From assembly GCA_030426665.1 (NCBI GenBank), contig JAUHYD010000019.1, forward strand, positions 1 to 64,000: a DNA stretch of 64,000 bases, written 5' to 3'. The notes under the pieces were generated by a model. It was given only the letters and a program-made list of their open reading frames with translations. It did no database searches and was not told the origin of the DNA. Positions 1-64,000 of this stretch are shown piece by piece (positions within the stretch are counted from its first letter, which is position 1; every line of letters begins with the position of its first letter). The stretch is from Bacteroidia bacterium (GTDB lineage Bacteria > Bacteroidota > Bacteroidia > Chitinophagales > Chitinophagaceae). Made by a program: the position numbers and the translations under genes.

Positions 1-2929
1 TGCTCAGTGTAGTTGTCAGACCAAGGCATACGTTCATTGTTCCTGTAAGCGCCGAAGGAAGTGGATTTACGGTAACATCATGAGTAGTGAAACAACCCAG
101 CTTTGTATAAGTAATTGTAGTCGTTCCCGCTGTAACGCCCGTCACAACACCGGCGCCGAATACCGTCGCAACGGCCGGCGCGCTGGTACTCCACGTACCC
201 GCCGCAGTAGTAGAAGAAAGTGTAATGTTGGAAGCAACACAAACGTTGCTCGAACCGGTTATTGGATTGGGAAGCGGGTTTACCGCCATTGCTGCCGTAC
301 TGAAACAACCATTCGATATCGTATAGGTTATCGTTGCCGTTCCCGACGCTACACCGGTTACATCGCCGCTGGCTACTACCGTCGCTATACCAACATCGCT
401 GCTGGTCCAGGTACCGGGCGTTACCGTATTGCTCAATGTTGTAACATCACCCACACATACCGACATTGTGCCAGTGATAGCAGGGGGCAATGCATTTACT
501 GTAACAACGACGGAAGCGGCACAACCAGTGCCGACTGTATAACTTATAGTTGCTGTTCCGGGAGCAACACCAGTCACCACACCGGACGTTCCATCTACAG
601 TAGCTATAGACAAATCATCAGAACTCCAGGTACCGCCGGCATCGGGATTACTTAATGTAGTTGTATATCCGGCACATACCGTAGCCGTACCTGTAATAGC
701 CGATGGTAGCGGATTTACCGTTACTACTACCGTGCGCCTGCACCCTGTCACAAACGAACAATACACAGACACAGTGTCAGCAGCCACACCAAAAACAACC
801 CCGGTACCCAATCCCACCGAAGCCGTCGCCGACGAAACGGAAGTCCACGTGCCACCGGCAGAACTGAAAAGGGTGGTATTAGAACCTAAGCACACCTCTG
901 CTGTACCGGTTATCGGAGCCGGAACCGGATCTACGGTCACGATTGCGGGACGGTAACATCCCGAGGGCATCGTATAGGTAATATCTACTGTACCAACGCC
1001 AATTGCCGTAAACAAGCCTGTTGCCGCGTCTATTGTAGCCAATGGGGACGGCGGAGCAATACTCCACGACCCTCCTGCTACCAGATTTGAATAAGTTGCG
1101 GTATCGTCCTGACATAATCTCGGGGGTCCGGAAATACTACTTGGGGAGGCGTTAACCGTTACTTCTACGGCAGCTTGACACCCGGTACTTAATTTGTACG
1201 TAATAAGTACATTCCCTGCAGAGACACCTAAAACCAAACCACCCGGACTAATTGTGGCAACTGTTTCATTGCCGCTCGTCCAGATACCACCGGGAGGGCC
1301 ACTGGTTAGTGTAGTACTCAACCCCTCACATACAGTTAATGTACCGGCTATCGGAGTCGGGTTGGGGTTGACAGTCACTATCTTAATGGTAGAACATCCA
1401 GAGGGCATGGTATATGTTATTGTAGCCGTAGCGGTTGGTGTGTAGGATACCGGCGTCACTTCTCCTGTGGAAACGTCGATAGTAACAACGGAAACATCAC
1501 TACTACTCCATGTACCACCCGCAATCGGATTGCTCAACGGTCTTATTTCATCTTCACAAAATGCGCCATAACCTACTATAGGCGCCAAAGGGTTTACGGT
1601 AACGATCGCCGTCGAATAGCAACCTGATAACAACGTATAAGTAATAGTTGCCGTACCGGATGAAACACCTGTCACAACTCCTGTAGCAACGTCAACAGTA
1701 GCAATTGAAGGACTGCTACTACTCCATGTCCCCGCGGGCGGAGGAGCAGGCAGCGTCAGATTTGTTGTTTGGCCGGCGCATACGGTAAGCGTACCTAAGA
1801 TACCCGGAGGTGCTGCACTAACTGAAACAACCACCGAAGCAGAACACCCTCCCGGAAGTACATAACTAATATTGGCAGTACCTGTCGCAACGCCTGTAAC
1901 CACTCCGGACGAGGAGCCCACAGTGGCAATCAAGATATCGTCACTAATCCACATACCTCCAGATGAAGCATTAAAAAGTGTAGTAGTACTGCCAACACAA
2001 GTTGTCGGCATTCCTGTAATGGGCGAAGTGGCATTTACAGTTACAATCGCAGTTGTAAAACATCCCGGCGCTCTTGTGTATGTTATTGTGGAAGTTCCGC
2101 CAGAAATACCACCTACAATTCCACTCGATGCACCTACTGCCGCGACAGCAGGCGTGCTACTACTCCAGGTACCACCGGTAGAATCATTGGAAAGCGTTGT
2201 AGTACTACCTGCACACACTGTCAATGTTCCATTGATATCAGGCACAACGCAAACTGAGGGCAGCCACCTGAATACCTGTCCGGAAACAGGTGCTGTAAAA
2301 ACTGAAATAACAAACAAAGGCGGACCAACAGCAATGTCAGACAAAGAACTACCGGTAACTGTCTGCCAGTCTGTGGTACTATTATTAGATATTCCAATTG
2401 TTCCTCCATCGCCTATAAAAGTTGATGAGGGACCGTAATGAAAGTCTATTATACCACTAGTCTCATATAATTGCACCTGAAATGTCAAACTTCCAAGCCC
2501 AACCGCTGAAGCAAAATTATTCCACTCAATAGTAAATACCCGATTGGGCGAAGATCCGGTAGTCTCATAGTATACATTCCCGGTTCCGCTCCCATCTAGG
2601 TTATCCCAAAAAGGCATCAACCACCCTGCACCGGAGATATTTGTCTCCAGATTAATAGCTGACGTTGACGACGAACCGGTAAATGACAACCATCCGTTGC
2701 TGCACGCAGAAAGCGATGTGTAGGTAGCTCCGCAATAGTCAAAACTAAATCCGATAGGAATGCCCGTAACAGTTACATCGTCGCCACTCAATCCTGCAAC
2801 AGCTGTACCAGTTCCGGAAATACTCGCAAACGGTAAGTTTAGGGATGCAAAGCCGTAAGACGTTGACGTCTGGGCATATCCAACCATTCCGAAACACCAT
2901 AATAATAGGGTGACGTAAAATTTCTTCAT
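1..2929 (-). CDS. Secreted Ig-like (Big_2) repeat surface protein, C-terminus cut by window edge
   Basis: An open frame of 976 codons runs from an ATG at 2929 to the left edge without a stop, so the C-terminus is missing. Residues 1-20 form a typical signal peptide ending in Ala-Gln. Residues about 25-225 form a module with the motif GFSFDYCG, then SNGWLSF and SPNRVFTIEW; a similar module opens the protein at 12908. From about residue 229 there are ten complete tandem repeats of roughly 73 residues, and an eleventh begins at the edge. Each repeat reads roughly ITGT-x-x-VC-x-G, GGTWSSS, IATV, GVVTGV, GTATITYT, GC, VTVNPLP, which is the Big_2/Ig-like pattern. Each repeat carries a Cys near its start and another near its end. 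It is probably a cell-surface adhesin or matrix protein exported by Sec and then by the type IX system; the sorting domain that would prove this lies outside the window. Confidence 0.85.
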   Translation of the reverse strand, partial: MKKFYVTLLLWCFGMVGYAQTSTSYGFASLNLPFASISGTGTAVAGLSGDDVTVTGIPIGFSFDYCGATYTSLSACSNGWLSFTGSSSTSAINLETNISGAGWLMPFWDNLDGSGTGNVYYETTGSSPNRVFTIEWNNFASAVGLGSLTFQVQLYETSGIIDFHYGPSSTFIGDGGTIGISNNSTTDWQTVTGSSLSDIAVGPPLFVISVFTAPVSGQVFRWLPSVCVVPDINGTLTVCAGSTTTLSNDSTGGTWSSSTPAVAAVGASSGIVGGISGGTSTITYTRAPGCFTTAIVTVNATSPITGMPTTCVGSTTTLFNASSGGMWISDDILIATVGSSSGVVTGVATGTANISYVLPGGCSASVVVSVSAAPPGILGTLTVCAGQTTNLTLPAPPPAGTWSSSSPSIATVDVATGVVTGVSSGTATITYTLLSGCYSTAIVTVNPLAPIVGYGAFCEDEIRPLSNPIAGGTWSSSDVSVVTIDVSTGEVTPVSYTPTATATITYTMPSGCSTIKIVTVNPNPTPIAGTLTVCEGLSTTLTSGPPGGIWTSGNETVATISPGGLVLGVSAGNVLITYKLSTGCQAAVEVTVNASPSSISGPPRLCQDDTATYSNLVAGGSWSIAPPSPLATIDAATGLFTAIGVGTVDITYTMPSGCYRPAIVTVDPVPAPITGTAEVCLGSNTTLFSSAGGTWTSVSSATASVGLGTGVVFGVAADTVSVYCSFVTGCRRTVVVTVNPLPSAITGTATVCAGYTTTLSNPDAGGTWSSDDLSIATVDGTSGVVTGVAPGTATISYTVGTGCAASVVVTVNALPPAITGTMSVCVGDVTTLSNTVTPGTWTSSDVGIATVVASGDVTGVASGTATITYTISNGCFSTAAMAVNPLPNPITGSSNVCVASNITLSSTTAAGTWSTSAPAVATVFGAGVVTGVTAGTTTITYTKLGCFTTHDVTVNPLPSALTGTMNVCLGLTTTLS

Positions 2930-3152
2930 ATTATATAAAGTAAAATAGTAAATCGAAACTGCCGCGAACGACAATTCCTGCAATTTAACTGCGCCAACAG
3001 ACAAAATATATAAATAAAAATACCTATATAAAAACCGCCACCACAGATTCAAGATAAAGTTAATTATATTTTACAGAATCATAAAATAAGTTGCGCAAAG
3101 GCGTAAATGATTGCCATAAATCAAACCAGTAGTTAAAAAAGTCTAAGATAAT

Positions 3153-4097
3153 CTATCCGAATATGGATTGTTTAAGCTTCCAAATAATTGATCGGTTTTT
3201 CTTGAGGACGATATACAAAGCCCTTCCTCCACCAAAGTTTCTGAAAAAACGCTCAACCCCTTCGTCCATACTTCCCTCTAAATCGTATATCTTATTTCCC
3301 CGCTCCTTGGCGAGTTTCATTGTATGCCAAAGCAATAGAGATTTTGCCCGATAGCTATTGGTTTCAGGATTTTGTGCCCCCATAAAATAATAGCTTGTGT
3401 CATTGTCCCACATAGCCCAGACAATTGCATGGATACGGCCATCCGGTGTTTTCGCAACCCACAAAGCAGTAGCATCATTCTCTAAACCAACTTTCATTAT
3501 TTTTTGCAGGTCTTTCAGCGAATATTTGAAAGATTTCCCTTTTCCCGCAAGCATTTTTTTCTGAAACTTATACAAATCTTTCAGGTGTTCCGGTGAATTG
3601 GTCACTGTTACTTCACTTTCAGCAATACGTATGTTTCTACGTACTGCATCTTTCATGTTATCAAGAAGTTTCTTTTCATCTTCCTTCAACTCCAACAAAA
3701 AAGTCTGTTGTACCTGAGACTGCAGCTTATATTGCTTGAATATTCCTGCCTGCTTCACATTAGGCTGAATGGCAAGGTGCCAAACCGGTGATTTTGGCAT
3801 CTGTTTAATAAGGTCAGCTATAGTATCGTGCTGATAACTATCCACTTTGCTTTCTTTCAAGTCGTGAGGATAGAAAACCAGAGGCCCCATATAAGGTGTT
3901 AGCATAGGCGTACGGATAAGCGCCACACCAATCTTCTTTTCGACCGGATAAGGCCATGCTCCGGCAATGTGCTCTCCTTTTTTAGTAATAGCTACATCCC
4001 ATTCCTTGCATACGGTATCGAGCCACCAAGGTTGTGAAAAAACCGGAATGTCATTTCTACTGCTACAAACTTTCTTGTAAATATCCTTATTGCTCAT
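3153..4097 (-). CDS. FemAB/GNAT-type acyltransferase
   Basis: A 314-residue protein of the FemAB-like branch of the GNAT fold, a family that transfers acyl or aminoacyl groups to cell-envelope precursors or other amines. The visible family pattern is FSQPWWLD near the N-terminus, ALWVAKTPDGRIHAIVWAMWDN followed by SYYFMGAQNPE in the second GNAT half, then a C-terminal YDLEGSMDEGVERFFRNFGG, which is characteristic of these proteins. The reading frame also permits a TTG start two codons upstream; the ATG at 4097 is preferred. The substrate cannot be told from sequence. It stands alone, with no close partner on the same strand. Confidence 0.7.
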   Translation of the reverse strand: MSNKDIYKKVCSSRNDIPVFSQPWWLDTVCKEWDVAITKKGEHIAGAWPYPVEKKIGVALIRTPMLTPYMGPLVFYPHDLKESKVDSYQHDTIADLIKQMPKSPVWHLAIQPNVKQAGIFKQYKLQSQVQQTFLLELKEDEKKLLDNMKDAVRRNIRIAESEVTVTNSPEHLKDLYKFQKKMLAGKGKSFKYSLKDLQKIMKVGLENDATALWVAKTPDGRIHAIVWAMWDNDTSYYFMGAQNPETNSYRAKSLLLWHTMKLAKERGNKIYDLEGSMDEGVERFFRNFGGGRALYIVLKKNRSIIWKLKQSIFG

Positions 4098-4209
4098 TGT
4101 CAATTGTTCATTTAGATTTGGGCAATTGGCTTATTGGTTCATTTCGATAGCAAAGGGGACGTAAAGTAACTAATAAAATGAGGTATCAACAAGCTGTTGG
4201 TAATTATTA

Positions 4210-5436
4210 CTATTTAAACTGCAACACCTTCGCCGGTTGGACCCTGCGCACATACAACGTGGGTAGCCACATACACAAAACACACAAAACCAAGGTCGTG
4301 ATATCGACTGCTGCAACTTGCCACCAAATAACCTTTATGGGGGCATAGCGCATATAATACGAGTTCTCGGGCAACGTCAATACACCATAAGTCTGCTGAA
4401 TATAGCACAACGATAATGCAAGTATATTCCCGAGTAGAACACCAACACCTCCAACTATTGCCGCAATGCTCAGAAAGACATTTCGCATAGCGTTGTATGG
4501 CATCCCCAGCGCCTTCAACAATCCAATCATCACCGCTCTGTCTACAATCAGAATCAACAATGCAGCCCCCATATTAATAATCGCGACTATTGCCATAATT
4601 ACTAAGAGAATAGCACTATTAACACCCTGCATTTCCAGCCAGTCAAAAATAAACGTATAGTTGTCGGTGGTTGTATATACAGCCAAGGGCGCCATAATAA
4701 GATTGTAGTGAATGTCACTGGCAACAGAATCGGCAAATGCAGTATTGTATACTTCGACCTGGTATCCATTAACGCTATCTGCGCCCCAACCATTCATATG
4801 CTGCAGGAGGCGCAAGTCGCATATTGCGTAAGCTTTGTCCATCTCCTCCATGCCGCTGTGGTACAAACCTGCAACCTTCAACAGCCTTACTCTGGGCAAA
4901 TCGTTATCAATGAAGTTAACCCTTACTTTATCGCCCGTTTTTACATTTAGCCGGTCAGCCGTTGTTTTTGACAGGATAATATCCTTAGAATAACCTGAGG
5001 TCGAAAAATCCATCCCCTTACCAAAAGTAGTTACGCCACTGCCAAGTCGATAGTTGCTATCGACCCCTTTCAACTGGAGCCCCTCCAGTAATCCATTTAC
5101 CTGCGCAATGGCAGGACGTACTGCATAGGGCGATACAGACTTCACGAGCGGCATTTTTTTTATCTCATGGTATAGGATACTATCCGCATATATTGGTCGG
5201 GCAAAACCCACAGAGTTAGACCCTGACTCATTGAACGAACGCACCTGCACATGCCCCATGAATCCGAACAGCTTTTCTGCGATGGCATGCTTAAATCCTG
5301 TAACAACTGCCAGTGATACTATCATTACCGTTACACTTAGCGCGGTAGCCACAATCGCCAACCTGATTATGAAGGAAGAAAATGTGCCTTTCTGCTTTAC
5401 CAGATAACGACGCGCTATGAAAAATGAGAGATTCAT
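4210..5436 (-). CDS. LolE/FtsX-type ABC transporter permease
   Basis: A 408-residue inner-membrane protein with the FtsX/MacB/LolCE layout: an N-terminal membrane helix at about residues 20-48 after a basic stretch (ARRYLVKQKG), a large extracytoplasmic domain to about residue 270, then three C-terminal membrane helices. The family function is lipoprotein release from the inner membrane or related mechanotransmission, driven by a separate LolD-type ATPase. No such ATPase is encoded next to it, so the partner must be elsewhere. The conserved segment VMIGLLKALGMPYNAMRNVFL, at the coupling-helix position after the second helix, supports this family. A TAnnTTTG box about 87 bases upstream of the ATG may be its promoter. 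The exact cargo is not certain. Confidence 0.8.
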   Translation of the reverse strand: MNLSFFIARRYLVKQKGTFSSFIIRLAIVATALSVTVMIVSLAVVTGFKHAIAEKLFGFMGHVQVRSFNESGSNSVGFARPIYADSILYHEIKKMPLVKSVSPYAVRPAIAQVNGLLEGLQLKGVDSNYRLGSGVTTFGKGMDFSTSGYSKDIILSKTTADRLNVKTGDKVRVNFIDNDLPRVRLLKVAGLYHSGMEEMDKAYAICDLRLLQHMNGWGADSVNGYQVEVYNTAFADSVASDIHYNLIMAPLAVYTTTDNYTFIFDWLEMQGVNSAILLVIMAIVAIINMGAALLILIVDRAVMIGLLKALGMPYNAMRNVFLSIAAIVGGVGVLLGNILALSLCYIQQTYGVLTLPENSYYMRYAPIKVIWWQVAAVDITTLVLCVLCMWLPTLYVRRVQPAKVLQFK

Positions 5437-5522
5437 CTATATGTGTAACTTGCGAATATATACCCCGAAATCAAGTCGGAAACAGATTATAAAATTATTT
5501 TTGTCATATAATATCTACTAGA

Positions 5523-5530
5523 CAAAAGTA
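5523..5530 (-). promoter_or_regulatory. -7 box of the LolE-like gene
   Basis: The minus strand reads TACTTTTG, a full match to the Bacteroidota -7 box TAnnTTTG. It lies about 87 bases upstream of the ATG at 5436 in the divergent intergenic region shared with fabD. Confidence 0.5.
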
Positions 5531-5718
5531 GGCTTTTCCGCGTGTTTGCAGATTAATGCGATAACTTATCGGTTATTATTTGTTGATTGGTACAATTCGG
5601 TATAATTTCACACCCGAATGTGAAGTTATTTATCTGTTGGCAAGAAAACTGTTTTCCGATTCCTAACGGTGAGGGCTGACAAAAAATTACTTGGCTAACG
5701 CAAAACAATAATCAGCAA

Positions 5719-6600
5719 ATGAAACACGCATACGTATTTCCGGGCCAGGGAGCCCAGTTTCCCGGCATGGGCAAAAACCTATACGAGCAGAGCGAAGCTG
5801 CCAAAGAACTGTTTGACAGAGCAAATGAAATCCTTGGTTTCCAGATTACCGACATAATGTTTGGAGGAACTGATATGGAGCTCAAACAGACAAACGTTAC
5901 ACAACCAGCCGTCTTTTTACACTCGGTGATTTTATTTCTGACAACACCAGACCTATCACCGGACATGGTTGCGGGACACTCACTCGGTGAGTTTTCAGCG
6001 CTGATAGCCAACAAAGCACTTTCATTCGAAGACGGACTCAGACTGGTGGCAAAGAGAGCGGAAGCAATGCAACGTGCGTGCACCATCAACCCGTCTACAA
6101 TGGCTGCTGTGCTGGGTATGGAAGATGCTAAAGTAGAAGAAATTTGTGCAGATATTAGCGCCGAAGTTGTTGTTGCTGCCAACTATAATTGCCCCGGACA
6201 GCTTGTGATAAGCGGAAGCAACGCAGGTGTGGCGCTTGCCTGTGAAAGATTGAAGGCTGCAGGTGCGAAACGTGCACTGATGTTACCGGTAGGAGGTGCA
6301 TTCCACTCACCCCTTATGGAGCCCGCACGAAAAGAACTGATGCAAGCAATTGAGGACACTACATTCAGTGCCCCTACATGCCCCGTTTACCAAAACGTAG
6401 ATGCACAGCCCTATACCGACCCTGAAATAATAAAGCAGAATCTTATTAATCAGCTGACCGCTCCCGTAAGGTGGACGCAGACAGTACAAAATATGATTCA
6501 GAATGGTGCCGGTAGCTTTACGGAAGTTGGTCCGGGTAGTGTACTACAAGGACTTGTAAAGAAAATAAACAGAGAAGTGTCAACAAATGGCATCAGCTAA
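5719..6600 (+). CDS. fabD: Malonyl-CoA:ACP transacylase FabD
   Basis: A 293-residue cytosolic enzyme that loads malonate from CoA onto acyl carrier protein for fatty-acid synthesis. The sequence opens with YVFPGQGAQFPGMG, the oxyanion-hole Gln motif. The nucleophile is Ser88 in GHSLGE. The catalytic His is at residue 196 in GGAFHSPLM, and the C-terminal FTEVGPG motif is present. Length is normal for the family. The gene starts at an ATG and is divergent from the LolE-like gene; the next gene on the same strand, proline dehydrogenase, begins 73 bases later. No other fatty-acid gene is adjacent. Confidence 0.96.
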   Translation: MKHAYVFPGQGAQFPGMGKNLYEQSEAAKELFDRANEILGFQITDIMFGGTDMELKQTNVTQPAVFLHSVILFLTTPDLSPDMVAGHSLGEFSALIANKALSFEDGLRLVAKRAEAMQRACTINPSTMAAVLGMEDAKVEEICADISAEVVVAANYNCPGQLVISGSNAGVALACERLKAAGAKRALMLPVGGAFHSPLMEPARKELMQAIEDTTFSAPTCPVYQNVDAQPYTDPEIIKQNLINQLTAPVRWTQTVQNMIQNGAGSFTEVGPGSVLQGLVKKINREVSTNGIS

Positions 6601-6673
6601 AACCTGACTAACAACAGACTTTCAGTGATACTTTTCGACCAATCAATACTAACTATAAGCGAGACAGCGAAAA

Positions 6674-7885
6674 ATGCGTTCCACGCACATCCGGCACCTC
6701 GCTCTATACAGCAAGTTTATGCTTCCCGAATTTAACAATACAGAAGTAGCTTTTAAGTATCGAAGTAACAGGGAACTAAAGAGGGCCAGATTCCTTTTTA
6801 GCTCTATGGCTATGCCTTCTGTTACCAAGGCCGGCATGTTTCTGACCAAAATAGCAATCAAGTGGGACCTCCCGGTAAAAAAGCTCATCAAGTTTACTCT
6901 TTTTGATCAATTCTGCGGTGGCGAAACGATGGAAGACGCCGGTAAAACTGCGGCTTCTCTGGCTACCTATGGAGTGAAGACAATACTCGATTACGGTGTG
7001 GAGGGCAAGGAGTCTGAAAGCGAGTTTGACAGAGCTGTGCCTGAATTTATTAAAGCGATTAACTACGCTGCCGAAAACAAAAGCATCCCTTTCATCAGCC
7101 TCAAAATGACAGGCTTTTCAAGCTTTGAGTTACTGGAAAAGATTCACAGCGACCTACCACTTTCCGAAGACGAAAAAGAGGCATGGCAACGGGTCTATAA
7201 AAGAGTGGACACCATATGCAGAACTGCTGCAGAAAAAGAGATAATGGTGCTGATAGATGCAGAAGAAAGCTGGATTCAGGAACCGGTAGACCAACTGGTT
7301 ACGGCAATGATGGCAAAGTACAATACTTCAAAAGCCGTGGTCTTCAATACCTTTCAGCTTTACCGACATGACAGGCTCGTCTTCCTGAAAATTTCTCATG
7401 CTTTGGCTCAGGAAAATGGCTATATCCTTGGTGCTAAATTAGTACGTGGTGCCTACATGGAAAAGGAAAGAAAACGCGCCGAGGACATGGGTTACCCTTC
7501 TCCGATACAACCGACCAAAGAGGCTACAGACAAGGATTATGACCTTGCCGTTACATACTGTCTGGAGCATTTAAACAGTATAAGTCTGTTTATAGGCACC
7601 CACAACGAATTTAGTTGTCTATCCGCTGCGAAACAGATAGACGAACATAATATTCCGCACAACAGTAACATGATTTATTTCTCTCAGCTATATGGTATGA
7701 GTGACAATATTTCCTTCAATCTCGCACATGAAGGCTATCATGTTGCGAAATACCTTCCCTACGGTCCTGTGAGAGATGTAATTCCCTACTTGATGCGACG
7801 TGCGCAAGAAAACACTTCCGTTGCCGGGCAAAGCAATAGAGAACTAACCTTGATTAAACAAGAAGTGAGCAGGCGAAACTTATGA
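6674..7885 (+). CDS. Proline dehydrogenase (monofunctional PRODH)
   Basis: A flavoenzyme that oxidises proline to pyrroline-5-carboxylate and passes electrons to quinone. The sequence shows the PRODH barrel with LVRGAYMEKERKRA, then GTHNE, and the substrate-binding RRAQENTSV near the C-terminus. No P5C dehydrogenase domain is fused, so the second step needs a separate enzyme. The open frame starts at 6674, but the ATG at 6719 (MLPEFNNTEVAFKYRS) may be the real start because the first 15 residues look unlike the family; the protein would then be 388 residues. It follows fabD on the same strand, with no obvious functional link. Confidence 0.9.
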   Translation: MRSTHIRHLALYSKFMLPEFNNTEVAFKYRSNRELKRARFLFSSMAMPSVTKAGMFLTKIAIKWDLPVKKLIKFTLFDQFCGGETMEDAGKTAASLATYGVKTILDYGVEGKESESEFDRAVPEFIKAINYAAENKSIPFISLKMTGFSSFELLEKIHSDLPLSEDEKEAWQRVYKRVDTICRTAAEKEIMVLIDAEESWIQEPVDQLVTAMMAKYNTSKAVVFNTFQLYRHDRLVFLKISHALAQENGYILGAKLVRGAYMEKERKRAEDMGYPSPIQPTKEATDKDYDLAVTYCLEHLNSISLFIGTHNEFSCLSAAKQIDEHNIPHNSNMIYFSQLYGMSDNISFNLAHEGYHVAKYLPYGPVRDVIPYLMRRAQENTSVAGQSNRELTLIKQEVSRRNL

Positions 7886-7895
7886 CAAAACCCAG

Positions 7896-8741
7896 CTAAA
7901 TCGCGTAGCTTAGGAACAACACCAGAATTGCGTACAACAGCATCATACCATCTACCATTGCGACAAAAGCGCTGTGGGTAGTTCGGCTCCTGATATATCT
8001 GGTTACAAGAGCGGTAACGATGGCTGTTAGCACTGCAGCAATTAGCCTTGCTGCGTCAGGATGAACGGAATGTTGTGCAAGCGCGATTATTACGAAGAGA
8101 ATCAATAAGAAATATACCAGGCGGTAAGCTCGTTCAACACCAATTCTGTTTGGGAGTGTCTCAATATCCTGTCGGGTGTCTTTTTCCATATCGCGAATGT
8201 CAAAAACGACACATAGTGCAAAAACAAACACAAAGCGCATCAACACTTCCAGCCAATAACCGGAGACAGCAACATGGCGATATTGCATCGGCAGAATAGT
8301 TGTGGCACCCACCCAAACTGCCGTCAATACTGTAATCTTAATCAGACCAAAATCGCGAAGCCGTCGTTTACCGCCAACCGGAATCGCAGGTACAAAATAC
8401 GCAACCGCAAATACACACAAAACGATTAGAGAAACTAGCATTTCTGCGGACAACAAATAAACGCCGGAAACACAAAGAAGCGAACCCAATGCCAAAAACA
8501 AAACAAATTGCCCCTTGTTTCGTGTTGGTGCCTCAGAAGGGTAACCCACAGGAACCAACCTGGACAAATTATAAACCATAAGAGTACTCCCAAAAACAAC
8601 ACGATGCAGGCTGCTGCCTATCTGTATCACTTTACCAAATTCTATCAGGTGCTCCGTTATGTAACACATTCCCAGAGCGCAAAACGCTGTAAACAAGCTT
8701 GTCGATACAAAAAAATCAGCCAATCGAGACAGTACCCGCAC
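7896..8741 (-). CDS. UbiA-like membrane protein with a degenerate first Asp motif
   Basis: A 281-residue protein with about eight or nine membrane helices and the layout of UbiA prenyltransferases. The second Asp-rich motif is clear: DIRDMEKDTRQD at about residues 182-193. The first motif, which in active enzymes reads NDxxDxxxD, is replaced here by YNLSRL at about residues 57-62 and has no acidic residues. Active UbiA enzymes need both motifs for magnesium and diphosphate, so catalysis is doubtful or altered. The frame starts with GTG at 8741. A perfect TAnnTTTG box ends only a few bases upstream, which suggests an almost leaderless transcript. The gene converges with proline dehydrogenase, with ten bases between them. 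Confidence 0.65.
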   Translation of the reverse strand: MRVLSRLADFFVSTSLFTAFCALGMCYITEHLIEFGKVIQIGSSLHRVVFGSTLMVYNLSRLVPVGYPSEAPTRNKGQFVLFLALGSLLCVSGVYLLSAEMLVSLIVLCVFAVAYFVPAIPVGGKRRLRDFGLIKITVLTAVWVGATTILPMQYRHVAVSGYWLEVLMRFVFVFALCVVFDIRDMEKDTRQDIETLPNRIGVERAYRLVYFLLILFVIIALAQHSVHPDAARLIAAVLTAIVTALVTRYIRSRTTHSAFVAMVDGMMLLYAILVLFLSYAI

Positions 8742-8745
8742 ACTA

Positions 8746-8753
8746 CAAAAGTA
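8746..8753 (-). promoter_or_regulatory. -7 box of the UbiA-like gene
   Basis: The minus strand reads TACTTTTG (TAnnTTTG). Only four bases separate it from the GTG start at 8741. Either the message is leaderless or translation starts slightly further in. Confidence 0.5.
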
Positions 8754-8865
8754 AAGACAAAGATTCGAAAACAGGTCAATAAATCAGAGCGGAGCACACC
8801 ATACAAATAATGGCACAATGTTTGCATTGATAATATTTGCCGTACAGACCATAAATCAGATGACC

Positions 8866-8937
8866 ATGAAAAAGACCTTAGCGATTCTCCTGTTTATCTA
8901 TGCCATAATCATTTCATTAGCGTTTACCACCGGATAA
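8866..8937 (+). CDS. Possible 23-residue membrane micropeptide
   Basis: A short frame reads MKKTLAILLFIYAIIISLAF and then TTG before the stop; a start two codons earlier at 8860 would give 25 residues. The composition (two Lys, then about 18 hydrophobic residues) is that of a single membrane helix or a bare signal peptide. It ends beside the minus-strand terminator of pccB. There is no homology I can name, and expression is unproven. The hydrophobic pattern could also be chance. Confidence 0.3.
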   Translation: MKKTLAILLFIYAIIISLAFTTG

Positions 8938-8962
8938 AAAAAAATGCCGGATAAATCCGGCA
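8936..8962 (-). terminator. Rho-independent terminator of pccB
   Basis: On the minus strand an 8-bp GC-rich stem (TGCCGGAT paired with ATCCGGCA, 8945-8962) is followed by nine Ts (8944-8936). It lies 25 bases past the pccB stop codon. Confidence 0.85.
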
Positions 8963-8987
8963 CTCAATTCAAGAATTTAGATACACA

Positions 8988-10526
8988 TCACAGTGGAATA
9001 TTACCATGCTTACGTTTAGGCATCGTAACCACTTTATTCTCCAGCATCTTATACCCTTTTATCAACTTAGAACGTGTATCGGATGGGATAATCACCTCAT
9101 CCACATATCCCTTGGCTGCGGCAGCGTAAGGATTTGCAAATTTATCAATGTACTCCGCTTCCTTTTCTTTAAGTTTTTGTTGCGGGTCTTCGGCTTCTGC
9201 AATTTCCTTTTTGAAGATAATTTCGGCAGCACCCTTTGCCCCCATTACGGCAATCTCTGCTGTCGGCCACGCGTAATTCAGGTCTGCACCAATATGTTTT
9301 GAATTCATTACGTCATAGGCTCCGCCGTATGCTTTTCGGGTTATGACGGTCACCTTCGGCACAGTAGCTTCACTAAGTGCGTACAATAGTTTCGCCCCGT
9401 TTACAATTATACCATTCCACTCCTGATCAGTGCCCGGCAAAAATCCCGGAACATCAACCAACACAAGTAACGGAATATTAAACGCATCGCAGAACCGAAC
9501 AAAACGAGCTCCTTTTCTGCTGGAGTTGTTGTCCAGAACCCCGGCAAGAAATGCCGGTTGATTTGCTACTATTCCGATGCTCCGCCCACCAATTCTAGCA
9601 AACCCGACAACTATGCTCTCTGCATATTCTTTGTGAACTTCCAAAAAGCTATCAGTATCAACGACTTCCTCTATTACTTCCTTAATATCGTATGGCTGGT
9701 TAGGGTTGTCCGGAATTATGTTGTCCAATGCAGGCCTGCTTTCATCAGCATCTTCATAATCGTATACCGGAGCGTCTTCCTCACAATTCTGCGGCATATA
9801 CGAGAGCAGGCTTTTGATATTGTCGATACAAGCCACTTCATTGGCACACGCAAAGTGAGTGACTCCCGACTTGGACGCATGGGTATGTGCACCGCCCAGT
9901 TCCTCGCTGGTTACATTCTCATGGGTCACCGTCTTAACAACGTTCGGACCGGTAACAAACATGTAAGAAGTATTCTCGGCCATCAGGATAAAGTCGGTAA
10001 TAGCCGGCGAGTATACCGCTCCTCCTGCGCAAGGGCCGAGTATCGCTGATATCTGCGGCACTACACCGGAAGCCTTCACATTACGATAGAAAATGTCGGC
10101 GTAACCGCCAAGAGACACAACACCTTCCTGAATCCTGGCCCCTCCGCTATCATTCAACCCGATCACCGGTGCACCATTTTGCATCGCCAAGTCCATGATC
10201 TTCACAATCTTCTGTGCATGTGTTTCGGATAAACTCCCTCCGAAAACGGTAAAGTCCTGAGAATATACATATACAAGGCGACCATTAACTGTACCATATC
10301 CGGTTATTACACCATCTCCGGGATATACCTCCTTGTCCATACCGAAATCCCGGCAACGATGTGTTACCAACATACCTATTTCTTCAAACGACCCCTCATC
10401 CATTAACAACTGTAGCCGCTCCCTCGCAGATAGTTTCCCTTTTTTGTGTTGTGCTGCAATTCGCTTTTCTCCTCCGCCTTTCAGCGCTTGTTGCTGCTTT
10501 TCCTTCAGTAGTGCTCTCTTTTCCAT
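8988..10526 (-). CDS. pccB: Acyl-CoA carboxylase carboxyltransferase (propionyl-CoA carboxylase beta chain)
   Basis: A 512-residue biotin-dependent carboxyltransferase that moves CO2 from carboxybiotin to an acyl-CoA, most likely propionyl-CoA. The sequence has the crotonase-type halves with GGARIQEGV and [12 protein letters not shown] in the N half (first oxyanion hole) and [14 protein letters not shown] and [12 protein letters not shown] in the C half, all typical of the PccB family. Length is normal. The biotin carboxylase/BCCP alpha subunit is not in the window. A TAnnTTTG box lies eight bases upstream of the ATG, so the leader is very short, and a strong terminator follows the gene. It therefore looks like a single-gene unit. 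Methylmalonyl-CoA decarboxylase alpha chain is a less likely alternative. Confidence 0.92.
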
Positions 10527-10534
10527 AACGATGA

Positions 10535-10542
10535 CAAACCTA
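10535..10542 (-). promoter_or_regulatory. -7 box of pccB
   Basis: The minus strand reads TAGGTTTG, matching TAnnTTTG, eight bases upstream of the ATG at 10526. Confidence 0.5.
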
Positions 10543-10663
10543 GTAATTTTTTACAGCATTGAAATGACTTCATCTCATATAAAAAATAACATAAAACAAT
10601 ATACATCTGCCTATTCTTTAAAAAACAGACCCACAAGCTGCTGTCATCAAACATGGCAATTTT

Positions 10664-10692
10664 TTGCTTTCCAATACAAAACCCGTAATTTG
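10664..10692 (+). promoter_or_regulatory. Promoter of the NHL-repeat protein
   Basis: A TTG at 10664-10666 (-33 position) is separated by 19 bases from TAATTTG at 10686-10692. The -7 box is one base short of the TAnnTTTG consensus, but the spacing is right for a Bacteroidota sigma-A promoter. The TTG start codon of the gene follows at 10708. Confidence 0.4.
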
Positions 10693-10707
10693 AGCAAAAA
10701 TTAACCC

Positions 10708-12621
10708 TTGAAAACAATTCGGGCATCTCTGCTAATCACGTTAGTTGCAATCACTTGTCAGTTTGCAACCACAGCACAAACTATTTATACTGCCGCAGGA
10801 AACGGAACAGGAGCGTTTGCCGGAGACGGTGGACCGGCAACCGCATCGCAACTGAATTCACCGGGCGGTGTTGCCGTTGATGCTGCAGGTAATACCTATA
10901 TCGCAGATTTCGACAATAACAGAATTAGGAAAATAGACGCAAGCGGAACTATTACAACTATTGCCGGAACAGGCTTTGGTGGATTTTTGGGAGACGGAGG
11001 TCCGGCAACTGCCGCTTGGATAAAGTGGCCAAAAGATATTGCGTTGGACGCTTCCGGGAATATCTACATTTCAGATTTCGGAAATAACGTTATTCGGAAA
11101 ATAAACACATCCGGAATTATCAGCACCATAGCAGGTGTTGCAGGAAGCATCCCCTCTTATAGCGGCGATGGCGGACCTGCGACAGCTGCGCATTTCGGAA
11201 ATGTATGGGGAATAACTGTTGACGGTGCCGGCAATGTGCTGGTTGCCGACCAAATCAATTCATGTATTCGCAAGATAAGCACAACAGGTATTATCACATC
11301 TATCGCCGGAACACCAGGTTTTCTGGGCTTTGCCGGAGACGGAGGCCCGGCAACTGCTGCTCGTCTGAATAATCCCACTGGAGTTGCAGTTGACCCAACG
11401 GGAAACATATTTATCGCTGACTGGGCAAACAACAGGGTTCGCAAAATCAACACATCGGGAATAATATCAACAATAGCAGGTATCGGACTGCCTTATGGCT
11501 ATGATGGTGACGGAGGTCCTGCAACGGCTGCAAAGCTTTATTACCCGATTGGCATTGACGTAGACAACATCGGCAATGTGTATGTATGCGATAACTATAA
11601 CAACTGCGTTAGAACCATCAACTCAGCCGGAATAATAAATACGTTCACAGGGAACACAGGTTTAGCAGGGTTCAGCGGAGATGGCGGCATAGCGCTTACA
11701 GCAAAGCTAAACCGCCCTTCTGATGTTGCCGTTCGGTTTGATGGAGATGTATTTATTGCCGACAAAGACAATCACAGAGTCCGCCATGTCCGGTTGAGTA
11801 GCGCACCTTACTTTGTTGGTGGCAGCACTCAGGAGTTGACGTTGTGTCCAATAGAATTTATTAACATTGACTCGCTTCTGAAAGTCTATGACATTGACCT
11901 TGGTCAAACGCTTACCTGGAACCCGGCAACTTCACCAACACTGGGCACACTCGTATGCAGCTATTCCACTACATCTACCGGTGGCGTGGTCACGCCTTCA
12001 ACTATTTCGTACGCGCCACCATTTGGCTTTACCGGAACAGATACCTTTTCTATCAAAGTGACTGATGGCACTTTTGCCGATACGATTACGTTTTACATTT
12101 CGGTCGTTGCCGGCCCCGATGCGGGTAGCATTAGCGGAGCAAATACAGTATGTCCGGGATTGAGTGTCGTCTTGTCAGAAACTGTGACCGGAGGTTTATG
12201 GACGAGCAGTGACCCTGCCGTTGCCTCTGTAGATGCATCAGGAAGTGTGACAGGAGTAGTTGCCGGAAGTGCTGTTATATCCTATAGCGTTTCGAATATC
12301 TGCGGTACGGCAGTCGCCACATTCAATATTAATGTTTCGGCGACTGTGCCTTGCACCTCGTCGGTACCAGAAACCACCACTCCTTTGCAGGGAATTATTA
12401 TCCCTAATCCCAGCAACGGGAATTTTACGATTTCATTCCCGAACAATGGCTACTCCGGCTACAACATAGAAATATTCAACATATTAGGGAGGTCAATAAA
12501 AAAATATGAAAATATAAATAATAGCAATTTTAATATCTCATTGAACGAACCTCCGGGCAACTACGTAATTAAAATATTAAACAATAATCAATCGTATATA
12601 CAAAGATTACTAATCAAATAG
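10708..12621 (+). CDS. Secreted NHL-repeat protein with Ig-like domain and T9SS sorting domain
   Basis: A 637-residue protein starting with TTG; the signal peptide directly after (residues 1-23, ending FATTAQ) supports this start. Residues about 25-365 hold six NHL-type beta-propeller repeats, each with GDGGPATAA followed by GVAVD-x-x-GN and IADxxNNRIRKI. Next come a cadherin/Big_9-like segment (FTGTDTFSIKVTDGTFAD) and one Big_2-like repeat (ANTVCPG, GGLWTSSDPAVASVD) of the same family as the large protein at 1-2929. The last 80 residues, starting IIIPNPSNGNFTISF, are a type A T9SS sorting domain, so the protein is probably anchored or released at the cell surface. The end of the gene is AT-rich compared with the rest. 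The ligand of the propeller is unknown. Confidence 0.9.
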   Translation: MKTIRASLLITLVAITCQFATTAQTIYTAAGNGTGAFAGDGGPATASQLNSPGGVAVDAAGNTYIADFDNNRIRKIDASGTITTIAGTGFGGFLGDGGPATAAWIKWPKDIALDASGNIYISDFGNNVIRKINTSGIISTIAGVAGSIPSYSGDGGPATAAHFGNVWGITVDGAGNVLVADQINSCIRKISTTGIITSIAGTPGFLGFAGDGGPATAARLNNPTGVAVDPTGNIFIADWANNRVRKINTSGIISTIAGIGLPYGYDGDGGPATAAKLYYPIGIDVDNIGNVYVCDNYNNCVRTINSAGIINTFTGNTGLAGFSGDGGIALTAKLNRPSDVAVRFDGDVFIADKDNHRVRHVRLSSAPYFVGGSTQELTLCPIEFINIDSLLKVYDIDLGQTLTWNPATSPTLGTLVCSYSTTSTGGVVTPSTISYAPPFGFTGTDTFSIKVTDGTFADTITFYISVVAGPDAGSISGANTVCPGLSVVLSETVTGGLWTSSDPAVASVDASGSVTGVVAGSAVISYSVSNICGTAVATFNINVSATVPCTSSVPETTTPLQGIIIPNPSNGNFTISFPNNGYSGYNIEIFNILGRSIKKYENINNSNFNISLNEPPGNYVIKILNNNQSYIQRLLIK

Positions 12622-12733
12622 AGATTGATTTATTATTCATGTAAACAAAACCAGATACCGACACACAATCCTTTCTAAAAAATTTGCCTTTTTGATTGAG
12701 GTATCACATTTTACTATTGATGTTAATAATAGA

Positions 12734-12752
12734 TAAATTTGCAATAAATTTG
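12734..12752 (+). promoter_or_regulatory. Two tandem -7 boxes upstream of the gliding-domain protein
   Basis: Two perfect copies of TAAATTTG (12734-12741 and 12745-12752) stand 11 bases apart, so two start sites are possible. The leader to the ATG at 12908 would be about 150 bases, much longer than at most promoters in this window. Confidence 0.45.
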
Positions 12753-12907
12753 TAACTTGGTGTTGAAAACCAACCTTTTATTAAAAACGTGTGTCTAATT
12801 ATATATTGTGTTAGCTAAATTGAGTAAAGTAGCGGTAGGCGGATATTTATTCTACTGAACAAATCATTAGCGGCACTCGTAAGTATTAACAAAGAAATTA
12901 TCACGAT

Positions 12908-15685
12908 ATGAAAAGTAATATAATTACAAAATTCGCCAAGCTTAGTGTTTTGCTTGCGTTTTTATACAGTTCGTCATATGGTCAGCTTAGTCTCACAGAT
13001 ACAGGAAACTGTTTAAATCACGTGCTGCATGCTGCAATAACGGGAACGATGCCTACTCCCACCGGTATTACCGGTGATGATAGATATTCCGGTGTATTCC
13101 CCATCGGTTTTAGCTTCGATTTCTACGGTACGACATACACTCAGGTTGTAATCGGCTCAAACGGCATGTTGAGCTTTGACATTACTCGTGCCGGGGCCTA
13201 CTGTCCATGGCCTATTTCAGCTGCATTGTTGGGAAACCCGAGTGCACGTAACAACATATGCGGCCCGTGGTGCGACATTCTTATATCAGCCGGAGGTTCC
13301 ATCACTTACTCAACTGCGGGTACTGCTCCAAACAGAAAGTTTTCTGTCACTTGGTGTGGATCACGTATGTATTCCTGTACTACGCAATGGACGACCAGCC
13401 AGATAATCCTCTATGAAACTTCAAACATTATCGAAGTTCATACAGCTAATAAAACATTTTGTGCATGGAACAGCGGAAGGGCAATTACCGGTGTCCAGAA
13501 TGCTGCCGGTACAGCTGCAACAGTAGCACCTATGCGTGACTGGATGCCAACCTGGACAGTAACCTCTCCACCGGAGGCATGGCGGTTCACTCCAAGTGGG
13601 CCTGGTGCTTATACAGTAGCATCAACCCCTTACGCGCCTATGCCCTATGCTACATCCGGCATCTATTGGTATGACAGCACTACCGGTGCCTATCTGGGAT
13701 CTGGTCCGTACCTTACTGTTACGCCTACTGTCCCAACAACGTATACTGCTGCTGCACTGGGCTGTAATGACACTACAAAAGCTTCCATACTTGTGTATCC
13801 ACCTAGTGTAGGAGTTTCGGGAGTTCCACACATTGACACATACTCGGTCGTTCATCCATCTGAGTGTGGCGTCTGTGATGGCTCCATTACACTACACGGC
13901 ATTAATCCGCACCAGATAGATACTGTCTTTTATTCGTACAACGGAGTCCCGCAACCATCTTATGTAGATTCTGCAGCTCTGGATAGCACGATAACTTTGT
14001 CTAACTTATGTGGTGGGACCTACGACTATATCTACGTGAAAGTGCTTGATTGCCCGTCAAATGAAGTCGGTCCTATTGACGTGGTGACGCCTGTATTGGC
14101 AATATCGAAAATTACGAAGTCTGACCCCACAATATGTGGATACTATGACGGATGGATTAAACTACATGGCTTAACCCCGCTCAAACCGGTAAGCGTAGCT
14201 TACAATAAAGACGGAACACCACAACCCCCGTATACGGACATAGTAGCAGCAGATAGCACGGTAGTGATACCGTCGTTAGGCGCAGGAAACTATACCGGCA
14301 TTGCCGCAACAGTAAGGTATTGTACCGCATTAGGCACACCTATTACCTTGAACAACCCGCCGGGCTTCCCTCCGTCATTCACTTATGACCTGGCACTCGG
14401 ATGTCAGGGAGATACGGTGTTTATGACCAATACCACAACACCCACAGGGTATTTTACCTATTGGAACTATGGTGATGGCTCCGGTACTGACAGCCTCAAA
14501 GACTGGCATATATTCCGCACTGACCTGCTGAGCCCCAAATATGCAAACAGCTATGTGGTAGAAATTACCTATAACACCGTTCGCAATCACGATCCGGCCT
14601 GTGCAATGACGTTCAGGGATACTATTGACATTGACCACAGGATTCAGGCGAGCTTCAACACTACATTTGATACTGTATGTCGTGGTGTAGATGCAGAGTT
14701 CAATAATGCTTCCTTCAGCAATTATGGCCCCAGATATTTATGGGAGTTCGGTGATGGCTTTACCGATGACACATCTACGTCACCATATCACGCATACGAT
14801 TACGCTGCAACATTCCCTGTAAAACTTACAGTAACTGATACTATCGGCTGTACGTCTGACGTAACAAATTACGTAACGGCCATTTCTCTGGATATCAGAG
14901 CGTGGCCGCACGATACGGACGTTTGTCTGAAAGGCCCAATGAAAATATTAGTTGACCAAGAGGTATTGGAAAACCCGGACAGACCTGTTTCCTATGCATG
15001 GACACAAACACCGTCAGGCACTAATCTTAACGCGTATAATGTTCACAACCCTGAGTTTAGTGGAATTGGCAACTTTACACTTACGGTAACGGCAAATACT
15101 TCATCATTCCCCGGATTTCCGAATGGTTGTGAAGCAAACGATGAAGTTGTGGTTCGTTCACACCCACCACTAACTATCACAAATCTAACGGCAAGCCCTC
15201 AGAAGATAAAGTTGGGAACAAGTATTCATCTAAATGCTGACGGTGCGGTTTACTATCGCTGGAGTCCGGAAAACGGAACACTTGACAACCCTAATATTAA
15301 CAACCCAATTGCTACGCCAACTGACACATTTACTGTCTATACGGTGCACGCTATGAATCTTTGGGGCTGCCTTGACTCAGCTACCGTTACTGTAATCGTT
15401 GACGATGGTGTACACGAATTTGTTCCATCGGCGTTCACGCCAAATGGTGACGGCAAGAATGATGTATTCCGTATTATGAAGCTGAAGTTTGAGAAGCTTG
15501 TAGACTTCAGAGTGTATAACAGATGGGGTACACAAGTATTCCAGACGACCAACCCTGAAGTAGGATGGGATGGCACGCTGAACGGAGAGAAGCAAGATTT
15601 GGGTACATATATTTACAACATTATCGTAGCCTTACCCAATGGCGAAAACAAAATTTATAAAGGCAATGTAACGCTTATCAGGTAA
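12908..15685 (+). CDS. Secreted PKD-domain protein with gliding-motility-associated C-terminal domain
   Basis: A 925-residue surface protein. A signal peptide (about residues 1-25, ending SSSYGQ) is followed by a beta-rich module at residues about 55-235 (GFSFDFYGTTY, GSNGMLSF, APNRKFSVTW) that resembles the N-terminus of the protein at 1-2929. Two internal repeats of about 85 residues start at 315 and 405; each has a Cys, then DG, then a hydrophobic strand and LHG. PKD-type domains follow, with FTYWNYGDGSGTD and YLWEFGDGFTDD. The final 85 residues contain FTPNGDGKNDVF and YNRWGTQVF and end NVTLIR, the type B T9SS sorting domain first noted in gliding-associated proteins. Export by T9SS to the surface is expected. 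No gld or spr gene is nearby. Confidence 0.92.
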   Translation: MKSNIITKFAKLSVLLAFLYSSSYGQLSLTDTGNCLNHVLHAAITGTMPTPTGITGDDRYSGVFPIGFSFDFYGTTYTQVVIGSNGMLSFDITRAGAYCPWPISAALLGNPSARNNICGPWCDILISAGGSITYSTAGTAPNRKFSVTWCGSRMYSCTTQWTTSQIILYETSNIIEVHTANKTFCAWNSGRAITGVQNAAGTAATVAPMRDWMPTWTVTSPPEAWRFTPSGPGAYTVASTPYAPMPYATSGIYWYDSTTGAYLGSGPYLTVTPTVPTTYTAAALGCNDTTKASILVYPPSVGVSGVPHIDTYSVVHPSECGVCDGSITLHGINPHQIDTVFYSYNGVPQPSYVDSAALDSTITLSNLCGGTYDYIYVKVLDCPSNEVGPIDVVTPVLAISKITKSDPTICGYYDGWIKLHGLTPLKPVSVAYNKDGTPQPPYTDIVAADSTVVIPSLGAGNYTGIAATVRYCTALGTPITLNNPPGFPPSFTYDLALGCQGDTVFMTNTTTPTGYFTYWNYGDGSGTDSLKDWHIFRTDLLSPKYANSYVVEITYNTVRNHDPACAMTFRDTIDIDHRIQASFNTTFDTVCRGVDAEFNNASFSNYGPRYLWEFGDGFTDDTSTSPYHAYDYAATFPVKLTVTDTIGCTSDVTNYVTAISLDIRAWPHDTDVCLKGPMKILVDQEVLENPDRPVSYAWTQTPSGTNLNAYNVHNPEFSGIGNFTLTVTANTSSFPGFPNGCEANDEVVVRSHPPLTITNLTASPQKIKLGTSIHLNADGAVYYRWSPENGTLDNPNINNPIATPTDTFTVYTVHAMNLWGCLDSATVTVIVDDGVHEFVPSAFTPNGDGKNDVFRIMKLKFEKLVDFRVYNRWGTQVFQTTNPEVGWDGTLNGEKQDLGTYIYNIIVALPNGENKIYKGNVTLIR

Positions 15686-15702
15686 GCACCGTAGCCGATA
15701 AA

Positions 15703-15744
15703 TAAAACAGTAATGCCTCGCAAATGCGAGGCATTACTGTTTTA
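15703..15744. terminator. Bidirectional terminator between convergent genes
   Basis: A perfect inverted repeat of 20 bases per arm (15703-15722 and 15725-15744) with two central A's. The A-run on the left and T-run on the right let it serve both the gene ending at 15685 and the helicase gene ending at 15780. Confidence 0.9.
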
Positions 15745-15779
15745 CAGAAACAATGTATGAAGCATGGAAATGGCACAAA

Positions 15780-17111
15780 CTACCTTTTCTTCTTCCGCTT
15801 TTTCGGCTTTCCGTATTTTGCCTTCATTTTATCTTTATAGCTAATTTTTACGTTTACCTTTTTATTCTTCTCTGACTTCTCATGAAACGCCCCCTTAGAT
15901 TCTCGAATATCGGGCAACTCGATCAGGGACTCCCTCATACGCACCTGCGGAATTTCGTCGTCTGTGAGCACGTCTGAAATCTCCAGATGCTCCGGCAAGC
16001 CAGCAACGGGAATCTGATAATTCATCAATTGCTCAATCGCTTCTTTATAAACACCCTCTTTTTCGGTTGCAAACATGGTACTGACACCCTTTTTGTCTGC
16101 TCGCCCCGTCCTACCTATTCTATGCATATAAGCTTCCGGTTCATCGGGAACATCAAAATTGATAACGTGCGACACCTCCGAAATATCAATACCTCTCGCT
16201 ACTAAGTCTGTCGCGATAATAAACCGATAGGTACCATCACTGAAATTGTTTATAGTATTGAATCGGTAATTCTGTGCCTTATTAGAGTGAATGACACCTC
16301 CCTCTCCGGGAAATACTTCTTCCAGCTGCTCATGTAGTACATCTGCCTGCTTCTTAGTACCAACAAATACCAACACCTTACTCATGTCTTCGCCTTCTGC
16401 CAGGAGCAGCTTCAGGAGATTGACTTTGGTATTAAAGTTTGGAACTTCAAACAGCCGTTGATTGATATTTTCCAAAGGCGTACCCGTAGGTGCAGCTTCC
16501 ACCATCTCGGGAACATTAAAGTGAGTATTCATCAACACCTTAACCTCTTCGGTTATAGTCGCAGAAAACATAAGGTTCTGCCGCTTTGGCGGCATCAGAT
16601 CAAGCACCTTGTTAATCTGCGTTCTGAACCCAAGATTAAATAACTCGTCCACTTCATCTATCACCATTCTCTTGATAGCCTTTAACTTCAATGAGCCATG
16701 CAATACCAAGTCTAACAAACGCCCCGGTGTCGCAACTACCACATCACATCCGTTTTCCACCGCGACAATCTGAGGCTTCATATTCACGCCACCATATACA
16801 CCAACCGTTACGACATTCATGTATTTTGTCAATCGCTCTACCTCTTCCTCTACCTGCTTCACTAGTTCGCGCGTCGGCACAATAATAAGAATCTCCGGGT
16901 TGGAACTGTTTTTTGAAAATTTCCACATTCTAAGGCATGGGAGCAGATAAGCCAGGGTCTTACCTGTGCCTGTCTGGGCGATTCCACATACATCCCTCCC
17001 GGACATAATCACAGAAAATGCCTTTTGCTGAATAGTTGTCGGCTGAACGTAGCCCAACTCGTCCAATACATTCAGGAGCGGAGTGTTAAGATTAAAATCT
17101 TTAAAAGTCAT
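15780..17111 (-). CDS. DEAD-box RNA helicase with DEVD motif and basic tail
   Basis: A 443-residue ATP-dependent RNA helicase. Visible motifs are the Q motif region (YVQPTTIQQKAF), motif I AQTGTGKT (residues 45-52), motif Ia PTRELV, TPGR at about 128-131, motif II DEVD (152-155) in place of DEAD, motif III SAT (183-185), and motif VI HRIGRTGR in the C half. The last 40 residues are very rich in Lys and Arg and end KKRKKKR, a likely RNA-binding tail. The usual roles are ribosome assembly and cold adaptation. DEVD keeps the metal-binding Asp and Glu, so activity is plausible. It shares the bidirectional terminator with the gene upstream. Confidence 0.93.
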   Translation of the reverse strand: MTFKDFNLNTPLLNVLDELGYVQPTTIQQKAFSVIMSGRDVCGIAQTGTGKTLAYLLPCLRMWKFSKNSSNPEILIIVPTRELVKQVEEEVERLTKYMNVVTVGVYGGVNMKPQIVAVENGCDVVVATPGRLLDLVLHGSLKLKAIKRMVIDEVDELFNLGFRTQINKVLDLMPPKRQNLMFSATITEEVKVLMNTHFNVPEMVEAAPTGTPLENINQRLFEVPNFNTKVNLLKLLLAEGEDMSKVLVFVGTKKQADVLHEQLEEVFPGEGGVIHSNKAQNYRFNTINNFSDGTYRFIIATDLVARGIDISEVSHVINFDVPDEPEAYMHRIGRTGRADKKGVSTMFATEKEGVYKEAIEQLMNYQIPVAGLPEHLEISDVLTDDEIPQVRMRESLIELPDIRESKGAFHEKSEKNKKVNVKISYKDKMKAKYGKPKKRKKKR

Positions 17112-17160
17112 AATTAGTTATACTCACACGAAGATAGCCCATTATACTGTATCGCAGTCG

Positions 17161-17832
17161 CTAACCTACTAACCCTGCGACAGCGGCCACAAACTCTGCT
17201 CTTGGCATCATCTGCGCGCCAAGGCTTTCTAAATGGCTGGTGTACACCTGGCAGTCAATAAGCTGCACCCCTTCTGACGCTAAATGTCTGACCATTTTGA
17301 TAAATGCATACTTACTGGCATTGCTCACTTTACTGAACATACTCTCTCCAAAAAACATCCTACCTATTCGTACTCCATACAACCCACCTACCAAAGCGCC
17401 ATTACTCCACGCCTCACCACTTACCGCAAACCCTGCTTTGTGCAAAGCAGTGTACGCATTTACTACGTCTGGAGTAATCCATGTACCGGGCTGCCCGTCT
17501 CTCACAATAGCTCTGCAAGCGGCTATCACCTCACTAAACGCTGTATTCATTCTGAATTCAAAACGACCACCGTTCAAGACACTACGCATGCTCTTACTCA
17601 CTTTCAATGAATCCGGCAACAGCACAAACCTCGGGTCCGGCGACCACCATAGAGGTGGTTCATCTTCGTTGTACCAGGGAAAAATACCGCTACGATACGC
17701 GAGTAGCAGCCGTTCAATACTCAAATCCCCTCCTATGGCCAGCAACCCATCAGGCAAAGCATCCCCCACCGGTGGGAAGAAATGCTCCGCACCAATTATG
17801 TGAACATGCTCGTTAATTTCATCGATAGCCAT
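17161..17832 (-). CDS. aat: Leucyl/phenylalanyl-tRNA-protein transferase
   Basis: A 223-residue cytosolic enzyme that adds Leu or Phe from aminoacyl-tRNA to proteins with N-terminal Arg or Lys and so targets them to ClpS/ClpAP. Family motifs are clear: FPPVGDALPDGLLAIGGDLS, then YRSGIFPWYNEDEPPLWWSPDPR, GEAWSNGALVGGLYGVRIGRMFFGESMF, and IDCQVYTSHLESLGA near the end. The frame opens with TTG at 17844; the ATG at 17832 is preferred because it matches the usual family start. The helicase gene is downstream on the same strand. Confidence 0.95.
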   Translation of the reverse strand: MAIDEINEHVHIIGAEHFFPPVGDALPDGLLAIGGDLSIERLLLAYRSGIFPWYNEDEPPLWWSPDPRFVLLPDSLKVSKSMRSVLNGGRFEFRMNTAFSEVIAACRAIVRDGQPGTWITPDVVNAYTALHKAGFAVSGEAWSNGALVGGLYGVRIGRMFFGESMFSKVSNASKYAFIKMVRHLASEGVQLIDCQVYTSHLESLGAQMMPRAEFVAAVAGLVG

Positions 17833-17937
17833 TGACGATTGCAAATTTGCAACATTCCCTCAGCAATACATAACAGACACCGTTCGTTTTAACGCTTCCA
17901 TGAATTTCGATTATGACTTTATTAACAGCATTTAAAG

Positions 17938-17945
17938 TACATTTG
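17938..17945 (+). promoter_or_regulatory. -7 box of the tail-specific protease gene
   Basis: TACATTTG matches TAnnTTTG and lies 23 bases before the first ATG (17969) and 35 before the second (17981). Confidence 0.45.
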
Positions 17946-17968
17946 TTATACTATACAAGTAAAAGACT

Positions 17969-20167
17969 ATGTTACAATTCATGAAGAATAAAATTCTCAT
18001 ACCTCTGCTGATTGTCTGTGCTTTGGCTGCTTTTTTCTCATTTAAATATGTGAAAGCAGACGGCAAGTCGTCGCAGGAAAGAAGGGCGATAATTATCAAA
18101 ACTGCAATGAAGACCATTAAAGCAGGGCATTACTCTCCACGGGCGATTGACGACACTTTCTCGGCAAACGTCTATAAAGATATGATTACCAGCTTCGACG
18201 GGGAAAAGCTCTATTTCACTAAAGAGAATATTAATACCTTGAAACAGTACGAATATGCTATTGATGACCAGGTAAATATGGGCAATACAGAATTCTTTGA
18301 CTCTCTCGAAGCAATCTACCTCCGTAGGGTAGATGCGTCTGAAAAGATTTTCGAAAAAGTACTGAAAAAACCTTTCTCGTTCAAAACTGACGATGTATTG
18401 GAATTAGATGCTGATAAACGCGGATACGCATCTGCCGGAACAGAAATGTATGAAAGGTGGAAAAAATTCCTCAAATACAGAACATTGGTTAAATACATAG
18501 ACCTGAAATCTGAGCAGGATAAAAAGCGAGAAAACAAAGATTCTGTAAATGCCAAATTCAAAACCGATGCAGAATTAGAAGTTGAGGCACGTGAGAGTAT
18601 CCTTAAAAGTAACAAACGATATATCAAAAGGCTCAAGAAAACGAAACCGGAACAACGCTTCACCTTCTATGTCAACCAACTTACAGAAGCAGAAGACCCA
18701 CATACTTCCTACTTCCCACCTGTTGACAAAAGTGCTTTCGACGAGCGTATGAGTGGAAGTTTTGTAGGCATTGGGGCAAGACTGAATCAGGTAGATGATA
18801 AAACAGTTATTGTGGAAGTGATAACCGGTAGCCCTTCCTGGAAGCAAGGAGACCTGAAAGCAGAAGATGAGATAATGAAAGTAGCTCAAGGCAAGGAAGA
18901 ACCTGTTGACATTACCGGCTGGGCTTTGGATGACGTTGTTAAAATAATCAGAGGAGACAAAGGAACGGAAGTAAGGCTGACAGTAAAAAGTAAAGACGGG
19001 GCGGTAAAAGTCATTCCCATAAAAAGAGGCGTAGTAGAGCTTGATGAAGTTTTTGCAAAATCTGCGATCATAAAAACCGAAACCGGGAAAATAGGTTTTA
19101 TCTATCTGCCTGAATTTTATGCCGACTTCAACCATACCAGCAGGCGCACATGCAGTAAGGATGTAGCCATAGAAGTTGAAAAACTCAAATCAGAAGGGGT
19201 AAACGGTATCATTCTGGACCTCCGCTACAACGGTGGCGGGTCGCTGGGAGATGTTGTAGACATGGCCGGAATATTTCTCGGCAAAGGACCGGTTGTGCAG
19301 GTAAAAAGTGGGCGTTCAAAACCTTCTGTACTCGAGTCCAGAAGCTACGATACTGCTCTTTATAACGGACCTCTTGCTATTATGATTAATCAAAACAGTG
19401 CATCTGCATCAGAAATACTTGCAGCAGTCCTTAAGGATTATAAGCGTGCTGTTATTGTGGGTTCTACATCTTTCGGAAAGGGCACTGTTCAGAAAATGGT
19501 ATCTCTTGATGACATGCTAGACCCCATGACTCGTCTGAACATGCTTCATGACACAACGGGAGCTTCTGACGGCTCAATAGGCGTGCTGAAGCTGACTATG
19601 GAAAAGTTCTACAGGGTAAATGGCAACTCCACGCAACTGAGAGGTGTATCGCCTAATATAGATATGCCTGACCCATATGACAGCTACGATGAAGACGAGC
19701 TGGGCGAGCGACATTATAAAACTGCGTTGAAGTGGGATGAAATTGCTCCTGCTAAATACACGCCCACGAACAGCATTCCAAATATGGATCAGATTGTTGC
19801 ATTGAGCAATAACCGCATCAAAAACAATGAAACTTTCAAGTTGATTACTGAGAATGCACAGTTCATAAAAACAAAGAAAGAAGACAATACTGTTTCGCTC
19901 AACGAAGTGAAGTACAAAAAAGAGCAGGAAGAAATAAATGCCATTTCTAAAAAATTAGAAGATTTGCAGAAAAATGCCGAATTACTGGAAATGGCAAACG
20001 TTACTGCTGACCTCGACAAGATAAACGTTGACAGCGCGTCAATTGCTAAAAACAAAGACTGGCTCAAATCTTTAGGCAAAGACATCTATATTGCGGAGAC
20101 GGTAAACATCCTCAATGACATCAGAAAGTCAAATATGAATGTAACTATGGGTGCCGCACACAGATAG
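17969..20167 (+). CDS. Carboxy-terminal (tail-specific) processing protease, S41 family
   Basis: A 732-residue periplasmic protease of the Prc/Tsp type. An N-terminal membrane helix at about residues 8-25 acts as signal or anchor; the ATG four codons in, at 17981, is an equally good start. A PDZ domain follows at about residues 250-340 (SFVGIGARLN, SPSWKQGDLKAEDEI). The S41 peptidase core has LDLRYNGGGSL and the catalytic Ser in NQNSASASEI with the Lys in SFGKGTVQ. A long charged C-terminal region (about 570-732) matches the Prc-type extension. Family members trim or degrade envelope proteins and peptidoglycan hydrolases. It is a single-gene unit with its own promoter and terminator. Confidence 0.93.
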   Translation: MLQFMKNKILIPLLIVCALAAFFSFKYVKADGKSSQERRAIIIKTAMKTIKAGHYSPRAIDDTFSANVYKDMITSFDGEKLYFTKENINTLKQYEYAIDDQVNMGNTEFFDSLEAIYLRRVDASEKIFEKVLKKPFSFKTDDVLELDADKRGYASAGTEMYERWKKFLKYRTLVKYIDLKSEQDKKRENKDSVNAKFKTDAELEVEARESILKSNKRYIKRLKKTKPEQRFTFYVNQLTEAEDPHTSYFPPVDKSAFDERMSGSFVGIGARLNQVDDKTVIVEVITGSPSWKQGDLKAEDEIMKVAQGKEEPVDITGWALDDVVKIIRGDKGTEVRLTVKSKDGAVKVIPIKRGVVELDEVFAKSAIIKTETGKIGFIYLPEFYADFNHTSRRTCSKDVAIEVEKLKSEGVNGIILDLRYNGGGSLGDVVDMAGIFLGKGPVVQVKSGRSKPSVLESRSYDTALYNGPLAIMINQNSASASEILAAVLKDYKRAVIVGSTSFGKGTVQKMVSLDDMLDPMTRLNMLHDTTGASDGSIGVLKLTMEKFYRVNGNSTQLRGVSPNIDMPDPYDSYDEDELGERHYKTALKWDEIAPAKYTPTNSIPNMDQIVALSNNRIKNNETFKLITENAQFIKTKKEDNTVSLNEVKYKKEQEEINAISKKLEDLQKNAELLEMANVTADLDKINVDSASIAKNKDWLKSLGKDIYIAETVNILNDIRKSNMNVTMGAAHR

Positions 20168-20198
20168 GCCAGCAGTCAGCAGAAAAAATATAAGCAAG

Positions 20199-20228
20199 AA
20201 AGGCAGGCCGATGAGCCTGTCTTTTTTT
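20199..20228 (+). terminator. Rho-independent terminator of the protease gene
   Basis: A 10-bp stem (20199-20208 with 20215-20224, one G-T pair, six-base loop) runs into a T tract. It lies about 30 bases past the stop codon at 20167. Confidence 0.85.
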
Positions 20229-20262
20229 GTTTCCCCCGGCGCTTTACGTTCAACCTACGTAA

Positions 20263-20970
20263 TTACGACTTACGACTTTTCAAAAACTTCTTCTTGTATT
20301 TTCTGGTTGTGGCTGCGATGATGAATCCCCCAACCAGAGATGGAAAAAGCCAAACGAGCAATGGCGGGAGAAAATTTACATTAACGACAACAAAGGCTGT
20401 AAAAGCAGCAATGTATGCCGCGCCAAAACTTTGAAAATGAGAAAATAACCAGTATTGCTTTTCCCGTGGTGGAACAAAAAAGCTCTTCATCCAAGTATAA
20501 GCATATAAAGCACCAATAACGCCAAAGACAATTCCTACTACACCAAAGTAAACACCCCGCAAAACCAACCTTGCTCCCCAAAACAATATGAGGGCATTGA
20601 ACAACGCCGGCACAACCCCAATTACCCAATCCACCACCTGAGGGCGAACAGCACCTGTATAGAGGTTTTTTAGAAATACTGACCGGTAACCGATGGCTGT
20701 AAGTTGATAACTGAAGAACGAAATCATCAATAAAAAGGCGTTAGAAGACACAACCGACAGATATATGGCAGATACAAACACGGCTGTCATTCCCCAGAAA
20801 AAACCGAGGCCCGCTACCTTATGCTTTCTGCTCCCTTTTTTCCATAACATAGCTAACAGCCCTGCCAACAAGGCAATACTACCACCTGCGATATGTAATA
20901 CTAAGAAAGAAGTGCGCAATTGTTGCTGTTTCGGGCAAGATACTACATTCCCCCAAACGCATGGATACAC
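20263..20970 (-). CDS. Polytopic membrane protein, DUF2306-like
   Basis: A protein of up to 235 residues with about six or seven membrane helices. The segment VLHIAGGSIALLAGLLAMLWKKGS followed by KHKVAGLGFFWGM resembles the DUF2306-type membrane proteins, in which a His in helix 1 and an H/K-rich loop are conserved. The function of that family is unknown. The frame begins with GTG at 20970; a TTG at 20919 just before the first helix is a reasonable alternative because the first 17 residues (with two Cys) do not look membrane-related. It ends in a basic tail. It is downstream of, and on the same strand as, the regulator gene at 21010. Confidence 0.55.
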   Translation of the reverse strand: MYPCVWGNVVSCPKQQQLRTSFLVLHIAGGSIALLAGLLAMLWKKGSRKHKVAGLGFFWGMTAVFVSAIYLSVVSSNAFLLMISFFSYQLTAIGYRSVFLKNLYTGAVRPQVVDWVIGVVPALFNALILFWGARLVLRGVYFGVVGIVFGVIGALYAYTWMKSFFVPPREKQYWLFSHFQSFGAAYIAAFTAFVVVNVNFLPPLLVWLFPSLVGGFIIAATTRKYKKKFLKSRKS

Positions 20971-21009
20971 ACAACCAGACAGTTGCGTATTAACTTCAGG
21001 CTCCGGCTA

Positions 21010-22068
21010 TTAGCGAATCAGATTGATTAACTTCTTTTCATCCGTAATAATCACCTTACCGTTCTTAATCTCTATCAGATTCTCGCTCTTAAAATCACTC
21101 AACGTTCTAATCAGTGACTCAGAAGCGGTACCTGCTATTGTGGCAAGGTCATCCCGGCTGATATTAATCTGAAATGGCTCGTCTCTGTCTTTGCGATATT
21201 TCTTTTCCAGACTAATTAAGGCTTCCGCAACCTTTTTCCGTAATGTATTGTAAGCAATACCCAATAAATGCTCTTCTTTTTCTACCAGATTTCTTGCTAA
21301 CAATGAGACGAACTTTTTCGCAATTGCCGGATTGCTGTTCATTAGGTTTTCAAAATCTTTTTTCGGTATCAGCGCAAGCTCAGTATCGTCAATGGTCTCA
21401 GCACTCTCCTGATAGGTACCACCCTCTAAAAGCGTAGTGTATCCCAAAAAATCGCCCGTGCTATACAAGTCCATTACCAGATCCTTACCATCGTCATGGG
21501 TTTTATAAGTCCTTACCTTACCGGATATAACGTAGTACAAATAGTGAGGATGATTACCTTCTTTGTACACCAGCTGTTTCTTTTTATAGGTATTGGTGTT
21601 ACACTCTTCTGCCAGCTGTTCCAGTGTCTTTGTATTGTCAATCGTATGAATCAACTCATTTACTCCGGACAAGTCTGAAGGCAAAGACTTCTTTAGAATT
21701 TCCATTTTCTTAAACCGACTCTCAATGGCATTCAGCAATTCGTTTCCGGCAAATGGCTTGGTGATATAATCGTCGGCACCCAGCTCCATTGCAGCCCGAA
21801 AATCGCTTCGTTCGCTTTTCGAGGTAAGGAAAATAAAAGGAATATTCTGTGTCCTTGAATCCTTGTGCAATACATGCAATACGCCATATCCATCAATACC
21901 GGGCATCATAATATCACAGATTATGAGGTCGGGCAGATTTTGCTGAGCCGATTCGATACCGTCTTTACCATTTGGTGCGGTAATGACATTATAGTCGGAT
22001 AGTGTCAGAATTTCTTCCACATTCTCCCGAATATCTTCATTGTCTTCTATTATTAAAATAGTTTTCAT
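21010..22068 (-). CDS. Response regulator fused to a cNMP-binding/Crp-Fnr-type DNA-binding protein
   Basis: A 352-residue regulator with three parts. Residues 1-120 are a receiver domain with acidic pocket E8/D9, phosphoacceptor Asp52 (CDIMMPG) and Lys104 (TKPF). Residues about 145-260 are a cNMP-binding-type beta roll (LYYVISGKVRTY, GDFLGY). Residues about 270-352 are a Crp-type winged helix with recognition helix TASESLIRTLSDF. Glu317 and Arg321 align with the Glu and Arg that contact the TGA core in Crp and Fnr. The FNR cysteine cluster is absent, so oxygen would be sensed elsewhere, presumably by the kinase. The gene overlaps the histidine kinase gene by four bases (ATGA), so the two form one operon. 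The operon promoter carries two matching FixK-type boxes, which suggests autoregulation (inference). Confidence 0.92.
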   Translation of the reverse strand: MKTILIIEDNEDIRENVEEILTLSDYNVITAPNGKDGIESAQQNLPDLIICDIMMPGIDGYGVLHVLHKDSRTQNIPFIFLTSKSERSDFRAAMELGADDYITKPFAGNELLNAIESRFKKMEILKKSLPSDLSGVNELIHTIDNTKTLEQLAEECNTNTYKKKQLVYKEGNHPHYLYYVISGKVRTYKTHDDGKDLVMDLYSTGDFLGYTTLLEGGTYQESAETIDDTELALIPKKDFENLMNSNPAIAKKFVSLLARNLVEKEEHLLGIAYNTLRKKVAEALISLEKKYRKDRDEPFQINISRDDLATIAGTASESLIRTLSDFKSENLIEIKNGKVIITDEKKLINLIR

Positions 22069-23777
22069 CGGTTGTTATTATTTACAAAAGTGATTGTAAA
22101 CCTTGTTCCTTCACCTACCTTGCTTTCACAAGTAACAGTCCCCCCCAGCAATTCTGCATACTTACTTACTATATGCAAACCCAATCCGGTACCTTGTATA
22201 TTGGTAACATTAGAAGATCGGAAAAATCGCTTATACAAATCCTTCATATCGTCTTCAGGAATCCCTATGCCACTATCCTTTACCGATAGTATAACATTCT
22301 TATCGGTTGTCTCCGTCGTCACCTCCACAACGCTGTCTTCGTTTGAAAACTTAATTGCATTGGAAAGTAAATTTGTAATTATGTGTTTCATCATAGAGGC
22401 ATCAAGGTATACTTCCTTTTTGCCACCTAGGTGTTTGTAAGCCACGTCCTGCCCTTGTTTAAGCAAATGGCGCACATCCTGTATGATTTCTTCTGTTTGC
22501 TCGTACAAACTATAGGTGGCATACTTGGCAAGTATGTTACCCTCTTCAATTTTACCTACGGAGAGGAAGTCATTCAATATCTCAGTGAGCGAAGTAACAG
22601 AAGATACTATTCTCTGAATGTGTTTATCCCTCTGAGCTTGCTGATCCTCTTTTACATACTTCGAAAGCAAATATGCAGACGACAAAACAGCACTCAATGG
22701 CGTCCGGAACTCATGCGATGCCATAGATACAAACCTCGACTTCAATTCGTTTAACTCTTTTTCTTTTTCCAGTGCAGTGCGCAATTCTACTTCGGCCTTT
22801 TTCTTTTCAGATATATCGATTGCAATACCCAGATAACTGGACACTTCATTTCTGGCATCCTTCAAAGGGGTTACATTCAATGAAACAAAAAAGCAGCTAC
22901 CATCCTTCCTCACATAATTCCACTCCATATTATTCTCAGGCTCAGCAGCAAAAACCTGAAACCCTGCTTCGATAGTCGTCCCCTCAATGTCTGTCAACTT
23001 CTTTGCGCGCGCCTCCAACTCTTCCGGGAGGTGAAAACTAACCAGATTCATCTTGCCAATAACCTCGTCCGAAGAATACCCTAGACTACTCTCGGCGGCA
23101 GGATTAAAAAATTGTATTAAGCCCTCCTTATCACACACAAAAATGATAGCACCGGCATGGTTCCAAATATTGTTCAGAAACGAATTAACACGCTCAAGTT
23201 CTGCATCCTTTCTTTCGGTTTCCTTTATCTGCTTGCCGAGTTGCTCTACTGTTAGCGCCAGCGACTGAGAACCCTCCTTTACTTTTTGCTCCAGATGGGC
23301 ATTGAGCTGTGCAATTGCTTGTTCTGTCTCCTTTCGCTGGGTGATATCAGATACGAATGCAATGGCAAAATTTTCTTCTCCTATCCTATAATGCCCCAGG
23401 CTCACCTCTACCGGAAACTCTTCACCGTTCTTCCTCAAACCGGCAAGCTCCATACCTCTACCCATAGGGCGGCTATGCGGATTTGCATTATAATTGGCAC
23501 GATGCTTTTCGTGCTTAGGCGCAAATCTTGTCGGAATCAGCATTTCAACTTTTTGTCCTGTCAACTCCCCCTCGCTGTATCCGAATTGCTTTTCTGTATA
23601 CTTATTTGCCAACTGAATTTGCCCGTTGCCATTTGCAATGAGTATACCTATCCCGGCATAATCGAACAGCGCATGAAAGTTATCAGTATTAAGAGTAGTA
23701 AAAGGCATGCCTAAATTTACTCCTTTTATCTTTTCTCCCAATGCACTGACACCATTTTGTGAAGACAAGTCCGACAT
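22065..23777 (-). CDS. PAS-PAS sensor histidine kinase
   Basis: A 570-residue kinase without membrane helices, hence cytosolic. PAS 1 spans about residues 30-150, followed by a coiled coil to about 195. PAS 2 spans about 197-330 (FFNPAAESSLGYSSDEVIG). The HisKA domain has phosphoacceptor His355 in SHEFRTPLSAVL. The catalytic domain has N-box Asn473, G1 DSGIG at 501-505 and G2 GTGLGL at 529-534. PAS 1 resembles FixL-type oxygen sensors: His89 falls where, as I recall the sequence, FixL has its heme ligand, but the distal Arg position is Met109. Heme binding is therefore possible, not shown. The partner is the receiver-Crp regulator translated from the overlapping gene. The cbb3 operon lies just upstream. 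Confidence 0.92.
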   Translation of the reverse strand: MSDLSSQNGVSALGEKIKGVNLGMPFTTLNTDNFHALFDYAGIGILIANGNGQIQLANKYTEKQFGYSEGELTGQKVEMLIPTRFAPKHEKHRANYNANPHSRPMGRGMELAGLRKNGEEFPVEVSLGHYRIGEENFAIAFVSDITQRKETEQAIAQLNAHLEQKVKEGSQSLALTVEQLGKQIKETERKDAELERVNSFLNNIWNHAGAIIFVCDKEGLIQFFNPAAESSLGYSSDEVIGKMNLVSFHLPEELEARAKKLTDIEGTTIEAGFQVFAAEPENNMEWNYVRKDGSCFFVSLNVTPLKDARNEVSSYLGIAIDISEKKKAEVELRTALEKEKELNELKSRFVSMASHEFRTPLSAVLSSAYLLSKYVKEDQQAQRDKHIQRIVSSVTSLTEILNDFLSVGKIEEGNILAKYATYSLYEQTEEIIQDVRHLLKQGQDVAYKHLGGKKEVYLDASMMKHIITNLLSNAIKFSNEDSVVEVTTETTDKNVILSVKDSGIGIPEDDMKDLYKRFFRSSNVTNIQGTGLGLHIVSKYAELLGGTVTCESKVGEGTRFTITFVNNNNR

Positions 23778-23792
23778 AGTCTAAAAAAATCT

Positions 23793-23856
23793 CAATTTAT
23801 TTGTGTTTTCGACTACAACACATGACGGCCATCATAAAAAAACCTGACGTTTATCA
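23793..23856 (-). promoter_or_regulatory. Promoter of the kinase-regulator operon with two FixK/FNR-like boxes
   Basis: The minus strand carries a -7 box TAAATTG (23799-23793, one T short of TAnnTTTG) 15 bases before the ATG. Two full TGAY-N4-RTCA boxes lie upstream: TGACGGCCATCA at 23823-23834 and TGACGTTTATCA at 23845-23856 (plus-strand reading). Their centres are 29.5 and 51.5 bases from the T of the -7 box. The distal box overlaps the stop codon of the preceding gene. The arrangement fits activation at about -41.5 and -63.5. Confidence 0.7.
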
Positions 23857-24564
23857 CTTCTTGTGGCAGCAAGACGAATGGACTCCCGTATGCGAGACAG
23901 ATACTTTCGGGCTCAAATAAGGTATTCCAAGATTCATGCCCCTTAAAACAAACAAACAGCCGAAAGAAAAAACAACAACAGGCACCAACCTACGAAGCTG
24001 GTTAGTTCTCAGAAAAGATACCTTGCTCTTTAATACAGTGATACCGACAAGCATTGGAATAGTGCCAAGCCCAAATACATAAATCATTCCAACAGACTGA
24101 GCCACATCCGGCAGTGTCATTGAAGCAGAAAGTGCCATGTATACCAATCCGCAGGGCAACAAGCCGTTCAGTATCCCAGCCATTGTAATAGCACCTAATG
24201 TCGGCCTTCCCATTACCTCGCCCAACCTACTCTTCACGTAAGCAGCCCACGGCAAGTTTATGCGGAACGACGTTGTCGGAAAAAATGCCATTATGCCGGC
24301 AATCAAAAAGAAACTACCCAAAATAATAGATACATATTGCTGTACCTTAGGGTCAAATACGTCGCGAAAAGAATGAAGTGTAGCAGCCATTAATGCATAT
24401 ACAGATATGCGACCCAAATGATACAAACCTATGGCCAAACCTCTTTTCACACCTCCAAACGCCTGAAATGGCATTATCCACATAATAGGGCCACACATAC
24501 CGGCACAATGCAAACTACCGGTAAAGCCCATCAGAAAGCCCATTATGATTGTAGCACTACTCAT
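23854..24564 (-). CDS. TauE/SafE-like (DsbD_2-type) membrane protein of the cbb3 operon
   Basis: A 236-residue protein with six or more membrane helices, starting GFLMGFTGSLHCAGMCGPIM, the hallmark of the family annotated as sulfite exporter TauE/SafE or urease-accessory-like (DsbD_2). The tail has metal-ligand residues (HTGVHSSCCHKK). In many Bacteroidota and Proteobacteria this gene follows ccoG-ccoH, and copper delivery or cytochrome maturation is the usual suggestion. Its start codon overlaps the ccoH stop, so it is translated with the cbb3 operon. The HCAGMCGP motif and Cys/His tail favour metal handling over sulfite export (inference). Confidence 0.75.
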   Translation of the reverse strand: MSSATIIMGFLMGFTGSLHCAGMCGPIMWIMPFQAFGGVKRGLAIGLYHLGRISVYALMAATLHSFRDVFDPKVQQYVSIILGSFFLIAGIMAFFPTTSFRINLPWAAYVKSRLGEVMGRPTLGAITMAGILNGLLPCGLVYMALSASMTLPDVAQSVGMIYVFGLGTIPMLVGITVLKSKVSFLRTNQLRRLVPVVVFSFGCLFVLRGMNLGIPYLSPKVSVSHTGVHSSCCHKK

Positions 24565-25022
24565 CAGTCGTGGAGTTGAATTTCAGATTCCTGATAATAA
24601 TCTTTGCCTGCTAATGCACAACTTATCTTTACGATATACCTTGTATTTTGCAATGCCACTCTGGGAACAGCCATCCTGTTGCTTCCTGATTGCATTGCTA
24701 TATCAAAAGACTTATCCCATGCTGCATTTACCGGAGAATAAAAACTAACTTTTCCGGTAAGCTCACCCTTACTCAATTCATCGGGAAACTCAATTACTAC
24801 CTGACTACCGTTGGCGTGTATTGCCATTGCCGCAGAAAGCCCGGCCTGATTCTTACCGGCATCGATTACATTTTGGTACTTTATCTCATCGTCGTAGTAA
24901 TTCTCAGACACAAGGTCAAAGTCCTGACGCACGCTGGATACAACCAGCAACAATATCATACCGGCAAAACCGGTATATAAAACCGCTATCTTCCACCCCC
25001 ATCCCATTTTCATAGCTTGCAT
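24564..25022 (-). CDS. ccoH: CcoH/FixH accessory protein
   Basis: A 152-residue protein with one N-terminal membrane helix (about residues 9-30) and an extracytoplasmic beta domain, as in FixH/CcoH. VSENYYDDEIKYQ just after the helix is the family signature. CcoH is needed for stable assembly of cbb3 oxidase. It lies 11 bases after ccoG and overlaps the TauE-like gene by one base. Confidence 0.88.
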   Translation of the reverse strand: MQAMKMGWGWKIAVLYTGFAGMILLLVVSSVRQDFDLVSENYYDDEIKYQNVIDAGKNQAGLSAAMAIHANGSQVVIEFPDELSKGELTGKVSFYSPVNAAWDKSFDIAMQSGSNRMAVPRVALQNTRYIVKISCALAGKDYYQESEIQLHD

Positions 25023-25033
25023 TTTAATTGTTT

Positions 25034-26440
25034 TTATTTACCGTTAAAAGGTCCGAGAAAGGAAGTCTTGATAGTTGATATCTTCTTCCCGTTCTCGTAT
25101 ACTCCTATCTCAATTATTGTCTTTCTACCCGCTACATCTTTATTGTCAACATAAACAAACATAGCGCCCTGAGCTGTACCATTCTTTGGAACAATAAACT
25201 GTTTTCCACCTACCGGCTTTATACTACCACTAAAATTCTCAGGCTTAAGCACCAGCTCTTTATCCTTAAAAGTTTTATTCAGCATTTCGAAATTATACAG
25301 ATTACTCAGTTGATTGTTGGGCTGCTCCTGATAGAGCTGTCCCGGTGTCCTGAGTATTGTTACCCCTACATCTGTACGACTTGCCAACAACCAAACCAAT
25401 ACACCTAACAGCAAAACCATCACAATACTGTATGCCTTCATTCGCCAGGTAGAGTGCCACACACGCTTCTTTGAAATACTGTTTTCTGATGCATAACGTA
25501 TAAGCCCTTCTTCCAGCCCCACGGCATTCATCATCTTGTTACATACATCTATACAGGCCGTACAATTGACACACTCTAGCTGCGTTCCATTCCGGATGTC
25601 TATCCCGGTGGGACACACATCTACACACTGATGGCAGTCGATACAGTCCCCTAACGTACGTTCCTCATTTTTCTTGAACTTGCCGCGCTTCTCACCTCTC
25701 TTATAGTCGTACGCTACTACTATCGAATCTTTGTCAAGCAGCACACCTTGCATCCGGCCATAGGGGCATATTACAGTACAAACCTGCTCTCTCATCCACA
25801 AGTACACAAAGAAGAAAATGGTGGTAAATAACGCAAGGGTTGTAAACGTACCCAGGTGTTCTGAAAACGGCTCGCTTATCATCTTCTCTAGCTCATCAAC
25901 ACCTATAATATATGCCAGAAACGTATTAGCAATAATGAAACTCATCAACCAAAAGACTGTCCATTTCGACAATCGTTTGATAATCTTTTGAGTATTCCAC
26001 GGGCTCTTCTTCAACTGCTTCTGCGCACCTGCATCCCCATCAATCCAGTACTCCACTTTACGGAAAACCATTTCCATAAACACGGTCTGCGGACAAGCCC
26101 ACCCGCAAAACACCCTACCAAAAACAACAGTAAACAGCGCAATGAAAACGATAAAAACTACCATTCCCAAAGCGAAAATAAAAAAGTCCTGAGGCCAGAA
26201 AATCTGCCCAAACAAGATGAACTTACGCTCAAGTATATTAATCAGAAAAACCGGATGACCATTTACTTTTACAAAAGGCAGCCCGAAAAACACAATCAGG
26301 TACAGTACTGTCACCCAAATCCGCAAATTGTGCAATCGTCCGTGGGGCTTCTTAGGAAATATCCATATCCTTTTACCTTTACTATCTACCGTCGCTACCG
26401 AATCCCTGAACGATTCGGGACTACCGCCATTGTCTTCCAT
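25034..26440 (-). CDS. ccoG: cbb3 oxidase assembly protein CcoG (FixG)
   Basis: A 468-residue membrane protein with about five helices and polyferredoxin clusters. Motifs are CGWACPQTVFMEMVFRKVEYWIDG, the cluster pattern CIDCHQCVDVCP and CVNCTACIDVC, and a C-terminal Ig-like FixG domain (about residues 350-468). CcoG is a copper(II) reductase that supports copper insertion into cbb3 oxidase. It sits between ccoP and ccoH, nine and eleven bases away, in the same operon. Confidence 0.95.
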   Translation of the reverse strand: MEDNGGSPESFRDSVATVDSKGKRIWIFPKKPHGRLHNLRIWVTVLYLIVFFGLPFVKVNGHPVFLINILERKFILFGQIFWPQDFFIFALGMVVFIVFIALFTVVFGRVFCGWACPQTVFMEMVFRKVEYWIDGDAGAQKQLKKSPWNTQKIIKRLSKWTVFWLMSFIIANTFLAYIIGVDELEKMISEPFSEHLGTFTTLALFTTIFFFVYLWMREQVCTVICPYGRMQGVLLDKDSIVVAYDYKRGEKRGKFKKNEERTLGDCIDCHQCVDVCPTGIDIRNGTQLECVNCTACIDVCNKMMNAVGLEEGLIRYASENSISKKRVWHSTWRMKAYSIVMVLLLGVLVWLLASRTDVGVTILRTPGQLYQEQPNNQLSNLYNFEMLNKTFKDKELVLKPENFSGSIKPVGGKQFIVPKNGTAQGAMFVYVDNKDVAGRKTIIEIGVYENGKKISTIKTSFLGPFNGK

Positions 26441-26448
26441 TTTACTAA

Positions 26449-27603
26449 TTATTTTTCGCTATCACTTGCAGCCGAGTCCACCACTGCCGTGCTATCGGTA
26501 GTGGTTGTTGCTTCAATATAAAGTTCTCCTTGGGGGTCTTTAGGTGTAACCGGCTTAGTTCCTCTCAAAGACTTGATGTAGCATGCCAGCTCCTGTATCT
26601 GCTTAGGAGAATAGTCGTCCTTCCAACTTTTCATACCCTTATCCTGCCAGCCGTATTTAATTGACTTGAAGATATCCTGAATGCTGCCACCATGTAGCCA
26701 ATAATCGTCCGTTAGATTCGGACCAACACTACCACCGCCATCTGTAAGGTGGCAAGCCGCACATACCTTTACAAATAGGTTCTGTCCTGCAACCAAAGTA
26801 GCCTGATCAGTAAGATAGGTAACCGTATTTTCATCAACGTTATTAGCTGATTTCGCCAGATAGGCTGCTTTATCTCGCTCACCTTGTTCCATTTCCGCAA
26901 CAAACTCCTCGTGCTGACTCATACCGTCATGAGAAATATGATAACGATATATGTAAATTACAGCAACCACTATTGTCAGGTAAAAACCATACTTCCACCA
27001 TGGGGGCAAGCTGTTATCGAGCTCCTGGATACCATCGTAGTTGTGGTCGAGCAATATTTCTTCTTCCTCTTCAATGGTAGCTGCCTTATTGAATTTATCC
27101 CAAAACCAACTTTTCCTGATAACTGCTTCTGCCTGAGCCTCCAATTCCGGTCTGGCCCGAATAACCTTCAATAGCACATTGATATAGAATATCAGCGCGA
27201 AAATGATAAAAATCTCGAAAGCGATAACGGAAACAAGTAAATAGAAATCACTTGCCAGTATTCCATCAATACTCTGCCCCCCTGCCACCGGCAAAGCATC
27301 GGCAGCAATGGCCTGCAAAGATGACATCAAGCCGCCTGCCAGCAACAGTATGACAACTGCTGTTGTAGACTTTCCCGAACGGTCCTTCCTGATTTTATCC
27401 CGCACTACCTGGCTAAGCTGCCTCATTGTATTGGCTAATACACCGATAATAAAAAGAAGTATCACCATTAAACTAACCAAACTCAACAGTGTATAGTTGT
27501 ATTGAGGACTCTTGTCCATCGGGCTTTGTACCGCATAAGTCACCACAGGAAACATGCAGGTTGCCAACGCTGAAATTAAAATTATCTTTCTTGAAGCTTG
27601 CAT
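26449..27603 (-). CDS. ccoP: cbb3 oxidase cytochrome c subunit CcoP, mono-heme with N-terminal membrane extension
   Basis: A 384-residue subunit with an unusually long membrane part: helices at about residues 5-25, 38-58, 82-100, 120-145 and 205-222. The CcoP N-domain signature WWKYGFYLTI precedes the last helix. One heme site is visible, CAACH at 281-285. Proteobacterial CcoP has two, so the second heme domain is missing, as seen in other Bacteroidota. The Ser/Thr/Ala-rich tail is low complexity. It passes electrons to the CcoN core. It lies 28 bases after ccoQ and nine before ccoG. Confidence 0.92.
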   Translation of the reverse strand: MQASRKIILISALATCMFPVVTYAVQSPMDKSPQYNYTLLSLVSLMVILLFIIGVLANTMRQLSQVVRDKIRKDRSGKSTTAVVILLLAGGLMSSLQAIAADALPVAGGQSIDGILASDFYLLVSVIAFEIFIIFALIFYINVLLKVIRARPELEAQAEAVIRKSWFWDKFNKAATIEEEEEILLDHNYDGIQELDNSLPPWWKYGFYLTIVVAVIYIYRYHISHDGMSQHEEFVAEMEQGERDKAAYLAKSANNVDENTVTYLTDQATLVAGQNLFVKVCAACHLTDGGGSVGPNLTDDYWLHGGSIQDIFKSIKYGWQDKGMKSWKDDYSPKQIQELACYIKSLRGTKPVTPKDPQGELYIEATTTTDSTAVVDSAASDSEK

Positions 27604-27631
27604 AAGAGCTACTGTTTGATTTAAAAAAATA

Positions 27632-27805
27632 TTACTCGTTTTCGCTTTCCGGAAAAGGTATCTGTTTCAATTCGTTGATATATTTCTTGTCTGCTCGCAA
27701 AGACCAGGTAGCCATCGCAGAAAAAAACAAGAAGAAAATAGCTAACGACATGAGTGGGTAAACCCCTATCCCCGTAATTGTCTCCAAATAATGTATGAAT
27801 TTCAT
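27632..27805 (-). CDS. ccoQ: CcoQ/FixQ small subunit
   Basis: A 57-residue protein starting MKFIHYLETITGIGVYP, with a single membrane helix at about residues 15-35 and a short charged cytoplasmic tail (ADKKYINELKQIPFPESENE). Size, topology and position between ccoNO and ccoP identify it as the CcoQ-type subunit, which stabilises the complex. It starts 11 bases after the ccoNO stop. Confidence 0.8.
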   Translation of the reverse strand: MKFIHYLETITGIGVYPLMSLAIFFLFFSAMATWSLRADKKYINELKQIPFPESENE

Positions 27806-27816
27806 ATTCTGATGTT

Positions 27817-29985
27817 TTATGGATTAAGTGCTGACTTTTGTTCCAATTTGATGTCGGTTCCTACTCGCTGCAGATAAGCAATCAGCGCTACAATCTCTTT
27901 GTTACTCTTAATTGTAATTTTATCTTTTGCCAGATTGTCCCTGATACCATCCGCCTGCTTCATTAAGTCCGCGTTTGCCACCTTGTCATAACCTTCATCA
28001 TAGGGTACGCCCAGGGTTATCATCGCTCTAATCTTCGGCCCGATAGATGCTGTATCTATATCATCCTTGAACAACCATGGGTAGTTTGGCATAATGGTAC
28101 CGGGTGAGATGCTCGAAGGTTCGTACATGTGGTTGAAGTGCCAGCTATCCGGATACTTACCACCTATCCTCGCCAAGTCGGGCCCGGTACGCTTACTACC
28201 CCACTGGAACGGGTGATCGTACACAAATTCACCTGCTTTAGAATACTCTCCATACCTTACCACTTCGCTTCTGAATGGTCGTACCATCTGGCTGTGACAT
28301 AAGTAGCACCCTTCACGTACGTAAATATCACGACCGTACAACTCCAACGGTGTATAAGGCTTAACACTACTTATCGTTGGTACGTTTGACTTAACCATAA
28401 ATGTTGGTATCATCTCTATAGCACCGCCTATGGCAACCAACACCAGACTCCAAACAAGCATCTGTACCGGCCTGCGCTCGATCCAGCTATGCCAGTGCTG
28501 CCTGCTGTGTGGTGTATATTCCTTGGAAAGCGGTGCGGCTTCTGCAGCTTCGTCCTCCAGTAAGCTACCGGCCTTGATGGTTTTGTACAGGTTGTAGCAC
28601 ATTATCAGTGCTCCTATCAGGAACAGCGTGCCACCAACACCTCTCATGGCATAAAACGGCTTCATCTGATTCACCGTATCCATAAACTGATACTTCAATG
28701 TTCCTTCAGCGGTAAACTCTTTCCAGGCAAGACTTTGCATGAAACCCGCCCAGTACATCGGAACCACATAAAACACAATACCTAATGTTCCTATCCAGAA
28801 GTGATTATTAGCAAGCTTTATCGAGTAGAGCTTAGTTCTGAATATCTTCGGAATCAAATAATACAGTATACCAAACGTCAGGAAGCCATTCCAGCCGAGC
28901 GCTCCTACGTGAACGTGTGCAATTGTCCAGTCTGTAAAGTGACTGATGGCATTTACATTCTTCAGACTCAGCATAGGACCTTCAAACGTTGCCATACCAT
29001 AGGCAGTCACCGCAACTACCATAAACTTAAGCACCGGATCTTCTCTTACTTTATCCCAGGCTCCGCGCAGCGTAAGCAAACCATTCAACATACCACCCCA
29101 TGAAGGAGCAATAAGCATGATTGAGAAGACCGTACCCAAAGATTGTGCCCAATCCGGCAATGCTGTGTACAACAAGTGGTGAGGACCGGCCCAGATATAA
29201 ATAAATATCAATGCCCAGAAGTGAATAATAGACAATCGATACGAGTAAACAGGTCTGTTTGCCGCCTTAGGCATAAAGTAATACATAAGACCCAGGTAAG
29301 GAGTAGTCAGGAAAAATGCCACCGCATTATGTCCGTACCACCATTGCACTAAGGCATCCTGAACCCCTGCATACCATGAATAAGACTTAAATAAGGATAC
29401 TGGAATCTCAATAGAGTTAACAATGTGCAACATGGCAACAGTAACAAAAGTGGCTATGTAGAACCAAATGGCAACATACAAATGGCGCTCCCTACGCTTC
29501 AGTATCGTACCAAACATGTTCCAGCCAAAGGCAACCCATACAACTGCTATTAGTATATCTATCGGCCACTCCAGCTCCGCATACTCCTTTCCAGACGTAA
29601 AGCCCAGAAGCAACGTAATTGCGGCCAACACGATAATGGACTGCCAACCCCAGAAATGAAATCTACTGAGCTTATCGCTGAACATTCTCGCCTTACACAG
29701 GCGTTGGAGCGAGTAGTAAACTCCCATGAAAATACCATTACCGACAAAAGCAAAAATTACGGCATTGGTGTGTACCGGTCTTACTCTGCCAAAGGTGGTG
29801 GGTGCCGACCCAAAATTCAGTGATGGATATACCAACTGAAAGGCAGCTAATATTCCGGCTAGCATACCTACTACGCCCCATATTATGGTTGCATAGGCAA
29901 ACATCTTTACGATTTTATTGTCGTAGAAGAACTTGTCTGTCTGCAATGCGACCGTACCCTGATTGCTATCAAATTCTGAATTCAT
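27817..29985 (-). CDS. ccoNO: Fused cbb3 oxidase subunits I and II (CcoN-CcoO)
   Basis: A 722-residue fusion of the catalytic and the mono-heme subunits of cbb3 oxidase, which reduces oxygen to water at low oxygen tension. CcoN covers about residues 1-475 with twelve or so helices; the ligands are His72 (low-spin heme), His219 (YGHN) and His269/270 (AGPHH) for copper B, and His357/359 (AHVHVG) for the hemes. CcoO covers about 505-722 with a helix at 508-530 and the heme site CYLCH at 560-564; PNYPWL carries the segment after the Met ligand region. The fusion is common in Bacteroidota and fixes a 1:1 ratio. It is the second gene of the ccoS-initiated operon. Confidence 0.96.
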   Translation of the reverse strand: MNSEFDSNQGTVALQTDKFFYDNKIVKMFAYATIIWGVVGMLAGILAAFQLVYPSLNFGSAPTTFGRVRPVHTNAVIFAFVGNGIFMGVYYSLQRLCKARMFSDKLSRFHFWGWQSIIVLAAITLLLGFTSGKEYAELEWPIDILIAVVWVAFGWNMFGTILKRRERHLYVAIWFYIATFVTVAMLHIVNSIEIPVSLFKSYSWYAGVQDALVQWWYGHNAVAFFLTTPYLGLMYYFMPKAANRPVYSYRLSIIHFWALIFIYIWAGPHHLLYTALPDWAQSLGTVFSIMLIAPSWGGMLNGLLTLRGAWDKVREDPVLKFMVVAVTAYGMATFEGPMLSLKNVNAISHFTDWTIAHVHVGALGWNGFLTFGILYYLIPKIFRTKLYSIKLANNHFWIGTLGIVFYVVPMYWAGFMQSLAWKEFTAEGTLKYQFMDTVNQMKPFYAMRGVGGTLFLIGALIMCYNLYKTIKAGSLLEDEAAEAAPLSKEYTPHSRQHWHSWIERRPVQMLVWSLVLVAIGGAIEMIPTFMVKSNVPTISSVKPYTPLELYGRDIYVREGCYLCHSQMVRPFRSEVVRYGEYSKAGEFVYDHPFQWGSKRTGPDLARIGGKYPDSWHFNHMYEPSSISPGTIMPNYPWLFKDDIDTASIGPKIRAMITLGVPYDEGYDKVANADLMKQADGIRDNLAKDKITIKSNKEIVALIAYLQRVGTDIKLEQKSALNP

Positions 29986-30009
29986 ATACTTTGAATTGAT
30001 GTTTTCTGT

Positions 30010-30168
30010 TTATTTTATTTGTTTACCTGATTCATCTTCGTACAACATGCGCATAGCGGCTCCGTCTTTATCGTCGTACTGGTCAGTCTTAACGCTCCAT
30101 ATAAATGCCGCCAGAAAAGCTCCGGCAACCACCATACTTATCGCAACCAATACAAAAAGTGCACTCAT
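30010..30168 (-). CDS. ccoS: cbb3 oxidase maturation protein CcoS
   Basis: A 52-residue protein, MSALFVLVAISMVVAGAF onwards, with a single helix followed by FIWSVKTDQYDDKDGAAMRM. The pattern F-W-A/S-V-K-x-x-Q-Y/F-D-D is the CcoS signature. CcoS is required for heme and copper incorporation into CcoN. It is the first gene of the operon and starts 29 bases downstream of the -7 box. Confidence 0.92.
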   Translation of the reverse strand: MSALFVLVAISMVVAGAFLAAFIWSVKTDQYDDKDGAAMRMLYEDESGKQIK

Positions 30169-30196
30169 CTCTTTCGGGATTATCTTTATTACGCAG

Positions 30197-30261
30197 CAAA
30201 ACTATTCAGGTAACAGGTCGTTATTCATGACTCCGCTCAATCGGAAACATGACAATAGTCA
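30197..30261 (-). promoter_or_regulatory. Promoter of the cbb3 operon with two FixK/FNR-like boxes
   Basis: The minus-strand -7 box is TAGTTTTG (30204-30197). The distal box TGACAATAGTCA (30250-30261) is a full palindromic match centred 51.5 bases above the T of the -7 box. The proximal TGACTCCGCTCA (30228-30239) has one mismatch and is centred at 29.5. The box core is identical to that of the hmgA operon. Confidence 0.7.
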
Positions 30262-30367
30262 TATTTATCATTCAGCGTAAAATCCAAAGGGAATTACCAT
30301 TATCTAAAGTTGAAATTGGCAGTAAATCGGATGTCATCATCAGGGGAATATTTGACAGATCAAACAA

Positions 30368-30580
30368 CTATCGAGCGTTCACTTTAACTATATCATCTAT
30401 CTGACACGGGCGATAACGAACCTCCCGCTTACCCGACGCCGTCTCGATGTACCATATACAATCGACCACATCTGCCATGTAGTTGTTTGTATTCACATCA
30501 TAATGCTGACCACGAACTACCATGGCAGGGCCTCCGTCCAGTAAACGCACCTTATCTCCGGGTTCAAAATGCACATTCAT
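30368..30580 (-). CDS. Small YodC-like (DUF2158) protein
   Basis: A 70-residue cytosolic protein, FEPGDKVRLLDGGPAMVV at the N-terminus and a VDCIWYIETASGKR segment later. The GD-V-L-GGP-M-V then C-W-Y/F pattern matches the small DUF2158/YodC proteins of unknown function. Its promoter has a -7 box 16 bases upstream and a FixK/FNR-like box at the activating position, so it is probably expressed together with the cbb3 oxidase. It lies between the cbb3 operon and a divergent small gene. Confidence 0.7.
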   Translation of the reverse strand: MNVHFEPGDKVRLLDGGPAMVVRGQHYDVNTNNYMADVVDCIWYIETASGKREVRYRPCQIDDIVKVNAR

Positions 30581-30595
30581 AATTATTACTTTCTA

Positions 30596-30660
30596 CAAAA
30601 GTACCCTGCTCCCCGGGCTAATTCTTTGATAGGGGTCATGCTGTATATTGTTTGTAGTCA
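30596..30660 (-). promoter_or_regulatory. Promoter of the DUF2158 gene with two FixK/FNR-like boxes
   Basis: The minus-strand -7 box is TACTTTTG (30603-30596). The proximal box TGATAGGGGTCA (30627-30638) is a full TGAY-N4-RTCA match centred 29.5 bases above the T. The distal TGTTTGTAGTCA (30649-30660) has one mismatch, centred at 51.5. Confidence 0.65.
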
Positions 30661-30722
30661 GAATTTCTTGAGTTTCACTATAGACACCCGACAAACCAAA
30701 ATCAACAACAACGTAACAATGC

Positions 30723-30787
30723 AAATCATTATCACTTACCGTACTGACCACGGTCATGATGTCGGCTGTGCCATCAAGTTACTTTTG
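30723..30787 (+). promoter_or_regulatory. Promoter of the 127-residue gene with FixK/FNR-like box
   Basis: The -7 box is TACTTTTG (30780-30787). The proximal box TGACCACGGTCA (30745-30756) is a full match centred 29.5 bases above the T. At the distal position only one half is kept (ATCA at 30731-30734). Confidence 0.65.
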
Positions 30788-30803
30788 TCAAAAATTAAAT
30801 ACC

Positions 30804-31187
30804 ATGAAAAAAACAAACATTTCACACGTCAACAACGAGCACAATCGTTGGTTAAGAAGCTTGAATTTTTACAAAACAGAAATTAGTATCCTGAAAGGGC
30901 TGTTAACGGAAATCGCCGGAAAAAATACCGGTAGCGAAGTAGCGATGGATGTAGAGCATTTCGAAAACCAGTTTAAGATTCAGAACGAAAACATCGATGT
31001 ACTGGCACACGACATTCATGCAAACATTCATGCAATCAGCACGCAAGTTCAAGGTTCAAGTGCCGGATACATTGACGACAAATTGGTTGAAGAACATGCT
31101 GCTTTAGGCGAAAGATACCTGTCTGAAGAAGTGACCGTAAGAGAACTGACACAAGAATTTCGGAAGTTTGCAGAAAAGTGGATGTAA
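30804..31187 (+). CDS. Helical protein of unknown function, co-regulated with cbb3 genes
   Basis: A 127-residue cytosolic protein predicted to be almost wholly helical (FYKTEISILKGLLTEIAGKN, then FENQFKIQNENIDVLAHDIHANIHAI), ending FRKFAEKWM. The frame extends upstream to 30756, but the -7 box at 30780-30787 lies inside that extension, so the ATG at 30804 is the real start. Several His and acidic residues (VEHFENQF, AHDIHANIH) could bind a metal, but no known motif is seen. I do not recognise the family. Its promoter has a full FixK/FNR-like box, so a role under low oxygen is likely (inference). Confidence 0.7.
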   Translation: MKKTNISHVNNEHNRWLRSLNFYKTEISILKGLLTEIAGKNTGSEVAMDVEHFENQFKIQNENIDVLAHDIHANIHAISTQVQGSSAGYIDDKLVEEHAALGERYLSEEVTVRELTQEFRKFAEKWM

Positions 31188-31224
31188 CCTTCAGAAGACA
31201 ATCTGAAAATCTAATAAATATTTC

Positions 31225-31262
31225 ACGTAAAAAAGGTTCCGAAATCGGAACCTTTTTTACGT
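31225..31262. terminator. Bidirectional terminator
   Basis: A perfect inverted repeat of 18 bases per arm around two A's, with A6 and T6 runs on the two arms. It lies between the convergent gene ending at 31187 and ccoI ending at 31286. Confidence 0.9.
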
Positions 31263-31285
31263 CTAACTCAATTTTCCAATTTCGT

Positions 31286-33745
31286 CTAAGAATTAACCTC
31301 ACTTAAACGCAACCCCTGACGATAAGCGATTAAGCTACTAACACCTGTCGTAATTATAACTATGCTAATAGTACTGCACGGCATCAATATAGCCGCAATC
31401 ACGGGCGTCAAGACACCCATCATTGCAAGATACAGACCTATCACGTTATAAACGACGGACACGACGAAACTCAGTTTCATTACAGCGCCTGAGGCAGTAG
31501 CCAACTTTAAAATAGCAGGTAACTGCTCCAGTCGCTTCGCATCAAGTATTGCATCACACGACGGGGTAAAATTATTGACATCATCAGCAAGGGTTATGCC
31601 TACATTACTTTGCTGCAAAGCTCCTGCATCATTGAGCCCATCCCCTATCATTATTACCCTCCTACCCGACCGCTGCAACCTATCTATATAGTTCAGCTTG
31701 TCAACTGGCTGCTGGCTAAACAGTAGCCTGCTATCCTGCCCGAATACACGCTCAACATCTTCTCGTTGCCTGTCATTGTCTCCTGAAAGTAAAGAAAGCT
31801 GAAATCTATTTTTCAGATTAGCCAACACAGACGATACATTTTTCCTAAACGCCGGCTTGATTACAAATGCAGTTACAGCATCACCAATTCTTGCATAAAC
31901 TGCCGGGTGTGTTGTTCCTGTCTCCGGCTCAATAACACCTACGTACTTCCCGGAACCTACCAACACCAGCTTCTCATCGACAACAGCCTCGACACCCTGC
32001 CCCGGAACCTCTTTCCATTGCCCGAATATCAACTTCTTTCGCTCACCCAGCCACTGAATGATGGCCCGGCTATACGGGTGTGTGCTCTGCGATGCCACTG
32101 TATATAACATGTCTTTCTCCTGCTCAGAAAGCTGATGCCCATGTGCGACAACCTCTGCAGCACCATGTGTAATGGTACCCGTCTTGTCAAAAACAATACT
32201 GTCCGATTTTCCCAATTGCTCGATCACCGTTGCATCACGCAAAAACATCCCATTGTTACTGAGTATGCGCATTATATTGCCATTAGTAAATGTAGCTGAA
32301 AGCAGCAAAGCGCAAGGACAGGCAATAATCAGCATGGCAGAAACGCTGTCAACAATCATTGAAGGGTCAAAATACCACCAATATACTGCTGTAGCAGCTG
32401 CCAGTACAAACAAGATAACGGTAAAATACTTGCTCAGCTTATGTACAACACTTTCATTGTCATTGTCAGACTCCTTGTCCTTTTTGAAGGCATGATGATT
32501 CCACAATGAAGTCAGGTAACTACCGGCAACAGGCTTTATCACCTGTATCGTAATCTGTTCTCCCGTCTGTTTGCCCCCGGCATATATCTTTTCATTTGCA
32601 GCTACACTCACCGGCTCACTCTCCCCGGTAACAAAGCTGTAATCTATTCTTGCAACTCCGCGCAACAACACAGAATCTGCCGGAATCAGCTCGTCATGAT
32701 GCAGCTGCACTACGTCCTTCTCTTTCAGGTCCTGCAACTTCTTACTAACAACGCCATCCTTCGTGACAACATTTACAGCTATTGGAAAGTACGATTTGTA
32801 GTCCCGGGTAAAGGACAAAGACTTGTAGGTGCGCTCCTGTACCAACCTTCCGACCAACATAAAAAACACAATGCCGCTCATGCTATCTAGGTATCCGGCC
32901 CCTACATTCCACCCGATTTCGTATACACTCCTGACAAACGTGATTATGATTGCCAGCGCAATGGGTGCATCTATATTCAACGTACGTTGACGCAGCCCCT
33001 TCCATGCAGTAACAAAAAACTCAGACGCAGCATAAAAAAATACCGGAAGAGCCAACAATAGGTTCAGATAGCGAAACAAGCTCGTATACTGCTCTTCGAT
33101 ACCCGTCCTTTGGGACAAGTACTCCGGAAAACTCATCATCATGATATTCCCGAAACAGAACCCTGCCACACCCAACTTATAAATCCTTTGTTTGTTATAC
33201 GTCTTCGTTTGTTGCTTACTGGTATCATCCAGACTGATGTAGGGCTCATACCCTATTGTCGCCAGCAGCTCTACAATTTTACGCAAGCTAATACGGCTGC
33301 GCGAAAAATGAATCGTAACCTCTTTGGTGCTGAAGTTGAGTCTACTTTCAGAAATACCCTCATTTAAACGGTTAAGATGTTCCAGCAACCACATGCATGA
33401 AGTACAGTGAACACCAGGGATGTAAAATGTCACAATAGTATGGTCACCATTTGTAAACTTGTACAGCTGGTCTGCAATTTCTTCATTATCAAGATAGGAA
33501 AACTTGTCGTTTCTGATGGCTTTAACCTGTGCCAGACCAGGATGAGATTGCAGCGTGTAATAATCGCAAAGCCCGTTTTCGTTGATAATCTCGTAAACCA
33601 GCTTACACCCATCGCAGCAAAACGCTTTATCGTCAATACTTATGGCATCGGACGAGCAGGGAATACCGCAATGGTAACATAGTGTCTCCGTTGCGGTTTT
33701 AGGTTCATTTTTTACATATGCTTTATCAATAGTTACTGCCGGCAT
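31286..33745 (-). CDS. ccoI: Copper P1B-type ATPase CcoI (FixI)
   Basis: An 819-residue copper-exporting ATPase that supplies copper for cbb3 oxidase assembly. The N-terminus has a CYHCG...CCDGC zinc-finger-like ATPase_N domain (residues 23-47) and an HMA domain with CTSC at 114-117. TGES is at 373-376, the membrane metal site CPC at 476-478, the phosphorylated Asp520 in DKTGT, and GDGLNDAGAL further on. The combination of this N-domain with CPC is diagnostic for the CcoI/FixI subfamily. The start lies within the end of the upstream gene (20-base overlap), so the two are translationally coupled. The operon promoter has FixK/FNR-like boxes. Confidence 0.94.
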   Translation of the reverse strand: MPAVTIDKAYVKNEPKTATETLCYHCGIPCSSDAISIDDKAFCCDGCKLVYEIINENGLCDYYTLQSHPGLAQVKAIRNDKFSYLDNEEIADQLYKFTNGDHTIVTFYIPGVHCTSCMWLLEHLNRLNEGISESRLNFSTKEVTIHFSRSRISLRKIVELLATIGYEPYISLDDTSKQQTKTYNKQRIYKLGVAGFCFGNIMMMSFPEYLSQRTGIEEQYTSLFRYLNLLLALPVFFYAASEFFVTAWKGLRQRTLNIDAPIALAIIITFVRSVYEIGWNVGAGYLDSMSGIVFFMLVGRLVQERTYKSLSFTRDYKSYFPIAVNVVTKDGVVSKKLQDLKEKDVVQLHHDELIPADSVLLRGVARIDYSFVTGESEPVSVAANEKIYAGGKQTGEQITIQVIKPVAGSYLTSLWNHHAFKKDKESDNDNESVVHKLSKYFTVILFVLAAATAVYWWYFDPSMIVDSVSAMLIIACPCALLLSATFTNGNIMRILSNNGMFLRDATVIEQLGKSDSIVFDKTGTITHGAAEVVAHGHQLSEQEKDMLYTVASQSTHPYSRAIIQWLGERKKLIFGQWKEVPGQGVEAVVDEKLVLVGSGKYVGVIEPETGTTHPAVYARIGDAVTAFVIKPAFRKNVSSVLANLKNRFQLSLLSGDNDRQREDVERVFGQDSRLLFSQQPVDKLNYIDRLQRSGRRVIMIGDGLNDAGALQQSNVGITLADDVNNFTPSCDAILDAKRLEQLPAILKLATASGAVMKLSFVVSVVYNVIGLYLAMMGVLTPVIAAILMPCSTISIVIITTGVSSLIAYRQGLRLSEVNS

Positions 33746-34280
33746 TAATACTCTTTTGGGCCTCTATTACTTTCGGTATCAGGTAGTTGCTTTCTAGCAA
33801 GAACAACTCTGTGAGACCACTCTCTATAAGTGCCATGTGATTCCTTAAAATGCGATATTCTTCCGGATACATTGTCTCTGAATAAAGCGGGAGTGCAACA
33901 ATTTGTAGCCTGTCCAGTATCTTTTTTATCTCAGACAAAGACCCTTGCAGTTCCATGACATGCATATCATGACTGATTTTACAGCCTCCCTTACAGCCGG
34001 TACAGTCGTGGTTTGTCGCCACTTTTTCTGACAGAGACTGTATGTATGGTGTGTACTTATCAATTCTTCCCGTAATAAAGCGGCGAACAGCCCTTATCAA
34101 CTCCTTAGAAAGTAATATATACTGTGAGGCAGATTGCTGTATTTCCATATCGGTCAGTCGTTCTGCATGTTCGAGTGATTTGTCGCACAACGCAGCCAGA
34201 TCTGAATAACTGCCTTTACTCAACTGCTCTATGACCTCCGGAAGTGTTGCTTCGCTATATTTATAGTACACATTGGACAT
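33726..34280 (-). CDS. Helical protein with Cys cluster, coupled to ccoI
   Basis: A 184-residue, mostly helical cytosolic protein that I do not recognise. Its distinguishing mark is HDCTGCKGGCKISHDMH at about residues 91-107, with three Cys (C-x2-C-x3-C) and three His, which could hold a metal or iron-sulfur centre. The rest has long amphipathic helices. The gene overlaps ccoI by 20 bases and shares its promoter, so a role in copper handling, cbb3 assembly or redox sensing is the best guess. It is not a hemerythrin by the usual H-HxxxE pattern. Confidence 0.65.
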   Translation of the reverse strand: MSNVYYKYSEATLPEVIEQLSKGSYSDLAALCDKSLEHAERLTDMEIQQSASQYILLSKELIRAVRRFITGRIDKYTPYIQSLSEKVATNHDCTGCKGGCKISHDMHVMELQGSLSEIKKILDRLQIVALPLYSETMYPEEYRILRNHMALIESGLTELFLLESNYLIPKVIEAQKSINAGSNY

Positions 34281-34300
34281 AATTTACTCCCTATTTTGTT

Positions 34301-34365
34301 CAAAAGTATGTTCTTGCAGAAACGCAATTACTGATTCGGAATATTTCGAATCATGATTTACGTCA
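34301..34365 (-). promoter_or_regulatory. Promoter of the ccoI operon with FixK/FNR-like box
   Basis: The minus-strand -7 box is TACTTTTG (34308-34301). The distal box TGATTTACGTCA (34354-34365) is a full match centred 51.5 bases above the T. The proximal position (34332-34343) keeps only one half (TGAT) but is part of a nearly perfect 22-base palindrome, 34332-34353, with arms TGATTCG and CGAATCA. Confidence 0.65.
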
Positions 34366-34430
34366 GGAAATTGGAGAGAATATTAGTTGTATCTATGTAA
34401 AAACACCCTAAACGCAAACGTCACTAATTT

Positions 34431-34922
34431 TTAGTGACACTTAAAATACTCAAACGGCTCATTACAGTCTTCACAGCGGTATAATGCTTTGCAAGCCGTA
34501 GCGCCAAACCTCGTAACGATGGAAGTATTGTCGGAATTGCACAATGGGCACAGTATAACATTATCTGAGAAATTGCCTTTATTGCAGGAAGAATGAAGGG
34601 GAGGTGCTATACCGTAGTCCTTCAACTTTTTCTTTGCCGCGTCGGTCATCCAGTCCGTTGCCCATGCGGGACTATCCACCAGCTTTACGGATACCGATGG
34701 CACACCCTTCATTTCAAGCGTCATTTTTATATCCTGGGCTATTAACCCCATGGCCGGGCAACCGGAATATGTCGGCGTTATTATTACTTCACACCCTTCG
34801 TCAGTCATTACCACATCTCGTAGCATTCCCATCTCCTGAATGCTAACCACCGGAATTTCAGGGTCCGGTATCTCTGAAAGCATTTCAAATATGTCATCTT
34901 TAGAAAAGCTACTTACTACCAT
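34431..34922 (-). CDS. paaD: Phenylacetyl-CoA epoxidase subunit PaaD
   Basis: A 163-residue protein of the MIP18/DUF59 type with a C-terminal zinc ribbon. The N part has EIPDPEIPVVSIQEMGMLRDV and PTYSGCPAMGLI; the C part has CPLCNS and CEDCNEPFEYFKC. PaaD is thought to help assemble the iron centre of the PaaABC(E) oxygenase. It is the last gene of the hmgA-hpd-paaABCD operon and overlaps paaC by seven bases. A weak hairpin (GTCACTAA with TTAGTGAC) covers its stop codon. Confidence 0.92.
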   Translation of the reverse strand: MVVSSFSKDDIFEMLSEIPDPEIPVVSIQEMGMLRDVVMTDEGCEVIITPTYSGCPAMGLIAQDIKMTLEMKGVPSVSVKLVDSPAWATDWMTDAAKKKLKDYGIAPPLHSSCNKGNFSDNVILCPLCNSDNTSIVTRFGATACKALYRCEDCNEPFEYFKCH

Positions 34923-35674
34923 GTTGCATCAGGGTATGTTCGTTGTAAATATTGCATTTCTGTAAGGATGTGCCCCATATACTCTGTATGAATACCCTTC
35001 CTGCCACCGGTTTGCATATGTTGCGACCCGGGGACCATAACACCAACTTCTCTCAGGATATCCTCTATATATGTTTTCCAATTGCTCCTGATTGCTGCAT
35101 TATCAACAGCAATATTCTTATCCTGGAGCACCGCTACAACTTTGTCCGTTTCAAACATTTCCCCCGTATATGGACACAACTCGTCAATTGCACGCTCCAG
35201 CCTTTCATGGCTTTCTTCCGTACCCAACCCTAATCGCCTTACCCAATCGCTGGCATGCACCATGTGATATTGTGCTTCCTTAACGGTTTTTGCTGCTATC
35301 GCCGCCAATGTACCATCCTGACTATGGGTCAATTCACTATAAAAAAGGTGTTCCTGCGTTGCCGTAAACAACAACCGAACAATGGTAGTTGCGAAATCAC
35401 CCTTCGGCAATTCACAAATCAGATTATTGAAGTAGTGCCGCTCTTCTCTTCTGTAAGCCAGGTCGTCTTCTGTTCTCCCCTTCCCTTCTATTTCACCGGC
35501 ATAAGTCAATAATGCCCTCGCTCTACCGGTCAGGTCCAATGCGAAATTCGTTAGTGCCAGATCTTCCTCCAGCATCGGTGCATTGCGGCACCACTCTGAC
35601 AATCTGTAAGAATGTATCAATGCATCATCTCCTAGTCTCAGACAATAGCTAAAAAGCGCTTCCTTTTCAGTCAT
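34916..35674 (-). CDS. paaC: Phenylacetyl-CoA epoxidase subunit PaaC
   Basis: A 252-residue structural subunit of the phenylacetyl-CoA 1,2-epoxidase with a ferritin-like fold. Matches to the family include LRLGDDALIHSYRLSEWCRNAP at the N-terminus, LALTNFALDLTGRARALLTYAGE, and HYFNNLICELPKGDFATTIVR. PaaC pairs with PaaA but lacks a full di-iron site. It lies 12 bases after paaB. Confidence 0.93.
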   Translation of the reverse strand: MTEKEALFSYCLRLGDDALIHSYRLSEWCRNAPMLEEDLALTNFALDLTGRARALLTYAGEIEGKGRTEDDLAYRREERHYFNNLICELPKGDFATTIVRLLFTATQEHLFYSELTHSQDGTLAAIAAKTVKEAQYHMVHASDWVRRLGLGTEESHERLERAIDELCPYTGEMFETDKVVAVLQDKNIAVDNAAIRSNWKTYIEDILREVGVMVPGSQHMQTGGRKGIHTEYMGHILTEMQYLQRTYPDATW

Positions 35675-35686
35675 AACATTTGTTTT

Positions 35687-35977
35687 TTAAATAGCCTTTG
35701 CCCCTTCCGGCATTGTATAAAATGTTGGCATTCTGTAAATTTTGTCATTTGCGGGGTCAAATAACATTTCACTGTCGTTAGGGTCAGACGCTACAATAGC
35801 TGTTGCGGGTACTACCCATATGCTGGTCCCCTCACCCCTGCGGGTATAGGTATCCCTGGCATTCTGAAGTGCCATCCTTTTATCAGATGCGTGTACACTG
35901 CCCGCATGTATATAGTTTGCACCCGACTTCGACTGCATGAAAACTTCCCATATTTCAAGTTGAGAATCTGTTGCCAT
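35687..35977 (-). CDS. paaB: Phenylacetyl-CoA epoxidase subunit PaaB
   Basis: A 96-residue subunit with WEVFMQSKSGANYIHAGSVHA and DTYTRRGEGTSIWVVP, as in PaaB. The frame is open further up to 36040, but that extension overlaps paaA and lacks family similarity; the ATG at 35977 gives the normal length. PaaB bridges PaaAC units in the complex. Confidence 0.93.
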   Translation of the reverse strand: MATDSQLEIWEVFMQSKSGANYIHAGSVHASDKRMALQNARDTYTRRGEGTSIWVVPATAIVASDPNDSEMLFDPANDKIYRMPTFYTMPEGAKAI

Positions 35978-35987
35978 AACATTACAT

Positions 35988-36953
35988 TTATTGATTATCG
36001 TTTTGCTTTTTAATTCTTTCTCTGTAAGCCGCAGCAGCAATTCTTACCCATGCTCCATCGTCATGTACTTTCTTGTGGTGTGCTATACGCTGCCTGTTGC
36101 ACGGCCCATTGCCGGTGATTACTCTGTAAAACTCATCCCAATCAATCGGGCCATGGTCGTAGTGCCCTTTTTCCTCATTCCACTTCAAGTCTTCATCAGG
36201 GATTGTCAGACCTATCACCTCTGCCTGCTGAACCGTCTTATCTATAAACTTCTGACGTAGCTCATCATTAGAGTGTCTCTTAATTCTCCATCTGAATGCA
36301 TCACCCGTATGCGGCGACTCACTATCATGAGGACCAAACATCATCAACGAAGGCCACCACCACCTGTTCATTGCATCTTGTGCCATCTGTTGTTGTTCAC
36401 TGGTGCCACGTATCATTTTGGTCATTATCTCATAACCTTGTCGTTGATGAAAACTTTCCTCCTTACATATTCGCACCATCGCACGGCTGTAGGGGCCATA
36501 GGAGGTTCGCTGCAACGAAACCTGGTTTACAATTGCTGCGCCATCTACCAACCACCCTATAGCCCCGATATCAGCCCATGTCAACGCGGGGTAATTAAAT
36601 ATGTTTGAATATTTTGCCTTTCCTGCATGAAGTTGAGCTATCATTTCATCACGAGATATACCCAACGTTTCTGTAGCACTATACAGGTATAAGCCATGCC
36701 CGCCTTCGTCTTGTATCTTAGCCAGAAGAATCTGCCTTGCTCTCAACGAAGGAGCCCTAGTTATCCAGTTGCCTTCGGGTTGCATACCTATCACCTCAGA
36801 GTGTGCATGCTGCGACATCTGACGTATCAGGTGCTTCCGATATGCCTCCGGCATTGTGTCTCTGGGTTCTATTGAATCCCCTCTTTCTATCTTTTCTTCA
36901 AAATGCTTCAAACTTTCCTCATTCTCTTCCTCGCTATGCTTTAGCAGTTCCAT
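35988..36953 (-). CDS. paaA: Phenylacetyl-CoA epoxidase catalytic subunit PaaA
   Basis: A 321-residue di-iron oxygenase subunit that forms the ring 1,2-epoxide of phenylacetyl-CoA using molecular oxygen. Iron ligands are visible in [14 protein letters not shown] and [13 protein letters not shown] (two E-x2-H motifs). It opens with the usual [20 protein letters not shown] segment after a short acidic N-terminus. The reductase paaE and the later paaG, paaZ, paaK genes are not in the window. It lies 53 bases after hpd in the same operon. Confidence 0.95.
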
Positions 36954-37006
36954 AACCTTACTTTTAAAATGATATAAATAGCATAATGTAACTCACAGGG
37001 CATGTA

Positions 37007-38164
37007 TTACAGTGTTCCCCTTCTGGCTTGCTCTGCCTCTATCGACTCAAACAACGCCTGAAAATTACCCTTCCCGAACGAACGGGCGCCCTTCCGCTGA
37101 ATTATCTCAAAAAACATAGTGGGCCTATCTTCCACAGGTTTTGTGAATATCTGCAACAAATAACCTTCTTCATCACGATCAACCATTATTCCCAGCTCTT
37201 TCAGCACCTTCATATCTTCTGCAATTTCGCCTACCCGATTCTCGACAGTATCGTAATAGGTGCCGGGTACATACAAAAACTCAACACCTCTTTTACGCAT
37301 TTCAGAAATTGTATGAACAATATCGTCTGTTGCAACTGCTATGTGCTGACAACCCGGACCTCTGTAAAAGTCCAGGTACTCCTCCACCTGCGACTTCTTC
37401 AAACCGGCTGCCGGCTCATTTATCGGAAACTTAATACGGCCATTACCGTTGCTCATTACCTTGCTCATAAGGGCAGTGTACTGTGTCGAAATGTCCTTGT
37501 CGTCAAATGTGACCAGATTAGCAAATCCCATTACTCTACCGTAGAAATCGGCCCACTTATTCATACCACCCAGCTCCACATTGCCTACCATGTGGTCTAT
37601 ATACTTCAACCCGGTTGGCTCAGGGTTATACTCAGATGTCCACTTTTCATAACCCGGAAGAAATACACCCAAATAGTTCTTGCGCTCTACAAATATGTGT
37701 ACCGTATCTCCGTAAGTCCGTATGCCGGCTCTTACTACTTCTCCGGAGTCATCAGATTCTACCATCGGCTCAAAATATACTTCTGCACCCCTGCTTACGG
37801 TTTCCTCAAACGCCTTTCGCGCATCATCGACCCACAATGCAATCACCTTCACGCCGTCGCCGTGCATTTTAATATGCTCTGCAATCTGGCTGTCCGGCGA
37901 TAGCGGCGTAGTTAGCACCAACCTTATCTTACCCTGTACAAGCACATAAGACGTACGGTCCTTAAGTCCTGTTTCCAAACCGGCATATGCCAGCGACTGG
38001 AAACCGAATGCAGTCTTGTAGTAGTGGGCAGACTGTTTGGCATTACCCACATACAGTTCCACATAATCAGTACCATTTATCGGTAAAAAATCTTCAGCCT
38101 TATCGAATATCTTCTCGATTCCGTAGTTGAAGTTTGTAACGTTTTTTAAATCAGCACTACTCAT
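37007..38164 (-). CDS. hpd: 4-Hydroxyphenylpyruvate dioxygenase
   Basis: A 385-residue non-heme iron dioxygenase that converts 4-hydroxyphenylpyruvate to homogentisate in tyrosine breakdown. It has two vicinal-oxygen-chelate halves. Iron ligands are seen in YIDHMVGNV, GCQHIAVAT and the Glu in FFEIIQRKG, followed by the C-terminal helix FGKGNFQALFESIE. The frame extends nine codons upstream, but the ATG at 38164 (MSSADLKN) does not overlap hmgA and is preferred. It lies 11 bases after hmgA, which carries out the next step. Confidence 0.95.
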   Translation of the reverse strand: MSSADLKNVTNFNYGIEKIFDKAEDFLPINGTDYVELYVGNAKQSAHYYKTAFGFQSLAYAGLETGLKDRTSYVLVQGKIRLVLTTPLSPDSQIAEHIKMHGDGVKVIALWVDDARKAFEETVSRGAEVYFEPMVESDDSGEVVRAGIRTYGDTVHIFVERKNYLGVFLPGYEKWTSEYNPEPTGLKYIDHMVGNVELGGMNKWADFYGRVMGFANLVTFDDKDISTQYTALMSKVMSNGNGRIKFPINEPAAGLKKSQVEEYLDFYRGPGCQHIAVATDDIVHTISEMRKRGVEFLYVPGTYYDTVENRVGEIAEDMKVLKELGIMVDRDEEGYLLQIFTKPVEDRPTMFFEIIQRKGARSFGKGNFQALFESIEAEQARRGTL

Positions 38165-38175
38165 GATTTTGTTAT

Positions 38176-39333
38176 TTATTCTGTTAACCAAGATTTATAA
38201 TAGTCAGGCACCTCTATTGATAGCGCCTCCTTTGTAATCATTACCGGATTGAACGGGTCTATCATCACTGCCAGCTCTTGCGTTTCCTTCTGACCGATGC
38301 TTCGCTCAATAGCTCCCGGGTGAGGTCCATGGGGAATACCGCCGGGATGCAGTGTAAACTGACCTGCTTCTATATTGTTGCGGCTCATAAAGTCGCCATC
38401 CACATAGTACAGAATTTCATCACTGTCTATATTACTGTGGTGGTATGGTGCAGGTATTGCCAGTGGGTGGTAGTCATACAACCGGGGCACAAAAGAGCAA
38501 ATCACAAAATTCCGGCTCTCGAAGGTCTGATGAACAGGTGGCGGCATGTGAATGCGCCCTGTAATCGGCTCGAAATTGAAAATGGAAAAAGTATAAGGGT
38601 AATGGTACCCATCCCAGCCCGCTACATCAAAGGGGTGATTAGCATAAACATATGGAAACATCATACCCCTTTTCTTGATAAAAATATCAAACTCACCCTG
38701 CTCATCGTGCGTCTGCAAATCCTGTGGGCGCTTAATATCCCGCTCACAAAATGGTGAATGTTCTAATAGCTGCCCGAAGTCATTTCGATAACGTCGGGGA
38801 GTAAAAATCGGGTCAAACGACTCTACATACAGCAACTTGTTATCGGGCGTATCAAAATATATTTTGTATACCGTACCCCTCGGAATTACTATGTAGTCAC
38901 CATACTTGAAAGGCAGTGTACCATACATGGTCTCAACCTTACCACTACCTTTGTGTACAAACAACATTTCGTCGGCATCGGCATTCTTATAGAAATAAGG
39001 AGTAGATGCTGTTGGCGCAGCAAGGCCTATATGCATTGCCTGATTGACAAAAAGTGTCTTACGGCTCTTAATGTAGTCGGACTCTGGCGGCACATTTGCC
39101 CCCCTGAAACTCATTGCATTCAGTCCGTTTTCTACAGCAATTTCGGGTTTCACAGAATAGGGAACCCCCTTTTGCCGAACACGTGTTGGCGGGTACAAGT
39201 GATAAACTAATGAAGAAAGACCGCTAAACCCCTGTGTCCCTACCAACTCCTCCTGATATAGGTTTCCATTGGGTTGTCGGCTAACTGTGTGACGCTTTTC
39301 CGGTATTATTCCCAGACTATGATAAAAAGGCAT
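38176..39333 (-). CDS. hmgA: Homogentisate 1,2-dioxygenase
   Basis: A 385-residue iron dioxygenase that opens the homogentisate ring to maleylacetoacetate. Conserved segments are PPPVHQTFESRNFVICSFVPR, then YHHSNIDSDEILYYVDGDF and HPGGIPHGPHPGA, which hold the active-site His and Glu. Length is slightly below the roughly 430 residues of the mammalian and Pseudomonas enzymes, as usual in Bacteroidota. It is the first gene of the operon hmgA-hpd-paaABCD; its promoter has FixK/FNR-like boxes identical in core to that of the cbb3 operon. Confidence 0.94.
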   Translation of the reverse strand: MPFYHSLGIIPEKRHTVSRQPNGNLYQEELVGTQGFSGLSSLVYHLYPPTRVRQKGVPYSVKPEIAVENGLNAMSFRGANVPPESDYIKSRKTLFVNQAMHIGLAAPTASTPYFYKNADADEMLFVHKGSGKVETMYGTLPFKYGDYIVIPRGTVYKIYFDTPDNKLLYVESFDPIFTPRRYRNDFGQLLEHSPFCERDIKRPQDLQTHDEQGEFDIFIKKRGMMFPYVYANHPFDVAGWDGYHYPYTFSIFNFEPITGRIHMPPPVHQTFESRNFVICSFVPRLYDYHPLAIPAPYHHSNIDSDEILYYVDGDFMSRNNIEAGQFTLHPGGIPHGPHPGAIERSIGQKETQELAVMIDPFNPVMITKEALSIEVPDYYKSWLTE

Positions 39334-39352
39334 TTGATTGAATTTTCAAAAG

Positions 39353-39417
39353 CAAATTTATCGTACCACCTCCCCAATTATCATGATGATTGACACAGAC
39401 AAAAATGACAATAGTCA
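39353..39417 (-). promoter_or_regulatory. Promoter of the hmgA-hpd-paaABCD operon with two FixK/FNR-like boxes
   Basis: The minus-strand -7 box is TAAATTTG (39360-39353), 19 bases before the hmgA ATG. The distal box TGACAATAGTCA (39406-39417) is a full match centred 51.5 bases above the T. The proximal TGATGATTGACA (39384-39395) has one mismatch, centred at 29.5. Confidence 0.65.
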
Positions 39418-39438
39418 GTTATCGACTATTGTCATTTT
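39402..39438 (-). terminator. Inverted repeat: terminator that also carries an operator-like box
   Basis: A perfect 15-base inverted repeat (39402-39416 and 39424-39438) with a seven-base loop lies 20 bases past the stop of the gene at 39458. On the minus strand it leads into a short T-run. Its arms contain the distal box of the hmgA promoter and a second, near-matching CGACTATTGTCA (39423-39434). Confidence 0.5.
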
Positions 39439-39457
39439 AAAAATTATCCGTACTTAT

Positions 39458-39799
39458 TTATGAAAACGGATTGTCTGCTACATTGACGCCGTTTCCGGCG
39501 TTGCCCTCTAATGCATACCTGATTTCATTTTGGAGCAAACCTCCACCACCGCCAAAATGTTGTATCATTTTAATGCCGGGAGTATGCAGCGAAAACAACT
39601 TCTTTAACCTCTTTTCGCTCGTGGAGCTTATACCGCCACCCACTAAAACCAAATCGTACTGGTGTCTGTAAAACAGCTCAATTGCTTCTTCATCGTCGGT
39701 AGTTCCGGTAGCTTCCAGACCTTCCATATTATTTATCAGACGCAATATTGTTGCCAAAATATCTTCGTGCCTGCCTAATACCAATATCCTGTATTTCAT
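39458..39799 (-). CDS. Receiver-fold protein lacking the usual phospho-site
   Basis: A 113-residue protein with the alpha/beta pattern of a receiver domain: KYRILVLGRHEDILATILRLIN, then YDLVLVGGGISSTSEKRLKKL, then KMIQHFGGGGGLLQNEI. The position of the phosphoacceptor Asp is occupied by Gly-Gly (VLVGGGI), and the N-terminal acidic pair is replaced by GRH. It is therefore probably a pseudo-receiver. The five-Gly run is unusual. It overlaps the nitroreductase gene by four bases and is translated with it. Confidence 0.55.
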   Translation of the reverse strand: MKYRILVLGRHEDILATILRLINNMEGLEATGTTDDEEAIELFYRHQYDLVLVGGGISSTSEKRLKKLFSLHTPGIKMIQHFGGGGGLLQNEIRYALEGNAGNGVNVADNPFS

Positions 39800-40380
39800 C
39801 CGACGTTTTGTATAAATTCCGTTGTTGGCTTGCGGGTTCTTGCCGTGAGTTCTCTGGACATAAATGGTTCTTCCAGCGTCTCCGGTTCATCTCTGTACCC
39901 TATGGCTATGAAGCAAACAGGTGCGATGTCATCATCTAAACCAAACGTTTCAATTGTTTTTCCTTTTTCAAAACCCGCCATCGGATGACAATAGATACCC
40001 ATCGACACCGCCTGATGCAACAGATTGCTGTTGGCCATGCCCAGATCGTGTTCTGCCCACATATTCTCCGCACCGCTTTTTTCGTTTGTCTTCCGAATCA
40101 TTGCAATAACCAGTACTGCAGCATTTTTTGCCCAGGGTTGGTTTCCCGGCTTCAGGCACTCCCATATCTTGCGAAAACCTTCAGTGCCTCGATGCGCGTA
40201 AATGTATTTCCAGGGTTGCTCATTACTGGCACTGGCAGACCACCGTGCAGCCTCAAACAGAGTCTGCATATCTGCATCGGCCACAGGCTTTGGCGAAAAA
40301 GCCCTGGGACTCCAACGCTTCTTAATTACGTCTATCAACGGATGATTCGTCTCTACTTCTTTTCCTGCTATCATATTCAT
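39796..40380 (-). CDS. Nitroreductase family protein
   Basis: A 194-residue FMN-dependent oxidoreductase. Family marks are RWSPRAFSPKPV at the N-terminus, ARWSASASNEQPWKYIY for FMN binding, the helix AEHDLGMANSNLLHQAVSMGIYCHPMAGF, and VCFIAIGYRDEPETL near the end. The substrate (nitroaromatic, quinone or other) is not known. It forms a two-gene unit with the pseudo-receiver gene, divergent from the ABC exporter. Confidence 0.85.
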   Translation of the reverse strand: MNMIAGKEVETNHPLIDVIKKRWSPRAFSPKPVADADMQTLFEAARWSASASNEQPWKYIYAHRGTEGFRKIWECLKPGNQPWAKNAAVLVIAMIRKTNEKSGAENMWAEHDLGMANSNLLHQAVSMGIYCHPMAGFEKGKTIETFGLDDDIAPVCFIAIGYRDEPETLEEPFMSRELTARTRKPTTEFIQNVG

Positions 40381-40523
40381 CTATTTACTGTTAACGAATG
40401 TAGTACGAAGGTAACCGATAAAACCCGCCTCCATTATAAGGAATCTCAATTTGCCATTAGTTACACATTATCATATTTTCGGTAAACATTCCAATTCTAA
40501 CATATTCATACAACTATTAAACG

Positions 40524-40531
40524 TAATTTTG
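40524..40531 (+). promoter_or_regulatory. -7 box of the ABC exporter gene
   Basis: TAATTTTG matches TAnnTTTG, ending 11 bases before the ATG at 40543, so the leader is very short. Confidence 0.5.
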
Positions 40532-40542
40532 CCCCCTTACAA

Positions 40543-42381
40543 ATGAAGAAAGTATCAAGGTTATTCAAATACCTCGCCGACTACAAGGGAAAAATTGCGC
40601 TTTACTTTGGGGCGAATTTGCTGGGCATATTATTTGGGCTGCTTACAATGCTGATGATAAGCCCCGTCTTAAACGTGCTTTTCGGAGTCACACCGGACCA
40701 ATCTGCACCAACCCCGAAAATAGATACAGCTCCGGGTGTAATAGGCAAAATAGGAGCACTTAAAGAACAGTTCTCTGCATTTATCAATGATTTTGTTATA
40801 CAGCAGGACAAACTTACAGCGTTGGCATATGTATGTATTGCTGTCGTTGCACTTACCGTGCTGAAGAACTTATTCCTTTATATCGCACTTTATATTCTTA
40901 ACCCACTGCGCAACGCCGTTCTCCGGAGGCTACGCAACGAACTTTTTGATAAAACATTATCACTGCCAATTGGCTTTTTCACAGAGGAGCGAAAGGGAGA
41001 CCTTATATCCAGAATGACGAACGACATCAGCGAGGTAGAATTGTCCATTATGAGTGTCCTAGAGGTCTTCTTCAGAGAGCCTTTGTCCATCATCATATAT
41101 ATCACCGCCATGATAGTCATTAACTATCAGCTCACACTTATCATGTTTATTTTCCTGCCCATTGCAGGACTTATCATCGGTCGTATCGGCAAGTCGCTGC
41201 GCAAGTCTTCAAACCTTGCACAAGAACAACTCGGCTCGATGATGGAAGTTATAGACGAGTCACTGGTCGGGATGCGTGTACTGAAAGCTTTCAATGCAGA
41301 AACCCACCAGCGACTTCGGTTCATGAAACTTAACAACTTGCTGTTCCGCACACGCAACTACATAGCAGCCCGCAGAGAATTGGCTTCCCCTTTGTCTGAA
41401 ACAATGGGCATCGTTGTAGCAAGTGTCATTCTGTGGTTAGGGGGCAAAATGGTTTTCGCAAACGAAGGGTTCACCGGGCCCATGTTCATAACTTACATCG
41501 GCATGTTCTGGATGGTGATAGCGCCATTCAAAAACTTGTCGTCCGCATTCTCTAATGTACAAAAGGGTACTGCTGCTTTAGACAGGATAGAAGAACTTCT
41601 GGCTGTCGATAATACCATTAAAGAAGTGGACAACCCGAAAACTATTGCCGACTTCAACAACAATATCACGTTTCGCAATGTTCAGTTTTCTTACGGCACC
41701 AAAAGCATACTTGAAAATATTGACCTGACCGTCAAAAAAGGAAAAACCGTGGCCCTGGTGGGAGCATCGGGTGCCGGCAAATCTACAATGGTAGATCTGA
41801 TACCCCGCTTCCACGACGTAACAGGTGGAGAAATACTCATAGATGGCATCAACATAAAAGATTGTAAAATAGATGACCTGCGCCGCCTGATAGGGGTAGT
41901 GAGCCAGGACCCAATTCTATTTAACGATACCCTTTATAACAACATTACGCTCGGTACCGGTGGCGCTACCAAAGAAAGAGTCATAGAAGCCGCTCGTATT
42001 GCACATGCCGACGATTTCATTCGGCAAAAAGCTGAGGGCTACGAAACAACTGCCGGCGACAGAGGTGCAAGGTTGAGCGGTGGCGAGCGGCAACGTATTA
42101 CCATAGCCAGAGCCGTACTCAAAAACCCACCAATTCTGATCCTGGATGAAGCAACTTCTTCCCTCGACACCCAGAGTGAGCGAATTGTTCAGGAAGCAAT
42201 CAACAAACTCATGGAAAACAGAACCTGTATTGTTATTGCCCATCGCCTCTCTACCGTAAAGCATGCGGATGAAATCATTGTCATGGAAAAAGGAAAAATT
42301 ATGGAGCGGGGTACACACAGTAGTCTGCTGGAAAAAGACGGCATCTACAAGCGTCTGGTAGAAATGCAACAGGTCAAGTAA
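40543..42381 (+). CDS. MsbA-like ABC exporter (fused membrane and ATPase domains)
   Basis: A 612-residue half-transporter that works as a homodimer. Six membrane helices lie in residues about 1-330, with an insert between helices 1 and 2 (about residues 48-85) richer in Pro, Thr and Asp than usual. The ATPase half has Walker A GASGAGKST, signature LSGGERQR, Walker B ILILDEATSSLD and H-loop AHRLST. Lipid A/LPS core flipping (MsbA) is the likely role because lpxD follows 91 bases later on the same strand, but lipid or drug export cannot be excluded. Confidence 0.88.
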   Translation: MKKVSRLFKYLADYKGKIALYFGANLLGILFGLLTMLMISPVLNVLFGVTPDQSAPTPKIDTAPGVIGKIGALKEQFSAFINDFVIQQDKLTALAYVCIAVVALTVLKNLFLYIALYILNPLRNAVLRRLRNELFDKTLSLPIGFFTEERKGDLISRMTNDISEVELSIMSVLEVFFREPLSIIIYITAMIVINYQLTLIMFIFLPIAGLIIGRIGKSLRKSSNLAQEQLGSMMEVIDESLVGMRVLKAFNAETHQRLRFMKLNNLLFRTRNYIAARRELASPLSETMGIVVASVILWLGGKMVFANEGFTGPMFITYIGMFWMVIAPFKNLSSAFSNVQKGTAALDRIEELLAVDNTIKEVDNPKTIADFNNNITFRNVQFSYGTKSILENIDLTVKKGKTVALVGASGAGKSTMVDLIPRFHDVTGGEILIDGINIKDCKIDDLRRLIGVVSQDPILFNDTLYNNITLGTGGATKERVIEAARIAHADDFIRQKAEGYETTAGDRGARLSGGERQRITIARAVLKNPPILILDEATSSLDTQSERIVQEAINKLMENRTCIVIAHRLSTVKHADEIIVMEKGKIMERGTHSSLLEKDGIYKRLVEMQQVK

Positions 42382-42447
42382 TTCCGAATATTATTGGCTA
42401 TTCAGTATCTTACAACCGTATGTAGGCACAACACCGACATAGAATTG

Positions 42448-42455
42448 TATTTTTG
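42448..42455 (+). promoter_or_regulatory. -7 box of lpxD
   Basis: TATTTTTG matches TAnnTTTG and ends 17 bases before the ATG at 42473. Confidence 0.45.
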
Positions 42456-42472
42456 TTACTAAAAATTAGACT

Positions 42473-43426
42473 ATGAAATTTGATAAGCCTGTTCCTGTAA
42501 AGTGGATTGCCGAATTTACCGGTGCAAAACTCATTGGCAATGCTACCCAGGAAGCTACAGGTATTAATGAGATACATAAAGTAACGAAAGGAGATATTTC
42601 ATTTGTCGATTTTCAGAAGTACTATAATTCATGTATCAACTCAGCAGCTACAGTCATCATCATCAATAAAGAAGTGCCCTGCCCTGAAGGCAAAACGCTT
42701 CTCGTTACAGACGACCCATTTAGCGCCTACGTCAGTCTGATAGAACACTATCAACCTTTTGAGCAATCGCACAAGCTGATTAGTGATACTGCGGTAATAG
42801 GGGAAGGCACCCATATACAACCCGGCACATTTATAGGCAACAAGGTAAGGATAGGCAGCAACTGCCTTATACATGCCAATGTGACTATCTATGACAACTG
42901 TATCATTGGCGATAACGTAATCATTCATGCTGGAAGTGTGCTTGGAGCAGACGCATTCTACTTCAAACGCCGTAGAGAGCGGGACGTCCAGTACGATAAA
43001 CTACTAAGCTGTGGTCGGGTAATCATACATGACGATGTAGAGATTGGTGCATGCACTACCATAGACAAAGGTGTGAGTGGCGATACTATTGTGGGGCAAG
43101 GCACTAAGCTTGATAATCATGTGCATATCGGGCATGGTGCAGTTATAGGCAAAAACTGCCTTTTTGCTGCTCAGGTAGGAATCGGAGGAAAAGCGATTAT
43201 CGAAGATGAAGTCACACTTTGGGGACAGGTAGGTGTCAGCAAAGACCTTACTATCGGCAAGGGAGCCGTTGTGATGGCACAAAGTGGTGTACCTGCCAGC
43301 CTAGAAGGCAACAGGGCCTATTTCGGTTCTCCTGCGGGTGATGCAAGACCTAAAATGAAAGAGCTGGCATGGATAAAACGAATACCCGAACTCTGGGAAA
43401 AGATTTATGGAAACCGACACATCTAA
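42473..43426 (+). CDS. lpxD: UDP-3-O-acylglucosamine N-acyltransferase LpxD-like
   Basis: A 317-residue left-handed beta-helix acyltransferase. Residues 1-100 match the LpxD N-terminal domain. From about 105 hexapeptide repeats follow (VIGEGTHIQPGTFIGNKVRIG, DNCIIGDNVIIHAGSVLG). The catalytic His is expected in DNHVHIGHGAVIGKN. It adds the second 3-hydroxyacyl chain in lipid A synthesis. It is a little shorter than E. coli LpxD (about 340), and Bacteroidota often have a second copy, so it could be the accessory paralogue. Confidence 0.85.
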   Translation: MKFDKPVPVKWIAEFTGAKLIGNATQEATGINEIHKVTKGDISFVDFQKYYNSCINSAATVIIINKEVPCPEGKTLLVTDDPFSAYVSLIEHYQPFEQSHKLISDTAVIGEGTHIQPGTFIGNKVRIGSNCLIHANVTIYDNCIIGDNVIIHAGSVLGADAFYFKRRRERDVQYDKLLSCGRVIIHDDVEIGACTTIDKGVSGDTIVGQGTKLDNHVHIGHGAVIGKNCLFAAQVGIGGKAIIEDEVTLWGQVGVSKDLTIGKGAVVMAQSGVPASLEGNRAYFGSPAGDARPKMKELAWIKRIPELWEKIYGNRHI

Positions 43427-43438
43427 AACGCAAGCATA

Positions 43439-43990
43439 TTGGCGATAATAGAAATAGATAAACACCTGCTGCTTCGCGCATATACCAGAGAAGACCATGA
43501 GGCTCTTTTCAATGCGGTTGATAGTTCCCGGAAACACCTCAACCCCTGGATGAACTGGGTAGCCAAAACTACACGGCCTGAACATTCGTTGGAGTTTATT
43601 GAAAATACCATCAATCAATTGCGAGAACAGGAAGCACTGGCACTCGGCATATTCCTAAATGGTGAGCTGGTAGGAGGCGTAGGAATGCATGAGTGGTGCC
43701 ATGACACTAAGCGAGCACAATTAGGGTATTGGATAGCCGCAGACTATGAAGGAAAAGGCATAATAGGTAAATCGCTGACAGCATTTATTGATTACCTGTT
43801 CAGCAAAACCAACCTCAATAAAATAGAGATACACTACGCAGCCGCAAATATCCGTAGCGGTAATGTCGCCCAAAAACTGGGGTTTCGTTTGGAAGGTATT
43901 ATTCGCCAAAGCACCCTGCGTAATGGAATTGCAGAAGACAAGGTGATTACCGGACTACTTAAAAGTGAACGGCTCGCAAATCCGGGATAA
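43439..43990 (+). CDS. RimJ/RimL-type GNAT acetyltransferase
   Basis: A 183-residue acetyltransferase starting with TTG (MAIIEIDKHLLLRAY), 12 bases after the lpxD stop. It shows the family segments HLNPWMNWV, AQLGYWIAADYEGKGIIG for acetyl-CoA binding, and NIRSGNVAQKLGFRLEGIIRQ near the C-terminus. RimJ/RimL relatives acetylate the N-termini of ribosomal proteins or other amines. The substrate is unknown. It is probably co-transcribed with lpxD. Confidence 0.85.
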   Translation: MAIIEIDKHLLLRAYTREDHEALFNAVDSSRKHLNPWMNWVAKTTRPEHSLEFIENTINQLREQEALALGIFLNGELVGGVGMHEWCHDTKRAQLGYWIAADYEGKGIIGKSLTAFIDYLFSKTNLNKIEIHYAAANIRSGNVAQKLGFRLEGIIRQSTLRNGIAEDKVITGLLKSERLANPG

Positions 43991-44057
43991 CAAAAGAAAA
44001 CAGTCTTTTCACTACCATAGTTTTAAATAAAAAAGTATTTTGCAGTTAGAACTACGT

Positions 44058-44240
44058 ATGAAAAAGACATTTACTATAATTACAATTCTTGCGGCACTGA
44101 TACTCACCAGCAGTTGTGGTCGTACGATTTACCGGAAAGACAAATACAAGAGCAACAAGTACGTGAAGGCTAAACAGAGGTATAACTTCTGGCACAAACA
44201 CGGCGCCAGACCTCGGCAACACTACGGTGGTTACTGGTAG
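44058..44240 (+). CDS. Small basic lipoprotein
   Basis: A 60-residue protein starting MKKTFTIITILAALILTSSC; the lipobox LTSSC gives a lipidated Cys. The mature part is about 40 residues and very basic and aromatic (YRKDKYKSNKYVKAKQRY, then HGARPRQHYGGYW). The frame is open to 44040, but the ATG at 44058 begins the signal peptide. No known family; such short basic lipoproteins occur widely in Bacteroidota. Confidence 0.65.
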   Translation: MKKTFTIITILAALILTSSCGRTIYRKDKYKSNKYVKAKQRYNFWHKHGARPRQHYGGYW

Positions 44241-44252
44241 TAGCCAGTAACC
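44229..44252 (+). terminator. Hairpin at the end of the small lipoprotein gene
   Basis: A 9-bp stem (GGTTACTGG with CCAGTAACC) and six-base loop overlap the stop codon at 44238-44240. There is no T tract, so termination is uncertain. Confidence 0.3.
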
Positions 44253-44285
44253 TGAAAACTCCTGCCGTTCCGGAAGAAGTATTGA

Positions 44286-44807
44286 TTACTTTTCATCCGG
44301 CTCAAAGTCCAGTACAGCAGAGTTCATGCAAAAGCGCTTGTACGTTGGTGGTGGCCCATCGTCAAAAATGTGCCCCAAATGGGAATCGCACCTGCCACAT
44401 TGCACTTCAGTACGACGCATACCATGCGAATTGTCGTCAAGGTAGTTCACACTATTGGGTCGCAAAGCCTCGAAAAAGCTAGGCCATCCGCAGGAGCTGG
44501 CGAACTTGGCATCTGACTTGAACAATGGATTACCGCATACAGCACAATAATAGGTTCCTTTCGTGTCCGTTTTATAGTACTTGCCGGAAAAGGCATATTC
44601 CGTTCCCTGTTCCCGGGCAATACTATAAACTCCGGCAGGTAAAATCTTTTGCCATTCGCTATTGGGTACGTTCAGGTGTTCTGTATCCGTACGGGAATAG
44701 TATGGGTTGTTCTTCTTTGTATCCATATTTCCTTCTTTCTGTGCGCTCGTGCATTGCGTAAGCAAAACCATGCAGGCAACCATCGTGATAAAATTAAATA
44801 TACGCAT
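44286..44807 (-). CDS. msrB: Peptide-methionine (R)-S-oxide reductase MsrB, lipoprotein form
   Basis: A 173-residue enzyme that repairs methionine-R-sulfoxide. The N-terminus (MRIFNFITMVACMVLLTQC) is a lipoprotein signal with lipobox LLTQC, so the enzyme acts in the periplasm or at the outer membrane. Zinc-site Cys pairs are in CAVCGNP and CGRCDSH, the catalytic Cys in RFCMNSAVL, and CGWPSF is typical. The frame extends upstream to 44912, but the ATG at 44807 starts the signal. It converges with the small lipoprotein gene. Confidence 0.93.
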   Translation of the reverse strand: MRIFNFITMVACMVLLTQCTSAQKEGNMDTKKNNPYYSRTDTEHLNVPNSEWQKILPAGVYSIAREQGTEYAFSGKYYKTDTKGTYYCAVCGNPLFKSDAKFASSCGWPSFFEALRPNSVNYLDDNSHGMRRTEVQCGRCDSHLGHIFDDGPPPTYKRFCMNSAVLDFEPDEK

Positions 44808-44946
44808 ATCTCCGGTTTTTGTAAAGATAAACGATAGTAAACGGACTTTGGTTTTGTTAAAGTATAAGTGAAGCATAACCACCAGGTACCTATTTGATAT
44901 TTTCAACTTCAAACCACATGTCTTTCTATCTCATTATCTTTAACGA

Positions 44947-46257
44947 ATGCTACCTTCTGTTTCCATCTTCTGGTTTAGACGCGACCTGCGACTTGATGAC
45001 AATGCCGGCCTGTACCATGCATTGAAATCCGGCACACCTGTGCTACCGGTATTTATTTTTGACAAAAATATACTCGAAGACCTTTCAAATAAAAACGATA
45101 AAAGGGTAAAGTTCATTCATGACACAATATCCGAACTACATGCTTCATTGCATCACAGAGGTAGCACCATAAAGGTCATATACGACACCCCGCTTCAAGC
45201 CTTTCAACAACTGACCACCAACTATAATGTAGCCGCAGTATATACCAACCACGACTATGAACCATATGCCAGACAAAGGGATCAGGAAGTAGCAAAGCTG
45301 CTCCATACAAAAGGAATTCAACTAAACACTTTCAAGGATCAGGTCATATTCGAACGTGACGAAATTCTGAAGGACAACGGACAGCCCTACACTGTATTTA
45401 CACCCTACAGCAGAAAGTGGAAAGAAAAACTAAATAGCTTTTACCTGAAGTCGTACCCTACCCAAAAATACTTCCACAACCTCTATCAGTGTCCACCACT
45501 TCCTTTGCCGGACTTACACGAAATCGGCTTTCTCCCAGCGCCATATTCAATACCTCCCCCTGTTTTGAATGAGACAATCGTCGCAGCCTATGACAAGACC
45601 CGCGATATACCGTCAATAGATGGCACATCAAGAATGAGCGTCCACCTGCGTTTCGGCACGGTCAGCATTAGGATGATGGCAAGCCAGGCAAAACAGCTAA
45701 ATCAGACGTACCTAAACGAAATTATCTGGCGAGAGTTCTACATGTGCATTCTTTGGCATTTTCCACAAGTCGTCACGCAATCATTTAAGCCGGAATACGA
45801 CCAAATAGCTTGGCGCAACAACGAATCAGAATATTCGAAATGGTGTAACGGGCAAACGGGTTACCCTATTGTCGATGCCGGTATGAGACAGCTCAATGCC
45901 ACCGGCTATATGCACAACCGTGTGCGTATGATAGTTGCCAGCTTCCTGACAAAACATTTACTAATTGATTGGCGGTGGGGCGAAGCCTATTTCGCTGAAA
46001 AACTCCTCGACTTTGACCTATCTGCAAACAATGGTGGGTGGCAATGGGCAGCTGGATGCGGATGCGACGCTGCACCTTATTTCCGCGTTTTCAATCCGTA
46101 TTTACAAACGGAAAAGTTTGACGCCCAATTGAAGTACATTTCAAAGTGGGTACCAGAATATGCTGATTTTTCCTACCCAAAACCAATAGTTGAACACAAA
46201 TTTGCAAGAGAACGATGCCTGCAGACATACAAGACTGCACTATCAAAGCAGACGTAA
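44947..46257 (+). CDS. phrB: Deoxyribodipyrimidine photolyase
   Basis: A 436-residue flavoprotein that repairs cyclobutane pyrimidine dimers with light. The N-terminal alpha/beta antenna domain starts SIFWFRRDLRLDDNAGL. The FAD domain has SRMSVHLRFGTVSIR, EIIWREFYM, WCNGQTGYPIVDAGMRQL and then NNGGWQWAAGCGCDAAPYFR, all class I signatures. It is slightly shorter than the usual 450-480. The ATG lies 140 bases from the divergent msrB start. A cryptochrome is the less likely alternative. Confidence 0.93.
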   Translation: MLPSVSIFWFRRDLRLDDNAGLYHALKSGTPVLPVFIFDKNILEDLSNKNDKRVKFIHDTISELHASLHHRGSTIKVIYDTPLQAFQQLTTNYNVAAVYTNHDYEPYARQRDQEVAKLLHTKGIQLNTFKDQVIFERDEILKDNGQPYTVFTPYSRKWKEKLNSFYLKSYPTQKYFHNLYQCPPLPLPDLHEIGFLPAPYSIPPPVLNETIVAAYDKTRDIPSIDGTSRMSVHLRFGTVSIRMMASQAKQLNQTYLNEIIWREFYMCILWHFPQVVTQSFKPEYDQIAWRNNESEYSKWCNGQTGYPIVDAGMRQLNATGYMHNRVRMIVASFLTKHLLIDWRWGEAYFAEKLLDFDLSANNGGWQWAAGCGCDAAPYFRVFNPYLQTEKFDAQLKYISKWVPEYADFSYPKPIVEHKFARERCLQTYKTALSKQT

Positions 46258-46398
46258 AACACAATCGGCAGAGATGCTCCCCAAAAAGGGAAAACATAAA
46301 GAAGATAGCATTATGCTACTAATACCAATTTCATTATCTTCATTGCACGTGCTGCCAGAAAGAAACAATTCAATTTCGGACAGAAACCAGAGTAATAC

Positions 46399-46821
46399 AT
46401 GAAAACGATTAATACAGTCTACATTGTTGACGACGATCCGATTTTTGTCTTTACGGCAAAACGGGTGGTTCAGCTTGCTGACTTCTGTAGAGAATATCAT
46501 GTATTTGAGAATGGGAGACTAGCATTAAACAACATTCAAAAAGCCGCGCACGAAACCAAACAACTACCGGATGTAATTCTTCTGGATTTGAATATGCCGG
46601 AAATGGACGGGTGGCAGTTTCTGGACGAACTACAAAAACAACAACTTCACGAAAAAACAAGCGTATACATCGTTTCCTCTTCAATTGATTGCAATGACAT
46701 TGATAGAGCAAGGCAATACAAATGCGTAAAAAAGTACATTATTAAACCACTTACCGTACCTGCGCTGCGGGAAATCACCGACGAAATAGCTAATTCAAGC
46801 GATGACGAAAATCAGGAATAA
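46399..46821 (+). CDS. Single-domain response regulator
   Basis: A 140-residue stand-alone receiver of the Bacteroidota Rcp1-like type. The acidic pocket is VDDDP (residues 10-14), phosphoacceptor Asp63 in LLDLNMPEMDGWQF, and Lys116 in YIIKPL. There is no output domain, so it relays phosphate or acts by protein contact. No kinase is adjacent. It follows the photolyase gene by about 140 bases on the same strand. Confidence 0.9.
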   Translation: MKTINTVYIVDDDPIFVFTAKRVVQLADFCREYHVFENGRLALNNIQKAAHETKQLPDVILLDLNMPEMDGWQFLDELQKQQLHEKTSVYIVSSSIDCNDIDRARQYKCVKKYIIKPLTVPALREITDEIANSSDDENQE

Positions 46822-46859
46822 ATCAACTCAAGGTTCCAGTTTCTGCATCTGTGTTTATT

Positions 46860-46867
46860 TATTTTTG
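46860..46867 (+). promoter_or_regulatory. -7 box of the thioredoxin-like gene
   Basis: TATTTTTG matches TAnnTTTG, 28 bases before the ATG at 46896. Confidence 0.45.
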
Positions 46868-46895
46868 CCTATCAAATTAAACTTAACCGACAACT

Positions 46896-47528
46896 ATGAA
46901 TCAAAATACTAAAGGCGACATGCTCAGCAAGTCTGATTATCAGCAATACCTCCAAAAAAGCATTGGCTACGAAGAGTACATGACCCTTATGGCTGAAAAC
47001 GCCCTGACGAATCCGGATGCTAAATACAAAGAATATATTGTGATGAATCAGCACAGGGAAACCCGTGTCAGCAAAACCTATCATCCCTCGCCCGACATCG
47101 TAAAGCTGATTAGTGAATTAAAACACAATATTACCTGGCTGATAATCACGGAACACTGGTGTGGCGACGCCTCTCAAACGCTACCTGTGCTAAATGCCAT
47201 TGCCAGGATGAGCAATGGAAAAATCAATATGCGACTTGTATTCAGAGATGAAAACCCGGAATTGATGGATGCTTACCTTACTAACGGCACACGTTCTATT
47301 CCCAGGGTAATACAACTAAACGAAGACTTTGTTGTTACAGGCTCATGGGGCCCGAGACCTAAGGAGGCTCAAAAGTTAGTACTGGAGCTCAAAGCCAATC
47401 CGGAAACTGCAGCAGATTATGGCAAGCATTTGCACCTGTGGTATGCAAAGGACAAACAACATGCAATCGAGACAGAAATCAGCAGTCTACTGGCAAAAGG
47501 AGATTTGCTAACGACTAATGCCAACTAA
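46896..47528 (+). CDS. Thioredoxin-like protein with a single active-site Cys
   Basis: A 210-residue cytosolic protein with a thioredoxin fold in its second half: WLIITEHWCGDASQTLPVLN, then LVFRDENPELMDAYLTNGTRSIPRVIQL with the cis-Pro. The active site reads WCGDAS, so the second Cys of CxxC is missing, as in the Thioredoxin_9 family. A mono-thiol role is therefore likely. The first 85 residues are helical and specific to this family. It has its own promoter and converges with the CDGSH gene. Confidence 0.8.
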   Translation: MNQNTKGDMLSKSDYQQYLQKSIGYEEYMTLMAENALTNPDAKYKEYIVMNQHRETRVSKTYHPSPDIVKLISELKHNITWLIITEHWCGDASQTLPVLNAIARMSNGKINMRLVFRDENPELMDAYLTNGTRSIPRVIQLNEDFVVTGSWGPRPKEAQKLVLELKANPETAADYGKHLHLWYAKDKQHAIETEISSLLAKGDLLTTNAN

Positions 47529-47563
47529 ACCTGATCTACACCACATAAATACAGCTCTACGCC

Positions 47564-47602
47564 TCCGGCTATACCACTATGTCTGACATCGTTATAGCCG
47601 GA
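47564..47602. repeat. Inverted repeat between convergent genes
   Basis: TCCGGCTATA at 47564-47573 pairs with TATAGCCGGA at 47593-47602 across a 19-base loop. It could be a terminator for either side, but there is no T tract. Confidence 0.3.
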
Positions 47603-47626
47603 ACAAACGTATGGCGCTGCAAGGCG

Positions 47627-48061
47627 TCACTCGTCGCTAAACCCGACTTTTCTGTGCGAACCGTCACAATACGGTTTGTTAGATGAGGCACCGCAACGGC
47701 AAAACGCAGTCGCTTTAGTTTTGTTTACTTCATTGCCATCTTTGTCTTTTACTCTTAAGTCTCCGTATACCATCAATGGCCCGTTTTTAATTGCCTCCAC
47801 TGATATACCTTGCTTTTCACTTGATTCCTGCTCCATACTGTTTTCTGAATTAAAAATGTAACTCAATGCACCTGAAGGGCATTTTGCAACTTGCTCTAAA
47901 ATACGTTCTTTATCTGCCCCTTCAATATTCACCCACGGTCGGGCTCTGGGGTTAAAAACCTCTCTCAACCCCGTCCAGCAGAGTTTAGAGTGAATGCACT
48001 TATCAGGCTGCCATACTATCGTCACATCATCCTTTACGTACTTTTTTATTGATTGTCCCAT
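47627..48061 (-). CDS. Fused 4Fe-4S (Fer4_19) and CDGSH iron-sulfur protein
   Basis: A 144-residue protein with two cofactor domains. Residues about 5-70 hold the Fer4_19 pattern (KCIHSKLCWTGLREVF, then VAKCPSGAL). Residues about 95-144 hold a CDGSH domain with FCRCGASSNKPYCDGSHRK, whose three Cys and one His bind a 2Fe-2S cluster. A short acidic linker joins them (SENSMEQESSEKQ). Such proteins are seen as electron-transfer or redox-sensing modules; the partner is unknown. It lies downstream of pirin on the same strand, 48 bases away. Confidence 0.88.
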   Translation of the reverse strand: MGQSIKKYVKDDVTIVWQPDKCIHSKLCWTGLREVFNPRARPWVNIEGADKERILEQVAKCPSGALSYIFNSENSMEQESSEKQGISVEAIKNGPLMVYGDLRVKDKDGNEVNKTKATAFCRCGASSNKPYCDGSHRKVGFSDE

Positions 48062-48109
48062 CCTATGTTCAATAACTGATTACTAAATTAACCATGCTGT
48101 ATAAAACGC

Positions 48110-48826
48110 CTATCGCATAGGCACTTCAAATATCAATACGTCACTGGCTTTAGTTGCTGCAATCTCTATGTTTTCAGTATTACTTATACCCATAGCATCT
48201 CTTTTGCCCAACGATTGCCCCTCTATGTTTACACTGCCTTCTATCACGAATACATACGCACCATGCCCAGCACCATGTAATTTATGTGACAGACTTTTAC
48301 CCTCCTCTAAGTTAGTTCTATAAATCCACGCATCCTGATGTATTTTCAACCCATCATCGTCGTTGTCTATCGGTGACACAAGCGTCTTTAATTTATTTAT
48401 CCGGTCTTCCGTGGCAAAAGTCCTTTGATCGTACCGGGGAGCAACATCCCTTTTTGACGGGAATATCCATGTCTGCAGTACGTTCACTTCCTTGTCAGGG
48501 CTGTGGTTATACTCGCTGTGGTACACACCTGTACCAGCACTCATTACCTGTACTTCTCCAGGAACAATTGTCTGTTCATGTCCCATACTGTCTTTGTGTG
48601 CCAACACGCCGTCCAATATGATGGTGATGATTTCCATATTGTCGTGGGGGTGCTTACCAAAACCCATACCACCGGCAATGATATCATCGTTTAAGACGCG
48701 CAAAGCTCCATACTGAATACGGGTCGGATCATACCAACTCGCAAAACTGAATGAATGGTGCGCATCAAGCCAACCGTGGTTTGCATGCCCTCTTCCCGAT
48801 GCCGGATGAAAAACTGTTGTTGCCAT
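48110..48826 (-). CDS. Pirin family protein (cytosolic)
   Basis: A 238-residue bicupin. The N-terminal cupin has the metal site in FGKHPHDNMEIITIILDG and YHSEYNHSPDKE; the opening HPASGRGHANHGWLDAHHSFSF is the family hallmark. Pirins of this type include quercetin dioxygenases and redox-sensing regulators. A second, exported pirin lies at 51668. It is followed by the CDGSH gene. Confidence 0.9.
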   Translation of the reverse strand: MATTVFHPASGRGHANHGWLDAHHSFSFASWYDPTRIQYGALRVLNDDIIAGGMGFGKHPHDNMEIITIILDGVLAHKDSMGHEQTIVPGEVQVMSAGTGVYHSEYNHSPDKEVNVLQTWIFPSKRDVAPRYDQRTFATEDRINKLKTLVSPIDNDDDGLKIHQDAWIYRTNLEEGKSLSHKLHGAGHGAYVFVIEGSVNIEGQSLGKRDAMGISNTENIEIAATKASDVLIFEVPMR

Positions 48827-49070
48827 AATAATTAGTTTTTAAAAATTAGATGTACATACACTTATACAAAATTGATACCAAAACCCATATACTGACAAAA
48901 GTGCAGTATGCCGACAAATATGCGCCTATAAGTCCATCTGCAGGGCGTAACTTTTATACATTGGTTGCCATAGACAATCAGAATTTCATTACTTTGCAAA
49001 TACCGCTAAACGCCCAGGGGCTTAGCACAATATACGAATGTTCATCTGAAAAAAATCTCACTATAGCTTT

Positions 49071-50234
49071 ATGGCACAACACATTCTGGTAATAGACGAC
49101 GAAAAAGCAATACGAAAAGTACTCAACGAGATTCTCACCTTTGAAGGCTTTACAGTAGACGAAGCATCTGATGGGGCAGAGGGAATAAAGAAGATAAATG
49201 ATAACAACTACGACTGTATACTCTGCGACATCAAAATGCCCAAGACCGATGGACTGGAAGTACTCGCCCATGCAAAAAAAGAAAAACCAGATATTCCTTT
49301 TATCGTCATTTCCGGACACGGTACCATAGAAACTGCAGTTGATGCCGTAAAGAACGGTGCATACGACTACATATCAAAACCGCCGGACCTGAACAGGTTG
49401 CTGATAACCCTCCGCAATGCTATGGAGAAGAAGTCGCTGGTAACCGAGACAAAGCAGCTACGCAAACGCATATCCAGGAAGTATGTGATGATAGGTAACA
49501 GCGAACCTATGACGCAAATTCAGGAGACTATAGAAAAAGTGGCCCCTACTGACGCACGGGTATTAATAACCGGCGAAAACGGTGTCGGGAAAGAACTTGT
49601 AGCGAGGCGCATTCACGAATTCAGTACCCGTGTATCCGGCCCCATGATAGAGGTAAACTGCGCAGCCATACCTGCCGACCTAATAGAAAGCGAGCTGTTC
49701 GGGCACGAAAAGGGTTCTTTCACTTCGGCAATTAAGCAACGTATCGGCAAGTTTGAACAAGCAAATGGCGGCACACTTTTTCTTGACGAAATCGGTGATA
49801 TGCACCTGAATGCGCAGGCAAAAATGCTTAGAGCACTACAGGAAGGCACAATATCAAGAGTAGGCAGTGAAAAGTCGATAAAAGTAGATGTCAGAGTAAT
49901 TGCTGCTACGAACAAGAACCTGCTGGAGGAAGTTGAAAAAAAGAACTTCCGTTTAGACCTCTACCACCGCCTGAGTGTGATACTAATACATGTACCACCA
50001 CTCAACGAACGTACTGACGATATACCCGACCTGATTGCACACTTTATTAAAGACATCAGCGACGAATACAAACAACCGGCAAAAGAAATAGAGCCCGACG
50101 CTGTCGCTGCATTGCAAAAACACAACTGGACAGGTAACATACGCGAGCTACGCAACATCGTGGAACGATTGATTATACTGTCTGACAAGACGATAACAAA
50201 GGGCGATGTAGAACGCTACATTACCGGCAATTAG
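49071..50234 (+). CDS. NtrC-type response regulator without C-terminal HTH and with altered GAFTGA
   Basis: A 387-residue protein. The receiver (residues 1-120) has Asp9/Asp10, phosphoacceptor Asp53 (LCDIKMPKTDG) and Lys103 (SKPP). The AAA+ domain (about 140-370) has Walker A GENGVGKE (168-175) and Walker B TLFLDEIGD (235-243). The loop that contacts sigma-54 reads GSFTSA (215-220) in place of GAFTGA. The protein ends at VERYITGN just after the AAA+ domain, so the Fis-type DNA-binding helix is absent. It may act from solution or through a partner. A clear terminator follows. Confidence 0.9.
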   Translation: MAQHILVIDDEKAIRKVLNEILTFEGFTVDEASDGAEGIKKINDNNYDCILCDIKMPKTDGLEVLAHAKKEKPDIPFIVISGHGTIETAVDAVKNGAYDYISKPPDLNRLLITLRNAMEKKSLVTETKQLRKRISRKYVMIGNSEPMTQIQETIEKVAPTDARVLITGENGVGKELVARRIHEFSTRVSGPMIEVNCAAIPADLIESELFGHEKGSFTSAIKQRIGKFEQANGGTLFLDEIGDMHLNAQAKMLRALQEGTISRVGSEKSIKVDVRVIAATNKNLLEEVEKKNFRLDLYHRLSVILIHVPPLNERTDDIPDLIAHFIKDISDEYKQPAKEIEPDAVAALQKHNWTGNIRELRNIVERLIILSDKTITKGDVERYITGN

Positions 50235-50258
50235 TGCCTCTCCAAAAAAAAATCATGG

Positions 50259-50296
50259 CGTCGCAAAGTCCAATGTGTTGGGTTTTGCGACGTTTT
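50259..50296 (+). terminator. Terminator of the NtrC-type gene
   Basis: A 9-bp stem (CGTCGCAAA at 50259-50267 with TTTGCGACG at 50284-50292) with a 16-base loop leads into TTTT. It lies 24 bases past the stop codon. Confidence 0.7.
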
Positions 50297-50469
50297 CATT
50301 TTGCCTATGATAATGTAGTTTGGGGCAATTGGCGGAGCGCTATCCACTTTCATATATCGTATCCGTCCAAAGGTGTTAGTGAGTTACCAAGCAGACAACA
50401 AATGTTTAATTATTTTGTTTTTCAATTAAAATTAATATATTTTTATGTTGCATCATTATCGAATCAGAT

Positions 50470-50760
50470 ATGTCACATGGTATTAAAAGTATTAATGTCA
50501 ATGTCGTAAATAACACTGCGACAATAGAAGTAGACGGTTACTTCTTTAACCAGAAGTATACGCTTGACAGAATTGATGTAAAGCGTCACGACAATGGTAT
50601 TGAATTGTTTATTCGATCAACGTATGACAAGGATGGACCTATCACCGCAGTAACACGACCTTTCCATCGAAACATGTATATCAACCCTATTGCAAAGGGA
50701 AAATACTATGTGCGAATAGACAACAACAACAAGTGGGTTAAATGGTTTGACGTACACTAA
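50470..50760 (+). CDS. Small beta-rich protein of unknown function
   Basis: A 96-residue protein without signal peptide or membrane helix. The pattern of strands (INVNVVNNTATIEVDGYF, then IDVKRHDNGIELFIRSTY, then RPFHRNMYINPIAKGKYYVRID) suggests an Ig-like or beta-sandwich fold like small domains found in bacterial lipoproteins. The end has WVKWFDVH. It lies 36 bases before the 263-residue gene on the same strand, and the two form a probable pair. The upstream region is very AT-rich. I do not recognise a family. Confidence 0.6.
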   Translation: MSHGIKSINVNVVNNTATIEVDGYFFNQKYTLDRIDVKRHDNGIELFIRSTYDKDGPITAVTRPFHRNMYINPIAKGKYYVRIDNNNKWVKWFDVH

Positions 50761-50796
50761 ATTTCATTCATTTTATCATCAACCAAAAACAAAAAA

Positions 50797-51588
50797 ATGG
50801 AGACAAATGACAGCATGCCGAAAGAAATGGCAACCCGTAAAGGAGACAAGATAGAGCGGTTCACACTCGCTGCGTCTAACTATGATGTCGATGAGACACC
50901 GGAAGATGAAATGAGTTCCAATATGCTGGGGCACAATGTCATTCCTCAGGGTATCAAGCGTTACTCAGACCTATTGTATGTGGCCGAGGCACACCATTTG
51001 TACTCGGGCGGTGTGCAAGGAGGAGCTTCAACAGAAACCAACCAACCGACGAAAAGCCGGTTTATGCAATATCAGTATGTTGATGACCCACACCTTCCCA
51101 ATCAACCAAATATTCCGAATCCATATCGCAATCATTTTACAAAAACAGCTTATCAAGGTAAGATATATCATACGGGAGACACCTACGAAAATGTTGTCGC
51201 TCCTACCTATAATGGCCACATTATAGCGGCCGACAGCAGTGATCGTGTAGGTCATCTGGTATTCGGTCCTTATCACATCCTGACACCATCCAAAGTACTG
51301 CCAACACATTACAACTCCTATTTCTTCATAGGTGATTTAGACGGCATATCACCAAATGAGACACTATTGACTTTTGAAATAGGCATTGATACACCGAACG
51401 GCTTTCATAACCTGATCAGACCGCTTGTGTTACGACGTAGTGCGGTAAAAGGCAACAGTGATGCTATGTTCACAACCATCAGAATGAGTACCAATGAAAT
51501 GCTGAGAGGTGTAGAGCAGCGCATTGTATATCACGGGAAGGGATATGTTGAATTCTTCCAGAACTGGTGTTACCGCCCAAGGTCATAA
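50797..51588 (+). CDS. Uncharacterised protein paired with the 96-residue gene
   Basis: A 263-residue soluble protein with no signal peptide, no membrane helix and no known motif. The N-terminal 45 residues are acidic and likely disordered (NYDVDETPEDEMSSNM). The remainder is rich in Tyr, His and Asn (AEAHHLYSGG, YNSYFFIGDLDG, YVEFFQNWCYRPRS at the end) and looks beta-rich. The composition suggests a structural or carbohydrate-facing protein, but there is no evidence for export. It is followed by a terminator shared with the convergent pirin gene. Confidence 0.6.
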   Translation: METNDSMPKEMATRKGDKIERFTLAASNYDVDETPEDEMSSNMLGHNVIPQGIKRYSDLLYVAEAHHLYSGGVQGGASTETNQPTKSRFMQYQYVDDPHLPNQPNIPNPYRNHFTKTAYQGKIYHTGDTYENVVAPTYNGHIIAADSSDRVGHLVFGPYHILTPSKVLPTHYNSYFFIGDLDGISPNETLLTFEIGIDTPNGFHNLIRPLVLRRSAVKGNSDAMFTTIRMSTNEMLRGVEQRIVYHGKGYVEFFQNWCYRPRS

Positions 51589-51621
51589 CACAAAATACCA
51601 TCAATAATACTACTGAATAGA

Positions 51622-51646
51622 AAGGCGGTCATTGTACCGCCTTCTT
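51622..51646. terminator. Terminator between convergent genes
   Basis: An 8-bp stem (AAGGCGGT at 51622-51629 with ACCGCCTT at 51636-51643) with a six-base loop and a pyrimidine-rich tail. It lies between the gene ending at 51588 and the pirin gene ending at 51668. Confidence 0.6.
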
Positions 51647-51667
51647 CATACCCCAAAAACGAGCGCC

Positions 51668-52648
51668 TTAGTTCTGCAAAAAACCGAACTTACCTGCATT
51701 ATAGTCCTCTATAGCTTGCTTTATTTCTTCCTGAGTGTTCATTACAAACGGACCATAGCTAACATACGGCTCATTGAGTGGTTCTCCGCTCAATACCAGT
51801 ATCAGGCTGTTTTTGCTTGCCTTTATGTGTATATCGCCGCCTTCATTCTTTAGCTGTACATAATGATTTTCTGGTGCATTGTGACCGTTTACGGCGATGC
51901 TACCATCAACAACTAATATACCCGAGTTATACCCAGCCGGCAACGAAAACCTGAAGTCGGCATTGCTGTTGAGGTGCATATCATACATGTGAACGGGAGA
52001 AAAAGTACTGGCTATGCCTTTTGTACCCTCGTACTCTCCGGCTACTACATATACATCCCCCATATTGCCGGGTAGTTTCACTCTGGGCTTTTTGTTATGT
52101 ACAATACTCTGGTACTTGGCAGGCGTCATTTTATGTTTGCGCGGCAGGTTTATCCAGAGTTGCAACATCTCAAAAGCACCACCTCTCTTGAGGTATGTTT
52201 GCTCCTGGTACTCTTTGTGCAATACTCCGCCCCCTGCTGTCATCCATTGTATATCGCCGGGACCTATAATTCCATGATTGCCCTTGCTGTCGTGGTGCTC
52301 TACCGACCCTTTGTAGGCAAATGTAATAGTCTCAATACCCCTGTGCGGGTGAACGCCCACCCCTCTTGAAATCTCAGACGGCGGATAGTGAACCTCTGCA
52401 TTAAAGTCGAGCAGGAAGAACGGACTCATCCGTTCCTCAAAGCCTTTGCCATTCGGGAAAAAGTTCATCACTTTGAAACCGTTGCCCACCATGTGTGTAT
52501 TAGTGGGGGAAAGCACACCTTCTACACCACGATAAGGACTTTTTGCAGCGGCTTTTGCTGCTGCCTTAAGCGGATTGCCAACTGCTGCTGCGATATAGGC
52601 TACAACGCTTGAAAATATCCCTTTCCTGATAAAGTCTTTCCGTTCCAT
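51668..52648 (-). CDS. Pirin family protein with probable export signal
   Basis: A 326-residue bicupin. The cupin metal site is in GVHPHRGIETITFAYKG with EHHDSKGNHGIIGPGDIQW and the His/Glu in LHKEYQE. The N-terminus (MERKDFIRKGIFSSVVAYIA) is a basic segment followed by a hydrophobic stretch and Ala-rich linker, as in Bacteroidota proteins exported by a Tat-like signal, though a twin Arg is missing. The frame extends upstream to 52693, but a -7 box at 52670-52677 lies within it, so 52648 is the start. The other pirin in this window lacks such a signal. Confidence 0.85.
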   Translation of the reverse strand: MERKDFIRKGIFSSVVAYIAAAVGNPLKAAAKAAAKSPYRGVEGVLSPTNTHMVGNGFKVMNFFPNGKGFEERMSPFFLLDFNAEVHYPPSEISRGVGVHPHRGIETITFAYKGSVEHHDSKGNHGIIGPGDIQWMTAGGGVLHKEYQEQTYLKRGGAFEMLQLWINLPRKHKMTPAKYQSIVHNKKPRVKLPGNMGDVYVVAGEYEGTKGIASTFSPVHMYDMHLNSNADFRFSLPAGYNSGILVVDGSIAVNGHNAPENHYVQLKNEGGDIHIKASKNSLILVLSGEPLNEPYVSYGPFVMNTQEEIKQAIEDYNAGKFGFLQN

Positions 52649-52669
52649 AAAAGTGCATTTTTGATATAT

Positions 52670-52677
52670 CAAATTTA
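52670..52677 (-). promoter_or_regulatory. -7 box of the exported pirin gene
   Basis: The minus strand reads TAAATTTG (TAnnTTTG), 21 bases upstream of the ATG at 52648. It also settles the choice of start codon. Confidence 0.55.
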
Positions 52678-52693
52678 CAGAAAAGCAGAACAT

Positions 52694-53194
52694 CCGGTCG
52701 TTATAGTCCTATTGTATATTGTGATACCAAGTACAGCGCACGCCTCCAATAGCAAATTGCGCACTATTCCGAATGTTTTCTGTTTTTTCTTACTAACTAA
52801 TAATCAATTAGTTACAATTTTTTTGAAGGGCAAAATTGCGCATTCTTTGCCCACTTTTTGCAGCCCTATCGGGCAATTCCGGCCGTTCTTCATCCCGATA
52901 TTAGCTGTAACATAATTTAAGATCACCCATCTGAACACCCATGCCTACCTTTCACTAACTGCCGCAAAGAACGCGCCAAACAGCACAAACTGACAGGGTA
53001 AGATATCCACAAAATAGCAGATGGCGCGCGGTAGAGGATGAGTTGTTATGTTTGCATGAGCCTTGATTCCCATGAATAAAGGAATGAAAGGATGCCCTAA
53101 TCAGGGTTTCGCAAGCAGACGCTTGCATGAGAGAGGACCGGGCGAGACGCCCGGACCAGTGGGGGTGTTAACCATCAATAATGAGTAAGTGAGT
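52694..53194. other. Long intergenic region with inverted and direct repeats
   Basis: No coding region is credible here. A 7-bp inverted repeat AACTAAT/ATTAGTT lies at 52795-52813. The ten-base string AAATTGCGCA occurs twice, at 52754-52763 and 52833-52842. The right part holds a row of hairpins described separately. Confidence 0.5.
53094..53154. repeat. Row of three short hairpins, REP-like
   Basis: Three consecutive inverted repeats: CCCT/AGGG around 53095-53106, GCAAGC-AGAC-GCTTGC at 53111-53126, and CCGGGCG-AGA-CGCCCGG at 53138-53154. The last two share AGACGC at the loop. GC content is far above the surroundings. This resembles extragenic palindromic elements, but only one copy is in the window. 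Confidence 0.4.
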
Positions 53195-53653
53195 TTAGGC
53201 ATCCGGAATTGAGTTTTTTAATACTCGATTTTCCTTCTCTGCCTCAGTATCTTTATAGCGACCAATTACTATCCCTATCAACATTCCTAAAGATAGTCCT
53301 ATGGAGGTTCCTAATGCGGAAAAACCGCTACCAATAGCAACTCCAAAACACATACCCAGACTCATGCCAATGGCGGTATAGTAGCCCTCTGAGATTAATG
53401 AAAACTCATCTTTAAGGTATTGTTTGAAAATCGTGAGTTGTTTGCCAAAATACTTTCTCTTGTTTGTGGGCTTCGATGACAGATTTAGCGTATCAATCTT
53501 GTCCTCTATTAGCGACAATTGCTCAACGGTAAGCTCTTTGCTCTCTAAGCAGGAAAGAATACTGATGAAATTCTTATAAATCTTTCTTTCACGTTTGCTA
53601 TCTGTCTCGTTTGATAGTGTTTTGAAAAACCCAGCAGTTTCCTTAATTGTCAT
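53195..53653 (-). CDS. Small membrane protein with glycine-zipper segments
   Basis: A 152-residue protein. Residues 1-85 are helical and charged with a possible coiled coil (FISILSCLESKELTVEQLSLIEDKID). Residues about 92-132 form two close membrane segments rich in Gly and Ser (GMSLGMCFGVAIGSGFSALG, then SIGLSLGMLIGIVIG), a glycine-zipper pattern. The charged tail ends NSIPDA. No family is recognised. It follows the ECF sigma pair on the same strand, 75 bases away. Confidence 0.55.
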   Translation of the reverse strand: MTIKETAGFFKTLSNETDSKRERKIYKNFISILSCLESKELTVEQLSLIEDKIDTLNLSSKPTNKRKYFGKQLTIFKQYLKDEFSLISEGYYTAIGMSLGMCFGVAIGSGFSALGTSIGLSLGMLIGIVIGRYKDTEAEKENRVLKNSIPDA

Positions 53654-53728
53654 GATGTTACTTTATTTATTAGTTGTCCAAAATCAAATAATATTACACG
53701 TTCGCAATTATATTTTTTTCAATCATCC

Positions 53729-54370
53729 TTATTCAGCTCTCAGGTCTTCCATATCCCTAATTAGTTCCTCAAGTTTCCTTAATATTCCTCCGTAGACTAA
53801 GTTTAAATCCCACTTGTAAATCCGTCCGCCCAATAATGCCAGCAGTATTACGATTGCCAGCATTGCAGACACCCAATACACAGGTATGCCGGATATCATA
53901 TAAGGTTGATAGTCGCCAAATATCCTGTGCAATGTCTGCCGAAAAGAGCTTGACAACCCAAACCCGGAAATCATAGCAATAAATATGTAGGGATATATGT
54001 ATCGAGACATTTTTGCGTTTACAGCAATTTGCTTTTGCATCCAAGCATCGAAGGACTTCAGATACTGATAGCTACTTACATTTTTATCGATTTGATTCAG
54101 ACCTTTTAATAGCCTTTTATTGACAATTACTAATGTATTGAGTAGCAGGAACATCATCACCCCCATAACCGGTATTTTTACGAGAAATGAAATGACCAGG
54201 ATAAAGAACGAAAACACGACAAGCGCATTTAAGTTTATTTTAAACATTCTTTTGAACTTATCTATAATGTGAATAGATTTTTGATTGTAGAGGTTGTTTA
54301 GCCTGGGGGCTACCATGGCATTCTTGTCCAGAAACCCTTGTTTCCATATGCTTTCAATTGATTTTTCCAT
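53729..54370 (-). CDS. Membrane protein coupled to an ECF sigma factor
   Basis: A 213-residue protein with four probable membrane helices at about residues 47-67, 71-88, 122-142 and 160-182. A cytosolic N-terminal stretch has WKQGFLDKNAMVAPRLNNLY. The C-terminal tail LRKLEELIRDMEDLRAE is a likely coiled coil. It overlaps the sigma factor gene by 17 bases and is therefore translated with it. Position and topology suggest the cognate anti-sigma or sensor, but no known anti-sigma domain is seen. Confidence 0.6.
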   Translation of the reverse strand: MEKSIESIWKQGFLDKNAMVAPRLNNLYNQKSIHIIDKFKRMFKINLNALVVFSFFILVISFLVKIPVMGVMMFLLLNTLVIVNKRLLKGLNQIDKNVSSYQYLKSFDAWMQKQIAVNAKMSRYIYPYIFIAMISGFGLSSSFRQTLHRIFGDYQPYMISGIPVYWVSAMLAIVILLALLGGRIYKWDLNLVYGGILRKLEELIRDMEDLRAE

Positions 54371-54854
54371 CCAGTAGTTTTTTTAGTCGTTCTTTAATTC
54401 TGTTTATTCGTACTCCTATGTTGTTTGGTGTTGTTCCGATTATTTCCGCAATTTCTATGTTCGACTTTTCTTCTAAATAAAGTAGAATCACTGCCCTGTC
54501 GACTTCGGATAGCTTTTTGATTGCGCTATATAGTTGATTTATCGAATCGTCTGTAAATGTGGGTGCATCTTCAATCAACTCAATTTTCCGGACGGTGTCG
54601 GAGGCTACATCCCGAAGTATATTTACCTTTTTCTTTTTCTTAATTAGCGTTAAGCAAATATTGAGCGTTAGTCTGTATATCCATGTTGACCATTGGGAGT
54701 CACCACGAAAGTTGTCTTTGCTTTTCCAGATTTGTAAGCATACTTCCTGATAATAATCCTCAAAGTCTTCCTGAGAGTCTGTATATGCCCGGCATATTTT
54801 TATAATAATTCCGGAATAAGGTAAAATTGATGATGTGTAAAAATCGTAACTCAA
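54354..54854 (-). CDS. ECF-type RNA polymerase sigma factor
   Basis: A 166-residue sigma-70 family factor with regions 2 and 4 only. Region 2 shows EDFEDYYQEVCLQIWKSK and WIYRLTLNICLTLIKK. Region 4 shows LSEVDRAVILLYLEEKSNIEIAEIIG with the helix-turn-helix in TTPNNIGVRINRIKERLKKLL. The frame starts with TTG and no ATG is near, so TTG is accepted. Base composition is more AT-rich than the flanking genes. Confidence 0.88.
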   Translation of the reverse strand: MSYDFYTSSILPYSGIIIKICRAYTDSQEDFEDYYQEVCLQIWKSKDNFRGDSQWSTWIYRLTLNICLTLIKKKKKVNILRDVASDTVRKIELIEDAPTFTDDSINQLYSAIKKLSEVDRAVILLYLEEKSNIEIAEIIGTTPNNIGVRINRIKERLKKLLDGKIN

Positions 54855-55009
54855 TAAATGCTTTTTATAGTTAGTGTCAGAAGGTAGAAATTATTACAGC
54901 TTTTCAATAATTTTTTTTGAATTGAGTGATTTGGAACGTTACAGGCAGTGGATTATGGCAGGTTTGCCGTACGGAGAAAATACACACCATACGACACCAT
55001 TCAAGAAGA

Positions 55010-55582
55010 ATGGCAATAAAGCAGACACCAGTGCTAAACGAGAAAGACTTGAAACGGGTTTTCCTACCTTTATGGCAAAAACATAAGCTGTTTATGAACG
55101 ATTTCAGGGAACGTCAGAGGTTTACGCAATGGTGGCTCTGGACCCTCATACTTGCCTCATTAGTGGTACCATTGGTCCTCTCTGTTATAAAAGCGCGCGA
55201 TGCCGCAGTACCACTCAGCGTCGCAGATCTGCTTGTGGGTTGTAGTTTGCCTGTCCTTATCATCATCTTTTTCCTGGTGATGCAGCTGAAAACGCAGATA
55301 GATGATACCGGAATATATTTTCGTTTTGTACCCTTTCATCTTAAAATGAAAAAGATAGGCTGGGACGAAATAGACAAAGCATACATCCGCACCTACAGCC
55401 CACTGAAGGAATATGGTGGCTGGGGCATACGCAAAGGCATGGGCAAGACCGGTACAGCCTATAACATAAGCGGCAATGAGGGTCTGCAACTGGAGCTAAA
55501 GAATGGCAAGAAGACACTTATAGGCACCAGGCGACCGGCAGAGATAATACAACTGCTGGAACAACGAAAAAGAAAAAAGTAA
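55010..55582 (+). CDS. Membrane protein with PH-like domain
   Basis: A 190-residue protein. Two membrane helices lie at about residues 42-63 and 75-98. The C-terminal part (DDTGIYFRFVPFHLKMKKIG, then LQLELKNGKKTLIGTRRPAE) has the strand pattern of bacterial PH-like domains, ending in a basic tail. The frame is open to 54926, but the ATG at 55010 (MAIKQTPVLN) is preferred. Function unknown. A similar layout occurs in the protein at 59548. Confidence 0.55.
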   Translation: MAIKQTPVLNEKDLKRVFLPLWQKHKLFMNDFRERQRFTQWWLWTLILASLVVPLVLSVIKARDAAVPLSVADLLVGCSLPVLIIIFFLVMQLKTQIDDTGIYFRFVPFHLKMKKIGWDEIDKAYIRTYSPLKEYGGWGIRKGMGKTGTAYNISGNEGLQLELKNGKKTLIGTRRPAEIIQLLEQRKRKK

Positions 55583-55877
55583 AAGGGGGGATTTAAGGGC
55601 ATTGCAAAATGCCGATCCGTATCCCACCCTATTACAAACGTGGTGTGTTCGTCAAACAGAGATTGACCGCCACTGTGGCGTAATCGGGAGATATGCTACA
55701 AACTGGGTGGAAGATTTTAAGTCATAGAGATGCTACAATGCATCGACATGATAAGCAATAAATAAATTAATTAACAACCCTGTGACTGACCTCGGAAGTT
55801 TACATAGGTCCAAGGCATACACCAATTTCACATTGAAAATTACACTAAGATGGACCACTATTCCACGAAAAACTAAA
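55583..55877. other. Intergenic region, no gene seen
   Basis: Apart from a short palindrome (CGCCA-CTG-TGGCG near 55670) I see no coding potential or strong signal before the promoter of the following surface-protein gene. Confidence 0.4.
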
Positions 55878-55885
55878 TACCTTTG
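55878..55885 (+). promoter_or_regulatory. -7 box of the beta-helix surface protein
   Basis: TACCTTTG matches TAnnTTTG, 61 bases before the ATG at 55947. Confidence 0.45.
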
Positions 55886-55946
55886 CCAATTACCCACCTA
55901 CCCTCGGATAGGAATTTACTTAATTAGCTGATAACAATCACCTTAC

Positions 55947-58900
55947 ATGAAAAAATTTATAGCGAACAGACTCCTATCGATACTTTGTTTGATAACTTTA
56001 CTAAGCAGCGGTTTCCATGTGAGTGGGCAAACAGTATATTACGTCGACTCCTCCAGTGGCAACGATGCTTTTTCCGGAACGACCTGGAGCAGCGCATTCC
56101 GTAATCTTACACGAGCGGTATCTGCAGCCAACCTGAGCAGTTCTCCGGTAGTAGAGATATGGGTAGCTCATGGGACATATACACCAGTAGACGGCATCGC
56201 TACACTCCCATCAGATGCTCGAGATACTTCATTTAGCTTTTTTAGAGGCGATGGAGTTGGCAAAGCGCTCAAACTATATGGTGGCTTCGCAGGCACGGAA
56301 TCGAGCATAACCGATCGGGATACAAGTCACGCTACTTACCTGGAAGGCAATTTTGCGACAAGCTCCTTTAGCTACCATGTTGTTATTATCGCAGGTTTGT
56401 CAACAGGCGCGGATAGTGTTGTCGTCGACGGTTTTACCATTCGCCACGGCAACGCTGTTATTTCTACATCAAAGACATGCAATGGCGTGCTTATAAATAG
56501 TCGATGTGGCAGTGGCATCTACCTCTCAGACAATGGTTCACCAAAGCTCGCTTTACGTAATTGTCGATTAATCACAAATTACAATGCGCAAAAAGGTGGC
56601 GGTATTTATATAAGTCGTTCAAACCCCTTAATTGAAAATTGTTACTTCCTCTCCAATACGGCAATCGGTGCTGGTGCAGCTATATACAATACCAATTCTA
56701 CACCAAGGATAATCCATTCCAAATTTGTATCAAACTCTGCAGTAGATTATAGCCTTGCGGCATATGGAGGTGCAATCTATAACGTATCGTCATCTCCCAC
56801 TATTTCAGCATGCACATTTACTTCCAATACCGTTTACGGAGACGGCATTATGAAAGGGGGTGCGATTTACAATTTAAGCAGTTCAGATCCACTGATAGAT
56901 AGCTGTACATTCAGCGCTAATCAGGCTTCGGTAACGATTGGCACCTCCTACGGAGGTGCTATTTGTAATCAGGCGAGCTCGCCAACAATAACGAATTGTG
57001 CTTTTCAAGAAAACAGATCGAATGGAAGAGCGGGGAACCTGTACGGGCCAGGGCCGGCTTATGGCGGGGCTATTTACGATTCCGGAAGCAGAGCAACAAT
57101 CAACAACTGTACATTTACAAACAACGTTGCAACTGGTTGGGGCTATATGGGCTCCTCTAGCAGCAGCGGATACGCTTACGGTGGAGCGATATGCAATATT
57201 TCATCTACACCATCAATCACCAATTGCTCATTTTCATCGGATATTGCCGTTGGGCATATGCCACCCGGGCTAGGGCCTCGTGCCTATGCGTATGGCGGCG
57301 GAATATGCAATAAATCATCATCTCCGATAATTAGTGGCTGCACGTTCAATGCCGAGTCTGCAAGTGCCGATTACGGTTACGGAGGCGCCATCAGCAGCAT
57401 TTCGCTAACCGCTCCTATCACCACGAGCAACTGTAGTTTTTTGAATAATACATCTACCAGTGAAGGTGGTGCTATCTACCAAACGTTGACAAAATTAACC
57501 ACAAGGCATTGCCTGTTCAACAATAATAGTGCAAAAACCGGTGGCGCAATTGCGCTCAGATACCTTTACCTAATGCATTATGCCGGGTATGACAATGTGT
57601 TTTCCAACAATATATCTACAACAAACGGAGGTGGTGCAATAAACATAGATAACGGTGGGGGCACAGATACAATGATCAACAATTTGTTTGTGAACAATAA
57701 AGATATCGGAGGATTAGGAGGTGGTGCAATACTAATAACTCGCGGCACACACTACCTGGTCAATAACACATTTTTTGCAGACTCTGCTCTTTCCGGAGGC
57801 AGAGGAGGAGCAATACATGTAGTGCCGGTACCAGGCACCCATATTTTCGCGAATAATATCTTTAATGACAACTACGGTACGGGGGTTACCTCCGACACAG
57901 CACTGGAGCCTATCGGCACGTACACCTTTAGCCACAATCTATACAGCACAGTCGACCCTCTTTTTCTGAACCCCACGAATTTAATAGGCGCCGACGGTAT
58001 ATGGAGAACAGCGGATGATGGGCTTCAGCTAGCAAGGTGCAGCCCTGCCAGAAATTCAGGACTAAACTCTTACGTTCCGACCGGCATAACAACAGATATA
58101 ACCGGTGCTGCCCGCATCGGGAGCGCACAGGTTGATATGGGCGCGTACGAAACTAATCCGATAGGTGTTATAACAGGCAGCTATGATTTATGTGTTGGTG
58201 CAAGTGAAACGTTAAGTGACACAACCTCCGGAGGGACCTGGCTAAGTATGAATACAGCAATAGCCACTATTACCTCCTCAGGCATAGTCACGGGGGTTAG
58301 TCCCGGCACATGTACAATTCTATATGTAGTTGCGGGTCTATGTAGCACCGACACCGCAATTGCAACGGTAGTTGTCACTCCGGCTACAGGTCCGGGTACT
58401 ATCACCGGCAGTCTCAGCGTGTGCGTGGGTACTACAACTGCATTGTCTGCGTCGGTATCGGGCGGCACCTGGTCCGCTAGCAACACTAATGCTACCGTGA
58501 CCGGGGGTATAGTGACAGGCGTTTCGACGGGTACGGTACATATTACTTATACAAATAGCTGCGGAACTGCCTTCACCTATGTCACTGTCACCATCAACAC
58601 ACTGCCCTCTGCCGGAACAATAACCGGAGGTTCGACCGTGTGTGTCGGCGCATCCATAACCTTATTGACCAGTGTAGCCGGAGGGGCTTGGTCCGCAAGC
58701 AGCCCAACGGCAAGCGTTTCGGGCGGCACTGTTACCGGCGTTGCCAGTGGCATAAACACACTAAGTTATACGGTTACCAATTCCTGCGGAACGAGCACTG
58801 CGACACATAGCATTACAGTCAACCCCCTACCTGACGCCGGTATCATTACAGGACCAGATACCGTTTGCATTGGCAGCACAGAGACCTTTATTAACTCAAC

Positions 58901-59321
58901 TGCCGGGGGCATATGGAGCGGCAGCAGCATTCATAGCTCTCTAACATCGGGGATAGTTTCCGGATTATCTGCAGGTCGCGACACAATTTACTACACTGTT
59001 ATCAACTCATGCGGAAATGCAACCATCTCTAAGAATATACAGATAGCTGACTGCAGCACCAGCGTATTAACCCCGACCTACCCGGGCGTTTCGGCAACGA
59101 TTCAGGTATACCCTAATCCCGTCAATAACTATGTGGTCATCAAAGGCGCAGCAGGAACTACCGTTACCATTTTTGACGCCACCGGCAAACAGGTAATCAA
59201 AAGGCAACTCCGTTCTGACATAGAAGTTGTCAATACGAAACTACTGGTTCCCGGTGCACACTTATTGCATTTTTCAGACAACAATGGCTTGCAACAAACC
59301 GGGCATATTATAAAAGAATAA
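55947..59321 (+). CDS. Secreted parallel beta-helix protein with four Ig-like repeats and T9SS sorting domain
   Basis: A 1124-residue surface protein. A signal peptide (about 1-28) is followed by YYVDSSSGNDAFSGTTWSSA, the usual start of Pel-type right-handed beta-helix proteins. Residues about 90-690 contain many helix coils with GGAIYN and SSSPTIS(N)C(T)F patterns. From about 735 four Big_2-like repeats of roughly 72 residues follow (LCVG/VCVG, GGTWSAS, GIVTGV, SCGT) of the same family as those at 1-2929 and 10708. The last 75 residues (VYPNPVNNYVVIKGA, ending GHIIKE) are a type A T9SS sorting domain. Possible roles are polysaccharide binding or adhesion; no catalytic residues can be assigned. 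Confidence 0.92.
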   Translation: MKKFIANRLLSILCLITLLSSGFHVSGQTVYYVDSSSGNDAFSGTTWSSAFRNLTRAVSAANLSSSPVVEIWVAHGTYTPVDGIATLPSDARDTSFSFFRGDGVGKALKLYGGFAGTESSITDRDTSHATYLEGNFATSSFSYHVVIIAGLSTGADSVVVDGFTIRHGNAVISTSKTCNGVLINSRCGSGIYLSDNGSPKLALRNCRLITNYNAQKGGGIYISRSNPLIENCYFLSNTAIGAGAAIYNTNSTPRIIHSKFVSNSAVDYSLAAYGGAIYNVSSSPTISACTFTSNTVYGDGIMKGGAIYNLSSSDPLIDSCTFSANQASVTIGTSYGGAICNQASSPTITNCAFQENRSNGRAGNLYGPGPAYGGAIYDSGSRATINNCTFTNNVATGWGYMGSSSSSGYAYGGAICNISSTPSITNCSFSSDIAVGHMPPGLGPRAYAYGGGICNKSSSPIISGCTFNAESASADYGYGGAISSISLTAPITTSNCSFLNNTSTSEGGAIYQTLTKLTTRHCLFNNNSAKTGGAIALRYLYLMHYAGYDNVFSNNISTTNGGGAINIDNGGGTDTMINNLFVNNKDIGGLGGGAILITRGTHYLVNNTFFADSALSGGRGGAIHVVPVPGTHIFANNIFNDNYGTGVTSDTALEPIGTYTFSHNLYSTVDPLFLNPTNLIGADGIWRTADDGLQLARCSPARNSGLNSYVPTGITTDITGAARIGSAQVDMGAYETNPIGVITGSYDLCVGASETLSDTTSGGTWLSMNTAIATITSSGIVTGVSPGTCTILYVVAGLCSTDTAIATVVVTPATGPGTITGSLSVCVGTTTALSASVSGGTWSASNTNATVTGGIVTGVSTGTVHITYTNSCGTAFTYVTVTINTLPSAGTITGGSTVCVGASITLLTSVAGGAWSASSPTASVSGGTVTGVASGINTLSYTVTNSCGTSTATHSITVNPLPDAGIITGPDTVCIGSTETFINSTAGGIWSGSSIHSSLTSGIVSGLSAGRDTIYYTVINSCGNATISKNIQIADCSTSVLTPTYPGVSATIQVYPNPVNNYVVIKGAAGTTVTIFDATGKQVIKRQLRSDIEVVNTKLLVPGAHLLHFSDNNGLQQTGHIIKE

Positions 59322-59391
59322 AAGAGAGGTAGCTTCTGCTTATTGAGGGGTGCAAATTGAAAAAAAATTCCAATACCGGTGAATCAAAGTA

Positions 59392-59437
59392 CTACCTCAG
59401 TCGCAGCTCATTGTGCGGTTGCCGCGATGTGAGGTAG
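59392..59437. repeat. Nested hairpin downstream of the surface-protein gene
   Basis: CTACCTCA at 59392-59399 pairs with TGAGGTAG at 59430-59437; inside it TCGC (59401-59404) pairs with GCGA (59424-59427). There is no T tract. It may be an mRNA 3'-end structure or an extragenic palindrome. Confidence 0.3.
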
Positions 59438-59520
59438 AGACCTGACGACAATAAGATACTTATGAGTATCGGCGGGATTCCTACCCAAATGCTCATACAA
59501 TCAGTAGGGTAAAAAAATAC

Positions 59521-59528
59521 TAAATTTG
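59521..59528 (+). promoter_or_regulatory. -7 box of the membrane protein gene at 59548
   Basis: TAAATTTG matches TAnnTTTG, 19 bases before the ATG. A palindrome TTGACA-G-TGTCAA (59526-59538) overlaps it and could be a repressor site. Confidence 0.45.
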
Positions 59529-59547
59529 ACAGTGTCAAGTCGATAAA

Positions 59548-60270
59548 ATGCAGCAGTATCTATTTTCAGATATAGGTAAAAGGCGGGAGAAGAAAATAAT
59601 CCTTTTATCCATTTTGGGTACTTTGATTGCAATGTCCGTGGTATTCATCGTTACCTTTTGGAAAAGTGGCTATTACGACCTGACAACGTGGATAAGCGAA
59701 ATGGGCTATTATATGTTGGCTATGTTTGCCATTGGTATCATCACCAGTTTAGTATGCTACAAGTATATAATGAGCATGATTGAAAGCTTTGTAATCACTT
59801 TGACTGACAACAGTATAACACGTGAAGTGAAATTCATGCGAACAAGAACAATTCAATACGAAGACATAGTCCAAATATCATCGACCCGGAAAGGGGTGTT
59901 GGTTGTTAGCGGTAAGGATAGTGTGGGGACTATTATGGTTTCTCCCTACATAGCTAATTACGCCGAACTGAAGAATCGCCTGAACGACATTTCACCAATA
60001 ACAGCTTATGTCGCTAAACCGGGACAGTGGTTTCTGATTGTGCTATTCTATATATTTATTGCTTGTGGTTTGTACTATCAATTCGGACAAAATGAAACAC
60101 TTTTACTTGCTGCACAAGTACTGACTGCAGCCTCACTCACTACCGTGTTTATTTACTTACAAGTAAGTAAGCGTTTTAATAAACGTACAAAAAAGATTGC
60201 CTGGTATGTGCTGCTTTTTATGGCACTAGGCTTTGCGGTAAATATTATCAATTGGATAAAGAGCTTCTAA
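59548..60270 (+). CDS. Membrane protein with PH-like loop domain
   Basis: A 240-residue protein with two membrane helices at about residues 18-40 and 52-75, a cytosolic beta domain at about 80-150 (FVITLTDNSITREVKFMRT, then GVLVVSGKDSVGTIMVSPY) like bacterial PH-like domains, and two or three helices at about 155-235. The family is not known. It has its own promoter with a short leader. Confidence 0.55.
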   Translation: MQQYLFSDIGKRREKKIILLSILGTLIAMSVVFIVTFWKSGYYDLTTWISEMGYYMLAMFAIGIITSLVCYKYIMSMIESFVITLTDNSITREVKFMRTRTIQYEDIVQISSTRKGVLVVSGKDSVGTIMVSPYIANYAELKNRLNDISPITAYVAKPGQWFLIVLFYIFIACGLYYQFGQNETLLLAAQVLTAASLTTVFIYLQVSKRFNKRTKKIAWYVLLFMALGFAVNIINWIKSF

Positions 60271-60469
60271 TCTTATTCCGGGTTGCATAGGGTTACGAAC
60301 GAGCTTTCTGAATTTCCATCTTGGTCGCGCCTACTTGCGGCTGCTTTTGTGCCCGGCAGGACTCAGCGACAGTCACAGGTTTGCTTTACCCATATGAGTA
60401 TTGGCGAGGACGGACTATGTATGCCAAGCAGTTTTCATAAACGCTTACCCAAGAGCACCTCCCCTTGAA

Positions 60470-61270
60470 CTATTTCGTCAGTTTACCGCTCAATGGCAAC
60501 ATCCCATCACCTGAGAGGGTATATATGTACATACCCTTTACCAGACCGGATACATCTATAGTGATGTAATTGGTGGCGGCACTAACGGGGTAGGAGTTGT
60601 AGATTTTTCCATCTATTCCACTCAGTACAATTCGGGCATCATATACGTTCTCCGGCAGGGTATAAAAAACTTTTACGTCGCCGGTACCGGGATTCGGGAC
60701 TGATGTCGGAGCAATACTGCCTGTGGTCATTCCAACCTTAGGGACTCCTACACCCGCGGCATCGCAATGCCCGCAAGGCAATTCACCCGGCACACTATAC
60801 ACTTTAGTGAAAGATGCCCCATTAGGATCAAGCACCATTAGCTTATGACTACCATCTATGTAGGCAGGGGTTGCATAAAAACCATTTCCTAAATCGTGCA
60901 GCACTGACCCTGACTCACTAATAACTGCACACTTGTATGCTATGGGAGATACACCCATCTGATACCATGATACAAAAGCCTCAATCTGATTATCGGTATT
61001 AAAAAAATTGTCTGAAACCAGAAAAGTATACAACCACTTATAACCAGCCGGTACCGGTACCGGTATGGATTTCCATAAACTATGATCTGTATTGTATAGT
61101 TTTATAGTATTGGAGCCGGAGTCGTTTGCGACATATTTTGTGCCATTACTCGAAAAAAGTACTGGTTTCCCTCCTTCCATTAAAGGGCCGTAAGTATGCT
61201 CCAAGGTAACCTGTGCGCTCGCATTAACAGTCAAAATGGCAACAAACAATGCCAACAGTGTATTTTTCAT
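60470..61270 (-). CDS. Secreted protein with T9SS type A sorting domain
   Basis: A 266-residue protein. The signal peptide (MKNTLLALFVAILTVNASAQ) fixes the start at 61270, although the frame is open to 61378. The middle part has beta-propeller-like strands (YGPLMEGGKPVLFSSNGTKY, then YNTDHSLWKSIPV), a short segment with two Cys (PCGHCDAAG), and VPNPGTGDVKVFYTLPEN, which begins the C-terminal sorting domain of about 75 residues. A small secreted protein of unknown role. It is downstream of the adenylate cyclase on the same strand, 129 bases away. Confidence 0.8.
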   Translation of the reverse strand: MKNTLLALFVAILTVNASAQVTLEHTYGPLMEGGKPVLFSSNGTKYVANDSGSNTIKLYNTDHSLWKSIPVPVPAGYKWLYTFLVSDNFFNTDNQIEAFVSWYQMGVSPIAYKCAVISESGSVLHDLGNGFYATPAYIDGSHKLMVLDPNGASFTKVYSVPGELPCGHCDAAGVGVPKVGMTTGSIAPTSVPNPGTGDVKVFYTLPENVYDARIVLSGIDGKIYNSYPVSAATNYITIDVSGLVKGMYIYTLSGDGMLPLSGKLTK

Positions 61271-61399
61271 ATCAGGTTGATTTTGTGAGGCATTAAAGAT
61301 AAATAAAAAACAAATTTTTAATGGTACAGCGATTGAAAAGAATGCATCTATATTAGTTGTTAGCACAATATGCAACAACGTAGATAGTGTCAGCCGAGA

Positions 61400-63358
61400 C
61401 TATACATTTGTTATATCAGAATTGTCAATTTTGCTTTCTACGTAGTACATCTTCATCAGCCCCTTATTTTTTGCTTCTATTTCCCCTCTGTAGAAACAAT
61501 CGAACTTACCCTCAATAAGTTCGTAAGTTGACTGAGATATATTGATTTTACCGGCATCACTTTCCTGTTCTAACCGTGCGGCGGTATTAACGGCATCGCC
61601 CCAGATATCATAAGCGAACTTTTTAACTCCTACAATACCCGCCACAACACTACCTGTATGTAACCCGATACGAACCGAAAAAGTACGTCCTTCTCCTAGC
61701 TTCGCACGCCTATCAGTCATAAAGTCTCTTATCTCGATTGCGGCATTTACTGCATTCGCTGCATGTTGCGGACTGTAAACAGGAAGCCCCGCAACGGCTA
61801 AGTATGCATCTCCAATCGTCTTAATTTTTTCAATATTGTATGCCTCTGTAATCTGATCAAATGTTTTAAAGCAGGTATGAAGTTCATCTATCAGCTCTTG
61901 AGGTGTCAATAGTTCCGCGACTTTGGTAAAGTTCACGAAGTCAGTAAAAAGGACAGTAACATTGTTGTAGTGCTTGGCAGTAGTAGTCCCTTTAGCCTTT
62001 AATTCTTCCGCAACTTCTGCGGGTAGAATATTCAGCAGTAAGTTATCCGTCTTTTTCTTTTCACTTTTCACCTTATTTCTCTGTGTAAAAAGGACACCCG
62101 AAAACACCAAAACGACAACAATACCGCCCAATAGCGCATTCTTAACTACTTTCTGCCTTCGTAGTTCGGTCTTAGCCAGGATGTCCTTTTTTTCCTGGGC
62201 CTCCTTCATTGCCCGCTCCTTTTTATCAAAATTGAATTGTAAGAGGCCTAAGGCCATTTTTCTTTTGTGGTCTCTACTATACACGCTGTCGGAAAGGGCC
62301 TTATATGCTTTATAACACTTTAGGGCTTTCGCAACTCTCCCCGTCTGCTCATAGACATCACTCAAGTGTTTATCAATAGACATTATTAATCCAATATCCT
62401 CGGTTTTATGAGCAGCATCCAGGGCTTTGTCTAAATACCCTTCGGCCAGCGCGTATTTTTTCTGTTTGAGATGAATAAGACCAATTTCTGTGTTAAAAAA
62501 CCCGATATATCTTGTTCGCTTTAACTCCTCCGAAAGTTTCAGACCAGCAAAATAATAGGGCAATGCCTGTTGGTTTCTATTCAGCTCTTTATTTGCATTG
62601 CCGATTGTCAAATAACACTCCGTAAGCTTATTTTTGTCATTCAGTGTTTGATAAATACTAAAGGCGGAATCGAGGTAGATGAGTGCTGTTTCGAATTCAG
62701 TATTCGCCATTTGCAGCCCTGCAATATTCAGGAGTATGCTTGCGATACCCTTTTCATCTCCAATCTTTCGTCTGATTTCCAACGCGGACTTAAAGTAGCT
62801 CAGCCCCTCGACTCTCTTATCCTGGTTAGAATAAATCATCCCAATATTGTTCAGTACATTAGACTGAAAACCCTCATCACCAACCTCCTCAAGCACCTTT
62901 AACGCTGCGAAATAGCTAGTGAGCGTATTGGGAATATCATTTAGATACGCATATACATTTCCGATACCACAGTAAGCAGCCCCTATGCCCCTTTTGTTAT
63001 CAAGATCCTCTGCGATGCTTAACGCCATTTTCTGATACTTCAGCGCATCGTTCATATTGCCTTTGTCTAACAATATGCTCCCTATTATATAGCAACTGCG
63101 GCTTTCGCCACTTTTGTAATTTAATTTTTTTGCAAGCTCCAGTGCTTCCTCCACATTTTTCATCGCAGAGTCGGCGTCTATGTTTGTATATTCAAGCGCT
63201 ATGTTATTCAATAAAGCTATTCTGTTCGTATCACTCCCAAATACTGCTAATATAGACTTCATAGAGTCAATTGCAGCTTGCCCTCTCAACCGTGCATGAA
63301 GATTGAAAGAGCTTAGCAACATCAGAACAAACAATAAGTGTCTAAATGGCAGCTTCAT
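61400..63358 (-). CDS. TPR-containing class III adenylate cyclase
   Basis: A 652-residue protein: signal peptide (about 1-24), seven or more TPR units to about residue 365 in the periplasm, a coiled coil, one membrane helix at about 405-425 (NALLGGIVVVLVFSGVLF), then a cytosolic cyclase domain to about 645. Metal-binding Asp residues are in LFTDFVNFT and TIGDAYLAV. The Lys in EKIKTIGD and the Asp in YDIWGDAVNTAAR are the pair that selects adenine, so cAMP is the predicted product; Asn and Arg in NTAAR stabilise the transition state. The ATG at 63358 is preferred over one nine codons earlier. TPR ligand binding probably controls activity. Confidence 0.92.
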   Translation of the reverse strand: MKLPFRHLLFVLMLLSSFNLHARLRGQAAIDSMKSILAVFGSDTNRIALLNNIALEYTNIDADSAMKNVEEALELAKKLNYKSGESRSCYIIGSILLDKGNMNDALKYQKMALSIAEDLDNKRGIGAAYCGIGNVYAYLNDIPNTLTSYFAALKVLEEVGDEGFQSNVLNNIGMIYSNQDKRVEGLSYFKSALEIRRKIGDEKGIASILLNIAGLQMANTEFETALIYLDSAFSIYQTLNDKNKLTECYLTIGNANKELNRNQQALPYYFAGLKLSEELKRTRYIGFFNTEIGLIHLKQKKYALAEGYLDKALDAAHKTEDIGLIMSIDKHLSDVYEQTGRVAKALKCYKAYKALSDSVYSRDHKRKMALGLLQFNFDKKERAMKEAQEKKDILAKTELRRQKVVKNALLGGIVVVLVFSGVLFTQRNKVKSEKKKTDNLLLNILPAEVAEELKAKGTTTAKHYNNVTVLFTDFVNFTKVAELLTPQELIDELHTCFKTFDQITEAYNIEKIKTIGDAYLAVAGLPVYSPQHAANAVNAAIEIRDFMTDRRAKLGEGRTFSVRIGLHTGSVVAGIVGVKKFAYDIWGDAVNTAARLEQESDAGKINISQSTYELIEGKFDCFYRGEIEAKNKGLMKMYYVESKIDNSDITNV

Positions 63359-63485
63359 TACATTAGAGTTCCCTACAATATACAAAATAACATAGGAACC
63401 TAAAAGTAAATGAAAAAATCACCCGGCAACTTTACAAAGAAAGCAAACGAGAAATCGGAGATAGAGCGCATTACACCAACTCCTG

Positions 63486-64000
63486 TCACTTTCCCTTATT
63501 CAACCACTTCAGCGCATCGAAGAATGCCTGATGCGATATAGTAGCATGGTTTTCGTCGGGCAGGTAGTCGAAATGAATATTCAAGTTTTTGTTACCACTC
63601 TTTTTGAGCTTTTCAACAAATAAGTTGGCATCCGTTTCCATTACGCGGGGTTTATCACCGGGGGTAAGCCCTTCCTTGCCTACTGCTACATATACGTCTA
63701 CCGGGTGCCGGACAGTCGCCATTTGCCTGCTAAGCAAAGAACCACCATCCCACCATATACTGGGGCTGACAATAGCGTACTTATCAAACATATCAGGTTT
63801 AGTCAACAATATATCTGCAGCCAACAACCCTGCCAGCGACTGACCGATGAGTGTTCTGTTTGCATTTACCTTAAAGCGCGTACGCATGAAGGGCATTAAC
63901 TCCTGATCCATGAATGCAATAAACTTATGCGACTCGCCGGTAGTAGGAAATTTAGCTTTATCACTACTTATAGTAGTGGGGAAAGTAAAATCCCGTTTAC
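63486..64000 (-). CDS. Esterase D-like alpha/beta hydrolase, N-terminus beyond window
   Basis: The frame is open from the stop at 63486 to the right edge (171 codons). The visible part starts KRDFTFPTTISSDKAKF and continues GESHKFIAFMDQELMPFM, as in Esterase_D (IroE/Fes-like) hydrolases. The nucleophile Ser is in LIGQSLAGLLAAD, and the catalytic His is in DENHATISHQAFFDALKW. SPSIWWDGGSLL is typical of the family. An ATG at 63911 lies inside the domain and is not the real start. The substrate is unknown; siderophore esters or acyl-sugars are common in the family. Confidence 0.85.
   Translation of the reverse strand, partial: KRDFTFPTTISSDKAKFPTTGESHKFIAFMDQELMPFMRTRFKVNANRTLIGQSLAGLLAADILLTKPDMFDKYAIVSPSIWWDGGSLLSRQMATVRHPVDVYVAVGKEGLTPGDKPRVMETDANLFVEKLKKSGNKNLNIHFDYLPDENHATISHQAFFDALKWLNKGK

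Follow-up and report, generated by a model that had tools for sequence, protein, structure and literature searches.

The window analyzed here, a 64-kb stretch of Bacteroidota DNA, carries on its minus strand a regulator gene (21010..22068) that overlaps the gene for a histidine kinase with two PAS domains (22065..23777). The regulator, REC-Crp, joins a receiver to a cNMP-binding fold and a Crp helix-turn-helix (Pfam) and is, by its recognition helix, the candidate reader of the boxes described below. Also on the minus strand is a cco run that begins with a fused ccoN-ccoO gene (27817..29985) and continues through ccoP, ccoG, ccoH, and a DsbD2-like gene to 23854. Nearby lie a 70-residue gene (30368-30580), whose product was earlier labeled DUF2158 and has no Pfam match; a 127-residue gene (30804-31187); ccoI (31286-33745); and a 184-residue gene (33726-34280). 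A further minus-strand run starts with a homogentisate dioxygenase-like gene (hmgA-like, 38176..39333), so called from a match to the NCBIfam hmgA model that is far under the model cut-off, and extends with HPPD and PaaA/C/D-like genes to 34431.

Six promoters among these genes share the box TGAY-N4-RTCA, exact copies of which start at 23823, 23845, 30250, 30627, 30745, 34354, and 39406, the same seven listed by a sequence-only reading of this DNA. Each promoter has a proximal and a distal position, with centers 22 bases apart and 29.5 and 51.5 bases from the T of the -7 box; these distances, too, were correct on recount. How are the pairs made up? The kinase operon, on the minus strand, has both boxes in full, TGATGGCCGTCA proximally (23823..23834) and TGATAAACGTCA distally (23845..23856), given in minus-strand letters. 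The cco operon (minus strand) pairs an exact distal box (30250..30261) with a proximal box bearing one mismatch (30228..30239), while the 70-residue gene (minus strand) has its exact box proximally (30627..30638) and a one-mismatch box distally (30649..30660). The 127-residue gene is preceded on the plus strand by an exact proximal box (30745..30756) and a distal half site with two mismatches (30723..30734). On the minus strand again, the promoter of the 184-residue gene and ccoI has an exact distal box (34354..34365) and a proximal half site with two mismatches (34332..34343), and that of the hmgA-like/HPPD/paa run has an exact distal box (39406..39417) and the proximal box TGTCAATCATCA with one mismatch (39384..39395). 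A motif recount recovered all of these partner and half sites as first read. The -7 box, TAnnTTTG, had been proposed for every promoter and is exact in five of the six: TAGTTTTG before the cco operon (30197..30204), TACTTTTG before the 70-residue gene (30596..30603), the 127-residue gene (30780..30787), and the 184-residue gene with ccoI (34301..34308), and TAAATTTG before the hmgA-like gene (39353..39360), each on the strand of its boxes. The kinase promoter instead has TAAATTGA, with two mismatches, at this weak position (23792..23799, minus strand). One assignment also needs amending: the promoter at 34354 had been given to ccoI, which does lie behind it, but the 184-residue gene comes first.

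Could chance or general promoter composition have made the boxes? TGAY-N4-RTCA alone is common, with 4.5 copies expected per 64 kb as the mean of shuffles, and the 11 exact copies in the window (the additional four at 11895, 29960, 46803, and 55929) were reached in 3 of 300 shuffles. For the box at 46803 there is likewise a TAnnTTTG at a distance of 51.5 (46860), but nothing at the proximal position pairs with it. When the search was for TAnnTTTG promoters in which one box is exact and the two boxes together carry no more than two mismatches, the window gave five tandem promoters and its 300 dinucleotide shuffles gave none, a comparison against shuffled DNA that bears out the first reading. 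A scan of the whole genome for an exact box at any of 31 allowed gaps from a TAnnTTTG returned 25 matches versus 5 for the reversed control pattern, with seven of the 25 at a distance of 29.5 and four at 51.5. Outside the window, the geometry expected genome-wide appeared only in part: 29.5 is enriched (5/19; binomial p 0.0003), but 51.5 is absent from this exact scan (0/19). Of the genes near the single exact boxes at 29.5 beyond the window, some are UPF0176/rhodanese-, DnaJ-, or metallo-hydrolase-like, and two lack a Pfam match.

The geometry recurs in relatives. In a set of 80 ccoN loci, 191 exact boxes lie in the range of 10 to 90 from a TAnnTTTG, 88 of them at 51.5 and 54 at 29.5; eight control palindromes in the same loci gave no comparable peak, with at most two at any distance. 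Of the 88 promoters selected for an exact distal box alone, 77 have a proximal box with no more than one mismatch. A second Crp-type site lies upstream in helical phase, since close box pairs are spaced by exactly 22 bp in 73 of 86 cases. The shuffles, this spacing peak, and the control palindromes led us to reject chance and composition, to which we give practically no credence; the conservation in orthologs and the absence at distant homologs described below speak against them as well. What kind of box is it? It had been called FixK/FNR-like. The FNR/FixK consensus is TTGAT-N4-ATCAA, and the TGA/TCA core fits it, but the flanks do not: the distal box in relatives' promoters reads [A/C]TGAY...RTCA[T/G], and the FNR box proper (TTGAT...ATCAA) was rejected on the A or C before TGA and the T or G after TCA.

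Alignment of orthologous promoters likewise agreed with the first reading. Counting as kept any promoter with at most three mismatches to the full tandem pattern, 68 of the 80 loci have one before ccoNO. Before the other cco-run genes, the figures are 0/36 for ccoP, 0/72 for DsbD2, 1/75 for ccoH, and 6/75 for ccoG, and random places in the same loci gave 29/800. The hmgA promoter is within two mismatches in seven of eight close orthologs; a tandem promoter is lacking before an hmgA at 71% identity in L067 (0/1) and at distant homologs (0/4), three of which are second copies in the same genomes. The promoter of the 70-residue gene is kept in both of its orthologs (2/2) and that of the 127-residue gene, within three mismatches, in 4/5 homologs, while the proximal site before the 184-residue gene and ccoI has one to three mismatches in five of the six orthologs listed. 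The kinase-operon promoter was measurable in three loci only, rows having been dropped if the alignment started after residue 40, the locus edge was less than 120 bases away, or kinase or REC-Crp identity was below 44%; two of these three orthologs keep the boxes, likewise with a poor -7 box, and the third has no such promoter.

Where would the boxes lie relative to the start of transcription? In Escherichia coli, CRP/FNR promoters that combine class I and class II activation (class III) have sites near -41.5 and -61.5/-63.5, on one helical face. The distance from box to -7 box is fixed, both in the window and in relatives, and the -41.5 placement rests on an inferred start site: a study of Flavobacterium psychrophilum (PMC9723704) puts TAnnTTTG at -12 to -5, so that the box centers would fall near -41.5 and -63.5. 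With start sites so placed, the promoters resemble class III promoters in that both Crp-type sites face the same side of the helix, and they differ from those of E. coli CRP/FNR in that the fixed-spacing pair is a regulon rule across families, not one type among many. Two activator dimers, centered near -63.5 and -41.5 and 22 bp apart on one face of the DNA, would contact RNA polymerase from the class I and class II positions. The fixed tandem geometry on TAnnTTTG makes activation rules testable beyond sigma70-type promoters.

The REC-Crp output consists of cNMP_binding and HTH_Crp_2 domains, not a LuxR/FixJ-type helix-turn-helix (Pfam). Its receiver residues E8, D9, D52, T82, and K104, which we take to be those of phosphorylation, are invariant in an alignment of 12. 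At the aligned positions of the Glu and Arg of CRP, presumably the cAMP contacts, REC-Crp has other residues, and its sequence has no N-terminal cysteine set of the [4Fe-4S] FNR type. Its GTASESLIR-type recognition helix, typical of cco-linked regulators, is found in no other of the ten cNMP-fold proteins of this genome. The best 50 fold matches listed for its AlphaFold model are Crp/FNR-type proteins; the model has a mean pLDDT of 79, but with a pTM of 0.38 and residues 127-147 below 50, no domain arrangement was taken from it. In 23 of 29 loci, the gene immediately before that for REC-Crp encodes a SHEFRTP kinase. Pinibacter soli and a Hymenobacter are among the relatives with REC-Crp in the locus. 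PAS1 of the kinase in the window is related to the heme PAS of FixL, with an aligned His that is presumably the proximal heme ligand and a Met at what we take to be the FG-loop Arg of heme PAS domains. Heme-based oxygen sensing by PAS1 is therefore unproved, although the kinase of one relative (L091) has a canonical-looking heme-PAS stretch.

Which regulator goes with the tandem promoters? In a genome comparison (at most two mismatches; presence of a cco operon was not a sampling criterion), they occur in 32 of 43 genomes with REC-Crp versus 14 of 253 without it, counts that, like the Fisher values, overstate independence because the loci and genomes are kin. The 11 REC-Crp genomes without such a promoter all belong to one family (f5), and six of the 14 with promoters but no REC-Crp have two to fifteen; the link is therefore not one to one. 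What about the genomes without REC-Crp? Chitinophaga, like others, encodes an FNR-like Crp just upstream of ccoI, and in many of these loci ccoI and ccoNO are preceded by tandem boxes of the same kind. Its helix, mostly of the GTATES.IR type, is nearly that of REC-Crp; unlike REC-Crp, it has no receiver, and its N-terminal CxxC, conserved in 12 of 12 aligned sequences, suggests an Fe-S sensor. The six REC-Crp-less genomes with at least two tandem promoters all match this protein (E 2.7e-79 or better), each with a GTATE(S/T).IR helix (6/6). The sequence-only reading had proposed a regulon built around one regulator. Relatives and genome matches uphold a regulon of tandem boxes in class II/class I placement, but a single reader is too simple a picture: the code also exists where REC-Crp is missing and an FNR-like Crp has nearly the same helix.

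These loci and genomes speak for a rival reading, in which a stand-alone FNR-like Crp is the main reader and REC-Crp a secondary or unrelated neighbor. The protein in question here would be the paralog L002 (C30:61059-61724), which has an N-terminal CxxxxCxxCxxC run. We think this unlikely. The recognition helix of L002 is GTTYETFFR, unlike that of REC-Crp. In genus g18, three of four genomes with REC-Crp have a tandem promoter versus none of 13 without it, yet an FNR-like Crp is present in every one of the 13 (GTATESCIR helix in 7/7 inspected). Finally, 15 REC-Crp genomes outside f5 without an FNR-like match all have at least one tandem promoter, and REC-Crp is their only profile match at E 1e-35, except in G178, which has no profile match. 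A little less likely still is that both proteins share the code here, for example one per box or by oxygen level. Both are present in this genome and box quality is unequal (exact distal in 88 promoters, exact proximal in 54), but at the thresholds used the same 15 genomes possess REC-Crp and lack an FNR-like match, and in six the situation is the opposite. Across Bacteroidota families, the chances seem to us even that the cis code was kept while an FNR-like Crp of the Fe-S kind and a REC-Crp switched by phosphorylation replaced one another as its reader. If so, the input of a low-oxygen regulon was rewired with its promoters unchanged, and it would be RNA polymerase or the body of Crp, rather than the receiver, that fixes the spacing; exchanged readers on a single cis code would bear on network rewiring. 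That contacts between receivers produce the 22-bp spacing has become less likely, since genomes without REC-Crp keep it too.

For the genome at hand, we consider it probable that the promoters belong to a microaerobic regulon with class II plus class I activation of the Crp/Fnr type, REC-Crp being the likeliest activator. The six would then form one low-oxygen regulon of the Bacteroidota, in which the kinase from the same operon phosphorylates the N-terminal receiver and so switches the FixK-like Crp half, and the boxes before the kinase operon would provide autoregulation. In rhizobia, a FixL-FixJ-FixK cascade controls fixNOQP. The system in the window resembles it, as well as the hFixL-FxkR-FixK cascade described as controlling fixNOQP in a Rhizobium leguminosarum study (PMC7888657), in its predicted low-oxygen kinase, Crp/Fnr-type final activator, and cbb3 oxidase target. 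It differs in that receiver and Crp output are in one protein, the boxes come in pairs with a 22-bp spacing and a Bacteroidota -7 box, and PAS1 is not the canonical heme PAS of FixL. FixL, FixJ, and FixK would be collapsed to one step, with the functions of FixJ and FixK apparently fused in a single natural protein. The portions of the open-licence literature surveyed name no cbb3 regulator for Bacteroidota, for which the boxes define a testable low-oxygen regulon. Several of the genes behind the promoters belong to low-oxygen respiration and aromatic breakdown.

The TGAY-N4-RTCA palindrome occurs exactly 11 times in the window (contig C26 of the 4.62-Mb Bacteroidota host genome). Seven of these are the full boxes that a sequence-only reading had claimed, every one of which the scan found in place. 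That reading also gave its six promoters a shared TAnnTTTG -7 box, which holds for five of them (T at 30204, 30603, 30780, 34308, and 39360). Each has a full box centred either 29.5 (proximal) or 51.5 (distal) bases upstream of the T and, at the other position, a partner mismatched at one or two bases. The sixth, the kinase promoter, has two full boxes 22 bases apart but carries TAAATTGA where TAnnTTTG is expected, in part resembling TAnnTTGY, a second flavobacterial promoter class described in passages of PMC9723704. A further exact box at 46803, within the end of a small receiver ORF, lies 51.5 bases upstream of a TAnnTTTG (46803-46867), with a thioredoxin-like gene (46896-47528) downstream; the window scan found no proximal partner, and the arrangement may be chance.

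Could the pairs themselves be chance? Dinucleotide-shuffling the window 300 times never gave a TAnnTTTG with such a pair, compared with five in the real sequence. Across the whole genome, a box followed by TAnnTTTG at gaps of 15 to 45 occurs 25 times (reversed control pattern, 5), with 7 at 29.5 and 4 at 51.5, where 0.8 is expected per gap. The excess persists outside the window for the proximal position (5 of 19 matches; p 0.0003) but not for the distal one (0 of 19). Allowing up to 3 mismatches, the full pattern of box pair plus -7 box has 13 matches versus 1 for its reverse. Seven lie within the window, one of which (30692) reuses the 30723 pair. Of the six outside, one is upstream of a 1-Cys peroxiredoxin gene and a second overlaps the same site; the others are upstream of a short-chain dehydrogenase gene, about 300 bases from an ABC transporter gene downstream, before a gene whose product weakly matches Usp (-7 box one base nearer), and on contig C20. 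At C1:67583-67669 (loci L039 and L044), three boxes stand at 22-base steps upstream of a 1-Cys peroxiredoxin gene; one is exact, and the other two have a single mismatch each.

The closest ccoN relatives are from Chitinophagaceae and other Bacteroidota, mostly MAGs. In the best 80 of at least 594 loci (1.6 Mb total), which were chosen on ccoN similarity and are thereby enriched in cco promoters and non-independent, 191 exact boxes lie 10 to 90 bases from TAnnTTTG, 88 of them at 51.5 and 54 at 29.5. Neighbouring boxes 12 to 60 bases apart are spaced by exactly 22 in 73 of 86 pairs. Eight control palindromes, scanned in the same loci, reached no more than two at any single distance and formed one close pair altogether. 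When only the distal box is fixed as exact (88 promoters), the unselected proximal box reads TGA...TCA at 89-98% per base. A promoter whose pair includes an exact box and no more than three mismatches is present in 60 of the 80 loci. In L094 (7147-/7228+), L117 (5319-/5400+), G292, G064, and G072, one tandem pair sits between divergent TAnnTTTG-like boxes 81 bases apart. Since this is 51.5 + 29.5, the single pair may, from its geometry, drive transcription both ways.

Which genes keep the pattern? When the region upstream of each ortholog is scanned, most score either 0-3 or 7-9 mismatches. With up to 3 allowed, the pattern precedes ccoNO in 68/80 versus 29/800 random places, which supports the tandem-box regulon of the sequence-only reading. 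Corresponding counts are 2/2 for the 70-residue gene, 4/5 for homologs of the 127-residue gene, 3/7 for the 184-residue gene (3 more at 4 mismatches), 13/65 for ccoI, 6/75 for ccoG, 1/75 for ccoH, 0/36 for ccoP, 0/72 for DsbD2, 0/4 for paaC, 0/2 for paaD, 1/31 for REC-CRP, and 1/3 for the kinase. In two of the three kinase orthologs the box pair persists, with no more than a single mismatch across it, ahead of a weak -7 box. The 127-residue protein (30804-31187) has no match in Pfam or NCBIfam; its relatives stand at 28-31% in four loci and 65% in L052.

The one hmgA copy in that scan (L067, 71% identical) scored 0/1, which speaks against universal conservation of this promoter. Searching ten near relatives gave 16 matches, with loci read for 12; nine of the ten have an hmgA match, and eight of those nine a close ortholog. 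Of these eight (78-88% identical), seven carry the tandem promoter, which departs from the pattern at no more than two bases overall and has its -7 T 26-27 bases upstream of the start codon. In the remaining ortholog the proximal box is exact, the distal box has two mismatches, and the -7 box one. None of the 4 homologs read at 58-62% identity has it (8-9 mismatches). Three of them are additional copies in genomes that also have a close ortholog, and L168 is the sole copy in its genome. Seven of the 10 near relatives have two homogentisate-dioxygenase-like copies.

What might read these boxes? The host genome encodes ten cNMP-fold proteins, among them REC-CRP (21010-22068, minus strand), composed of a receiver, a cNMP fold, and a Crp HTH with the recognition helix GTASESLIRTL. 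The form GTA.E(S/T).IR, with few deviants, is common to REC-CRP homologs and to stand-alone FNR-like Crp proteins, whose genes lie upstream of ccoI in Chitinophaga and others; it is found in 0 of the other nine host proteins. The phosphorylation residues are kept in 12 of 12 aligned sequences, and the positions that contact cAMP in CRP hold other residues, which agrees with phosphorylation in place of ligand. A kinase is encoded directly upstream of REC-CRP in 23 of 29 loci. In the host's kinase (22065-23777, minus strand), PAS1 shows relationship to the haem PAS of FixL (E 3e-16), with the haem histidine aligned and the loop arginine absent; a canonical-looking FixL stretch is present in one relative, L091. 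A low oxygen or redox signal would probably lead to phosphorylation of REC-CRP, two dimers of which would bind the box pair and touch RNA polymerase from class II and class I positions. A low-oxygen role makes sense for the cbb3 oxidase and for ccoI, its assembly ATPase. Passages of PMC9723704 describe a strong rise of cbb3 in F. psychrophilum when oxygen is limiting, and name no regulator. The oxygen-consuming aromatic-degradation run (hmgA-like, 38176-39333, minus strand; HPPD; PaaA/C/D) fits less obviously.

Tandem Crp sites are already known. So is FixK control of cbb3 (abstract of PMC7888657). What is new is a tandem code of fixed geometry that is retained across Bacteroidota families, tied to a REC-Crp fusion, and apparently shared with an FNR-like reader; the open-licence full-text literature, surveyed mostly by listing, yielded no paper on it. 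How close is the tie? Among 296 Bacteroidota genomes, used for all surveys, 43 have REC-CRP (E <=1e-50) and 46 a tandem promoter (<=2 mismatches); 32 have both, 11 (all family f5) REC-CRP alone, and 14 the promoter alone. These values are rough, the genomes being related and unscreened for cco. Two or more promoters are found in 29/43 genomes with REC-CRP versus 6/253 without. The six are G017, G076, G111, G150, G271, and G273. Each has a strong FNR-like match in a profile search that scored no more than nine candidates in any genome, and in each the helix is GTATE(S/T).IR. The single regulator of the sequence-only reading is too simple a picture; apparently the code is also used by an FNR-like reader.

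In genus g18, tandem promoters follow REC-CRP (3/4 genomes with it, 0/13 without; Fisher p 0.006, kinship ignored). All 17 genomes have an FNR-like match, with the helix GTATESCIR in the 7 read of the 13. This helix in an FNR-like protein thus does not entail tandem promoters. Fifteen genomes outside f5 have REC-CRP without another profile match (G178 has no match whatever), and all carry at least one tandem promoter. Of the genomes of this kind within f5, G130 and G053 have none (G053 a single match without a listed place) and G234 has one. The distant G271 (family f46), without REC-CRP and with a strong FNR-like Crp, has 15 tandem promoters, and G099 (f3), with REC-CRP, has 31.
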